This document shows, in pieces, positions 1 through 64,000 of a stretch of 64,000 nt of DNA. The position numbers and the translations under genes were made by a program. The notes under the pieces are model-generated. The model was not told the DNA's origin, did no database searches, and saw only the letters and a program-made list of their open reading frames with translations. Source of the stretch: Cinnamomum chago. Its lineage: Eukaryota > Streptophyta > Magnoliopsida > Laurales > Lauraceae. The stretch spans positions 68,143,501 through 68,207,500 of the forward strand of contig CP142452.1 of assembly GCA_038049695.1 (NCBI GenBank), in the 5' to 3' direction. Position 1 is the stretch's first letter. Each line of letters opens with the position of its first letter.

Positions 1-599
1 AGGGCTTTTTTGGTGTTGTCCACATCTAAGGTGGTTTTTCTAGTTAATCCATGAGTTCAATTAATAATTCAAACTATTTAGATTATAAATTTGTAATCCA
101 TGACGGTAAAGGAGGGAACCCCGCGATCAATTTAAGGAGAAAATGAGGTGAAAAGCATACTAATGCCTTCTATGTTTATTTACACACTATTTTCACACTT
201 TATTCATGCAAAAGATGCATAAATGATTGCAAACATGCATCTATGTGTGAATAAAAAACACTGAAATCAATCATGTTCTTAGATGAGAAATAATATTCAT
301 AGATTGCCTTAGAAAATTAGCTCAGTTGGACTAAAATAGTCTAAACATCAAGCATGCATGATGATGTACTTTAGGAATGATCTCTTTTACAGTTACTGTA
401 ATATGATTGGAGTAAATTTGAAAGGTAGGGACTTTGAAGGGCTTATATAATGTATTCAAAGAATGGCTTGTTTAGGGGTAATGAAATCATTTCATTGAAG
501 CATCTCTAACTCAAAAAATATCTAATTAAGAAGGAGTCCAGATTGTAATTAAGGTTTGGACTCGAAGTTTTTTTGTGGTGCCTAGTTATAAAAGACTAA
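1..599. other. AT-rich intergenic DNA, no gene seen
   Basis: No open frame with codon structure or family resemblance is visible. A short tRNA box-A-like string (TAGCTCAGTTGG) occurs near 310, but no box B follows at the right distance, so I do not call a SINE. Confidence 0.6.
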
Positions 600-1593
600 G
601 GGGGCGTTTGGCAAGTCTTAATCTTGCCTCTATTTGTCTAAAGAGGTTTGAAATAGAGGTTTTGAGAAATATGATTGTTTGGATGGTGCAATCAAAATGT
701 CTACATGAAGCAGATAGTAAACACAATATATGTCAAAATATGGAAAGGGCCCTGAAACACAACCTTTTGGGATAGACAAATATGAATAAAGCGGACAGAC
801 ACATATGCTATAGTGCTAAACTATGCATCACCGCCTTTTCCTTTTGTTTTTAAATTTTGGGGAGCAAAATCAATATCCAAACCGTTGGGTGTCTTCAAAG
901 CCCAAGAATGGCTATGGGCCTAAATTTGAGTCATTGATCATTCACCAATCCCAAGATATGTGTAGAAAAACGTGGACCCTTAGATCAAATTTGCTAAAAT
1001 TTTTGGGCCCCAAGATCAAAATTTGAACCAATGGTTCTATTTACAAGCTTAATAATGGCTACACTACCAAATTTCAGTTCCTAATTCCATGTGGATCTTG
1101 AGAAAATGCAGAAAAACTTTGGACCGCTTATAAACTAATTGGGTTTTCATGTTAGAAAACCCAATTTGGTTTTTTCTAATTATCATCAGTTGTGTCTCTC
1201 TTAATACCAATCTGAAACATATAGTCTCTTTGGAACCCAAAACATAGCCAATGTATCAAATTTCAACCGTTGATCATTTGTGGATCTCAAGTTATTTGTG
1301 ATTAAAAGTGGACACTTATATTTGATTTTTTAGAACTTGTGGGCCCCAAGATCAAAATTGGGATCGTTGATCCTCTTCACTAGCTCAATAACATTTATGG
1401 TATCAACTTCCGGTGCCTAATTCCTTGCATAGCTCTAGAAATTTAAGAAAAACTTCATACCATAAGATTTTAAAATGTCTATTTGAAACTGTGAATTGGT
1501 CTTATCAAACCATCTAAAAGTAAAACCTCTGTTCTAATCAAATTTATCATCCACAGATCTATATCATATAGATAAGATTTATCAAACAAGGCC
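600..1593. mobile_element. Candidate Tourist-like (PIF/Harbinger) MITE
   Basis: The left end reads GGGGGCGTTTGGCAAGTCTT and the right end, on the complementary strand, GGCCTTGTTTGATAAATCTT. These are imperfect terminal inverted repeats of about 20 bp of the 'GTTTGG' kind common in plant MITEs. Both ends are flanked by TAA (597-599 and 1594-1596), the three-base target duplication expected of PIF/Harbinger elements. There is no transposase frame. At 994 bp it is long for a MITE and contains an internal direct duplication. A chance pairing of ends is possible because TAA is common. Confidence 0.5.
880..1470. repeat. Diverged direct duplication, period about 336 bp
   Basis: The string GGGCCCCAAGATCAAAAT occurs at 1005 and again at 1341. 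Flanking text also recurs in the same order: a 'TTGATCATT' segment before it, and a 'CCTAATTCC...AAGAAAAACTT' segment after it. The copies are well diverged and lie inside the 600-1593 element. Confidence 0.6.
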
Positions 1594-1596
1594 TAA

Positions 1597-4450
1597 TATA
1601 ATAAAATGCATGCTTAAAATCAATTCCCCATGCTTGCATCAAGTGTCACAGAAATTTCACTTAAATGGGATTTAAAGACATGAGAAAAATATTGTCATGA
1701 AAAATTGATAGTGATGGTGAGCCTTTTATCAACTCTAGACATAACTTCAGTAGGAGTGGAATTGTATGTGATGATAGATAGAACAGATGCATTTATCATA
1801 TGATAAAACATGTATAACCATATTTCCAACTCGTAAATATTAAAGATAAAAGATGAAATGGGTTCTGTATCTTGTGTTCTATTCTCCAAAACGAGTTATT
1901 TCTTGTGCTCTATTCTTCAAAGCTTGTTCTGGAAAAAAAAAGTTATGGGGATGGAAGAAGAGGCATAACACCAAAGCTTCTGATGTACAAATTTCTAATG
2001 GCCCCATCTCATGGCAAGAATCAAGAAGCTCCTCCATCTCCGATCTCTCTGTATCTTCTTTTCATTGTTTCTTCGTGTTTCTTTCTTCTCTCCCTCTTTG
2101 TTAGTAAATATAGCCTGAGAAAAGACGCATTAAAACTTGAAAGTAGGGGTACGGTGGAGGTTTTGGTTTGGTTAAGGACTAGCATTAAAGTCCGTGCGAT
2201 GCACGAGTTGTGACTACGATTATTAAATAAATTCTTATTATAAAGTGAATTATCATCAGGTAGATCATTTTTGTTAAGAATATATCACTTATAAATGCTA
2301 ATCTATATGCCTAAATTGTCAATGGAGCCTGTCATCTCCTTTTCCTTATAGTATTTTTACCCGATAAAACTATTCTTCAATTACACGTACAAACCCATAA
2401 CACATGCACCATGAAAGTTTGGGTCGTACAAAAGACATAGGCGTATGCCCATAAACCATCACCCAAAATCCTAAACGGGTGCTATCAATGATAAGATATT
2501 TTCTATGCAATATTTTATAACAAACATGTGATAAGACTCCTTTTTTTTGGTTTTCTTGTACATTTTGGATCCTTTCTAAAAATTGTTGAAAATATGCCTT
2601 TTTTTTTTAAATAAATGAAGAAATAAAATATAAAACTATAGATCCTTGGTGATAGAAAGATGTTCGTATTCCCATCATAGTAAATATTACAATAACATCA
2701 GTGATGCTACTTTGACAATATATTTTTCATAAAATATTGCAATAACTTCACAATAAGTTCAAAATACATGTGACAAGTTCATTACTAAGGAAAAGGATAG
2801 GTCGCAACACAGAACATAATTTTTTTTTTTTTTTTAACATTTCATAAGGATGCCTTTCAGTGAACAGAGCTGTAATACAAGAAAGGGAATACCCCAAGTT
2901 ATTAAACAGGTTATAGAAAGATAAGTGCTACTTGTGATAATCATATTCATAGCCTATGGCTTACTCCCATGAATTTTGGATGTTTTGGAGAAACCAAGAG
3001 AGTAATCAAATCATACATATTACATAAATTATTACTCAGGGCCAGCATGTAATCTTATTGCAAAAAAACATGCTTGTTAAATGGCTTGCATATAAAGCAT
3101 TCACATTCAATTGTTTTTTAGCGGAAAATCTCTTCATGGGTGTGGAGTAATATACTGTGGAAAGTCTAATGGTACACTCAGAGAGAAATGACCAATGATA
3201 TTAAAAAAAAAAAAAAAAATGCTGAAAGCCCCCCTTTTTGGCCTTTTGTCACTTTCTCCATGTCTCGTGTTTCTTCCATTTGCATAAATTGGGTATAACT
3301 AGCATGATGTGCACTGCACAGATTAAGTCCTGAATAATATATTAAAACTAATATCTCATTCTTATAAATCTATTTATACAAATTAATTAAAAAAATCAAA
3401 TCAATCAAAAATTATGGAAACCAAACCTGTCCACACTTAATCCACGTCAGCATACACAAAAGAAAGGATTCATATGCATTTATGTTCATTTTGAATATTA
3501 AATAAAAACTTTAAAAATAACATTAATTTATAGAGTTGGAAGGCATCCCTTTGAATTGGATTACATCTACACAAATGGGCGCCCAAGAGATATTTTATTG
3601 AAAATGCACATATTTAGCTCAAGAGACACCTTTTATTGAAAATGCACATATTATGTGTTTTTAAAATGACACTTGCACAAATGGGCCCCAATAAGCTGAT
3701 GTGGTTTCTCCGAAGGCCAGAATTGAGGGATTTTTTGAGGTTTTTTTATGCAACCAACATTCGGCTTTAAAGAGAAAGAATGAGACATGAGAGAATACTA
3801 ATGAAAAGTGTCATTTCCTTTTTGAAGAGACAAATCGGTTTAAAGAGGATTTATGACTATAGTAGTAGAGATGGGAGCCAATGCACCGACGTGGCTCAAG
3901 GAAAGAGTGATTGGGGGTATTTTTTTTTTTTTTTTTCCAACTGTTGCATACTTTCTAAAAATGGCCAAGTCACCCTCTGAATCTGATTGGAATCAGCATT
4001 TTCTAACACGAATTGTCCATAGTACATTGCATAAGAAAATTGCTTGAGGACTTGGGACTCTGTCTCGACTTTCTTGGCAAATACTCAAGCACATGAAAAT
4101 GGTATCAATTTCAGCAAAGCATTTCTCAGATCAAGAAATAATCCAATTGTATGAAAGCTTAGTGTTTATGCCTGAATTTGAGCTTCTTTTTTTTTTTTTT
4201 TATCATTTTCTCGGCTCAGGATGTGGGTTTTTTTAATGGGGTATGCTCATTGAGGGATAATTAACTCAGTTATCCATTTTTCTGCATTTTAGTTTATTTC
4301 AAAGAGGACAGAAAGATTACCTTATCTTTCAAAAAAAATTAAAATTAAAAAGTAAGAACAGTCAAATGATTCTATTTGGCACAGACTTCTAGGGCATATT
4401 AATTTGTGTCCCAAACCTATAGCTTCCACAAAAAAGAACTATAGACTAAA
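1597..4450. other. Gene-free AT-rich stretch
   Basis: Only short unconvincing frames are present. Poly(T)/poly(A) tracts lie near 2,820, 3,205, 3,925 and 4,185. A short sequence about 'caagagatattttattgaaaatgcacatatt' length is partly repeated around 3,590-3,655. Nothing codes for a recognisable protein. Confidence 0.6.
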
Positions 4451-4735
4451 GGCCTATTTCTTTACCGGAATTTGAGAGGTTGAGGTTTTTTGGACTTAAT
4501 GTGATATCTTGTCCCCTGGCATTTGAAATGCTGTGTTTCTTTTATTAGAATTTCAAATTCCAACCACCTAAAAGAACTTTTGGAATTCTTGAAATTCCAT
4601 TTTCTATACCATTTTTTGAAATTTCAAGTCCTTCATCTAAAAGAGGAAATTGGAATTCCACCTAAGTCGACAACTTTTGGAGAAATTGAAATTCTTCCAG
4701 ACATGAATTCTTGGAATTCTGATAAAGAAACAGGC
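4451..4735. mobile_element. Candidate MITE with imperfect TIRs
   Basis: The left end GGCCTATTTCTTTACCGGAA pairs with the complement of the right end, GAGCCTGTTTCTTTATCAGA; both then run into a 'GAATT' stretch, giving TIRs of about 27 bp. The interior is made of repeated 'GGAATTC/AATTTC' words and has no coding frame. I could not see a clear target duplication, so the superfamily is open. Confidence 0.5.
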
Positions 4736-5879
4736 TCGAGTTCGTACGTTTTCAACCTATTTTCCCCAAGCGGAGAAAGTTGAGTAATCTAATTAGGAGA
4801 GTGATACAGCAATTGAGCAATCTCCATCAAGTGATTGATGGAGATTGGAGATTCGACCATGCACCTTTTGAAATATGGAATGAAGATATAGATTAGGCTA
4901 ACCTATTAAAGAACATGAAAGTTCATATTTCGTGTCAAATATATTTATTTACAATGTTATATCTCACCTATTTTACATTTCTAAATTAATCTAATTGTTA
5001 CTCTTCACAGTTTCTGAAAGGTATTATACGATATAGTTTTTTGGTCAATTTCCTCCCTTCCTGGAGAAAATGAAGTAAGATCTATGTCTACCTTCACTTG
5101 TCTGATGTTGACTAATGGGCCTAACCCAAACTCATTTTTATAGCTTGAAACATCAAGCCAGAGCTGGACCATAACTCTGGGCCTTCTTCTGATTTAGGCC
5201 CTTATCAGTCTCTAGCATTTATCTGGAAAGAGCGAGTCTCCCATAAATAAGTGGCCTCAGATCTAAAGCCAGGGTGTGAGTCTGACTCAGCCCTCAAACT
5301 CGGGCACTCTAATTTATATTGAGCACAGACCTATGCCAATGTGGGTCCAGCTTAAATCTAGCCAATTGACTGAACCATGTTATTTAAATCGAGCTAATGA
5401 TTAAAAGAGGGCTTAACTTTGGCCGGGCCGGGCGGACCGCTGTAGGTCCAGCATGGCTCAAGGAGAACATCACTTGTTTATAAATTGGATTGGAAGTAAC
5501 CCCACCCGAAAGAAACTGCGTCAACTCGAACCTTGAATTACCAGGTTGGTTATGAGTCAGAACAGTGAGTCAAAGTTGTTTTTCAGATTTGATAAAGTTT
5601 GGGTTCGATTGGTGGGTAAAATACCAGTAATGTACCTAAACCTGAACCCTTTTCAGTTTTAACTAGGTCGAAACGAGGCAGTAAGAGGGGCCAACCCAAT
5701 CCGAAATTACTAGGTCTGGTTTAGATTGGGTTGCTGGGTCAGGTCAAAAACTTTTAACCCTCTGTATGGGTTGCTGCTGATACACTACTGCAGTTGTGGA
5801 AATATGCAGTCAGACACATGATCTTGACCATCCGCTTAATGAGGCCCAGCCAATCACTGCACAATTGTCTACTCTCATC

Positions 5880-7347
5880 AAATCAATTTGCTTCAATTTT
5901 TATGTTCAGTGACATTCTATTCTAAGTCCATCCAATGGGGTCACCAATTTTGACCCTACAAAAAATTCTTTGATTGGCCGATGCCCTAAACTTGACTTAC
6001 CCAAGTGTACCATATCCAAAAAATTGACAATCTTGGAAGGAAATACCTTATCCTGGATAATATAGAAGATTTGTTTTTTGTGTGGAAAGGAGAATGATTC
6101 TATCAACCATTTTCTTATTCACTGATAGGTTTCTTCTTTCGGCCATGCTATTCGGCCGATTGGGGGACCGGGCCAGCACTCGGTCCCCAAAGTCGGGCCA
6201 TTTAGACTTTTTGTTCTTCTTTTATATGGAAATATTTCGCAGAAAGATGTGACACATTGTGATGTTCTCTAGATTTCTTAGGTGACGTGTTTCACACTTG
6301 AAGTTTGGCCCCCTTGAACAGTTGTGGTCTGTTGCTTTGACAACTTATCCCTTTTGTTATAATGTAGACCATTTGGAGGGAAATGAACGAGAGGATTTCT
6401 TGTGATTCACTCTCTTCATTGCAAGATTTGTTAGCGGCGGGTTTGTTTAAAATTAGAAAATGGGCTTTAGGGAGGGAGGAGTTTGTTTTTCTTCACACAT
6501 GATAATACTTTTGTTAATGGAGAGGCTTTCAGAACGGTCTTCCAAATCTATTACACTTGTTAAATGGTGCCCACCATTGGAAGGAGTTCTCAAGTTTAAC
6601 GTGGATGGCCGGCTAGAGGCTAATTGGGTTCGGCTAGAGGAGTGATTGGTAATTTCAAAGGCGAATTATTGATTTATTTTTCAAAGCCAATTGTAATTAA
6701 AAACTCTAACAAGGCGGAGGTGTTATCTATTCTAGAGTCATTGTAAATGGTGCCTGCCATTCGAAGGGCTTCTCAAGTTTAATGTGGACGGGGGTGGCTA
6801 GAGGTAAACTGGGTATTGGACGAGTGCTTGGCAGTTTCAAAGGAGAAATATTGATTTATTTTTCTAAGCCAATTGGAATTAAAGACTCTAACAAAGCGGA
6901 TGTGTTATCGATTCTAGAGGCATTGAGAACTTATTATAGGTCATTTAGCCAATGCTTGATTGCGGAAAGTGATTCTTTCAATGCAATATCTTGGGTCTTG
7001 CGAAATGGTAAGGCTCCTTAGAAATCTCTCTACATCATCAATGAGAGGTTAGAGCTAGTCATCCTTGATACGGGTGATTTTCAAGCTTGTGATTCATTCG
7101 GCCCATCACATTGCGGATTCATTAAAGCAAGGTGTGGATAGGGATAGTACCTTCTTATAGATATTTGGTATTTTGTGGTATTGTTTTATTTTTTTCCTTC
7201 CGTGAGAGGAGTGTGATATAAGGCCTTTGTACCATTACTCTTTCTTATTTTGGGAGGGGGGAGGGGGGGGGGTTCTACGTAGGGCCTACATGAAGGAATT
7301 TTTTTTGATTTTGCCGCTGCTTACTAATAAATTAAAAAAAAAAAAAA
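5880..7347 (+). mobile_element. 5'-truncated L1-type LINE, 3' end with RNase H
   Basis: Around 6,070-6,115 the plus strand encodes a CxxC-type segment, FLCGKENDSINHFLIH, matching the zf-RVT motif after the reverse transcriptase in plant L1 elements. From 6,560 a ribonuclease H-like domain follows (VKWCPPLEG.LKFNVDG..., PIGIKDSNKADVLSILEAL, then ...AESDSFNAISWVL), as in plant L1 clades that carry a C-terminal RNase H. The element ends in a short 3' UTR and an A-rich tail at about 7,332-7,347. Stops and frame changes interrupt it, and part of the RNase H is duplicated. The 5' boundary is approximate and no target duplication was found. It is a dead fragment. Confidence 0.75.
6562..6930 (+). repeat. 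Tandem duplication inside the LINE RNase H region
   Basis: The segment beginning AAATGGTGCC at 6,562 recurs at 6,746 (period about 184 bp). Both copies encode KFNVDG, then SFKGE.LIYFSKPI, then DSNKA- or NSNKAEVLSILE-like text. The first copy stops after about 184 bp; the second runs on to complete the domain remnant. It looks like a partial tandem duplication within a LINE rather than two insertions. Confidence 0.7.
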
Positions 7348-8416
7348 CCCTGATGATATGCTATTAGAAATCCCCAACTACAAGAATTTTAGTAAGAAAT
7401 TCTTACAAATAAACATGCCCTTTATATCTCTCTCATTACTATAATATTGGTTGATCCTTCATAACTGAAACAATAAAAGAAGGATACTTTTTATTGGCCA
7501 CATACATGGTCAATTAAGGTATGTCGCAATTTGGTGGAATTTGAAAACCTTATTAGATTCATACATAACTGGGCTATGAATCAGTCTGTAAAAAATGTCA
7601 ACTTTATTAGACATTCCTTGATTTCAACGAGGCCATCGTTATAATAAAACAATAAATAGAGTAACAATATATTAGATGACTATAAATGCTTACGGATCTA
7701 TCTTTTAGCACGCAATTAATAAAAGCTCACCTATTCATCTAGCAAATCTAATAAACCCTATTAGCTAGGTGTTCGTTTGATTAATTAAAAAAGCAGCCTT
7801 CACCTAACATACATGTCTGTATTTCATATCAGTTTAGGAGTCGTTTATATTTTACAATGGGATAAGAAAATGGGTTTTATATTTGTAAAATTTCACGTTC
7901 ATGTGAAACAAATACCTTGTTTGTTTGTAACTATATCATTCTCTCACAGGAGTAAACATTCACGGTTTGGGTTTAGTTTATTAAAATCTCCATATATCTT
8001 GAAATCTATGAAGAATCAAGACATGAAACTAAACGTCCAGGTCAATTAATTTCTTTAATATATATTTCAAAATTCCTCATTTCTTTTTTATTTAATGTTT
8101 TTTTTTTTTTTTTGTCTTGATCTTATGTTATCAGAGGAAAGATATTTCCCATAGTAAAGAAAAGAAAGATCCATTTTCATCAAAATGCAAGCATCCAAAT
8201 GGCCCGCATGCAATGTTTCCCAGTACCAATAGTTACTAAACTGGCCGGACATGCCATTCATTGTCTGGCTTGCCATCTTATACATATGGAATATGACATT
8301 TGTCTTGTATGTTGAAAGATACCACATAGTAATGACCACTGCACATGGGCTGCGCCCAAAGCTTGTCAAAAGTGCCACCCATTTAGTTGTCGGCCCTAAC
8401 ACACACAATAGAAGTC
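7348..8416. other. Gene-free stretch
   Basis: No supported coding region. The DNA is AT-rich with a T-tract near 8,100-8,114. Short frames at 7,813-8,049 and on the minus strand around 8,088-8,525 lack family resemblance, and the latter runs into a repeat. Confidence 0.6.
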
Positions 8417-8804
8417 TAGGGTTGTAAATAGTTCGGTTCCGGTCCGGGTCCATAGTGGACCCGGACCCGGAACCGTTAAGGAGAAGGTGGAACTGGATCC
8501 AGACACGGAACCATTTCGGAACCAATTCCTTAGCTCTGGAATTGGAACCAGAACCATATATGGGAAGGGTCTGGATCCGGGTCCGGATTTAGGTAGAGAA
8601 TGATATTAAAAAAACATGATTTTTTAGGAGAGATTTTCAAAAATTGAGGTAATATGTCGGGTCTTGGGTCCATGGGTCCGAACCAAGGTGGAACCGGACC
8701 CAGACCCATTTACTTATCGATGCCTAAATAAGGACCCAAACCCGGTTTTTAACAGGCCAGAACATCCAGATAATTGAAAAATTGAGTACCCATTTACATC
8801 CCTA
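8417..8804. mobile_element. Candidate hAT-type MITE rich in GGTCCGGGTCC words
   Basis: The left end is TAGGGTTGTAAATAG and the right end, on the complement, TAGGGATGTAAATGGG. Ends of the type 'TAGGG-TGTAAAT' are familiar from non-autonomous plant hAT elements. The flanks AATAGAAG (8,408-8,415) and AATAGAAC after the right end differ by one base, close to an 8-bp hAT target duplication, although the left copy sits two bases off the called end. The interior consists of alternating GGAACCGG / CCGGACCC words that fold on themselves. No transposase. Confidence 0.5.
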
Positions 8805-9657
8805 AATAGAACCCACCCATTTTTGGCTTGAGACAGAGAGCCATCCCAAGAGGCCAAAGAATCATTCTTGGCCCATCCCGCAGGCCCAATAAATTACTTA
8901 CTAGCTAAACTCTGTACTGAACCATGGTTCTTAAACCCAACTAATACAAGTAACCTGATTAGTCCTTGAGTCTTTGGCAGACTAGGTCAGACTCATTTGA
9001 CTCGATGATCTCAGAGTCAAGTTGACCGGGCCGAGTCAGTGCATGTCAATTAAGTTCTTAAACTAAATGAAAGAGGGTTTGGAAGCCAGGAAGGGCCCAT
9101 TTTAAACTATATTACAGAGAGCAGAAACAAATGGTCAAAGCCATAAAAGGGCTTTGTCTTTACCAGGATACAATTATTGTTTGTTTCTTCCTACAATTCA
9201 AATCCATCCATCGATATGAACTAGGAGGCTGTTCTTGGTGTTGCATGTCAGACAGACCATCTATAAAAACAAAGGGGAGAATGTCACTATTCTTCATGTT
9301 GTTGGTATTACAGTATTCTTCAAATTGTTGTTATTCTCTGAATGTTATGATGTTGTATTTTAGGGGAGAGTGAAGAACTCAAACCCCGGCAAAGTGGGCA
9401 CATTTGGGGCCAATATGGGCCATGGTTTGGTAATCACAAGGAAATAACGCAGTTTAGAACTTACTTGAACATAGACCTTAGATCAAAGGACCAGGGCCTT
9501 GATTTTAGAAAGTTTTCTACAGTAAAAAATAAGGAGGAGTGCGCAGAGTGTAAGTGGAGATCATTGGCCCCATCATATGGAAAAGAAAATATAGTTGCAC
9601 ATGAGGCATAAGAAAAAATATTGTTTTATTCATAGTTAATTGACTTATATGATATAA
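8805..9657. other. Gene-free stretch
   Basis: Contains repeated 'gggccca'-type words and GACTCG-rich text near 8,950-9,040, but no coding region or structured repeat that I can delimit. Confidence 0.5.
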
Positions 9658-9800
9658 GGGCTTGTAGCTCAGTTGGTGAGGCACCTTCATTCCACATAAA
9701 CAACCATGGATCAGCTTTTAACTATAGCACTGATGGTGAGAACTTGAGTATGTGTGTGTGAGTATCTACCAGAGCAAGCAAATAAATAAATAAATAAATT
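9658..9800 (+). mobile_element. tRNA-derived SINE
   Basis: A box-A-like TAGCTCAGTTGGTGAGG near 9,664 opens the unit, and the body resembles the copy at 11,063. It ends in an AAAT-repeat tail (AAATAAATAAATAAAT), typical of tRNA-derived plant SINEs. Box B is decayed. It is not a functional tRNA because no cloverleaf closes. Confidence 0.6.
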
Positions 9801-11062
9801 TAAAGGTTTGTTGGTTTGCATCGAATTGAGTTCCTTGGAATTCATTGTAAAAAAAGGTTCAAAGAAAGTATTATTAACGATTAGAGGGTCAAGGATATAA
9901 GCCGGGGATATAGATACCACTTGACTTTTCTAGGATATGATTTATTGGGTGATAGCTAAGAATTAATTTTCCATCTCTCCATCGTTTTCTTTGTAAGGAG
10001 TTCTTTTTCTTCTTGATACAAGCCAAAATAGTTGGACCAAGATTGAACCTCACTACATTCAAGGAAGAAGACAACCAGCACAAGCAAGCAAGAGGATTGA
10101 GGGATCGAACACTAGGTAGTTCGCTGAGAACGGGTTCTTCACATTTCTTTCTTCAATTTCTTCCATTTTTAGGGATACATTTTTTTTTTAGAATTCTTAC
10201 AATATCAATTCCATGAAAAAAAAACCCCTTGAGACAACGAAATGGATTAGTGCAACATTGTCTTCTGTCTTATATTATCCGTGTATTTTCTTCTTTTTGT
10301 ATGTTTACAAAGAGCCAATTGGATGATCTCTCAAAATGCTTTATTTAGAACCCTTCTTACCTTGCAGGACCAATAAACTCTACCCGTATACCACCAACCC
10401 CTTTTATTTTAACCCTAGAATGGAAAATTCTCTAGGCTTTGACTGCTAGGATGTTAACTCTCTAGAAAACAAAGGGGGTGGGTGCGTCGCGTTAGTCGTT
10501 CAAACTGTAGGGTCCATCTGTTTGCATAGAATACTTAGAAATTAAATATATAGTTCATTCCATAAGTGATTAAAAATGAAGATCCAAGTTAAATATATAT
10601 AAAGGACTATTAAATAACCTCACTTTTAATCGAAAGTGAAACAAGGATGAACACACAACCATTACTCTAGTAGTTTAATACCTATGAAAGTCAAGGTCCT
10701 ATCTACATTGCTATCTTAGGTTCTTTACTACTCATGTCATGTCATTCACACTTCGTACCTCTTTAATAATATTTCGGTGGAGCTCATTTGATGATGAACT
10801 CCTATGTTTCTAAAACAAACAAGGCCCTAAAGGTTAATTATAAGCTGGAGATGTAGATGTGACATGACTTTCCATGGTTTTGATTTAATAGGGTGATGGC
10901 CGTGTATTTATCTTACATCTTGTTACTTTGTTTTCTATTAAACGTGAAATTGTTTGATGGTCATTTACGAATCTTGCCCTTTGTTTATTCAATTTTTAGA
11001 AGTATATTTCTTAGAATTCTGAGGAAATTCCATGCATGCAAGTGGGATTTTTGTTGCCAATC
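9801..11062. other. Gene-free stretch with a diverged dispersed repeat
   Basis: No coding region. Text around 9,890-9,960 (ATAAGC.GG.GATATAGAT..., then GGGTGATAGC) resembles 10,840-10,910 in the same order, suggesting an old direct repeat of about 930 bp spacing. SINE copies lie outside this interval next to each repeat copy, so the duplicated block may include them. Confidence 0.5.
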
Positions 11063-11214
11063 CACTGCTAGCTCAGTGGTGAGCACCTACCCACGCTCCA
11101 CAAAAACAACCAAGATCAAATCCTTAGCTATAATGTTGATGGTGTGGCACTTGTTAGTGCAACATCCAGTATTTTTGCAAAAAGTCTTAATTAGAATAGA
11201 AATAAATAAATAAA
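11063..11214 (+). mobile_element. tRNA-derived SINE, same family as 9,658
   Basis: Begins with CTAGCTCAGTGGTGAGCACC (box A). The body shares ACAAAAACAACCA-GATCA and TTAGCTATA with the copy near 9,690-9,730, and the tail is AAATAAATAAATAAAA. Imperfect box B; a degraded short interspersed element. Confidence 0.6.
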
Positions 11215-14200
11215 ATTTTCTAGAATTGCTAGGGCTTGTTAGAGAAAAATAAATTATATATTAATAATTTGCACATTCTCCACCAGAGGTCAAGTTCGGG
11301 TAAGTCTGGCAAATTGGATTGAGCAAAATGCTCCCTCTTGTGGAGACCTTTTAGGGATAGACTTTACTTTGCGGTGCATACTATAAGGTGCAACCTGATA
11401 AACCATATCATTTCTCAGGGCTTGTTAGTTTGCATAAAGAATACGTAGGGTTTTTGCTATAAGTGGTTAAAAATGAAGATTAAAGGTGAATTTTAAAAAA
11501 TAAGCATCAAATAACCTTTTATTTTATGAAAATAGAACCAAAGAAAGAAGGAAATGAATAAGTAGTCACTGCCCTTAGTTATTCATTTACGTTCTTCCTT
11601 CAATTACATTTCCATAAAAGGAAAGGTTATTTGATGGTTTAAAACACATAGGAATTGAATACTTATGGTGGTTAAAAATGAAAATTAAAGGTTAATCTCC
11701 AAAAAATGAGGATTAAATGACATTCTTTTGATTCTATTTTCCTACAATAAAATGTTATTTGATGTTCATTTTTAGGAATTCACCTTTAATCTTTATTTTT
11801 AACCACTCTATGTATTCTAGCTAATGCAAGCAAACAAGGCAAAAAAAAAAATTTGTGTAATACTTTGTACTTTTATGAGTGGTGAAAAAGAACAATCAAA
11901 GTTGAACATCTAAGAATGATAATCAAATAACATCTCTTTAAATCAAGAAAAGATGGAAAATAAGTACCTAACCATTACCCCAGTAATTTAAATTTTAAAA
12001 TAGTCAAGGTCCCATCCACACTACGTATGTTATTCTTCACTCTGTACCTCTTTAATGATGTGTTTGGAGCTCATTTGACAATAAATTCTTATTTATGTAT
12101 TCTACACAAATAGACAAGCCCTTTTATAGCCTTCTATAACCAGATACATGGGCATGATAATTTTACTTGTCAAGTCAAGTCAAGTTAAGTAAAGTTAAGT
12201 ACCAAATAAAAAACGCTTTAATTCAAAACTCCCTCTATTTTGTTAAAAAAAAATAAAAAATAAAAACTACCTTGATTCACTAAAAGACAAAAAAACTTCA
12301 TTTCCCCATACAAAAAAATAAAAAATATTCCATCCCAAATAACTAAAAATAAAATACCATCATAACCCCTTTATATTTTATTCCCTCTTTTCACTTCACT
12401 CCACTTTATTTTAAAAGTAAAATACTAAACGGCCAATAAATGGACAAGTGGCATTAATTGTATCAACCTCTAAAGTATAAAGGTTGTGGATTTCGTGGAT
12501 ACGACATCCGACCATATATTTATAATCCTTATTTTGACAAAAAAAAACTCTTAAAACCATGGTCTAATATCCGTACAAGGAAACACCAATGAGCATGGAT
12601 GTGATATGTAAAGGTACAATGTGTAGAAAAAGCCAAGATAGGGTTTCCTTGGAGTTTACTAATAATGCTTATGCTTTTCATAAGTTGGACGGTCCGGATC
12701 TGGGTTTGTCTTGTGTGATCAGGACAAGCCAATGGCACAAAAGAAAGGCAGGTTTCGCGTAAACGTGTCGACGACTTTGTTTTATATTGACATCGGATAT
12801 GAAGATTCCATTCCTACATCCATCATCATTCTTCTCTCTTTTTACTAATGCAAGTTACCTTCACAGCAATCATGATCTATGTATATGTGGGGTAGTTATT
12901 GATGTTGTTAAAACCCTAAGCAACCAATAGTTTATGTGATTTTAGTATTTTATCACATCATGTTTTTGAAGCTGTTTAAAAAGTACGTAGATTACTATTT
13001 ATTTCACTTTATGTTTCTTCATTTCTCTCAAGATCTTAAAGAAGTTTGTAAATGACTTGGAGGAATTTGGTGAGTCCAAACTACATCAACTAACACATTT
13101 GTATAGCCCCCATCGATCTTTCACGCAGTTTTACATGGGAGGAATGGTAAACTAGCCTAATCTATAATCTCTATATTCATTGCTATGGTGCTCTGCATTA
13201 GTGATCTACGCATCTACCATAATGCTCTGCCAGCATAGTCCCATCATTGTGCTCAATTACAGATTTTTCCAATCCGAGATCCTCCAGCATCAAAGATTGA
13301 TCTATGGCAATTGAAAATGAGATGTCATTACCACTGGGTTGTATCATAAATTCTTGTATAACCTAGTTTTGTAAAAGGGAATTGAGAATGCTTTTTGCAC
13401 CTTATATTTTCTTTCAATGATGAGTGTGGTCGTTGTTCTTCGAGGAAATGTAATAAAAATTCAAAGCCTTTTCTTACTATAATAGCAATATAAGTTTGCC
13501 AAAAAAAAAAAAAAAAACACAGTAACCAACGATTTTCCCTTATTCTGATTTCCCAAGTTGCAAACAAACCTAGAAACTTCGGCTACAACTCTTGAAGTTG
13601 CGGGCGAATTCCATAAGATCCACTTGGTAACACATTCAAATTGCCAACTAATAGATTTTTTGACCCAAAAATGAAAAAATAGGAAAATATATAAATAAAT
13701 AGCTAAACAATTAAAATAATAATAATAACAATAACAATAAGATGGTAATTCTTAATTTTGTAGAAGAGAACTAAAATCACTGTATTGTTTCCTTTCAATA
13801 TTCTGTCTTTAAAAAGTCTCGGATTGTAGAACAAAAGGGGCATTTTCGAAAGTGCCCATTAATAAACCTCACGGGACAAATGACACTGCCAGTGGGCCTC
13901 ACATTGACTAGACTGTGGGCTAATCTGCTCAACTAGGGTACATATGTTTCATGCTCCCCTATAAATTCTGCCAAAAATAGACTGCCTGTAAACATCTCAA
14001 ATTTAAGTTGGTACATGTGAGGCCCTACCATCAATTGAATTTGGTGTTTGTACATGTACAGATACTTTGTACTTAAGTGGGCCCCTTTCTTGAAAATAAG
14101 ATTGTGGGGCCCAAAATTTACTGTCCATATCCAATGATTGATCATTAGGTGGCCACACTGAAAGTACCTCCAGAATCTAATTATATATCCCAAATTTCTC

Positions 14201-14446
14201 ACCCTTTGACCGGCAGGTTCCAAAATTTAATGGCCATTAACAAGGGCTCATGGTCTGAAATCAATGCAGGATATTGAACGGCCAAGATATTTTCTCTTGT
14301 TATTTATCGAGCCGGGGCCATCGGATGAATATTAAGCTACTGCATTATTTGTTTTTCACTCCATCACAAACTCCTTGAATTATTATAATTTCATTAGAAA
14401 TTTACTTTTATCTTTCATATTTTCTAATTTTAAACCCCAATCACCA
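11215..14446. other. Gene-free stretch
   Basis: No supported gene. Around 11,440-11,830 short segments on 'gtggttaaaaatgaagattaaaggt' themes recur in both orientations, so several small MITE-like pieces probably lie here, but I could not fix ends. From 12,170 to 12,430 the DNA is an A-rich low-complexity run with AAGTCAAGTCAAGTTAAGT. A poly(A) tract lies at about 13,501-13,517. Confidence 0.5.
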
Positions 14447-14628
14447 TTTTTTTTTTTTTTGCTATTGGAGGGTTCCAACCCTTTACGCTGGACTAACTCC
14501 TCCGGGCCCAAAAAGAAGTCTGGTAAACTCTCCTGTAACCCCAATGTGATAGCACAATTTTGAACCTACAACTTTCGCATGCAGATCGTGGTCCTAAATC
14601 AACTGAGCTACTCATTGGGTTATCATCT
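14447..14628 (-). mobile_element. tRNA-derived SINE
   Basis: Read on the minus strand it starts with GAGTAGCTCAGTTGATTTAG (box A), then a box-B-like GTTGTAGGTTCAAAA. A conserved-looking body follows and it ends in a poly(A) tail, seen as poly(T) at 14,447-14,460 on the plus strand. Spacing of the two boxes fits an RNA polymerase III promoter. This is the clearest complete SINE in the window. Confidence 0.75.
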
Positions 14629-14761
14629 TAATTTTTGAAAATATATGATTGGCTATGGGTTTCGATTTTAAAGACTTTAGAAACGTAACACCAAATATTT
14701 ACTGTTTTTTGATATTTTTTTTGGCGTTCATCATTAACAACATGAATTCGATAATTGAGAA

Positions 14762-14890
14762 TGAATGATAGCTCAGTGGTTGGGAGTCCCGTTCTCACCC
14801 AGCATTACCCAGATTTCAATCCCTCTGAATCCTCTTGTATGTGTGTAGATGATCATTGACCTCCTTAGCATGCTTGCAGAGGCAGAAGCA
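14762..14890 (+). mobile_element. tRNA-derived SINE, degraded
   Basis: GATAGCTCAGTGGTTGGGAG gives box A near 14,767 and CCAGATTTCAATCC gives a box-B-like sequence near 14,810. The 3' end is not clear and there is no tail that I can delimit. Confidence 0.5.
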
Positions 14891-17159
14891 GGAAATTTTG
14901 GCTTGGGGGATAACGTAATTAAGAAACTCTAGGAGAGGCCAAAAAATGTTCAATAAAAGAAAAAAGAAAACGAGCAAAAATGGAGTAATGAATCCGATTT
15001 AGAGCAAATTAGGTGATTAGTGGGGACATGAATATTTATTCAAGTATCATTTGTGAATTTTGACCTCACTTTCTCAGTTGTTCTTACACTGCCTAACCAT
15101 CACAAATACATGGAAAGTTGTACGGGATCCTACCAAAATGGAGAATCATTTGACCATCTCACACCCACTTAGTCGGTGTTAAAGTTAAAAGACAAGATCA
15201 CAATTCTCACAACTCACAAAGGACTTTATCCAATGACCAAAAGTCCACTGAAAAGATGAATTATCAAATCAAAGGTGGGCCCCCGTGATGGATGGGTCCC
15301 CATGATGGATGGCCTAGTTCCTTTCTTTTTCCCCTGAGGTACCCACACAGAGAGAGAGAGAGAAAGTAAACTAATTCATGTGATTCACATCCCTCTGCAT
15401 TATCAATCACAGATACGTCATCCATGCATCACTCTCACCAAACTTTATGATCCCAAGATGAAAAAAATGAGTCTTCTTTGCCAAACGCAGAGTGCCTGTT
15501 TCCCCAACTTGGGGGAAAAAAGAAAGTTACCTTGTGAGTAAAAACCCTAGTTTTACTTTAATTAGAATATTCTAAGAACCAAATCTCTCCCAAGTCCCAA
15601 CATACTTGCCCTTAATTCTTTTCTTTAATAATGAAATGACTTCACTAATTTTTTTTTTCATATGTTTGAACTTTTTTAATTCTTTGAGAGTGCCATCTCA
15701 CTATGCAATATATAATTTCTTCTTAATAAGAGGCTTGCTGTGGAAAAGTAGACCCATGGATGCCTGTTGATTACCTGTTAGAAGGAATAAGGATTTGGAA
15801 GTGAACTCAAACGGCCACTCACACACTCTATTTAAGTCCCTAACCATCAGTGTTCTAGCCGCTAAGGTTCCACTTAGGGAGTTGGACTGAGTCCAATGGA
15901 CTCACATTACACATGACCCATTTACATCTCTAGGCTAAAGGCCTTGCTATAACACTATCCATACTTGGATATATCTACCACAAAGGGATCTAATGCCCAT
16001 CCTTGTCCCATAAAGAAAAGGAAGTTACAAAAGAATGTTTTAGAATTGTCTTCTATTGTGAAATTATGTTAAATCCATCTTCCTCTTCTTAAATGCATAT
16101 GCTCAAAACCATGCAATAACAAACTAACAATTGTGAAGTTAGAAAGCACATGAGATGAGGGCACTGAATTAAATACGCAGCACAAGTCCAAAGGCAGAGG
16201 AGCAGGAATTTTTTTTTGAAGGGTGGTTTTTTCTTTTGTGAGTTTTGAGGAGAGCTTTCCACCTTGTATGAAGTTGTAACCTATGCTAGGTACAGAACAT
16301 GTGCAAAACCATAAAGTCACATCCATTTTTAGCTCTGTTTCATGAGGCTGAGAGTTTTTGAGTGTTCTGGTCTGTATATTTGTGTGTTTTCTGATAGAAC
16401 AGCTTCCATTTATTTCTGGTCATTGGGACTTAGACCCAGCTGACATGAATTTTGAGTACATGCACTGGTCTACTGACTCTCTCTTACTACATACATAACC
16501 GTTTCACCTTTGAGTAAATTGACTGGTCGCATAGAATGACTGAATGTACTGTCCAAAGAAGTTGGTGTTTATTTTGATTTGGGGCTTTTTCTAAAACACC
16601 CTCTTAAGATTTACACATGAATTTTAAAAATTACAGAAAACCACCTTGACTATAAAGCTATTGTGAATAAAGGAAAATAAGAGTTACTATCTGGGATTTT
16701 GATAACAGTCATTTTATCCTACCATTTAAAGTAATTAAGAAGATCAAAATGCCAATCTCAGAACTACACCATAATCCAAATCAATTATTTGAACCCATGA
16801 CCTGTTTCTTGCTGGAATTCATGGAATCCTTGGTTGGAGAGTTTTGAAATTTTCAGATATGACGGAATTTCTAAATCCCCCCTTGTACTTGAGCACCAAA
16901 AAATTCCACCAAAAAACAAAAAAGCTGGAATTTCTCTAATCCGCAAAGTCGTTGAGACTTTTTTGGTGATTGGAATCTTAAAATACTTTCGAAGAAATAT
17001 GATATCACATCATATCCAAAAAAAACTATAACATGGTAAATCCTTGTAAAGAAACATGCCCCCAATATGGCTACCATAAGGTATGTCGGGACTAAATTCC
17101 TTTTGAAGATGAATCATCGTAAAATGAATGATTTAAGATTAAGTTATTCTCATTCTCTC

Positions 17160-17160
<1 letters not shown>
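14891..17160. other. Gene-free stretch
   Basis: A short GA microsatellite lies at about 15,350-15,365. A minus-strand open frame at 16,069-16,326 has no recognisable motif and no supporting exon structure, so I do not call it a gene. Confidence 0.5.

Positions 17161-17195
<35 letters not shown>
17161..17195. repeat. Poly(C) tract of 35 bases
   Basis: An uninterrupted run of C follows a short CT stretch. On the minus strand this is a G-run able in principle to form quadruplexes. Runs this long are also prone to assembly and sequencing length errors. A poly(A) tract follows at about 17,242-17,259. Confidence 0.9.
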
Positions 17196-17197
<2 letters not shown>

Positions 17198-17547
17198 GGA
17201 GGAAATGGTAGCTTTTGGAAAAGCTTGTTAAGGGTTTTTAAAAAAAAAAAAAAAAAAAACAAGTTTCAGGGTAGAGAGAGGGTCTTTATTTTTATTTTTT
17301 TTTATAATCAAGGTCCTTTTTGAGGAGAAGTTTCTTCTAAGTGGACTGGCTCTATGGGTCCAGCTTGGGCCATCCTCTAATCAGCCTTATTCATAAAGAG
17401 GCCTTTCAATCTATCCACCCCAAATGAAAGGAGTGCGTTCAAGTGGACCCAATAAGCTGGACCTAATATACCCCGTAACATTCTTCCCGTAGGTGAAAAT
17501 ATTATGTTTTTAGAATTGTCGGAAAATTGAGGGACCTTTTAGAAAAT

Positions 17548-17666
17548 GACATATATATATATATATATATATACATTACATATTATAATTGATAGACTTG
17601 AGCAACTAATGCTACAACTTCCATATTATAATTGATAGACTTGAGCAACTAATGCTACAACTTCCA
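17548..17666. repeat. AT microsatellite and perfect 43-bp tandem duplication
   Basis: An (AT)n run lies at about 17,550-17,573. The 43-bp unit at 17,581-17,623 is then repeated exactly at 17,624-17,666. The lack of differences between copies implies a recent slippage or duplication event. A second (AT)n run follows at about 17,671-17,690. Confidence 0.9.
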
Positions 17667-17690
17667 TGCTCTATATATATATATATATAT

Positions 17691-18060
17691 GGGAGATTCA
17701 AAAAAATGCCCATTTTTGCGCTCCTCTTTTTTTTGGTCGTGTGGTCCATTTTGTGTCAATCTAATCTTTTCACACACACTACCTCCCAATGAATAATCAC
17801 AAGTTTAAGTTTGACATTTATCTAACTTTTCCTCACCGTTGGATTGAAATCATAATAAAATGATGCATCTAAACCATTAAATTTTAAGGCGTGGATCAAA
17901 AGGTTAGAATGATCTAATGGGCTCAAGATTTTGCATGTAGGTATGCCTCATATGGATCTTTCCATTCAATGAACTTCCATGATCATCATGCGTCCTAATG
18001 GGCCAAACTAAGAGGGGCGTTTTTTTAGAAAAAAATGTCCGGACATTGTGTAGCGCTCCC
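17691..18060. mobile_element. Possible MITE inserted in a TA microsatellite
   Basis: The block begins GGGAG and ends CTCCC and is bounded on both sides by TATATATATAT. This would be expected of an element with a TA target, or of a stretch bordered by slippage. The matching termini are only five bases long and the interior is non-coding, so the call is weak. Confidence 0.35.
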
Positions 18061-19097
18061 ATATATATATATATTAAAACTAAATCAAGTTATCATCATT
18101 GTTTTGAAACTCAGGCAAAAATTTATTTATATCACTCGACAGGAATAGTTTTTTGCTAAGACCACTATTGGCTTTGTGTGAATTTGTTAGAAACTTTAGG
18201 CATGTTAATACAGTCGCATTTCCACTGAAAAGGTGTGGAAGATTTTGGTTGATTTGCCAGCATCAAGATTTCTTCATGTTTGACGCAGTTTTCTTTAAGA
18301 AAAAACATAAAATGAGCTAAATTTTCTACGGCGGAAAAGCTTTGTCAATGGAGTCAAAAAACATATTTCAGCGGAAGAGCAAAAATTCCACATAACCAAT
18401 TTTCCATGGACGTAGCCAAACATGTCTAGAATTCACTATGACCAATTTTTTATTCTATATGTTATTATATTGACATAAAAAACACCCTAGAGGAAATGTG
18501 TTTTTTTTTTTTTTAATGAAGACTTACAATTTTAAATAAAATATTAGACTTTTTAAAGGATTTTCTAGGAAAAGGACTTAAACGAACCGAAATATCAGTT
18601 TTGTTGAGACCACACGTTTGATAACAATGGTCATAGCTAATAAAGATTAAAGAAAGATCAATGAGTACTGCTAAGATTGATAGACACTTCATCCGAAACA
18701 AATCATGCACCACTAAAAGGCTGACACTAGTACATTAGTCACATGCATTGTACCATTGGTAGCACAGAACTTACGCAGCTGCACATAAACAACTGGAACT
18801 TTTGGTCATGAACTGTTGACTAATAACTAATAAGATGTATATACGGGGATCAAGAAAAAGCTATCTGATCAGCAATCTCAATACAATGACTTCAGAGTTC
18901 AGCATCACATAATACCCAAATTGGGTGAGATTTAGACACCACCCCATCATTCTTACTCAAGAAGAAATAAATAAATCTAGAAGATTATGAGGAAAAGAAC
19001 AAATTTATCAACTTCCTAAAACATAAAAGTAGTTAGTAGTATTGTTTTAAAACTATGCTAATCTGTTATGTTCATCACTTGCGCTATTTAACTTCGA
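18061..19097. other. Gene-free stretch
   Basis: AT-rich, with a T-tract near 18,500. No supported coding frame on either strand. Confidence 0.5.
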
Positions 19098-19245
19098 TGG
19101 ATAATTCAATTGGCCTATGACTACGGTTTGCACCCGGAGGTTGTAAGTTCGAAACTACACTACCATACTGGGGCCACAGAAAAATTTTACTCGACTTTCT
19201 CTCTAGTGTCGAGAGGGCTTATTCTGGCCAAAAAAATTTCATTGT
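19098..19245 (+). mobile_element. tRNA-derived SINE
   Basis: The head has a decayed box A (TTCAATTGGCCTATGACTACGG) and a good box B, GGAGGTTGTAAGTTCGAAAC, near 19,135-19,155. The 'CCTA-GAC-ACGGTTT-CA-CCGGAGGTTG' context is shared with the small SINE at 28,085, so both belong to one family. Confidence 0.6.
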
Positions 19246-19250
19246 TGTTG

Positions 19251-19917
19251 CAACTTTGAGACTGTGGATTTAAGTCATATTTGCTACCAATAAAAAAGAA
19301 AATCAGCTCAGTTGTAAAATCAAGGCCACCATCTGACCAGAAAAACTGGCCAGCCCACACTCATTATGTGGGCTCCATAGTAACAATGCTATAGACAGCT
19401 TTTAAGTTACTAGCCTGCATTCCAAATTCAATGTACACATGTGGCCCACATGATGAGGGCACTTGCAGTTGCATTATCTTCTGGCCATCTACAAATGTAC
19501 TACACATGCCTCAGAAGGGGCATGCGTGCCACATTACCATGTGTAGTAGTATAGCTGTTTTCAGATATCCTGTAATATTAATAGACCCAAAGCAATTGAA
19601 TTACATGAGAAATAAGGTTGGTAGGGTTGAAAGAAAGGCCAAGAGGGGTAATGTTGTAATATCCGATGGAGGCAGAGATTGACACAGACCTTTGCCTTCT
19701 TTGCCTTCTTGTTTATTATTTAATGAGCCAAAGAAGGCCCTTCTCTTGTTCTAGTGCCATCCAAGGTTCCTTCCTCATTAGAAATGGAGAAGATTTCCAT
19801 GGACTGTGTCTATCTCTAGGTTGTATTCATATGAAAAAACAACTGCCTTTTGGAGCATCAGAAGACAAGGAAGAAGGAGAAGAAAAATAAATAGGAAAGA
19901 TCTCTCAATTATCTTCC
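19251..19917 (+). promoter_or_regulatory. Upstream region of the IDD gene, with possible uORF
   Basis: Presumed promoter and 5' UTR. An A/T-rich TTATTATTTAAT at about 19,712-19,723 could serve as a core promoter, but I cannot place the transcription start. If transcription starts above 19,666, a 74-codon upstream frame (19,666-19,890) would end 27 bases before the IDD start codon and could reduce translation. This is inference from position only. Confidence 0.35.
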
Positions 19918-20101
19918 ATGTCAAACCTCTCAGGAGATGGAGGAAGTTTCTCTTCTGGCAATACTAGAGAAGAAGACCAGCAGCTGCTGCACCAAACCCA
20001 TTTCAATGGCTCCAATTCAGGAGCTACTGCCACTAACAGTAGTGGATCTACTTCTCAACAGCCCCACATCAAGAAGAAGAGGAATCTACCAGGAAATCCT
20101 G
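19918..20101 (+). CDS. IDD: IDD exon 1
   Basis: Encodes residues 1-61 plus one base: a Ser/Gly/Gln-rich N-terminus ending in KKKRNLPGNP. The donor is CCTG|GTAATT. The split codon G|AT restores the family's conserved 'NPDP' step at the exon 1-2 junction. Confidence 0.95.
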
Positions 20102-20709
20102 GTAATTCAATAAACCCACCTACTTTTTGTTTGCTTTTTCTTCCATGTTATTTCTTCAGGAGAGTAGTGTCATGTGAGGCTGAATTTCAGTGGATCGTAG
20201 TAACAAGACTACTATAATTATTGTTATTGTTCTAACTAGTTTGATTTAGTTTCAGTTCGTATTGGTATTGATTTCTTGGGTAAGGTATTATTTGATGTTG
20301 TAGGGTTGATTATGGTTGAGAAGAGGGAGTGAAGAAAGAGGGTTTCCGGGGGTTTTATGATGAGGACAACAACAGGATTTTGTGATGTTTTGAGGGTTTT
20401 CTTTTTATATGATTCAAATTGAATTTTGAAAAGGAGAACTATTATGTTGTTTTCTTCGTGTTGGATGTTTCAATTATTGGAAGGTTATTACAATAATTTT
20501 TTTGGGCAATGATTGTACCAAACTGTTTGGTTGATTTGCTTCTCTTTTTCCGCTTTCAAACACTTTTATATGCTGGTGAATGTTTACCTCGAAATTACCA
20601 TTAACATGCTCACGTGACTCTCTCTCTCTCTCTCAGAAAAGGAAAACTTGTTACTGTAATAAAATACTTATGTCACTCATTTTGCAGTATATTTCCATTG
20701 TGACTTTGC

Positions 20710-20752
<43 letters not shown>

Positions 20753-23700
20753 CCTCACAAAAAAGGAAACTTTTAACTATGATAGAAAACCTAACCTATA
20801 TTGTACCATTTTTTTACTTAAGATATGTAGTGTAACATTGCTGATTTGTGCTCTTTCATCTTTCACTTTAATCTTATCTTCTTGGGGTGAATTTTTTTTA
20901 ATGGATTGCTTGATATCAATAGTTCAAATTTTGTATCATTATTTGTAGGTTACAGATCTGTATTACAATTCCACTAAGGTATTCAATTCACCAACAAAGT
21001 TGCAAAGTTGGTTAACATTTAATAACTAGTTACAAAATAATACCAGTCTTTGTATTGAAAATCATTCATTTTGATTTATTACAGCTAAACTTGGCGCACA
21101 TATAGCAGTTCATCATTGATGGAATATATTGAACAATAGGTAGGAACAAAGACATACTAATGATTGGAATTTCGAAACATATACAGATCCTAGTGCAGAA
21201 GTAATTGCACTTTCGCCAACAACTCTAATGGCGACAAACAGGTTTGTGTGTGAGATCTGCAACAAGGGGTTTCAGAGGGACCAAAACCTCCAGTTGCACA
21301 GGAGGGGCCACAATCTTCCATGGAAGCTTAGGCAGCGAACCACCGCCGAGATAAGGAAGAGGGTCTACATATGCCCCATTACAACATGTGTCCACCACAA
21401 CCCGAGCCGGGCTCTCGGCGATCTCACCGGAATTAAGAAGCATTATTGCCGGAAGCATGGCGAGAAGAAGTGGAAATGCGATAAGTGCTCGAAGAAGTAT
21501 GCAGTGCAATCAGATTGGAAGGCTCATATCAAGACTTGTGGGACTAAGGAATACAAGTGTGATTGTGGAACAATCTTCTCCAGGTTTTTGCACACTTGTC
21601 TCTCTCTAATATTCTTCTTTAATTATTCCTATGGTTGATATCAATATATGATATTGATATTGTTATCAGTTTTATTACACAATCTTCTTCACCATCTTCA
21701 TCTTACCCTTAGCTCCCTCCATATGGGGCCAGCTTAATTAGTTCTGCTGTATAACTTTAGAAAAGCTTTCATTGCACAAAATTATACAGCTGTTATTATT
21801 CTTTTATGATCTCATGACAAGACCAAAGCTTTCTCTATTATAAGCTAGTTTTGGCCTTTTTCTATGACCAAGGCCATTATTTCAAATGATAGATTGGGTT
21901 CAGCTCATTAACTGTGTGATGAGATTCATAGGGCTAAATGATGGGCCCCACTTGTTAGTTCTCCCTTTTCTTTTTTCTCTTTTCATTTTGGGTGCCAAAC
22001 ATTGTTCTTAATTTCCCCATACCTAGATACTGTCCTATCTTGTATACAGACTGTCATCTTATAATGTTATTAATTATATGTATAGGCAAATGTTCTAGTG
22101 GTCAAGCCCAAATATGACATTCATCCAATAAATACTTGCTGGATTCAAATCCAAAAAATGACAAAAAAAAGTGCCTTCCTCCCTTAAATGTAACGTGTTA
22201 GGATGATCAAATGGGTTCGACTTTTGCACAATAATAAGTTCCAGTATGATTGTCATGGCGCCAGGTGGGCCATATAGGGTTCTTCATACCCATCGCACCA
22301 TATCACATCACTGTATATATAATATTATATATTGAAGCCCTTAGTTTTAGAAATGGGCCATGGTTTGATCATACAGACATTGGGACGCATAGTCCTCATT
22401 GTAGATGGAAAATGTCCCATTTTCCAAGACAAATCCACACATTTTATCCAAAAATTGGATGTGGACCAGTATTCTACTTGCAAGCAAGCCCCCCAATTGA
22501 TGGGTTGGCATTGGCCCATCCGGATTATTATTGGGGGCATGGCCATACATGGAGGGAGGAATCAGACAAATAGTTTAGAACACCAGACTCTGGGACCCAT
22601 CAATAAAATTATCAGGCCCTTAAGTATTATACCTTCCGTATACCCCTTAAGGCTACCTTTGTGTAAGGCCAATTGGAGTGATATTCGGCATTGGATTAGG
22701 AGCAAATCACAGCCTCCAAAATGGTGGTTACAACTAAAATATTGGATCATGTCTTGCCTCTTTTTCCCTAAAATGTTAGTATATTATGATTATCACACTT
22801 CATCATCCACCAAAATCAACTATAAATGTTGTTTCGTTCACAACTTGCTAAATACTAAATATTATACACACAAATATTCAGGTGAGAATGCTCCACAGAA
22901 AGAATTATGATGTCTGTCCAATTTTCTGGGCCTCCTAAGCCAACTAAGGATCAAGATGCCTCTCTCCTTCTCCCTGACAGTCAAGAATCACTCATACACA
23001 CACACACACACGAACCCTGTGAATTGCCACCAGCCCAAATTTTACATTCATCCAACCATCATCCACCGTAGGAGTGAAATTTAAGAAAATGGTGCATTTA
23101 AAAACCATTAAATTCTTTGGGCATACATCAATTTGTTAGGATGATCTAATGGGGTCGATAACTTTGACATTCCTAGGCCTTGTTGAGATATTTTCATTAT
23201 CCGGCATTAATCAGCATGCTCCACGGTGGGACCTGCACATTCCTTTACTTTCTACAAAAACATGTGATTGATATATATATGTATAAACTACTTTTGGTAT
23301 TTGACTTGAGATGAGTATAAGAGTTTCCCATCACTTCTTTTGCTTTATCAAGGGAGTCTACTGTTTGCAGTCAACTAAAGTCAATCCTAAAGAGAAAGAA
23401 CAATCATTGATGTTTTTGCCTTTTAACTTTCTTAAACTCGAAGCTAAGGCATCAATTCCAACATCATGTGCAGAAGAGACAGCTTCATCACCCACAGAGC
23501 CTTTTGTGATGCATTGACAGAAGAAAACAACAAAGCAAACCAAGGCCTGATGCCTACTATTATGGAAGGTAACTTACAAACCCATGTTCCTGAACTAATG
23601 ACTTCATTCCCGTCAAACAATTCAGCATCCAATCCAATCTCCGATTTCAATCGCGAAGGGAAGAACCCACTCAAATCGCTGTCCCACGACCCCATGTCGA

Positions 23701-24425
23701 TGCAGTTGAAGCCATTAAACATGGAAGGAGGAAGCATGTTTTCTAACCATCTCTTCGGCCCACGGAACTTCTCTTCATTGAGCTTGGAAGGCCTGCTTGA
23801 TAACAAGCATGGTGCGCAAATGGTTAACACAGCTCACACATCAGCGACCGCATTGTTGCAGAAGGCGGCTCAAATGGGTGCAACTGCAAGTAGCAATATG
23901 GGCCCTCCGATGATGCAGCGGGGGTTCGCTGGTGTGGTAGGGTCATCAGATAGTGGGTTCTCTAACCAGTTCATGCATAAGGATCCACCAGACATGTCAC
24001 ATTTCTTTCATTCGACAACGGCCGAGACCGCTGCGGCCATGAATGATATGGGTATGTACTCCACAGCAGCATTGGGACTGTTCATGAGTGGTGATCAAGA
24101 TCATGATTTCTTGAAGAATATAGAGCATGAGAGTATTAATAGTAGTGGTGGTAACCTGTTACATCATGATTCAAGGAATGCACATTTGGGGTTGGGGGGG
24201 TCTAGATTTAGAGGAAGAGGCAGTGGGGATCCAATGATTGTGGATTTCATGGGTGTTGGAGGGCCAAGAACAGCTAACTTGCATGAACAGCAGCAGCACC
24301 ATCACCAGCAGCAAGGGTTAGGGTTTGAAGGAGTAGGTCAGCAGAGGCTGCATGGTTTGCATCAGTTACAGGACCATTTACCACATGGGCAAGTTGAACT
24401 AGAAAAGCCAATGTGGAATGTGTGA
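19918..24425 (+). CDS. IDD: INDETERMINATE DOMAIN (IDD/BIRD) C2H2 zinc-finger transcription factor
   Basis: Joining 19,918-20,101, 21,187-21,583 and 23,474-24,425 gives 1,533 bases and a 510-residue protein, normal for plant IDD factors. All three joins keep phase and use GT-AG introns. The start is the first ATG after an in-frame stop at 19,888-19,890. A basic stretch (KKKRNLP) near residues 52-58 leads into the ID domain. Its four fingers are C83/C86/H99/H103, C124/C129/H147/H152, C159/C162/H175/C179 and C186/C188/H201/C205, so two are C2H2 and two are CCHC, as in this family. The C-terminal half has the family motif ATALLQKAAQMGA (about 319-331), a motif resembling the TRDFLGL type (MIVDFMGVGG, about 448-457) and a Q/H-rich stretch. 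IDD proteins are nuclear, bind DNA, and partner with GRAS proteins in root patterning, gravitropism or flowering; which role applies here cannot be read. The exact subfamily member is not assigned. Confidence 0.95.
20102..21186 (+). other. IDD intron 1 (1,085 bp) with CT microsatellites
   Basis: Bounded by GT and AG. It contains (CT)n runs at about 20,617-20,634 and 20,713-20,748, the second about 18 units. CT/GA runs in first introns can bind BBR/BPC-type factors in plants, but here that is only a possibility. Confidence 0.85.
21187..21583 (+). CDS. IDD: IDD exon 2, ID-domain zinc fingers
   Basis: Opens with the family signature DPSAEVIALSPTTLMATNRF and carries fingers 1-3 and most of finger 4. 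It ends inside the arginine codon of 'GTIFSR' (AG|GTTTTT), the same place where this family usually has an intron. Confidence 0.95.
21584..23473 (+). other. IDD intron 2 (1,890 bp) with SINE-like insertion
   Basis: GT-AG intron. At about 22,083-22,180 a tRNA-like head (GTTCTAGTGGTC) and a box-B-like TGGATTCAAATCC suggest a SINE. Text near 22,195-22,230 and 23,130-23,165 shares GTTAGGATGATC-AATGGG and recurs near 17,900 (GTTAGAATGATCTAATGGG), so a dispersed non-coding repeat is also present. No internal gene. Confidence 0.7.
23474..24425 (+). CDS. IDD: IDD exon 3, C-terminal regulatory region
   Basis: Completes finger 4 (RDSFITHRAFCDAL) and encodes the low-complexity C-terminal region. This has the ALLQKAAQMGA motif, a Gly/Arg-rich segment before MIVDFMGVGG, and a Q/H-rich tail ending KPMWNV and a TGA stop. 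A continuous 317-codon frame with no break. Confidence 0.95.
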
Positions 24426-25509
24426 GAGACGACACCACTACTACCACATCTCCTCTCTCTTTCTCTCTCTCTCTCTCTCAAATGCCATTTGACAGTGTTG
24501 TTATTGTAAGGTATAAAGAGTCCAAAAAGAGAACCCTTTTGTGAGAGTCTGAATATGACATTTTTTTTTATTGAACATTGTCCCTTTTAGCCCAGGAAAG
24601 GAAATCTGGAGTTCCATCTTTTTTGCTGGAGAGAATCTCTTTCCTGTTGGGAAATGAGTGCTGTGTCCTGCATGGATAAATGTAGAGATTGGATATGCTT
24701 ATGATATCCAGGTGTGTACGATGGTGGTCCATCCAGTGGTTGAGAGTGGGACTGGATATCCTTCTTATGATTCAGGTGGGTCCTGTACTGGTGGTCCACC
24801 CTGTGGTTAAGAGTTCCACTCCTCCCACCATCTTAGGTATAGGAATGGGTATGGGTGGCAATGAGCCAGGTCAGTTCTGGATGGCATGCTGAAGACCAAA
24901 TATAATGGATCCCGATCCTGTTTGGACCAAATAGGAAAACTTTCTCCGGTTGGACCAATCATGGGGTAACACATTGTTTTGTACTTAATTTATACTTAAA
25001 AGACGACGCTTTCCTCCAAACAAGGGATCCGCGGATTTAAATATAATTAGATTGGTTGATATTTTCAACCCAATCATGGATAGGTCCGGCATGGTTGGCT
25101 GGCAGGTCAGACAGCAAGTATGGAAGCAACTCAAACCAAAACCAAACCTGTAACAAATCGTTAGGGTTAGAAACGTCAACTGAAACCACTCCTCTTTTTT
25201 TTTCCTATGTTGGACTTCTCTTTATTAGTCAAATTTAACATAGTTGGAACACGGTTTTGATGACGATGATGTTGAGCTACTTTTTGTCAGTGATAGTATA
25301 AATTTTAAGATGAGATTGATTGATCCCCGCACATGTAAGTTAAACTAAGGTTCCCACAATAGACTATAACCATGAGTGGATCAACAACCCAGCCCTAATT
25401 TTATTTTATTTTTTTAATTAAAAATAGACTATCTGTACCTATGCCAAGAAGTGTCACCCCTTGGCATGGGTGTGAATGACATGGACTTGGGTAGGGCCAA
25501 GGCCAGCCG
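24426..25509. other. IDD 3' UTR and intergenic DNA
   Basis: A CT run lies at about 24,450-24,480 just past the stop. Around 24,705-24,825 a roughly 60-bp segment (TGGTGGTCCA.CC-GTGGTT-AGAGT) appears twice in diverged form. No polyadenylation site can be fixed with certainty, and no further coding region is seen. Confidence 0.6.
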
Positions 25510-26766
25510 TACATGTTACTCATGAGCCCAAAACGTTGGGTTCAGGCAAGCCATATGGGCCCGTAAGTGGAAACAAGATGTTGAAGTTAGAGTGAAGCTG
25601 AGGGCCAGGCTAATATGTGGGGCCGTCGGGCCTTCCTATGAGGGTGCCCGATCCGGCCCGGACCAGCCCTCGAAAAGCACATAAAATGAATCCTTTTCAT
25701 ATTTTTTTTTCTTAAAAAGCCCGAGGGTAGCACAGGTCCCAATTTTTGCAGGCCATTCAATTTCAGGTCAATGATAGGGATATACTAGGCCAGGCCCAAA
25801 CTGGACAGGCCCAGCTCAGCTCTTTCATGCATTTTTTGAGCCTTGCCGTCTAGCCGAGCATGTTACATCAATAGAGAAAAATGGCGGAAGTTTGATTCTC
25901 TGTGGTTCTTCTCTTCAACTGAATGTAATTTAGTTGGTCTCAGTCATGAAGAGCTTGTAATCAAATTAAAATTCTTCCCAGGTCTTTATGATTTTGTGGT
26001 GCTTCTCAACTGACCTAGAGTGAAAAGAAAAGGCTCTAAAGTACACATTTGTCATGTCCCTCTTGACCTAGCAATACACAAAGGTTGGGTACATGTCCGG
26101 CGTCTTAGCCTGTTTGGATAAATGAGGAGTGGAGTAAAAGGAAGTGGATTTCACATGTGAAGTGGAGTGGAGTGAAGAGAAGTAGGTTTTGAAGTTAAAG
26201 TAGAGTACTTCACTTTACTCCATTTGGATGCTTATTTTGAAGTTAAGGTTTGGAGCAGAATCCACTCTTACTCGAGGAAATGAAAGTATTTAGAGTTAAA
26301 GTGAAATGGAGTATATGTGGCTCAAAACATCACTTCAACTATCGGGTCAGACTAATCCAAACGGGGTAGAGTTGAAATTTTAGATTGTTAGGACCCATTT
26401 AACTTCACTCTACTCTATTTTTTGCCCATCCAAACAGGCCGGGCAACTCATTGTCTTATACTTAAAATGACTCTTACTGATTTGAAATTATTTTTTTATG
26501 AACTGATGACAACATGTGTGATGGTGAGAGGGAAGTTTCATTTCCATCTTAACTAGAGAAATAGCCAAATAATGCTCAACTTTTGTCATGGTAGAGTGAA
26601 GACAACTCTTGGAGCTATCCATAATATTTGCAACTAATTTCCTCTGTGATGCACTCAGTGGTGGCAAAATTTGTACCAATTATCAATTTCTATACTAATG
26701 AACATTTTGTTGAATGGCTTGAGATTCGAAGGAGAAATACCAATTATGGAGAAGAAAATCCAGGAC
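25510..26766 (+). repeat. Direct duplication, copy 1
   Basis: This block matches 27,455-28,471 in the same orientation, starting TACATGTTACTCATGAGCCC and ending near GAGAAG-..CAGGAC. Similarity is high through GGGCCCGTAAGTGG, CCCGATCCGGCCCGGACCA and GTAATTTAGTTGGTCT. Copy 1 is longer because of an inserted MITE-like block at 26,108-26,439 that copy 2 lacks. The duplicated text has no coding frame. Confidence 0.85.
26108..26439. mobile_element. MITE-like insertion, 12-bp perfect TIR
   Basis: Begins GCCTGTTTGGAT and ends with its exact complement ATCCAAACAGGC. The paralogous site in copy 2 (near 28,040) lacks this block, which supports real insertion. The interior repeats GAGTGGAGT/AAGTTAAAGT words and has no coding frame. 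I could not identify a target duplication, so the superfamily (hAT or PIF/Harbinger) stays open. Confidence 0.65.
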
Positions 26767-27454
26767 AAACGAAATGAATGGACATGCTCTCCTCGATCAT
26801 CTCATCTACAGTCACCAATGAATGGCTGAGAGACAGTACCTAATGGTGGTGCAAAAAATTCTTTAAAATTAATTTTCTTCTCTTCAAGACCCAGCCAGAA
26901 AGGATAGGTAAGGGCCTAGGTGGTGCAGTGTGAGGCCTCGCCCATTACTTGCCTTAGTTATATTTAATTATGCTTAATTATATCTAGGGATTTTCACAAA
27001 AAAATTTAAATTTAAATGATAATTAAATGATTTTATGAAGAAAAATAATAAAATGACGAGATAATTGTTCGTACATATTTTTGCACGAAATTACCCAAGT
27101 TGCAACTTTTATTCTTCTTCTTCGATGGTTTTCATACCTAATTGTTTGAGGTTTGTAGGTGATGATGCCGAGATTTGGCAGAAGATGAATACCCATTTCA
27201 AATAAATGAAGGAAAATCAAAAGGAGGTGATGAATGCATAAAACAAAAGGGTTTGACAAGTCTTTCACAAATCACATAATGAAGTGTGTTCAATTTGCCG
27301 TCCACTATGATCAAATTCATTCTTAAAGCTGCTTCAAAGATTTTGGATTAATGAAAAAAAGCGCACTCTTGGAATCTAAAACTCCATACAAACAATACAA
27401 TACCTAGGTGAAAACTTTACATTCACTATGCAAAGACTGCCCAACATGTCTCCC

Positions 27455-28471
27455 TACGTGTTACTCATGAGCCCAAAATGTTGGTTCAGGCAAGCCATAT
27501 GGGCCCGTAAGTGGAAACAAGATGTTGAAGTTAAGAGTGAAGTTGAGGGCCAGGCTAATATGTCGGGCCGTCGGGCCTTCTTATGAGGGTACCCGATCCG
27601 GCCCGGACCAACCCTAAAAAAGCACAAAAAATGAAGCCTTTTTCATTTTTTTTCCTTAAAAAGCCCGAGGGTAGCGCAGGTCCTAGTTTTTGCAGGCCCT
27701 CTAATTTCAGGGCAGGGATAGGGATATACCAGGCCAGGCCCAAACTGGGCCGGCCCAGCTCAGCTCTCTCATGCATGTTTTGAGCCTTGCCGTCTAGCCG
27801 AGCATGTTATACATCAACAGAGAAAAATGGTGGAAGTTTGATTCCCTGTGGTTCTTCTCTTCAACAGAATGTAATTTAGTTGGTCTTAGTCATGCACAGC
27901 ATGAAGTCAAATTCTTCATAATCCTTATGGTTTTGTGGTGCTTCTCAAACCTCAACTGACCTAAAGTACACATTTGTCATACCCCTCCTGACATAGGAAA
28001 ACACGAAGGCTGGGTGGGTGCATGTCCTGCTTCAATTTAGGCAACTCATTGACACCTTGTCTTATACTTAAAATGACTCGTACTAAACCCCAAGGGGTAG
28101 CTCAGTTAGCCTAGGACCACGGTTTACATCCGGAGGTTGCAGGTTCAAAAAGACTCGGACTGATTTGAAATTATTCTTACTGAACGGATGACAAGATGTG
28201 TAATGGTGAGAGGTAGGTTTCATTTAATTTCCACTTGACTTGAGAAATAGGCATATGATGCTCAACTTTTGTCATTATAGAATGAAAGACATCTTTTGGA
28301 GCTATCCATAATCCATGATATTTGCAACTAACTTCCTCTGTGATGCACTCACATGTTCAATGTCAATGTCAGTATCATACCAAATAGCAATTTTTACACT
28401 AATGAACATTTTGTTGAATGGCTTGCAATTTCAAAGGAGAAATACCAAACATGGAGAAGAGAGTGCAGGAC
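27455..28471 (+). repeat. Direct duplication, copy 2
   Basis: Paralogue of 25,510-26,766, offset about 1.95 kb. It lacks the 332-bp MITE-like block but carries a 67-bp SINE at 28,085-28,151 that is absent from copy 1, so each insertion came after the duplication, or one was lost. Small indels and substitutions are spread throughout. Confidence 0.85.
28085..28151 (+). mobile_element. Short tRNA-derived SINE with target duplication
   Basis: Contains box A (GGTAGCTCAGTTAG) and box B (GGTTGCAGGTTCAAA). It is flanked by GACTCGTACT (28,075-28,084) and GACTCGGACT (28,152-28,161), a 10-bp target duplication with one mismatch. The paralogous block at 25,510-26,766 shows the empty site (ACTCTTACTGATTTG). 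At 67 bp it is little more than the tRNA-like head. Confidence 0.8.
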
Positions 28472-28797
28472 TGAAAGCATCGTAGGGCTATCTTGCCTTG
28501 GGCCCGACCTGCATATGGTGAAGGTAGGGTGAGGACGGATCCTAACCCGGCCCTTTGACAGCCCTACTAATATGTAATTTAATCTGTAAATTTTACCTTG
28601 AAGTTTTAATTACTCTATTTATTTATTTAACTATCCTCTTTTGAGGGCTTCTTTGTGGGACGATGGAATTTATGTGCTTTCACATGGCACTATATACAGA
28701 AACAGTCCCTAATGAGGGGGGGCAAGCAGGGATCGAACCTGTTCACTCAAACCATGATTCAAAAAATGAGATGCTTTTCTGCAGCACTGCAGAATCT

Positions 28798-28799
28798 GC

Positions 28800-28866
<67 letters not shown>
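28798..28866. repeat. Compound (TA)n(GA)n microsatellite
   Basis: A run of about 14 TA units passes directly into about 20 GA units. A translated frame across it gives only repeated IYIY/RERE residues and is not a gene. Confidence 0.95.
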
Positions 28867-28870
<4 letters not shown>

Positions 28871-29236
28871 GACTTTCTGCATACTAAAGTGTGTTTTGCC
28901 AAAAACAGAAAAACATACTTCAGAGTGACTAAAGGTCTGCCTTGTATTACACTCTATCTTTAATTTAAAACCTGCATTCTTTTAACCCTTTGTTCCATGA
29001 GCCTCAAGTTCAATGATTTTAGAATGCATCATTTTTTTATGGATTTCAATCCAATGGTTGAGCAAAAGTTGGATGAGCATCAAATTTGGGCCTAAATTGA
29101 CTACCTGCATTATCCCATTTCATCCAAACCAAGATGGATAGTGGATTTCATAAATCGGTCATACATCTGCTTTAGACTATCAAAAAAGGTGGTTGACTGA
29201 GATTTCAAATGAATAGAGGTGCCTACCTGTGAAAAT
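28867..29236. other. Intergenic DNA left of the Copia element
   Basis: No gene seen. It ends with AAAAT at 29,232-29,236, the left copy of the Copia target duplication. Confidence 0.6.
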
Positions 29237-29491
29237 TGTAAAGATACAGGTCAGCTCGACCCATGAATTGGGTCAGCCCACAACCCACAAATCAAATCTT
29301 TGTATGAGTTGTAAACAGATACTAGTTGCCTTAACAATATTTGTAATTATGTAATTAGAATCTCTAATCTAGGAAACAGTGTATTATATATTGCTTCATC
29401 GTCAATACAAGAAATACAATTTTCTCTTGCAAACTATCTCTCTCTTGCAGGCTTCTAGTTAAGCTTCTAGTTTGGGTCTGATCATCTCACA
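29237..29491 (+). repeat. 5' LTR of the Copia element
   Basis: 255 bp, starting TGTAAAGATACAGG and ending CATCTCACA. It pairs with 34,210-34,464 with no length difference and 9 substitutions. A TATATATTG motif near 29,386 may be the promoter core. Confidence 0.95.
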
Positions 29492-29504
29492 TGGTATCAG
29501 AGCC
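29492..29504 (+). other. Primer binding site of the Copia element
   Basis: TGGTATCAGAGCC directly follows the 5' LTR. It complements the 3' end of initiator methionine tRNA, the usual primer of plant Copia elements. Confidence 0.95.
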
Positions 29505-32500
29505 CTAGAGCCCTGATCGTCTGTCCATTCCAGTATAGGAGAAGCCCTGCGACAGTTCTGTTGTCTGTGAGAAGCACTGTTTCTGCTGTGATCAAAGGTG
29601 GCCCACCTGTTGATCACCCTCTGCCCAGAGAAGTCTGCCCATCCCGGTCGCCCATTACTCCTGGGAATTCTACACATTTTTTTTTCAGATTTTTTGATCA
29701 TCTGAGGTAGGCCATTCTCTCTAATTTATAATTCTCCCATTTGAGCACACAGTTTTCATCTCGACCATCAAACTTTCTGGTCTCTCAAGATTTCATTACA
29801 CTTCCACTTGGAGAAGGTTCAGATTTTTGAGGAGAAGATCACTGAGTCATCTAATCATACCCCTGATCATCAAGTGGGGCCCACAGATCAAATCTGTGCA
29901 CAAAATCAAGGACGCCTGGACCATTTTTTTGGATTTCTTTTATCAGGTTACTCCTTGTGGCTCCAATCTGTCCTCTGATCATCTAGTGGGGCCCATATCA
30001 CTCCTCTGTGCTCAGATCCAGTCATCTGTCACCTGATCTTTCAGTGGGTCTGGAACTTTTTTTTTCTGGGAGTTTTCAGATCTGGTTAGAATTTATCTTT
30101 TGGGACTGGTTTTCACATTTGTTTTAGTCTGTGAGCATGTCTTCTGATCGCACTGTATCGGGCATCACTGTCATCCTCGACGGAACCAATTATCCCTATT
30201 GGTCCCATCTAATGCAAAATTTCCTCAAAGGTCAAAAAACTTTGGAAATATATTGCCACACAGATCCCTACACCAGATAGTAAGGATGCTACATTTGAGG
30301 AATGAGAAGCTTTCGTCGGGAAGATCAATTCTTGGATTGCAAATTCTATCACTCCATCCATTGGGAATCAACTGGCTAAATTTAGCTATCCTAAGGATGC
30401 TTGGGACTATTTAGCAAAGTTATATACTCAATCTAATGCTGCTCGCCGGTATCAGTTAGAATGGGACATTAAAAATGCAGACCTTCGCCTGGTCCAGTTT
30501 CTTATGGATCTTCGCCTTGATTTTGAGCATGTTCGTAGTCTCTTATTACATCGATCCCCACCGCCTTCTGTTGATATGGCACTCTCAGAACTTCTGGCAG
30601 AAGAACAAACTCAGCTTTCTCTTACAAAGAAGAAACATGTGGAACCTACCCATGTTCTGTCTGCAAATGTTAGCACCCCTCAGACTGATCGCTCATTTCC
30701 TCCTGGTACTAATGACTTTTGCAATTATTGTAAGAAGAAAGACCACTGGAAACGGGACTGCCCAACCAAACCTCAACGGCCAAATACCAAGAACAAACCA
30801 TTTGGTCAATAGCCCAATCGTGGTCCCAAGCAACCTTATTCTCAGTGATCCTATGCTGCCAATATTACTGAAGATGATAGTTTTCTGCCTCCTCAAATGG
30901 ATCTTACATCTCAGATCCAGGCTATGGTTGATGAGCGCGTGCAACAGTTGTTTCTAGCTTCCTCCACTGGTTCTGCTTCTCAGATGCCCACTACCCACTC
31001 AACCTCTGGTTCTGCCATGACCATTTCTAGTCCTTCAGGTACACATGATACTGTATGGATTTTTTATTCTGGTGCTTCCTATCATATGACAAATGATGCT
31101 TCCAAACTTCATCATTGTTATACCCTTGCTAGCTCTATCACCATCCATACAGCAGATGCCACTCCTCTTTCAGCCTCCCTTATTGGCTCCGTTTCCAATA
31201 AGTTGCTCTCTCTTACTAATGTTTTGTGTGTTCCCCATCTGTCAATCAATTTAATCTCTGTTAGTCAACTAACTTCTTCTGGATTTCTTGTCTCATTTTC
31301 TTCCACTGGATGTTCTGTCGAGGATCCGCGCACCGGGAGACAGATTGGGACCGACCTTAGGTCAGGAGGACTTTGCTATCTCAACTCACTGCACCTTCCA
31401 TCATCAAACATCTCCTCAGTCGCCCTTGTTTCCTCTACATCACCTTTTGCTCTTTGGCACCCTCGTTTAGGCCATTTATCCTTCAATAAAATGAAGATTT
31501 TATTTAGTAGTGGTGTTTTTGGTAATATTTCTGTATCAAATATTTCTACTTGTTTTGGTTGCCAATTTGGCAAACAACATGCATTTCCTTATAATCAAAG
31601 TACTTCTTCTACTACTGCTCCCTTTGCCTTGGTGCATTCTGATGTCTGGGAACCTGCCTCTCAACCAACGAAAGGTGGTTCCATTTATTATGTTTTATTT
31701 ATTGATGATTTTACCAGATATACATGGTTGTATTTGATGAAGAATCGCTCTGAGTTATATAACATCTATACTGCTTTCTCTACCATGGTTTCCACTCAAT
31801 TTGACACAAGAATTAAAATATTCAGATTTGACTTCGGGAGAGAATACTTGTCCCACAAATTTCGTTCTTACCTGACCAGTCAAGGGACAATAGCGTAATT
31901 ATCCTATCCTACCACACCACAGCAAAATGGAGCGGTAGAACGGAAACACAGACATATCCTCGAGACTGCTAGATCCAGGATTCATTATTCACATGTTCCT
32001 CTACAATTCTGGGGAGAAGCAATCCTGACTGTCACTTATCTGATTAACAAAACACCATCTATTGTCTTATCTAGCACATCTCCGTATGAAAAATTATTCT
32101 CCTGTAAACCTGACTTGTCCCATATCAAAGTATTTGGCTATACCTGTTTTGTTATGTTGCATGATAATGAGAGAACCAAACTTGCTCCCAAATCCATTGT
32201 CTGTGTTTTCTTAGGGTATGGCATCGAACAAAAAGGATATCGATGCTATGATCCTAAAACCAATAAGTTATGGGTCTCTTGAAATGTCACCTTCTTGGAG
32301 CATATACCTTTTTATGCATTACCTATTGCATCCTCTTCTCCTGAGCAACCTACGGTCTATCCTCTTGACCCCTTTCCAGATCTGTTTCCCTCTGATACCC
32401 CTTCTCCTCCCTCTAATACCCCCCTTCTCCCCCACCCCTTCAGGTATATCATCGTCGGCCAAAAATCCCCTCTGCTCACTTGGAATCTGCATCCCCACCT

Positions 32501-34199
32501 CCTCCTTCTGACCCTGGGCCTATCCCCTCTGCTCCATATGTGCAAGATCCTCCCCAATCTCGAAGGTACCCCTTGCGCACCAGACTCCCTCCCTCCAAAT
32601 TTGGCTTTGTTTGTACTGATCATTTTTCTCCATCATATAAGTCTTTCCTTGCAGCAATTCATACTTTGGCAAAACCACAATCCTATAAGGAAGCAATTAC
32701 TCATCCACACTGGAGATCTACCATAGCAGAAGAACTCGTCGCTCTACAGAAAACTCAAACATGGGATCTAGTTCCCCTTCCCTCAGGAAAACGGGCAATT
32801 GGTTGCAAATGGATATTTAAGATCAAGACCAAATCTGATGGATCTGTTGATCGATACAAGGCTCGCCTGGTTGCTAAAGGCTACACACAAGAATATGGGG
32901 TCGATTATGAGGAGACCTTTGCTCCAGTTGCTAAGATGACAATTGTCCGTACTTTTATCTCTATTGTAGCTATTAGACGTTGACCACTCTATCTGCTTGA
33001 TGTCAAGAATGCATTCTTGAATGGATTCCTTCAGGAAGAAATCTATATGCATCCTCCCCTAGGCGTCGCAAGACCTCCTCATTATGTCTGTCGACTCAAA
33101 CGTGCCTTGTATGGTCTCAAACAAGCCCCTCGTGCTTGGTTTAAACGGTTTAGCACAAGCATTATCAGCATTGGTTATACTCAAAGTGCTCATGATTCCG
33201 CTCTATTTACTCGCTATTCGCGATCTGGATGTATCTTCCTGTTACTCTATGTCGATGATATGATTATCACTGGCAACGACACTCCTGGTATTCTATCCTT
33301 TAAGTGTTTTCTTCATCGACAATTTGAGATGAAAGACTTGGGTCATCTATAGTATTTCTTAGGCATTGAAGTTGCCTACTCTCCCAAAGGATATCTTTTG
33401 TCACAAACTAAATACTGCAATGAAGTTCTCCAACGAGCTGGACTCACAGATCATAAACCTGTATCTACTCCCATAGAACATAATCTAAAGCTTCGAACTA
33501 CTGATGGGGACCCACTCTCTGATCCAACTCGTTATCAGGAGGTTGTCGGCAGCTTAGTTTATCTTACTATCACAAGACCAGATATTGCCTATGCAGTACA
33601 TGTGGTAAGCCAATTTGTTGCGCAACCTACTCATCTTCACTGGGCTGCTGTCCTGCGCATCTTGAGATACTTACAAGGAAGTTCCAACTGCGCCCCTCCT
33701 TTCCTCAAACCAAAATCTTACTCTGCATGGTTATTCTGATTCTGACTGGGCAGGATATGTCAATGATTAGCGCTCCACCACTAGTTTTGCCCTTTTTCTT
33801 GGCTCTTCTCTTATCTCTTAGAAGATCAAGAAACAGGACGCTGTCTCCCGATCATCCAGTGAGGCTGAATATCGTGTTGTATCTCACACTACTACTGAAA
33901 TTATTTGGCTTCGCTGATTACTTCGGGATTTAGGAGTTCTAGTTTCTAAATCTACCTCTCTTTACAGACAGTGAAAGTGCACGGAAACTAGCCACAAATG
34001 ATGTTTTTCATGAACGAACCAAACATCTTAAAGTTTACTGTCATTTCATTCGTCAACATGTTCGGAGTGGAACTATCAAGCTCATCCAAATTTCCTCAGC
34101 TGCGCAAGTAGCAGAGTTTTTCACCAAAAGTCACTCCACCTCTTGTTTTTCAGAGCTAGTTTCCAAGCTTTCGATGGTCACATTTTCCCATCCAAAGCT

Positions 34200-34209
34200 T
34201 GAGAGGGGG
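34200..34209 (+). other. Polypurine tract of the Copia element
   Basis: The purine run TGAGAGGGGG lies directly before the 3' LTR, in the place where plus-strand synthesis is primed. Confidence 0.85.
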
Positions 34210-34464
34210 TGTAAAGATACAGGTCAGCTCAACCCATGAATTGGGTCAGCCCACAACCCACAAATCAAATCTTTGTATGAGTTGTAAACAGATACTAGTT
34301 GCCCTAACAATATCTGTAATTATGTAATTAGAATCTCTAATCTAGGAAACACTGTGTTATATATTGCTTCATCGTCAATACAAGAAATACAATTTTCTCT
34401 TGCAAACTATCTCTCTCTTGCATGCTCCTAGTTAAGCTTCTAGTTTGGTTATGATCATCTCACA
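34210..34464 (+). repeat. 3' LTR of the Copia element
   Basis: 255 bp, matching the 5' LTR, then AAAAT at 34,465-34,469 as the right target duplication. Confidence 0.95.
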
Positions 34465-34804
34465 AAAATAACAATAGCAGTGGTTATTTGTAATTATCAA
34501 AAACTCTACCTTAAAATTAAAAATGAAATACGGATATTCTACACTTAATACAATCTTAAAAGAAAACAATCTTCCTTCTATCTCGCGAAAAGGAAGGAAA
34601 CTCAAAATCATACATGCTGACAGGGAGAGGATCGCATACATTCAGGTGAAACCCGTGTACAACCATGCGCGCATGATGGTAAATATGAGATGTTACATAC
34701 AGTTGATCTCAGTTTCTGTAAGAAATTATATAAACCCATCCCACTCAACATATGCCATCATAACATACTCACTTGAGAAAAAAAATATTGTGAGCAGTGA
34801 TTGA
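34465..34804 (-). other. Downstream flank / 3' UTR of the MTPC1-like gene
   Basis: Non-coding, read leftward from the stop codon at 34,805-34,807. The transcript probably ends here or inside the Copia 3' LTR, but no single polyadenylation signal stands out. Confidence 0.5.
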
Positions 34805-34946
34805 TCATTGAGAAAAAAATGTGAGCAATTCACGACGGAACTGTGGGATTGGATGCCCCAACCTTAACTGAATGCTCACACCATTTACACGAGCAGCAGC
34901 CTGCAAAATCAATGCTTCTGCTTCTTTTGCCACCTCCATAGCATCC
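34805..34946 (-). CDS. MTPC1: MTPC1-like terminal exon with stop
   Basis: 142 bp, from the acceptor ATCAAAAG|GGATGC. It encodes [20 protein letters not shown], then [15 protein letters not shown] and a short tail, and ends in TGA. The last intron is only 114 bp (34,947-35,060), in sharp contrast to the upstream ones. Confidence 0.9.
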
Positions 34947-37900
34947 CTTTTGATTCCAATGTATGAAGGAAGAAACAAAAGGAAAAAGTACATAAATAAA
35001 TAAAATTTCGGGTTAGAGAACGACAGAATTAAATAAACATGGAAGTAGAAAAAATATTACCGAATTGTCATGTCCGGGGGCATGGACACTTGGACTTCGA
35101 GTAGAATCAGCCCTTGAAATGAATGGTGTGTGATGTGGTCAACTTTCATTTTCTGGAATATGCATCCAACCAGGGGTTCATGTACAATGTTCAGACCATA
35201 TATTAGCACTTGTCTTTCAATGGGGAATGATTTACTAGAGAGAATCAACATGGAAGCACATACAAACTGCAAATCCAGACCTAAGGAAATTCAGTGTACT
35301 TAGGCCTAGAGTTACTACATGCAGGTCCATCGTTCTTCATTTGAGACTATTGATTCAGAACCATGGTACTCAGATGCCCCAAAATTAAATAAATAAATAA
35401 ATAACCCCATTTGGAGGTCCTCACCATCCAATATTTGGCCACTTCAGCTTGTGGGGACCATTTCTGTGCTTCTTTCACAACCATCAATATGCAGGCTGTC
35501 AAACACAAACTCTAAAAAGAACTGGTGTGGTATCTACCATAGGTTAGGCTGGTCATTGCATTGACCAGGTTGGACTAGGCTGAAGCTTAGTTATCCAAGT
35601 CCAACCCTGTTTATTTGGACTGATTTTCAGAGCTAGGTCCAAATGGCACCTGAAAGTTTGACCCAGATCTCTGACCATTTGCAAAATATTATGACCATTG
35701 TCTTAAATGTCAGCTTGCGCTTGTAGTTAGGAGTGCCAGAATATGTAGGCCCAAGTTCATCCATCTGACTATCAGGCCAGAAAATCAGGCCCAAGTTCAG
35801 CCTATGGGCCTAAAAGTGCTGACAAAAGTGGGCCGGGCTATCCATCCCTAATATTACAAATCATTAAGGGCCGCAGTGGCGGACCCAAGATTTTCATTTG
35901 AGGGGTGCGAACCTTAATAGGTAATTTTTTTGGGGGGGCAAACTGAGGATTTTTCATGTGGAGTTTGAGGGTGGACCCACAATTTTTAATGGATATTTTT
36001 AAACACACCTTGGTTTAATGGGCGCGGCCACACCCGCTTGGTTGTGACTGGGTACGCCCCTGTCCAGGGGTCAAAGAAAATCTCAACAAGGAAACAGTAA
36101 GAGAACAAGTATAAGTTGCATTGATTACAGCAAACTGAAAAAAAAAATAAAAAATTGAAGCGTTACCTCGTAAAATTTTGATGAAAAGATACTTGAAATA
36201 ATAGCTTCAAGGTCCTGTTTCTCCAAGTCATTGTTCAAATTCTGCTGTGCCGTTCCCGTCAAATTCTTCAGTTGGTTTAATAAAGGTGGTGGACATTGTG
36301 AAAGTTCAGGATCTACAAAACGAATGGAAAATGTAAACTCAGTCACGAACAAGATATTCATAAATATATGGGGGAAAAGAAAATGAAGACTAAAGTAAAT
36401 TTCAATCAAGAAAAATTAATCTAATAATATTAATCATGAATCTAAAATGAAATAGCCTTTCTTTTCGAGACAAAACCATTCATCTTCCATAGTTCAATTC
36501 ACATTAATAATAATAACCCAACCAGTCATTTAATATCCTAGCATGTGTGAATGTATGCTAATTTTAACAACCTTGGCACAAGCTCCACAACAGAAGCATA
36601 TATAAGGATATTAAAAATAGCTTAGCAGAAATTCCCATTAATTCATTGTCGCTGAGTGACACTATATAATGAATCATTCCATGAAATACAACAGCAACTC
36701 CGACAATGCCTTTTCTGTTGGTATCTGTGTCTATTCCAGACCCCCAACATTTTGTGTGTGTATCTTGCTAGTTCAATGTTTTGACGAGGTCGGGCAATTG
36801 AATCTCTTTATTTATTTTTTATTCCAATCGTATCTACACACCCTATTTATATGGGTTAGCAACTCAACAGTAGAGTACTCGGCTTTTAAGTGCGACTATG
36901 GTAGTTTACACATTTTGATGAAGCAGCGGATTCGTCCATACCATTGGTAGAGTTTGTAAGACCACGACTGATCCTGAAAAGGAATGAAAGGAAAAAACAG
37001 CATGTCGCATCAATGGAGAACTCTTAGAATACTTCATCCTTAACGGATCAATACAAAATCTTGTTTTGATTCTTTTCTTGGAAAGGGGTCAAATCAATTC
37101 AAGTTGGGTCAAGTGAATAAATGGATAGAGCCCTATAGCTCCAATTATAGGGAAACCAAAAGCAACGAGATTCTGTTTGTTCTTAATTTGAATGATTACC
37201 CGATCTAATTAGATGTTAAAAATTTATAAGTGCCTGATGTGGGAAAGGGTTCTCTTGTGAGTTTTTTCTTTTTGTCTATAAGGCAACAATAGGTTTTACT
37301 ATTCCTACATATTCCAAGGGGCAACTGTGTATCTTCCATGCATGCACGGCACCCACCTCCACCCACCCAACACACACACCCCTCCACCTTTTCCTCACAA
37401 AAATGGGCTCCCTAGACTATACCCAACCTGACCAGTTGCAAACAAGGAAATCTAAGTACATCACATGGAATGCTAAGCTGTAAAATATCAGCATTTGAAT
37501 CCACAGGCTTTAGATTAAAGAAAAAAGGAAACCCAAAACATTTACCAATGTGGATGAAGACCTCAGCAACTTCATTATGGAGTTTATGAATTTGTTGGCG
37601 AACATTTTCACCAATGTCATGTGCTGCACTAACACTTGAAAACGGATCTACCTGCAAGGAACATGCTAATCAACAACAAGAATACTAAATAGAGAGAAAC
37701 GGTATCAACTATCCATATTACTTAAAGCAGTTATGAAGATCTGTGTATGGCCACAAGCTATCTCCCATGGGATAAGCCTCCATAATGGCATGGCAATATG
37801 GCATGCACCACTGCAACTGCACCCAAATCTGTTATCTGCCCCTTAAGCCAAAAGAACAAGATTGCATCTGATATTATAACTATAAGAATACATGAAAATG

Positions 37901-40900
37901 TAATACCCCATGAGATGAAAAAAGGCACGGTTCATTTAAATGTCTTGGATTGTTGGATCATGCATTTAACTTTTTGGATGCTGACTGAGCCCACGGCACT
38001 TCGACACACTTCTTGGGAGTCCTAGGATTAAATGGGCCTCAAAAAATAGTCCCATATATTTATTAATTCGATTGTTAGGGACTTATTTTTTTACTATTCA
38101 GTCAGCCACATCGAGGTTCTATGCAAATCCCAGCAGGTTAGTAAGTCAACGGGTCATAATCTAACCTGAATGTGACATGGCTTAGCCCAGAAAACAGTTC
38201 AGACATAGAAGTTTAGTGGATTCATTCAACTGAGCCTTAATGGCCCCAAACCCATGAAACAACCAATCCCTTGGGTTGCCCAAGGGTGGCCTTGAATCTG
38301 GTGGGCCCAACCGGGACATCAGGTGGGCCATGTGGGTTCCACAGTCCCACAAACTTTAGAGAACTTTTTGAGTCTGGTTATGGCCAAAAACTTCTGCTTT
38401 CATCTTTTATCTAATATTAAAATTCAAATAAGACTCCTTTAAATTCAAATAGGACTTCAGAGGATATGCTTATCTAAGAGAGAAATCAGTGGATTTGTTA
38501 GGGTCCTTTTGAGCTTAAAAAAAGAATAAAAGTGGGATGATCCCACTCTCTTTGTACGTTTCTGCCTTTTGGTAACAATACAACCACCTAGTGGCCAATC
38601 ACAAGTTTGCCTTTTTTAATGTCTTTCTTAATTTGGGAACTTTATAATTTTGTGAGATTGAAGATTGAAAGTTGAATATGAATTGATATCCATCTTACTG
38701 TGATTTAGAATTGCATAGTTTGAGGGCCCAGATCGCGGTCCATCCTTTTTGTGGGCTGATCTACATCAACCACCCTGTTGCGATGAAAACAGGTCAGATT
38801 TGGGCTAGGTCCATAGTATACCCAAGCCCAAACGAAAATTACTAATAGGGGACCAACCCAAACAACTAATAAGGAACATGCACCCACACACTTGTCTGAC
38901 TCAACCCCAAGTTACCGAACCTGTACCCATACTCAAATTTGTAGTCAAATACTCAAATTATGCAACCAAATTTTCATCTAATTCTGTTAGGCTTTCATGC
39001 CAGCCAATTCAAAGTTTAAGTTTCCCAAGGTTTAGGTATGGTGATGCAAGACAGACCATGGTCCCACAGGTCAACCAGCCAATGGGCCCAGCCCATTCAT
39101 TTTATGTTATTTTTATATTATTTAGAGTTTAAATTATGTTTTAAGTTATTTTTAGTTGGATGTTTATGGTCCACATTAGTTCTAGGGTTATTTATTTTCC
39201 TATATAATGAAGTAAAGCATTCTGGCTTAGATAATGGCTATTGATAATGATATTGAGTTTTTTTAAGTTCTCCTTTGAGTTCTTCCCAAGTACTCTTCGA
39301 GATCTTATGCCTCCTAGATTGGAGTTTGACGCGAGGCCAATGTTCAAATAACCCCTGATTTCCCCTATTTCTTCTATCTCTATCCTGCCCGCACCACATC
39401 TCCCCTCCATTCCGCGTTATTTTGTATCAAAGCTGAAAATTGATCCGCCCAGATTCAGAAATCAACACTCCATCATCCTGGCCCTAGATCCCGACTTCTA
39501 CACCATCAAAACCCGAAACCCAAAATTTCCCCCAAAATCGCAGCCATCTTGTTCGATCCCAACCCTGCTAAACCCTAAATCCTGTCTCAAATCACCACCG
39601 CCACCCACAGACCTCTCTGGAACCCAAATCCACAACCACCGAATCTCCAAATCACCAAATTTGTGTGGTTGTACATCAAATCCCCCCCAATAGACTTGAT
39701 CGACATACTCAAATCCTCCATACATCACCCAAAAAAAAAATCATCTTTTGGACCAACCCAAAATCCAAAACACGCTAATCGATCATCCCTCTCCCAAAAT
39801 CCAAGTAGGCGAATGGCCCATCCCTAAATCCCATTGATCGACCACGATCCATCCAAAAGCCATACCCTGAATCCCTAAAATTTCCAAAATCGGAGACTCA
39901 AACCTTAATTCCCCAAATCTAGCAACAGCACCACCGTCGCCCATCAACCCCTTCGACATCGCCGTCGCAACCCCAGCCGCAATAGCTTCACCTTCTTTCT
40001 CATCGAAGGAGCACCAGCTCCTTCTCCACCTTCACATCCTTCTCCTTAGCCGAGTGCAAGCCAAGTCAAAATCAAGAAAAGGAGGGGTTCTCGATTCCTT
40101 TTCGTATTTGTTGAGTCAACTTGACGTAGAGCCTTGAACATGTCTCCTGTGACACGAGTCAAGCCCAGAAGTTGGGCCTGAGCTAAGATCCAACAAAAAA
40201 CAGTACCATCTGAATAGGAAAAAAAACCCACTGGCATCAGTTCGGTAGACAGCAACATCAATACCAGAACGTTAGTCAGATCGGCGGCTAGAGATTGCTT
40301 TCTTGTTACAGACCCATTTAAAGTCCGATCAATGATCTGTCTTCACCTGGATACTCACATCAATCACATCTGCACATCAGGTCAGTTTCATTTTGGAGAG
40401 CATTACATTTTCAGTCTTCACATCCACGTCAACATGGAATTGCAAGATTTTGCACTGTAAAACTCTAATAACTTCGACGATCAACTTCAAAGATTTAAAT
40501 ATGCAATTAAATATGGGTAGTGATACTATGAATATGAGGCCTACTTTGAGCAGTATCTTAATCTGAGACAAGGAAAATTGACCGTGGATGAGTATGCCGA
40601 TGAAATTGATAGGCTGCACTGTTTATGTAAACCGGAGAGCAAAACACATGACTGTGAACGCTTTCTCCAAGGTTTGCAACCGAGCATATTGAAGAATAAG
40701 AAAGACCGCAAAGATATGCATGAAGCATATTAGGAAGCAATTCGTGTTGAGCAATTGATAAAACATTATTGCATCCAAAAAGTTATTTGCAAGAAGGAAA
40801 ATCAAAACAAACAACAAAAGCCAATGTTGTGGAGCCCAATGCAGAGCATGTCAAGGCAGATATTGATGAACAAAAGCAAGAAACAGTCGATTCCACAATA

Positions 40901-43900
40901 AATTTAGATGAAGTGACAGACAAATCCACCCCCCCCCCCCGCCCCCCCCAACCAAAAAAAAAAAAGGATTCTAGTTCAGATGAATTGGAAATAAAAGAGA
41001 CCAAGTCTCCTTTTGGCAGTGTTGATCAGTCAAACACAGGTAACAGAAGATTTTGTGACATCCTCGGATCAAGTAGCATGCTTTCTTGCAAGAGATCATA
41101 CTTCAGGAAATCTAGGAGACAAAGTGACTAACGGCATTGACCAAAAGATGCAAGCAACAAAGAAAATTGAAGACTTGGATATGGTTAGCAAGCAAATTGA
41201 AAATCTGATGGATATGAACGTAGAACCACCGCCAGAAAAGTCAATTCAATCATCAGAAGAGAAAGATATTGTTCAAGAAGTTGTGAACAAAGATCAAATA
41301 TTGAGGTTCCCGCATTGATTTCATCTTCAGGAATAGACCATTAATGCTTGAAGATTTTAAGCAGCTGATATAAATCCAAGACTAGAAGCATTTATTCATT
41401 TGAGTGCACATCTGATCCATGTACTTTATATTTGGAGATCAACAATGGAAACTTGAAAAGTGCGTTCAGCTTTGACAGATTCAATAGTTGCAGCATCGAA
41501 AGGGTCGATCGTGCATCAAAACGCAATTAAGCCATCAAAAGATGTGACATGTCAAGCCAACTTTGAATTAGAAAAAGAGGTCGTATGACGCTTCCACGCC
41601 ATGCAAAGAAAATGGAGATCGACCAACAAATCAAAAGTTCATATGCTCAATCTTTGACCCAGAAGTAGTTCTACAGAACTCGAGATCAAGTTGTCTCCAA
41701 GACGAGGAGAAGTTGATGCAAGACAGACCCATGGTCCCCATGGGTTGACTAGCCAATGGGCCCAGCCCATCTATCTCGACCAAGCCTTTGGGCCCAGCTC
41801 ATTCATTTTATCTTATTTTTATATTTTTTAGAGTTTAAAGTATACTTTAAGTTATTTTTAGTTGGATGTTTTAATCATAGCCATCAATATGTTTGGATGG
41901 TCCACATTAGTTATAGGGTTATTTCTTTTCCTATCTAATGATGTAAAGCCTCTTGGCTTAGATAATGGCTATTGATAAGAGGTTTTTTTTTTTTTTTTAA
42001 TAACTCCTTTGAGTTTTTCCCAAGTACTCTTTGAGATCTTTGGCCTCCTGGTTTGGAGTTTGGCGCGAGGTCAATGTTCACGTAACCCTTGATTTCCCCA
42101 ATCTCTGACCGCTCCCATCTCCCTCCATTCCACATTATTTGAGAAATGGACGACACCAGAGAGGAGAGGAAAGGTCCCACAACAAAACCTAAACATACTC
42201 TGAAGTTCATAAGATAGTTAAAAAAAACACGAGGCTTTCAACTCTTTCAAAAAAAACAAATAGTTCCTCAAAAGGTACATTCCATGGTTTGAAATGAGTG
42301 CACAGAGATCATTGTAAGACACTACATTTAAAGTGTCACCTACCGTAACAAAAGAATCAAACCTGAGAGTAAATAAAAGGTTACAAAAAGGTTCCATAAC
42401 CCCTTGTGACAATCACACCCTTCAATTTGCAAATATTACCAAAATGCAACTTGGTCCTGATTTCCCAGTAGACATCATCAGAGCTCAGCTTAAATTCTCC
42501 AACAGGAGAAGACCATCACAGCCAATGAGGAATAAAATATACTAGCCCTCACTTTGAGGTAATGCCACCACCCACTTCAAATGCTCCAAAATACTGGATC
42601 TTTACACTATTACTCCTCGGATCAAGTAGCCTATGAAGATGTGTTAAAGAGCCACATAAACCATTTAAGCATGTCCAAACTCCAAAGTACTAGATCTTTG
42701 CGTTTCTTCCCAATTGTTTGATGTGTGAACTATTACAGTAACAAGAAAACTGTGTTTTCCCTTCCACTGAATATTAGAAGAGCGCTATTACTCTTTGACA
42801 TTGCAAAAGCAACTTTATAAAAAAATATCGATCCATTATTTCCTAATAACCAAGTATAAAATAATGAATATGTAATACTAAAGAGATGGGTCCTCATGGT
42901 CCATGACACTAACTATTACAAGAAGGTACCTTTCAGAAGTATGCCCCTCTTTGTTAACAAAGCCTTCAAAAATAACAAAATATAACAGAGATTGTTTGGT
43001 GGAAACATTTTTGTGGGGCACACCTGGATAATCCAATCACATAGGCATAGAAATGAGTCGTAGGTGGATTAGGGGGCAGGGGCATCCCAAAAATCACTCT
43101 AAATAGATCATCATAACCATTGGCTTTAGAGTCTAACATTTTAATGGTTTTGTAAGTGCATTTTTTCTTGTGATTAAACCCAACAATGGATGCATCGGTG
43201 TCAAAGTTGAAAGGAATGCCAATTCAAGGAGGTAGGTGTGACTGGGACGGTTTGCATTGATCCAGGTGGGCTCCATTGTATTGTAGAGAATAAGAATGGA
43301 GTCGCTTGTTTTCAGGTTTTTGGAGTTTTTTATTGTGAGCGCGCATGTGCGTTTGTGTGGAAATTGTAACATCTTACTTCAAGTTTTTTGGAGTTTATGA
43401 CAAGATTACGTACCTCAATGTGCACATCAAGATACAGATATGACCCAGCCCTTCTTCCCCTGAGGCGATGACATCCCTACAACATATTAGTGACATACTT
43501 TTATCCAATGATCAAAGATAACAAAAATGTTTACCAATAAAACATCTGGGAATTTGAATATATATATACAGAGAGTTTTCTAAAAAAAGGCCCCTAAATT
43601 TTGTGAAACCTCATAAAAGCACCTAAGTTGTGTGTTTTTACTGAAACCTCCCTTGACTGATGGTCAAAGTTAATAAAAGCAACCATTGTCATTTCCTCTC
43701 AATTTTTTTTTCCTTTTGACCTTTTTACCCCTTTTAAAAGTTAGAAAGACAAAACTCTACTCTCATTTTCCTTTGATTTTCCATCCTCTCCTTCATCTTT
43801 ACTACTTTTAAGCAGAAGAGCCATCCCTGTAAACCTTAGCATTAACAACCCTTGTTGTACTCCTGCCTGACAACTTCCACAATATATAGGACATTTATTT

Positions 43901-46900
43901 TATCATTTTTTCCTTTCAGATTTTGAGAGTTAGTTTTGTTGGAACTTGGGTACATTGTAGCTTTTACCATCAATTCTCATAGATCTTTCACTACTTTTTT
44001 TTTTTGTTGAACAAAGGCTGATTATTTAATAACAAGATATAAACAGATTCTAGCTTATGTTTCTCATTCTGCCGACGCATAAGCAAAAGCCACTGCCCGA
44101 GATCCACCTAACTTGGCCGTGATACCAACCATGGCCAAGAAATCATGAGGGAGATGGGAAGAGGGACTATTGATAAGGTGGTTGCAAGGGGTGGGAAGGA
44201 TGGGATGGATGTCAGGGTTTAGTGCCTAGGAATCCAAGGATTTTTTTTCACTCTCAGTTTGCCTTTATACCTGAAGAAAACAAGAACCCATTTCTCTAGG
44301 AAGTACTAGAATACATACACTTTGTTACTCACCTATCAAATTTTTCGACTTGCTTATAAAGATTTTCACAACTAGAAGACTAGCCAGGATGTTATTAGAA
44401 AGTTGGGAAAACAAGGAAGTTGTTCACCAAAGATTTTCTAGGTGACGACCCATCTTCATTCATCATATGTATGTATAGTATTTTATCATTACCTGAGTTA
44501 CAAAAATATAAAATTGCAATAGGATCCTCCAAGCATTCTTTTTTAGAAGCATTCTGCCTGCCATCTTTTCTCTTTCTATTTTTTTTTCATTTAGAAGGGC
44601 TGGGTACATCTTTGATGATGCCTGATGAGATGGATCGTAGATGTCTTTCCATCTTTTTCTCCTATGATCAAGTGGGATGACTTGGATATATCCTTGACTC
44701 CATGCAATGAGATGGGCAATGAGTAGGATATATATATACATATGCAGAGGATTTTTCTCCATTTGTTTGCCAACGTCTGAGTGGGATGAGCTGGGCATCT
44801 CTGTGTCTGGAACAAGTTGTGTTGGATTGAACATTGACCACAGGTGGCAGAGGATTTCTTTCCTTTTGTTTGCCAACTCCAAAGTGAGATGAGCCGGGCA
44901 TCTCGTGTATATTGAGCGTGATGTGCTGGAATGATTATGATGGATTGTGTTATGCTCTAGGTCGGCTAGGATGAGCTGGGCTAGGTGAGATTGAGTTGGG
45001 AGGTTAACGGAGGAAATTTAATAGCTTACACCCTATGACTTGAAGAAGAAAGCCCATGATCCATTTTCTCACATGGTTGTTACCTTGTCACAATGAAGGA
45101 GGCTAGTGGCAAATATGTCTTACTGCCTTAAAAGGAACGGATAAAATGGTCAAAAAGACAAAGGTAGAGAGGGAAAGTGGCAGAAGTTGCTTTTCCTAAC
45201 CTTAACCATCAGTCAAGGGGGATTTTAGTAAAAGTCCAAAATATAGGAGCTTTTTTGAGGTTTCGCAAAAACACGGTGGCCTTTTTGTAAAAAGCTCATA
45301 TATATAGCCTACAGTGGCAATCATTATCACAAACCAATGGTACAAAAAAGAATGCATGATAAGCCAACATAATCTAAAACCTGTCCACAGTTTTACATGC
45401 CACCAACATGTGGTGAACAACAATATATAAAGTAAACCAACCTCCTGATAACATGTAATCCAATTTCCGAGAAGCTATCAGTTATTCTATGTATAAGCAT
45501 TATCAGGCCAGCATAGAACAACATTAGGCATTGTAAACTGGATATACTCAATATGAATGCAAAACAACAAAAAGAAGACTGCAATGCCAAGTATAGTCTC
45601 AATCAATCAAATTGATAAACCAACTACAGTGAACTCACAGCAATGATGATCGATGAAAGTAAAAGCAACACCATTAAGCATTATAAACGGGATTGCAATA
45701 TGCATAACTACTCTTTTGTACAGAAAAGGCTACACAGTATGAATGCAACCACAATGAAAAGAAGACTTAAAACTTACCAATGTACAGCACTAATCAAATT
45801 GATCAACTAACCCCAGCAGTCCCACAGGACACGGTAATGATGAAGGTAAATTAGGTTAAAACCAATATTACCGTGCTTAAAACCATGAAAAAAGATCCAA
45901 GCTTAAGCATATGCCTCAACCGTTAGAAGGAAAAACTGCCTCAATAGAGGATTGTTCAAGTGCATTGCAGATACAGTGTATTAAAGACAGTAAAAAAAAC
46001 CAGACATGCTGGTCTACTAGCTTTTTTTATGATTGTGTGTCCTGAATGCAAATTCCAGTCCCAAAACAAATAAGGTTGTCGATCTAAATAAAAAAATGAC
46101 AAAATGTTCTAAATTACAGCCATAGAATTCTTAATATAAATTAAACCAACCATACTACCCTTCAACTTAAGTTGTTTCTTGTTAATTTAAAAGAACTAAA
46201 GCAAAATTCAGCTAGGCCTGGAAGTCTTGGCCTATACAGCTGTGCATCCGACCATACGGTCTTGTAGCGCCAAACACGTAGACCATAGGTTCGCAGCTGC
46301 AGTCGACCCTGAAAACAGTTATGACGCGGCACCAAGTCGCGGCTTGCGGTCCATCACGGTGCAAATTTGTATTTTACCCCAAAAAAAATTTCAAAAAATC
46401 CAGAATATTATTAAATACCAGAATACAATGTTTTTTTCCCATTAGTAAACATTTTAAATCAAAAAATCGGCCCCCCTGAGTCATAACATCATGTATCACT
46501 GTCTTATCTTAAACTTGTAAAGTCTATTCTAAATAAAATAGATTTACATGTATATATTAAAATAAGTTAAAAACTGAAATATCACAAATTTTACAGTATG
46601 CATTGCAACCATAATTGTGTACTAACCATTAGCATTAGACACATAAAGTAAAGAAACTAGTAGTAGTAATAATTAAACACTCAATTACTCAATCACCAAA
46701 TAAGTTGAGAGTGAGTTTTTACAAGTACATCAAAATGAATTAATTAATTAAAACAGCGGAGTATGGAATAGGGGTATTGTGGTTTAGGAGGAAAGAAGTC
46801 TTCATATGAGAATCCACCAAAATCTTGCAAATCAATTAACTTTCGGTGAAAAAAAGAGGCTTGGGAAGCTCTAACACAATCTCAAGAAGCTCCACAAAAG

Positions 46901-49900
46901 GTTTGGGACAGAAAAAGGGGAAAGAAGAAAGGGGGAAAAAAACTTAAAAAAACATTGTCGGGCGATATTTTGACCATTATAATGGTCGTTATGACCATTA
47001 TATTCAAAATAACAGCTGTTATGGACCATTATTTTCACTTGTTTTAGACTGTAACTGTTATGACTGTTATATTGAAAATAACGTAATGGCCTAGGCCGTT
47101 ACCATTTCATAACAGTTATTTTCACTTTTTTTTAGACCATTACCGCTATGACCGTTATATTGAAAATAACATAATAGCATAGGCCATTACCGTTTCATAA
47201 TGGTAACCGCCGTTTTTTTAAACCATGGTCCCACTACTGGTTCATATCAGGTTATGGTGTGATTTGCTCCCTTTAGCATGATCAAAGCTGCAAACATGTT
47301 CTTTTGCTAAGGCTGTGGGTCTTGGAACCCTTGATCTTCTTGGTCCACATCATCCTCCCTGGCTTGAGGGTTGGAAAGGACTTGATCTCAAATTTGCATC
47401 ACTTCCATGATTCTCGCTGCTAACTAAGTAGTGAGGTCCACAAAAGTGAACAAGTTTGATGTGTGCACCCCTCTTGGAAGATTGGTCTTGCATGCATCGC
47501 AATTGATTACTTTGTATGGCCCATTCTTCCTTTTCTTGAATTTTTTTTTATGGAGTATGGACCAACCATAAACATTTCTTTAAACATCTAGTTCATACAA
47601 GATCCCTTCGTCAAACACCACCTTTTTAAGATGCTTATCTGCACTTGATTATAGCCTATATTATCATTCTCAATCTGTTGGCAAACTATTCCCTGTAAAT
47701 GTCTACTGTTATTCATCAACTTACCAACATCTCTGTTCAGATTCAAGCTCAGTATGGGATCAAGTTGACGATATTGGTAGGATTTAGGTTTAGCCCTAAA
47801 AAAAATTTAAACGGACTCCTCTTAGTAGTTCTGTTCTTGGATTTTTTATAGGTAAACTTGGCATGAGTTAAAGCAAGACCCATGTTTAGGTTTATCATGC
47901 ATCAATTTTCTTAGAATGTTTTCCGGGCTTCGGTTCACAAAGTCAGTTTGGCCATCAATTTGTGGGTGGGAGGCATTGCTACAGCATAGGCCTGCGCCTT
48001 TATTATTGGAGTTCACCAAAAGGTAATACACGAACTTGTAATAACAGTCCTATGTGATACTCTTCAGAATACCTTCTAGCTTAACCCCCTTACAGAGATA
48101 CAATCTAGCCACATTTGATGCATCACGTCTTCTTCCTGGTACAAAATGAGCTATTGAAGAAAAATTACCCACTGTTAGAGCGGAAATTATTACCTCTTTA
48201 ATATGCAGCAACCCATAGACAAAATCCATGCTCTCATCCTCCCAAGGAGCTTGTGGAATTGGAAGGGGCATTATGGGATATACATCCCTGTATTATGCTT
48301 GCCCCTTTTGCATTCTAATATACATGACATCTTTCAACAGATCTCCCAACATTTCTTTTCAGCTTTTGGCCAATAATATTTCTCCTTCAATAATCCAAGC
48401 ACTCTGTCATGCCCCTCATGACCCGACAATGACCTATGTGCAGCTCTACAATAATCTGTTCCCTTGGAAAACCAGGATTCGATAAGTAAAAACCATCATG
48501 CATAGTATAGTCTCCTTTTTCGCCGAAATCAACCCAAAATCCCTTTCTTTGAGATACAAATCGCCAAAAGTATGGAACCCAACAACTTCGGCATGTATGT
48601 TAGTTAATAAAATGAGTTTTTGGCTCAATGCATTCGCTGCCCTACTATCTGCACTAACCTTGTGTTTAAATGTGAAAATAGAACTTGCAAAAGGGAAACT
48701 CACTTAGCATTCCTCCAATTCAACTAGAGTTGGCCATTCAGATGCATCAGTGCTTCATGGATAGAAGATAGTACAAACTGTCATTACACCAAATAGTGTT
48801 GGAAGTAGGTGAGCCTTGTGGATAGATTTTCAAAACTTTTGACCCACTTGACTCAGAGATCTAGTACCCATAAGGCTATAAACCACATCCAAGATGCAAT
48901 CCCTCCGTCTCATCAATCATGTACAGCAATAAATTCTATCTAGAAGATAGAAATCAGCAATACCATGCATCCAAAAACAATCCACAACATCCAATGAAAT
49001 AGATTATACCTTTGGAGCCCAGTAGTGCTCTAATGGAGAAAAAGACTTGCTTGATGAAGAAAGTCTTTCTTTTAAGCAACTTAGGATCTCCAAGACCTCT
49101 TAGCCTTCCACGCTATGACCCGTATCAGATCTCTTTTCTCAAGAAGATTGGTGGAAACTCCAAGAAAAAACCCTACTAGAAACTCTAGGAACTAGAAGAG
49201 AGAGAATTGCGCAACACTTGCACAATGAGGAGCCTTGGGCATGAACTCCAAGAGTGAGAGAGAGTGTGGACGTCCCAAGGGGGGAAAACCCTTTTATAGT
49301 TTTTGCAAAGCTCCTCTTCTTACTAACTAATTAGAAGTCCAACTTCCAAAAATAATTAGTTACTTTCTCCTTTTTCTAATTATTATAGAAGTCTCACTTC
49401 CACAACAACTAGTAACTTACTATTACTACTATTAGAAGTCTCACTTCAAATAGAAATAGTAACTTTCTAATTCCTTTCTTTTAGAGTTCAAGTAGGATTA
49501 TTATCTTTCTAATATCTTGAGCTAGCGTGGGGACCACTAGGGATTCCATAGAAAGCTAGCTCCAACTGGGACACCACGACCCCACATCTCATATGCAATT
49601 CGGGCCCACAGTTAATTGCAAATAACACCACTATATAAATGCAATTGCACTCCAGTCTTTGGAATATATTACAATGAAGACCTTAAACTTCCCAATCACC
49701 ACAAGTAGGCTCCTCTATCAATATCCATGGATCAATTGGAATAAATCTGTCCCTTCCAATCTTAGATCCACATCTTATTATCCTTGAGCCCCAATTAATT
49801 ACAGTGATCATCAATACCATCCAATTAAATCTTAATCGAGATGGATGCGCACTTACTAATGAAAAATCCATTAATTGGCATCAGGAGATAATATAAATAG

Positions 49901-52900
49901 ATTTCATCTTGACCATTGGATGTTCCCACAGTCCTACTACCACGTACTCAAGACACCGAGGTGTTGACCTACAGTTGGCCTCACCCATTGGTGACTCAAA
50001 GCAAATGAATAGACAGAAACTTGAGTTCATCAATGTCTCAGGATTGAGAGCCTATTGCTAGGGAATTATGAGAGCAGACCTTAAAATCGAGACAATATTC
50101 CATAAGGTACTTCTCATGGTCCTTCAATACATCTAATGTACCAGCACTGTGATCCAGAATCTTACATTCTGATGATCGAGGCAAATCACACTATCTCATA
50201 GTGATCAAAGTGCTGCAACCTTATCAGATGAGATGCCCAACCTTATCAGATGAGATGCGAAGATATTTAAGTATAAGATTTGTGACACATGTCTCCCGTA
50301 TGTGGATCTCATCCATATACATATATCACATCTAATATACTAATAGGACCCGATTCATCTCATGAACCATCATGTCATATGTATTGGTCACGTGCATTAA
50401 GTAATAAAACATCACTCATCACATGAAAGGAAAGCATGATTTTATTGATAAATAAAGAAATTAATCAATTTATTACATCATCTGATGGATTGAGTCCATA
50501 CAATTTAACAAATAGTGCCTCTGATGGCTTAGAGCTATCCACGACATGAAATTCTACATCATGTGTGGACTATGTCATTTGCAGCTGACTAAGCTTCTCA
50601 CAGTAAAATGCAACCACTCTTCCCTCATGACTCGGTACAATCCCGATGCCCACATAACGCATCACAATTAACTTGGAATCCCTCAAAATCTGGCAATGTG
50701 AGAATAGGGGTTTCAATCAACTTCTTAACTACATCAAAGCTTCTCTAATAAACAACAACAAAGCTGAAATGATAGCAATGTTCGATGGTTGCCTGAACTT
50801 CTTGAGATGGGAGTCATTGACATGCAATAGAAGAGGGAAATCTTAGTGAGCAATTGACAAGAGCCCATAGCAGAGTGAAGCTGCTCATAATTTCAACCAT
50901 GAGGTTCTGGGTTCAAAAAAAGAAAAAATTACTGTACAATTCAATGGGCCTATCTTAGTGCTGATTTTTCATGGGAGTTTGCCAATATAATTGAGGAGAT
51001 TTGGGATATTGCATCTTGTGGTCAATTTTCCTTTCATCATATTATCATTTGGCCAATCAAATGGGCCCATGGTATGGTGTGTGGGTTTTTCCCCTTTTTT
51101 CTTAATGGTGAACAAATTTTATTGCTAAAACCACAACTGTAAAAAAACATGGGAGAAATCAAAGATGTGGTTTCCTCTTGTCGTTGTTCTAGTTTTTAAT
51201 GAAATTTATGTTAAATCTCCAAAAAGAAAAATAAGAAACCAAAAGACCATGAAGAGAATTATTATAATTGTCTGTATCTAGCATACATATAGAAAGAAAA
51301 GAAAATTGCATAAAACCATCCAGATATAGAGAATTATATTAAAAAATTATTCCACAAGCTGAGTACTGAATGGATTAAGCATAACTTCACGTTGCCATCT
51401 TAAGACGTAGAATATTCATCTGCCCATATGACAAAGCATAACCCTAAGTAATATAAATCCAATTGAAAGATTCAAAAATAAAAACAGGAATGCTGTCATG
51501 GTGTAACAGGCAGTGGAACCACAATAAAGTCCAATAAAATAAAGTAAAACTCATCTTTCAAGTTCTGGATATGGATTCAAAGCTTGCCTTGACGCCTTCA
51601 ACTTGGAGAATTGTTGCTTTAATCGGAGCTAAAACATGCAATGGAACAGCAGCATCCACCAATTCCATGACACTAAAAGCCAAATCACAGGAAATGTTAA
51701 ATGAAAGAAAACAATCAGTTTCAAATTAAACTCTTTCTCGACTTTGAATTTGCCATACCAATATTAAGAACATGTATGAAAATATAAATGATCCAAAGAT
51801 TACAAATCTCATTAATTAAGGCCCTCCAATGATGACAAAGCCTTTATTTTTCATAGGAAATTCGGTAATTCAGTTCTATACAGAAGAAACTGATACAAAC
51901 AACCGCCAAAGTAATCCTCATTGCAACTTGTATTACCTTGCTTCCATAAAACCATTGCAAACAACATAGAAACATCCAAACTTTAGCAAGATTAAGGTAT
52001 TCCAATGATGACAAAGCCTTTGTTTTTAATAGGGAATTCTAGAATTCATTTTGATGCAAAAGAAATTGACACAATCAACCTCCAAAATAATCCCCATTAA
52101 AATTTCTATTACCTTGTAAATATAAATTCAAGTGTAAGTACTTTGATGACCTGGGCCCACTATCCACTTGATATTGTCCGCTTTGACTGAAGTCTCACGG
52201 CTTTAAAATGCGTCATGTGGGGTTAAGGTCAGGCCACACATATATGCCCAGGGTCAAGACTTAGAATGTTTCCGACATGGGACTAAGTATAATCCAAAAC
52301 CCCCCAGGAGACAAGCAAGCAAACAAGACAAGCAAGCCAAGGCAAGTAGGATCTCACACTCTCCCTCACCAGAAACCGAGTTGTCTTCAGCTTTGACACC
52401 ATTATGTGACGACTCAGACTCATTATCCACATGATATCCGCTTTGACCGAAGTCTCACGGCTTTAAAATGCGTCATGTGGGGTTACAGTCGGGGCGCACA
52501 TATATGCCCAGGGTAAGGACTTCAATGTTTTCGAAATAGGATTTAATGTAGTCCAAAATTCCAAATCCCCTTAGGGAACAAGAAAGCAAACGATTAAATT
52601 TAGTGTCGCTCTCTTCCACAGCGGCTGCTACGGTCCGCTATCGAGTGTGACTGATAGCTACTTTCCAAAGATTTTTTAAATACATAGTAAGCCTTATTTC
52701 TTTCCTTTTCTCTCCAAACAACATTTTTACGCAACTCTTCTACCCTTGTATACTTCAAAGAAGACCAGAATACATAGGATCTCACTGAATTGAAGTTATT
52801 GAACTCCTAAGTCCTAACTCTTAAGTCTGGAGTCTTGACTTCAAGCTCGGTACATTGTTTATTTTTATGGTGTTTCTTCATGACATGGTTTTTCTTAATA

Positions 52901-55900
52901 AACCTTTCATTAGTTTCTAAGTTATCGTAACTAAACAACATGAATACAAGTGAGGACCTCATGCAATGAGGGGGCCGCTACACCCCCGTATCTTAGTTAC
53001 TTTTGTAAGAAAAACACATATTCTATCATTTTCCAATATTTTGGATTTTCTGGAAATTTCTCAAAAAAATTTTTATGACTTTTTCAAATCCAACCGCTAT
53101 GCTGCTAAGTAGCACCATGATAAGTCCTTAAAATTGTGCGTTTTTCATCATTAATTTCTAGATAATTAAGGACTTAATCATCCAATCATGCTTTATTTCA
53201 TTGGAAAATCATGATTTTGTGCTTCCAAGTCAAAATTCTTTGAAAAACCACATTTACATAAAATCATTAAAATTTCTATCTTTAGCATGAAAGGTCGCAA
53301 GTCTCTCATAACTTTTGATCCACACATGAAATGAAAAAATTGCTTTTCACCATTGATTTAATTAAAGAAAAATAGATAAAATGGTGACATGACATCTATT
53401 GCATTCATTTAGTGTGAATTAGAACCACATTTTGCATTGTCCAATTCCTACATGAAATGATAATTTCCTTAGTTATTGTTTTATTTTTGTAGGGATTTCC
53501 AGAAATTGGGGACCCACCACCTTGGGTGTGAATCCCAAGGTGGAGGGACAGCCATGGTGGACCCCATACATGTTGCAAATTTTCAGAATTTCCACTCTTG
53601 TTTGAAAACTCCTTGAAATTTAAAATTTAAATCAAAGGCCAAGAAAGGAAGGAGATCAAGAGACTTGATGGCCAAGACTTCAAAAGAAGGAACGAGGGAG
53701 AAAGTTTCTTGCACAACTATTCCTATTTTTCTCAGGGGCAGCTAACTTAAAACAGTCATAACTTTCAAATCACGTGTCGGATCGAAGCAATCTACCCACC
53801 GTTGGAAAGCTCTTTTCGAATAGATATCCACAGATCCCAAGATTGCGTAGATTGAAGATGTATCGAGGGAGATATGACCTCGGGAAGTTGACTGCTGCAA
53901 TTTTAGGCGGGACAACACTAAAATTTGCAAGAAATCCTAATTCCATGTGGGCCCCACATGTGCTCTGTAATACCTGGGCCAGATTAGGCCCAGATTTGTC
54001 TGACCCATAAGTTACTGGGTTGGGTTGGGTTGTCTTAACCTGTTCCTAAACCATTTTGGCCCATAGGTGTTGTTAATTGTTAGAACGGTATTCCTGAAGG
54101 AGAGGAATAGCTATCTCTGAACTGGGGGGGGGGGGTGGGTTCCAACGAATCAAATTTGGGGTTATTCCCATATGGCCTCTTCTTCTCTCTTATTAGTTCC
54201 CATATTGATCTCCATGGTTTGTATCTGGTTTCCAAAGAAGAAGGTAGCAGGGTGGAGAAAGAGAGATCTCCTCTGAAGATCAACAGAGATCAACCAGACT
54301 TGTGGGAAGGAGGAAGAAGCCGGAAGGCCTAGTGGATGCAGCACTCGAGATCCCACATCAATCGTGCCACGATCTGCTACACTAGGAGGTGAGTGATCTT
54401 TCCAAGTACATAGATCTGTAGATTCTTGGGTATACTGTGTTTATATGATTCCTGAATATAACCCAACAGGGGGAAACCAGGATCAAAACTTGATTACTGA
54501 CATATCTTGGAAATTCCTTTGGGGTTAGCCCAAGGTCTGTAATCCCTCAATTTAATCAGTAATAGATTATGGATGTCTGTTTAATGCTGGATGTGAGGTG
54601 TAAGGGTATACAGGTATTGATTTGATAAGGAAGAAGAGAATGGATGAGAAACGCAAGCCAGAGGCTTGGTTTCCAGCCCCATCGACAAATACAAGATCTG
54701 TCGATGTGGGTACTGTGATCAGGGGGCCCACCCATTCAAGCATCACACCCAGGGATCTAATAGTAGACCCCTGGGCGACCATTGCCTAGATGGACCCTTG
54801 TGGAGATGGGTCCCACTTGGGCCACAATTGTTTCCAAAGAATGGCATAACATCCAGTCTGGGCGTTGGACGTCTGTAGGCAGAACTGGTAGTGGGACCAT
54901 GGGGCCCACTATATCATCCATCTGACCCAGGGATCTGGTAGGGGACCCCTGGGCGACCATTGCCTAGATGGACCCATCCAGGATGGGTCCCATCTGACCA
55001 CACATCTTCTTCCCAAAGTCTCTGCAGCGTCACTGTTGGGGAATTTCTGGGTTTTTCCATGACTGGATTGTGGGGCCCACTGGCCCACCTGATCAAGGAT
55101 CAGGACTGACCAAATTGAAGGTCTCACTTGGGCGACCAAGGTGGGCCAGGTCCTAGGGGAGTTGAACCATTCAAGGGCCCACCATCTGATCAGCCCCTTT
55201 TCCCTGTTATATGAACTATATATGACTGTTAAATTACTGTAACAAGTTCTGAGAGTCTTGGTACAATTGTAGGGTGATATGTAGAGAGGAGGAACTTATC
55301 CTGGGTGGAGCCCAGCTTTGGGAAACAATGTATGAAGCATAGAATTCATAGGAAATAAGGGAAACAGTGCCAAGCCAAACAAGATTCTAATTAAGAATGA
55401 TTAGGAGATACCAGACCCACCAGTGGATTGGATGGAAGATCAGGACCAGTCAATTTGTTGATCCTTAGTGGATGATCAGGATGGTCCTGTACCCTTGATG
55501 AGTGGATCACTAGGGGCCCACTGGTCAATGTTTCCTTAAGCCTTGGGCGTGAGATCCATTATAGTCAAGTAACAACAGTAACCTGGTGGCAGTCACTGGG
55601 AGTAGGTACTGTTACTATTGATTATATATATATATATATCAAGTCCTTCTCAGCCATTGATTACACTAGAAGTGGTAAACAAACTGTTCATAGCAGTGGT
55701 GTATTTTAGAGTGGCTTGAATAACTATATATTTTAAGATTTATATCCACATAAATATTTGATATTATTGACATGATGTTGGTAATTCAGAATCATATGGT
55801 TGATCTTAGATTGAGTCTCCAAGCCATTGGGAAAACCTTAAAATAAATAATGATTCACATATATGAGGAGACAGGTACTAGAACACAGAATACATGATAT

Positions 55901-58900
55901 AAGAATAGTACTACAACAATGGGTACCAGATGTTGAATCTAAGTGGGGCATGTATATGTCTAAACCCAATCATGTGGAACTAGTCTTATATTAATATAAT
56001 TGGTGTGTAATTCCTTGATGATGTTACTGAGTGCATAATAAATATACACTAATTAATGAATCTTGCATCTGAGAATGTTAGTTATGGATTTATATGAAAC
56101 AGTGACACCTTATTGAAATAACAAAAAGGAGCCTTACTCCTGAGTTTTATTGAATTGAACATTGAACCCTGGCGGGTTAGGAGGAATAAGGTTGGACTGG
56201 GACTGAAATACCATTTGCGCAATGGACTCCATTACTGGGAGTTTTTGAATGTATTATATAAGAACTTCCTCCCCGGAAGGGACTGAAGTACTGAAACTCT
56301 GTGGTTAGAGTTCGATTATAAGAACCCAGAATTTGGGAATCACAGAACCTATCAAAGTTACAGACTGATTCTGTACCCTCATTAATTAACCAAAAAGGAC
56401 CATTTATGAAATCCATTATTATATTGTGAATGCTTCCGCACTTTTGTCAATTCATTATTTTATAAATGAACTGTGTATGAGGTAATATTACTCACCAGAC
56501 TTCTAATAAGTGGTTTGCCCCACTTCAGGTATGCATCATTTGGGGGAGCTTGGCAACGGGGAAAATCAGTCATTGGACTTCAATATGCGTGGCTGATAAG
56601 AGAGCGTCACAATGGAACTGAAATAGATACTAGCATTACTTCTTTAAATAAATGTTGATTTAGGAATTGACTGGCAGACTTATTGATGTTTCTTTTCTAA
56701 TTAATTTGATTCCTCAAATAAATAATTTCTTGCTCAGCTCCTTGTCTTAATTTGATTTATGAGGTAACATGGATTCCTTATAGTAAGGCCCTGGATCCTG
56801 ATGAGCTCCGGGATTCGGGGTGTTACATGCTCTAAAGATGTGCAACGAATTTGAAATTAAGATTTTGGAAAATTTTCAAATCCAAGGAGGCCCAAGTGAA
56901 GAAAGTTGCAAGATATGAAGAATTCCAAGTTTAGAAGTCTCTTTCTTTTCTTTTTCTTTTTTTGGTGAAGTAGAAGTCTCTTAGTGGCAAGTAACTCTAG
57001 TTGGAAACTAATCCAAAGGGCCCAACATGGAATATCTTGGAAGCCAAGGAATCTAGATTAGCAACAAAATCAAAATTCAAATCGTTGCTAAGGAAGATAG
57101 AGATCAACTCAAATTGGGAAACAAGAATCCAAGAAGGGGAGGAAATCATGGCAAGAGTGGCCAAGCCACATTATAAATAGAGAAGATCCCCCTCCGGACA
57201 TTCATCCCTAGAGCACTTTACAAGAAGTCCAACCAGCCCCTCTCCTTTCTTCTTCTTCCCCAACTTCTTCTTTCCCCATTCTTTTTATTCTTTTTATGGT
57301 ATGACGCGGGCCATGTCCGGGTAATTGTTTTGCTGAAGGAGAGTTTGTAAAGATGATGTTCTTAATGATAAATCAAGTTGTTCTCTTTGCAATAGGCAGC
57401 TTTAGAGCTACGGAAGAAGCTAAGTGAATTCCTCTTTAATTATGAAGTAGTTCTTTCTTGTTTCCATATTATTTGTGCTTATTGTTTTAATAGACTTGTC
57501 TTCGTACCCTAGGTGAGCTTCGGTTCTTAATTTCTTAAAATAAAAAGGGCTTTTAACTATTTATTATTAGATTTGATAGGCCATGCTTAGGATCTAAGTC
57601 TTTTGATGGTTTATGCTTATCTTTGATAAGTAGTGCTTGAGATGTTTTTATGCTTTTTGAAGTGAAGGAAGACATAGGTTTTTGAATTTTATGGAAAAAA
57701 AGGATTTTAAAAGAAAAATCTCCCAAATCAAAACATTGATCTGTATTTGATTTGAGTATTGATTGGGACAAGTTAGGATTATTTTATAAATAAATTGGTT
57801 AAAACCTGGTGGATTCTGGATGCTCTAATCGCTTTTCTTATTTGTTATTTCTCACCTTTTAATTAGTTGTTTGATTTTATTCTTAGATCCATTCAAAAAT
57901 TTAATTGAATGTTAGTTTAGTAATTAGATCTCATATTTGAGAGTTCTCTTATTTGGTTCCTTACGGGTTCGACTCGTACTTGCCACTGTCTCTTCTATAG
58001 ACAGTTGTGCACTTGCGGTATAAGTATTGTAAATCTACATCACACCGCTACATAGCGTTTCAACGACAGGCCACTGCGCCCGCCACTACCGCTATTTTCA
58101 TCATTGGTTAACACAACTCAACACTACCTCTATGACGAACTGATGTTCAATCAACGTCATGGAAAAAGAGACGACAAAGGACCTATGGGAGAAGCTCTTG
58201 AAGCTTTACATGGGTAAGAATCTAACCAATAAGTTTCATTTTAAGAAGCAATTATATGGGTTGAAGATGGAGGAAGAATATGATGTGTTGGAACACAAGA
58301 ACACTTTCAACGGGATTTTCAATGACTTGTTGAGGCTCGATGTTAAATTCGGTGATGAAGACAAGTCCTTGTTGTCCTTGAATTTGCTTCCCGACTCATA
58401 TGACGATTTTTTGACTACCCTACTATATGGAAAAGAGACTCAAATTTGAGGAAGTTATGCAGGATATCATCTCAAATGCTACAAGAAGGAAGCCTACTAA
58501 AGACGATTCACATGCAAAGGGGCTCCTAGCAAAGGAAGGCTCTCATAATCGTGGTGGGTCTAAGGAAACAGGTAGATCAAGAAGAAACAACTCTTAAATC
58601 AAAAAGAAAGATTCAAAATGCTTTCATTGCGGAAAGTAAGGACACTGGAAGAGAGATTGTTGGAAGTACAAGGCGAATAAAGATAGGAAGACGAGTAAAG
58701 CTGGGAACAAAGCTGAAAACAGTGACCCCGCCAGCGTTGATTCAGAAAGAGAAGGGAATCTCATATCTGTCTCACAAGGTAACCACTAATCTAATGTGTG
58801 GATTTTATATTCAAGTTGATCTTATCATATGTGTCCTAATCGTGATTGGTTTGGTACCCATGAATCATGTAACGGTTCTAATGGGAAATGATGCACCATG

Positions 58901-61900
58901 TAAGATCATTGGAATAGGCACCATTAAGATTAAAATGGCAGATGGAGTTGTGAGAACCTTGGGTTGTGTGAGAAATGTGCCAGCACTCAAAAAGAATTTA
59001 ATCTCTTTAGGCACAATAGAATTTTAAAAAATGCTCATTTATTGCAAAGGATGGTGCACTTAAAATGACTAAAGGAGTTTTGGTACTAATGAAGGGTACC
59101 AGAGTGGGTAACAACCTTTACAAACTCATGGCAGAGACAATTTTAGGTGGAGTGGCAATGTCCACGAAAGACAAAACCAACAAAGATGAGTCTCAATTGT
59201 GGCATCTGCGTCTAGGGCATATGAGTGAAAAGGGCACGTTAAAACTTCACAAGAGACAGTTGTTAAATGAGGTGAAAACATGCAAGCTGGATTTTTTAAA
59301 ATACTGCGTTTTTGGCAAACTAAAAAAAGGTGTCTTTTAAAATTGCAAAAATTAATTGTAGAAGTGAAGGTATTTCAGATTATGTTCACTTATATGTATG
59401 GGGACAAGCCCCGGTTAAGTCAAAAGGTGGAGCATATTACTTAGTGACTTTCAATGATGACTTTTCAAAAAAGGTTTGGATTTACTTCATGAAAGAAAAA
59501 TCTGACGTCTTCACTAAGTTCAGAGAGTGGAAGGTAGTAATTGAAAACTAAATAGAAAGAAAAGTCAAACACCCAAGAACAAATAATGGAGGTGAATATA
59601 GAAATGGCAGATTTCTACAATTTTGCAAGGATGAAGGCATGAAAAGGCATTTCACTGTTCCCAGTGAAGAGCGATCCATGTCTATCCAAGTCACTCAAAT
59701 GCATATTTCTCGGGTTTAAAAAAGGTGTAAAGGGGTACAAGCTATGGGATCCAGAAAACTGGAAAAATATTTGTATCAAAGATGTAGTGTTAGATGAATT
59801 TTCTATGCTGAACAGGGAACATGATGGTGAAGTCAAAGGGCACAGTGCTGAGAAAGTAGTTACTGAAGTAGTTCCTCTTACAAAGAACACAACCAAGAAA
59901 CAAACACAAAGCCAATAAGAGGCAAGCACATCTGGAGGAGAGGAACAACATGAGGCTCAGCAGGAACCCACAAGTCTAGCACAAGGAAGAGCAAAGAGAA
60001 CCATCAGGCCACCTCAAAGGTTTGGATGGGATGAGGATGAAGTGCATTTTGCTCTCATCACTCGTAGTGATGGTTCAACCACATTTCAAGAAGCTATGAA
60101 AAACAGTGAAAGAGAAGGTTGGATGGGTGCTACAATGGATGAAATGGTATCTTACCAAAAGAACTCAGTTTGGGAATTAGTTTCAAAACCCAAAGACAGA
60201 AAAACAGTTGGCTACAAATGGGTGTTCAAAAAAACGGAAGTATTGCAAAAAAAAAAAAAGTTCAAGGCACATCTATTAGCAAAGGTTCAAGGCACGTCTA
60301 TTAGCAAAAGGTTACTCATAGAAAGAAGGGGTTTACTATGACAAGATATTCTCCCCAGTTGTGAAACTTACATCTATAGGGTGTTATTGCGATTGGTAGC
60401 ACAGTTCGACATGAAGTTTGAACAATTAGAAGTAAAGACAACCTTCCTTCATGGTGACTTGGAGGAAATAATCTAGATGGAACAACCTGAAGGATTTACA
60501 GAAGACAGAAAAGAAGACTGTGTGTGTGTACATTGAATTAATCACTGTATGGGCTGAAACAATCTCCAAGACAATAGTATAAGCACTTCAATTCCTACAT
60601 GTTGCAAATTTACTACAATCGATGTATGACTATCGTGTTTATTTTAAAGTACTAGATGATAATTCCCTTATTATTTTACTACTTCATGTGGATGATTTGC
60701 TCATTGCATGTAAGGACATGTCAAAAGTAGAAGAACTCAATCTCAATTAAGAAAGGAGTTTGACATGAAAGACCTTGGGGCAGCAACAAAAATGTTGGGC
60801 ATGAAAATTACAAGGGGCAAAAAGGCTGGAAGGTTGTGGTTATCACGGAAGTACATCTCAAAGGTACTTGAGAAGTTCAAAATGCAAAATGTCAAACATG
60901 TATCTACTCCACTTGCAAGTCACTTCAGCTTTTGTGCCAGACAATGTCCTACTACAGAAGAGGAAATTGACGAAGTGTCTAAAATATCGTATGCTAATGC
61001 GGTGGGATGTCTAATGTATGCCATGGTTTGTACAAGACAGGATATTGCTCAAGCAATTGGTGTAGTAAATACATGGTGAATCCATCGAAAGCGCATTGGA
61101 ATGCCGTAAAGTGGATTTTGAGATACTTGAAGGGCACCAAAGCCTTGGGAATAATTTTTGAAAGAAAACAGGGTCAGAAAGTGTAGTTGGATATGTAGAT
61201 TCTGATTTTGCAGGAAATCTAGACAAGAGAAGATCCACTATAGGCTATATTTATGTGCTTGCTAGCGGACCGATAAGCCAGAGATCGGTGCTTCAGTCTA
61301 CATCTGCACTTTCCACTACAGAGGATACATGGCAGTTACAAAGGCTTCTAAGGAAGCAATCTGATTGAGCTATTTGGTAAATGAAATGGGAATTAAGCAA
61401 GAATCAATCTCGCTACACTCTGACAGTCAGAGTACAATATGCTTGTCAAAGAATCAGGTAGATCATGCGAGGACAAAACACATACTGCAATATATCACAG
61501 AAGTTGAGATTGAGTTGCTACTGGTGAGATCTCCATTCAAAAGATTCTCACAGATGAGAATGCAACTAATATGCTTACCAAGCCAGTCGCTACAGAGAAG
61601 TTCAGGCATTGCCCGGACTTGCTCAATCTTTCCTCTAGTTAGAGATTGCAGGTGCACCTCATCTTCATTGACATGCAAATATGGTGAGAGGGTGTTCCCA
61701 CAAGGTGCATGCGTTATAAACACATAACAGCAATTCTTCAAAGGGTCGGACATTTTTCACCAAGGTGGAGATTGTTGAATTTGGCTCAAAAGGTCCTTAT
61801 TGAACCTTATTGGGTAGTTTTAATGGGGCCCACTTTGTTAGGGCAAGTCTCTTATATATTCTCTTAGGGTTATTCTTCTTTGTGAGAACAAGAAGGGGAC

Positions 61901-63192
61901 AAACAGAGAGAACTTCTTGTGTGGTGCATGATTGTTGATTGCATTTTTTGCCCTAAAAGTTCTAACACAATTGTGACCAAGAGCTACTATGGGAGACTAA
62001 ATTTATCCCTATTTCTATTTTCATTCAGTTTGAGACTATTTCTAATTTTTATTCATTGTTTGAATAGGATTAGCTAGTTTCCTATTTTAATTAGAAAGTC
62101 TTGTTTGCTAAAGAACGATTCACTCCACTATATATAGATGAGTACCTCTTGTAATTGCTTATGCTACTTTCAATTAATCAAAGAATTATCTGAGTTTTCT
62201 TCAATGATGGTGTGTTTTATGTTCTTAAGTATGCCCGAGTGCTAGAATCCATCTTTGGATTCGATCAATCCCTTAGGAGATAGGTCTATTTTTCCAATCA
62301 AGGATCCAAGGCTGTGCCACACATACAACTGACACTATTTCAAAGTAATATATTGTACTGAGAAGAAGAAAACATTGCTTATCAACAAACAAGTATCGTG
62401 ACCAATGATGAAAATAGCGGTAGCGGCGGGCGTAGCAGCCCGTCACCAAAACGCTACGAAGCGTGCGATACGTAGCGTAGCGGGGATACGTAGCGGCGTA
62501 GCGGTGCGATTTAAAAAAATCGCCAAAAAAATCTGAAAAAAAATCCAGAAAATCCAGAAAATTGTAAAATGAAAGAAAATGTATTTTTTTTTGCAAAAGT
62601 AACTAAGGTAAGGGGGCGTAGCGGTCCCCTCACTGTATGAGGTCTTGTATCGCTGTATAAATAGAAAATAATAGTAATGATCATTTTTTTCACATGTGTT
62701 CATGTTGCTTAGATATACTAACTTAGAAACTAATGAAAGGCTTATAAAAGAAAAAATTATGTCATGAAGTCAAGACTTAAGAGTACTTAGAGAAAAAAAT
62801 ACATCTACCAAAGGGGGTGTCAAATAGGATGTACTTAGAGAAGAATCATTGAGAAGAACTCTCCATATCGACTATAATTCGGCGAGATCATATGCTTTTT
62901 AGTGTTCTTTTAAACATAAAAGGGTAGAAGAGTTGTGTAGAAATGTTATTTGGAGAGAAGAAGAAAAGAAATAAATCTTATTATGCATTTAAAAAAAAAA
63001 AATTGGAAAGTAGGAATTTTTCCCACCCCGTAGCGGCCGCTACGTAGATTTTCATCCATGATCGTGACAGTATAACAAGGCATAATAAAAATCACCTCTG
63101 GTACCCAGTTTCAACTCCAGCTTTCAGAATCATGCCTGAAACAAGAAGTCCAGCAAGAGGATCCAGAAATTGTACTCCAAGAATAGCACCTC
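34805..63192 (-). CDS. MTPC1: Cation diffusion facilitator, metal tolerance protein C1 (MTP6) type; C-terminal half
   Basis: Seven exons on the minus strand join in phase: 63,192-63,096; 51,672-51,588; 43,476-43,414; 37,651-37,546; 36,312-36,167; 35,152-35,061; 34,946-34,805. They give 242 residues plus stop. The order is a last membrane helix ([18 protein letters not shown]), then [10 protein letters not shown], then the cytoplasmic dimerisation domain with [34 protein letters not shown] and EVFIHIDPE, then a plant MTPC1-type extension ending [12 protein letters not shown]. The text matches what I know of Arabidopsis MTPC1 (MTP6). Family members are divalent-metal/proton antiporters; the MTP6 branch is usually linked to Fe/Mn/Zn. 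The N-terminal half, with most helices and the metal site, lies beyond the right edge. The introns total over 27 kb and are full of transposons. No stop or frame break was found in the exons. Confidence 0.9.
35061..35152 (-). CDS. MTPC1: MTPC1-like exon, C-terminal extension part 2
   Basis: 92 bp, from TATTCCAG|AAAATG to ATTCG|GTAATA. It encodes [20 protein letters not shown]... to PPDMTI plus two bases of an arginine codon. Confidence 0.88.
35153..36166 (-). other. MTPC1-like intron (1,014 bp)
   Basis: GT-AG. It contains AAATAAATAAATAAAT at about 35,388-35,404, repeated 'tgggcc/ggccca' words at 35,570-35,850, and a candidate hAT-like MITE at 35,874-36,062. No other gene. Confidence 0.8.
35874..36062. 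mobile_element. Candidate hAT-like MITE
   Basis: The left end CAGTGGCGGACCC and the complement of the right end, CAGGGGCGTACCC, match at 11 of 13 bases. 'CAGGGGCGGA' ends are widespread in small plant hAT-type elements. No 8-bp target duplication is evident, so old age or imprecise ends are likely. It is 189 bp and non-coding. Confidence 0.55.
36167..36312 (-). CDS. MTPC1: MTPC1-like exon, C-terminal extension part 1
   Basis: 146 bp, from TTTTGTAG|ATCCTG to TACGAG|GTAACG. It encodes (D)[15 protein letters not shown]... to [13 protein letters not shown]. Its [12 protein letters not shown] text parallels the ATVSDIFSS region of the Arabidopsis protein as I recall it. Confidence 0.88.
36800..37262 (+). 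other. Plastid-derived DNA (NUPT): trnK-UUU 5' exon and start of its intron
   Basis: From about 36,840 the text follows plastid trnK: the 5' exon, the group II intron start GTGCGAC, then CCATACCATTGGTAGAG, GACCACGACTGATCCTGAAA, ACAGCATGTCG, TTGGAAAGGGGTCAAATC and GATTACCCGATCTAATTAGA, on to GTGCCTGATGTGGGAAAGGG near 37,250. This lies inside an intron of the MTPC1-like gene (36,313-37,545), so it is a nuclear insertion of plastid DNA and not plastid sequence itself. The left edge, probably in the psbA-trnK spacer, is approximate. It stays close to plastid sequence from memory, suggesting moderate age. Confidence 0.85.
36853..36889 (+). pseudogene. trnK-UUU: trnK-UUU 5' exon fragment, non-functional
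   Basis: The 37 bases GGGTTAGCAACTCAAC...CTCGGCTTTTAA correspond to the first half of plastid lysine tRNA, ending in the UUU anticodon loop before the group II intron. The D-stem start is altered (plastid copies usually read GGGTTGCTAACTC), and the 3' exon is absent here. It cannot make a tRNA in this place. Confidence 0.85.
37546..37651 (-). CDS. MTPC1: MTPC1-like exon, [14 protein letters not shown] segment
   Basis: 106 bp, from the acceptor CCTTGCAG|GTAGAT to the donor CATTG|GTAAAT. It encodes [20 protein letters not shown]... to EVFIHI and the first base of an aspartate codon. Confidence 0.92.
37652..43413 (-). other. MTPC1-like intron (5.8 kb) with gag-only LTR element
   Basis: GT-AG intron. 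Outside the LTR element at 39,042-42,139 it holds 'ggccca'-rich non-coding DNA (38,200-39,040) and AT-rich DNA (42,140-43,410). Nothing else is recognisable. Confidence 0.7.
39042..42139 (+). mobile_element. Non-autonomous gag-bearing LTR retrotransposon, broken
   Basis: Two related ends begin TGATGCAAGACAGACC at 39,042 (to about 39,420) and at 41,714 (to about 42,139). They share GTTATTTTTAGTTGGATGTT and CTTAGATAATGGCTATTGAT. A decayed methionine-tRNA-like primer site (TTTGTATCAAAGC) follows the first, and a purine-rich GACGAGGAGAAG precedes the second. Between them, about 40,530-41,330 resembles a Gypsy-type gag ([20 protein letters not shown]). No protease, integrase or reverse transcriptase was seen. 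The LTRs differ clearly, including an insertion in the right one, so the element is old. No target duplication found. Confidence 0.75.
43414..43476 (-). CDS. MTPC1: MTPC1-like exon, GCHRLRGRR segment
   Basis: A 63-bp exon of exactly 21 codons ([20 protein letters not shown] then E). The acceptor is TTGTAG|GGATGT and the donor GAG|GTACGT. Both junctions are phase 0. Confidence 0.92.
43571..45297. mobile_element. Non-autonomous Mutator-like element with long TIRs
   Basis: The first roughly 120 bp (GAGAGTTTTC..., with GTGAAACCTCA and CCCTTGACTGATGGTCAA) recur inverted at the right end (GAGCTTTTTAC..., with GCGAAACCTCA and CCCTTGACTGATGGTTAA). Long TIRs point to a Mutator-type DNA transposon. 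The flanks ATATATACA and ATATATATA would be a 9-bp target duplication with one mismatch, though they lie in TA-rich DNA. Inside are non-coding sequence and diverged roughly 100-bp tandem units around 44,640-44,910 (GAGTGGGATGAGCTGGGCAT and AAGTGAGATGAGCCGGGCAT). No transposase. Confidence 0.75.
46200..47240. repeat. Repeat-rich block with ACCGTTAT / GTTATATTGAAAATAAC units
   Basis: From about 46,970 to 47,215 units containing GTTATATTGAAAATAAC and GGCC-TAGGCCGTTACC-TTTCATAA recur with about 70-90 bp spacing and are partly palindromic. The left part (46,200-46,360) is GC-rich. An AT-rich part with AAAAAATCCAGAA words follows, recalling the layout of the hAT-like family at 62,403. It may be a related or older DNA transposon, but I could not find matching ends. 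Confidence 0.5.
47280..48730 (-). mobile_element. Ty3/Gypsy pol fossil (RNase H end to integrase)
   Basis: Reading the minus strand from 48,700 gives RNase H/linker text ([18 protein letters not shown]) and then integrase parts: [12 protein letters not shown] near 48,240, and [15 protein letters not shown] near 47,960. A GPYKV-type C-terminal end lies near 47,500. The order and wording are those of chromovirus-like Gypsy elements. It has many breaks and no LTRs of its own were recognised. An old fossil in antisense to nothing; it reads in the same direction as the host gene. Confidence 0.75.
48797..50510 (-). mobile_element. Solo LTR, 1.7 kb, with 5-bp target duplication
   Basis: On the minus strand the block starts TGTTAAATTGTATGG and ends CTACTTCCAACA. 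It is flanked by AATAG on both sides (48,792-48,796 and 50,511-50,515), a perfect 5-bp duplication. A TATA-like ACTATAAAAGGG near 49,295 supports minus orientation. No internal retrotransposon sequence lies between the ends, so it is best read as a solo LTR left by recombination. Probably Copia by general style, but the family is not certain. Confidence 0.8.
51588..51672 (-). CDS. MTPC1: MTPC1-like exon with GC donor
   Basis: 85 bp encoding (S)[28 protein letters not shown]. The acceptor is CTTTTAG|TGTC. The only end that keeps the family sequence VEGVK-GCHRLRG is AAG|GCAAGC. This is a good GC-AG donor; no GT lies in a suitable place before the frame closes. Confidence 0.9.
52132..52600. repeat. 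Direct repeat pair, about 260-bp period
   Basis: Two copies share TCTCACGGCTTTAAAATGCG, TCATGTGGGGTTA and CACATATATGCCCAGGGT; matching points lie at 52,181 and 52,441. Words of this kind recur between genes in many plant genomes, possibly as parts of small LTR elements, but I see no LTR pair here. Confidence 0.7.
52610..53117 (-). mobile_element. hAT-like element copy 2, left part
   Basis: Inverse-orientation relative of the element at 62,403-63,060. Shared text includes TTATTTCTTTC, CTCTCCAAA-AACATTT, GCAACTCTTCTACCC, CCTCA--CAATGAGGG--CCGCTAC and CTTAGTTACTTTTG. It stops at 53,117, where a solo LTR begins, and resumes at 58,043. The outer end near 52,610 is decayed. Confidence 0.75.
53966..56827 (+). 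mobile_element. Inner solo LTR, 2.86 kb, Gypsy (Tekay-like)
   Basis: Starts TGTAATACCTGGGCC and ends GGATTCGGGGTGTTACA, with complementary tips. It is flanked by perfect TGCTC duplications (53,961-53,965; 56,828-56,832). The length and the 'GGGGTGTTACA' end suit Tekay/Del-type chromoviruses, which is inference. The flanks join into continuous outer-LTR sequence. It carries a diverged tandem array inside. No internal coding region. Confidence 0.8.
54721..55190 (+). repeat. Diverged tandem array, about 178-bp unit, in the inner LTR
   Basis: CCCAGGGATCT then CCCTGGGCGACCATTGCCTA, followed by a GATGGACCC-rich part, occurs near 54,748 and 54,926. A third, weaker unit starting GGGGCCCACT lies near 55,073. 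Each unit starts with GGGGCCCA-like text. Confidence 0.75.
58043..58106 (-). mobile_element. hAT-like element copy 2, right part
   Basis: CACCGCTACATAGCG..., then CCACTACCGCTATTTTCATC, matches the complement of the start of the 62,403 element (CAATGATGAAAATAGCGG). It finishes the copy interrupted at 53,117. Together the two parts make about 570 bp, close to the 658 bp of the uninterrupted copy. Confidence 0.75.
58145..61967 (+). mobile_element. Truncated Copia retrotransposon (Tnt1/Tork-like), broken
   Basis: Starts inside gag ([20 protein letters not shown] near 58,190). It continues with a zinc-knuckle region near 58,610-58,665, protease near 58,780-59,020, [12 protein letters not shown] near 59,200, integrase pieces at 59,350-59,720, reverse transcriptase from 60,100 to 60,800 ([22 protein letters not shown]) and RNase H to about 61,600. 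A GGTGGAGAT purine tract precedes a 3' LTR of about 195 bp at 61,773-61,967. The 5' LTR and 5' gag are missing. It has many breaks. It lies antisense to the MTPC1-like gene within its largest intron and is older than the element at 29,237. Confidence 0.85.
61968..62402. other. LTR-like remnant or unclassified DNA
   Basis: Contains CACTATATATAGATGAGTAC near 62,130, a TATA-type promoter core of the kind seen in LTRs, and no coding frame. It could belong to an LTR whose partner is lost, but ends and target duplication are not visible. It ends in ATCGTGAC, the left target copy of the next element. Confidence 0.4.
62403..63060. mobile_element. Non-autonomous hAT-type element, complete
   Basis: 658 bp between perfect 8-bp duplications ATCGTGAC (62,395-62,402 and 63,061-63,068), the size expected for hAT. 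The ends CAATGATGAAAAT and, on the complement, CATGGATGAAAAT match at 11 of 13 bases. Subterminal DNA is packed with GTAGCGG / CGCTACG words in both orientations (about ten between 62,415 and 62,515), as hAT elements use for transposase binding. The interior is AT-rich without coding. It ends 35 bp from an MTPC1-like exon. Confidence 0.85.
63096..63192 (-). CDS. MTPC1: MTPC1-like exon: last transmembrane helix
   Basis: 97 bp encoding [18 protein letters not shown]... through ETGYQ (the first glycine codon starts in the upstream exon). The acceptor is CTGTCTGTAG|GA and the donor CAGAG|GTGATT. It ends two bases into a serine codon completed by the next exon (AG|T). A hAT-like element ends 35 bp from this donor in the intron. 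Confidence 0.9.
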
Positions 63193-63658
63193 CTACAGAC
63201 AGTTTTAGAAATCAAAAACAGTTAACATTTGCTGATTTTATTAAAATGTTTTTACCAAAGACTAAAGAGAGAACAATGAGACGCCAGCTATGAACTAAGA
63301 AACATGAATCCACTTTTCTTTCTTGAGAAGAATCCACATAATGTTTATTTTGTACCCATAGAATATACAGAATCTATGTTGGTTAATCACATTATGATCA
63401 TATCTATCCATGGACATTAATTACATCATAATTATTAAAGAGGAGTATCATCACAGAAGAAATAAAGCAGAATGATGGGTTTTTTTTATCAATTCAAAGG
63501 CCATCTCATATTGATATAACTGTCAAAATTTATAGTAGTAATCTAGTTTACTGATACATCTGTTTATGCAAATAGCCATGCAATAACATATTATTAAATT
63601 ATTAGGACATGTGAAAACTGTGAAGAGAGTATCAATTCCAGTATACCTATGGAACATG
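63193..63658 (-). other. Upstream MTPC1-like intron, window edge
   Basis: Non-coding AT-rich DNA with an AG acceptor at 63,194-63,193. The preceding exon lies beyond the window or was not recognised. Confidence 0.6.
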
Positions 63659-64000
63659 ATGTCATGTAAAGAGAAGTGATACAGACATGAGAGAGAGAGA
63701 TAAAGTGGAGATGAATGTCGTCCCTTGCATGGTCGACTGAGATCTATATTTAAAAGGGTTTAATCCCTGATTACATTCTAACAATGCTTATCCATTAATT
63801 ACACTTGGGTTTAGATCCATACTAATAGCTACCATGTCATGTAAAGAGAAGTGATACAGACATGAGAGAGAGAGAGAGAGATAAAGTGGAGATGAATGTC
63901 GTCCCTTGCATGGTCGACTGAGATCTATATTTAAAAGGGTTTAATCCCTGATTACATTCTAACAATGCTTATCCATTAATTACACTTGGGTTTAGATCCA
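63659..64000. repeat. Nearly identical 175-bp tandem duplication, runs off the window
   Basis: ATGTCATGTAAAGAGAAGTG begins at 63,659 and again at 63,834. The following text (GTCGTCCCTTGCATGGTCGA, AAAGGGTTTAATCCCTGATT, ACACTTGGGTTTAGATCCA) is the same in both, apart from a longer GA run in the second. The array may continue past 64,000. Confidence 0.95.

Follow-up and report, generated by a model that had tools for sequence, protein, structure and literature searches.

A single-copy, apparently intact CDF/MTP metal transporter gene, most likely of the MTP6 type, with transposon-laden introns in Cinnamomum chago

Results and discussion

The window that we analysed, a stretch of 64,000 nucleotides (C2:68143501-68207500) of the Cinnamomum chago genome (1.06 Gb, 14 contigs), holds what appears to be the 3' half of an intact nuclear CDF/MTP gene, present once in this assembly and most likely of the MTP6 (MTPC1) type. 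We give this reading a probability of roughly 88%. Repeated transposon insertion, some of it old and some recent, would have made the introns grow while the coding frame and the splice signals were retained, and the gene would be expressed in the ordinary way, with about 53 kb being transcribed, followed by the splicing out of 11 introns (10 GT-AG and one GC-AG). Transcription, splicing, function, the subgroup and the mitochondrial location are what we infer from the DNA.

Exons, introns and reading frame

The original prediction had proposed that seven exons join in frame to a 731-bp coding tail spread over 28 kb, and this was exact: exons 6 to 12, read on the minus strand from 63192 to 34805, sum to 731 bp in frame and end in a TGA stop codon. 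This tail is only the 3' half of a gene of 12 exons. The exons lie at 63192-63096 (exon 6, 97 bp, encoding the end of the membrane domain), 51672-51588 (exon 7, 85 bp), 43476-43414 and 37651-37546 (exons 8 and 9, 63 and 106 bp, both from the dimerisation region, ZT_dimer), 36312-36167 and 35152-35061 (exons 10 and 11, 146 and 92 bp, both from a C-terminal extension) and 34946-34805 (exon 12, 142 bp including the stop). Four of the seven (97, 85, 63 and 92 bp), rather than the three first counted, fall between 63 and 97 bp. The six introns between them measure, in order, 11423, 8111, 5762, 1233, 1014 and 114 bp, and so the predicted range of 114 bp to 11.4 kb held.

A match to the Cation_efflux domain 23 kb beyond the window prompted a search of the next 40 kb, in which five upstream exons were located, all outside the window and also on the minus strand: 87581-87261, 85922-85853, 84038-83941, 83722-83571 and 82906-82791 for exons 1 to 5 (positions above 64000 extend the window numbering). 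A reading of the seven exons as a stand-alone 3' fragment was thus ruled out, the five further exons lying upstream past an intron of 19.6 kb. The full gene has 12 exons with matching phases and a coding sequence of 1488 bp, which encodes 495 residues with no internal stop. It spans 52,777 bp, and introns make up 97.2% of this length (51,289 bp in 11 introns, with a mean of about 4.7 kb), and the longest intron, between exons 5 and 6, has 19,598 bp and falls nearly entirely outside the window. It is because transposons fill its introns that a gene with some 1.5 kb of coding sequence occupies about 53 kb.

Splice dinucleotides are present at all 11 introns, ten being GT-AG and one, intron 7, GC-AG (donor AAG/GCAAGC, the slash marking the end of exon 7). 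The junction of exons 7 and 8, which this intron separates, is gap-free in alignments to two bacterial relatives (L033 and L034). GC-AG introns form a major non-canonical class that makes up less than 1% in model organisms, according to an excerpt of PMC7072748, and a single one is therefore unremarkable. Four of the 11 donors fit the consensus at only five of eight positions (the GC donor at six of eight), and the pyrimidine runs of several acceptors are short; these weak signals, together with a Copia element 341 bp past the stop codon (see below), are points against retained function, or at least call for caution.

Protein family and copy number

The encoded protein identifies the gene as a CDF/MTP-family metal transporter, with Pfam support far beyond chance, and on this point the original prediction of a metal-transporter tail is borne out. 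In a Pfam scan of the full-gene protein, Cation_efflux (PF01545) matched over profile positions 2-198 of 198 (E 2.6e-43) and ZT_dimer (PF16916) over positions 7-78 of 78 (E 1.4e-27), and the TIGR01297 model of the CDF superfamily matched with an E-value of 1.7e-79; the best relatives in the PDB are FieF pumps. The membrane domain reaches to residue 290 and the dimerisation domain covers residues 300-372, with exon 6 starting at residue 253. The metal-site motif of CDF proteins is HxxxD in helices 2 and 5, and such motifs are found here as HSISD (residues 102-106) and HHRAD (237-241), assigned to these helices by their position in the domain. HxxxD occurs twice more, at 190 and 332, in positions that are not usual for the motif.

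When bacterial and archaeal proteins were compared, the best relative in the collection was 36% identical over residues 76-464, and 71 of the 80 kept loci matched at 1e-5. Exons 2-9 were covered in 68-71 of the 80 loci, exon 10 in 26, exon 11 in three, and exons 1 and 12 in one each. The C-terminal extension is thus rare, yet not restricted to plants.

As to the subgroup, the gene most likely belongs to MTP6, which we take to be the same as Arabidopsis MTPC1, and it would accordingly move a divalent metal at the mitochondrial membrane. Cucumber MTP6 reportedly acts in mitochondria, and the first 30 residues of the protein found here, with four arginines and no aspartate or glutamate, are compatible in composition with a targeting peptide. 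The two domains and the two HxxxD metal-site motifs are shared with plant CDF/MTP proteins of the Fe/Zn group (MTP6/MTP7). So is the exon number, 12, which the name MTPC1 would fit: peanut Zn/Fe-CDF genes have 12-13 exons, except for two of seven, in the excerpted text of PMC9011049. This resemblance to most of the peanut genes suggests the MTP6/MTP7 group and does not separate MTP6 from MTP7. What differs from the plant genes of this group is the length of 52.8 kb, reached here through transposon insertion.

The gene is single-copy in this assembly. A protein search of the whole 1.06-Gb genome gave 16 matches, 12 of which are the 12 exons themselves, all at C2:68178308-68231081, while the other four are weak (E 0.017-0.297) and fall at places that also have CDF-family matches. 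A second intact copy, which the original prediction had named as the finding that would count against it, was thereby ruled out in the assembly, the next-best match having an E-value of 0.017. On contig C5, three CDF matches of equal score occur exactly 19,360 bp apart (at 11937978, 11957338 and 11976698), with one TAA inside each, and would represent either a tandem array that arose recently or an assembly repeat. As an observation on the assembly itself, contigs C13 (707,525 bp) and C14 (152,753 bp) are small beside six others of 56-134 Mb; their sizes are those commonly seen in the mitochondrial and plastid genomes of plants.

Transposons within the introns

We scanned 20 chosen open frames within the gene against Pfam, 19 of them of at least 80 amino acids, compared with 102 frames of that length that the gene contains. 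Twelve of the 20 matched at E 0.001 or better, with one RVT_2 and one Chromo match falling under Pfam's own cut-off. The predicted antisense Copia element was confirmed as a plus-strand remnant in the 11.4-kb intron 6 (58144-61076), with pieces of Retrotran_gag_2, Pol_BBD, gag_pre-integrs and RVT_2. It is broken into several frames, and the best-scoring other copy in the genome is 80% identical to it, by which measure the remnant is old.

Two further elements are of the LTR type, with TG...CA ends and exact 5-bp duplications at their flanks. The first, 2.86 kb long and also in intron 6 (53966-56827, TGCTC on both sides), has best other copies that are 98% identical. Copies also occur at C7:28018047 and C7:28025748. 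As these two lie on one strand and 7.7 kb apart, as the two LTRs of one element would, we read the intronic copy as a solo LTR. The second, of 1.71 kb, is in intron 7 (48797-50510, AATAG on both sides) and has at least 39 long copies that are 86-92% identical, with no paired copies among the matches listed; it, too, is probably a solo LTR.

Intron 7 also contains a retrotransposon piece with an Integrase_H2C2 match on the minus strand, that of the gene (48337-48495), and a fold-back repeat with arms of 171 nt that are 71% complementary (43563-45306), while intron 8 holds a member of a repeat family of about 3 kb with degenerate direct terminal repeats (77%; 39077-42140). A hAT-related piece at 62407-63036 ends about 60 bp inside the donor of exon 6, in intron 6, and a second piece of the same family lies further along that intron (52635-53111). 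The part at 62407-62782 is 84% identical, in inverted orientation, to 75416-75771, the end of a hAT element in intron 5. The introns in the window thus hold about eight supported elements (the Copia remnant, two of LTR type, the integrase piece, two hAT-related pieces, the 3-kb repeat family and the fold-back repeat); the original prediction of at least ten, of five kinds, is thereby borne out in part.

The hAT element of intron 5 (70464-75775, L009/L010) is antisense to the gene, contains BED, DUF659 and hAT dimerisation domains with an open frame of 557 residues, and has CATGGGA on both sides. It is 97.5-98.3% identical to the three copies with which it was compared, and its first open frame has at least 39 further matches in the genome at 95-99% (40 of 684 candidates scored), which shows that the family moved recently. 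In the same intron there are LINE-type pieces (RVT_1 and zf-RVT), again antisense, and a piece of Gypsy type, recognised by SH3_Tf2-1 and, weakly, by Chromo. Overall, Copia, LINE, hAT and one Gypsy piece are antisense and one integrase piece is sense, numbers that are too small for a test of orientation bias.

Repeats as young as these can collapse or be mis-joined in assembly, and one may ask whether the great intron lengths stem from such a mis-join or from another assembly artefact. We consider this very improbable. The 104 kb that we read contain no N, the exons are ordered on one strand with matching phases, and three of the intronic insertions carry matching short duplications on both sides.

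Possible signs of decay and of retained function

A second broken Copia element (29237-34464, plus strand) converges on the gene from its 3' side, with its near end 341 bp beyond the stop codon. It contains pieces of gag_pre-integrs, Pol_BBD, rve and RVT_2, and its LTRs of 255 bp are identical at 246 of 255 positions (96.5%), with AAAAT on both sides. The 505 bases that follow the stop codon yielded no AATAAA-type signal apart from one AATATA, which is inside this element. Elsewhere in the window, an open frame of 319 residues at 23466-24422 (plus strand) starts with a match (E 2e-13) to PF22992, the fourth zinc finger in BIRD-IDD transcription factors, and is, to judge by this match, part of a neighbouring gene, and a tandem duplication of 181 bp, 96% matching, occupies 63659-64000 and reaches the window's end.

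An open frame alone is not proof of use, and recent silencing could go along with the youngest insertions. One may consider a dying gene, whose transcription has been silenced, or whose transcript is truncated, by recent insertions within the introns or beyond the stop codon, with the frame still open only because this happened recently. The Copia element next to the stop codon, with its 96.5% identical LTRs, would fit such a scenario, as would the hAT copy in the 19.6-kb intron, given its near-identity to the three compared copies and first-frame matches of up to 99% among the matches listed. Nevertheless, one would then have to explain why the 495 codons contain no stop although the Copia in intron 6 is old and broken, and no second genomic copy was found that could take over. 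We therefore regard a dying gene as quite unlikely, and the combination of an uninterrupted frame, an old broken remnant within an intron and the lack of a second copy would argue for retained function.

Length of the gene in context

To judge the length of the gene, we used loci of three other families in the same genome as yardsticks (gyrA-like, SecA and valS), plus other CDF loci; as the matches are partial, every span is a minimum. Two gyrA-like loci extend over no less than 29.0 and 23.5 kb and one SecA locus over no less than 33.2 kb, a second SecA-like locus reaches at least 9.9 kb and a valS locus at least 6.6 kb (five of 52 candidates scored), whereas three other multi-exon CDF loci cover approximately 2.2, 3.1 and 8.2 kb in the matches seen. 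The gyrA-like loci, at C1:107.17-107.20 Mb and C8:9.21-9.24 Mb, have a parallel exon order and are both stretched over 23-29 kb. At 52.8 kb, the transporter gene is longer than all eight yardstick loci but similar in order of magnitude to the longest of them. The suggestion that its size is exceptional for this genome was therefore rejected, the two gyrA-like loci and one SecA locus reaching at least 23-33 kb, and the oddity that the original prediction implied was overstated, also because long introns filled with transposons have been published.

In Chloranthus spicatus, 876 of 2184 orthologues are longer than 20 kb, long introns bear transposons, and mean intron lengths are given as approximately 1.66 kb for Lauraceae, 2.87 kb for Magnoliaceae and 3.35 kb for Chloranthus (both from extracts of PMC8626473). 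As in the long magnoliid and Chloranthales genes described in those extracts, the exon structure of the gene studied here is kept despite long, transposon-laden introns; unlike that account of Chloranthus long genes, ours concerns one gene, in which hAT and LINE elements contribute besides LTR elements. The gene is thus a long but ordinary example, at the upper end of a known phenomenon.

Transcription through the introns

In rice, heterochromatin lies within the introns of more than 10% of genes, and loss of OsIBM2 leads to premature polyadenylation in such introns; in Arabidopsis and rice alike, factors of the IBM2 type prevent early polyadenylation in heterochromatic introns (both from the excerpted text of PMC7145194). 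The gene described here resembles the IBM2-regulated genes of that excerpt in its long, transposon-laden introns, a likeness drawn from its sequence. One might accordingly suppose that transcripts often end within these introns, so that a short N-terminal product is made besides the full protein, and the premature polyadenylation that follows IBM2 loss in the two species (PMC7145194, in the part available) would lend this some credence. A product that stops before exon 6 would, in contrast, be missing the last part of the membrane domain as well as the whole dimerisation domain. Frequent early ends thus seem doubtful to us, although somewhat less so than a dying gene; they are compatible with an intact, functional transporter gene, and both can hold together.

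The locus opens no new question, and its practical use would be in testing gene predictors and transcription through transposon-filled introns. For the intact gene that we favour, we also infer that anti-silencing factors of the IBM2 kind may help transcription to cross the introns. It is a speculative extension, which we hold to be improbable, that full-length output depends on such factors, because transcription of the only copy has to pass some 44 kb of intron, mostly rich in transposons, before exon 8, where most of the dimerisation domain begins; in that case mitochondrial metal balance would come under epigenetic control in this plant. What the gene offers is a fully delimited single-copy case, in which the frame would have stayed intact while 97% of the gene's length became introns with old and young transposons.
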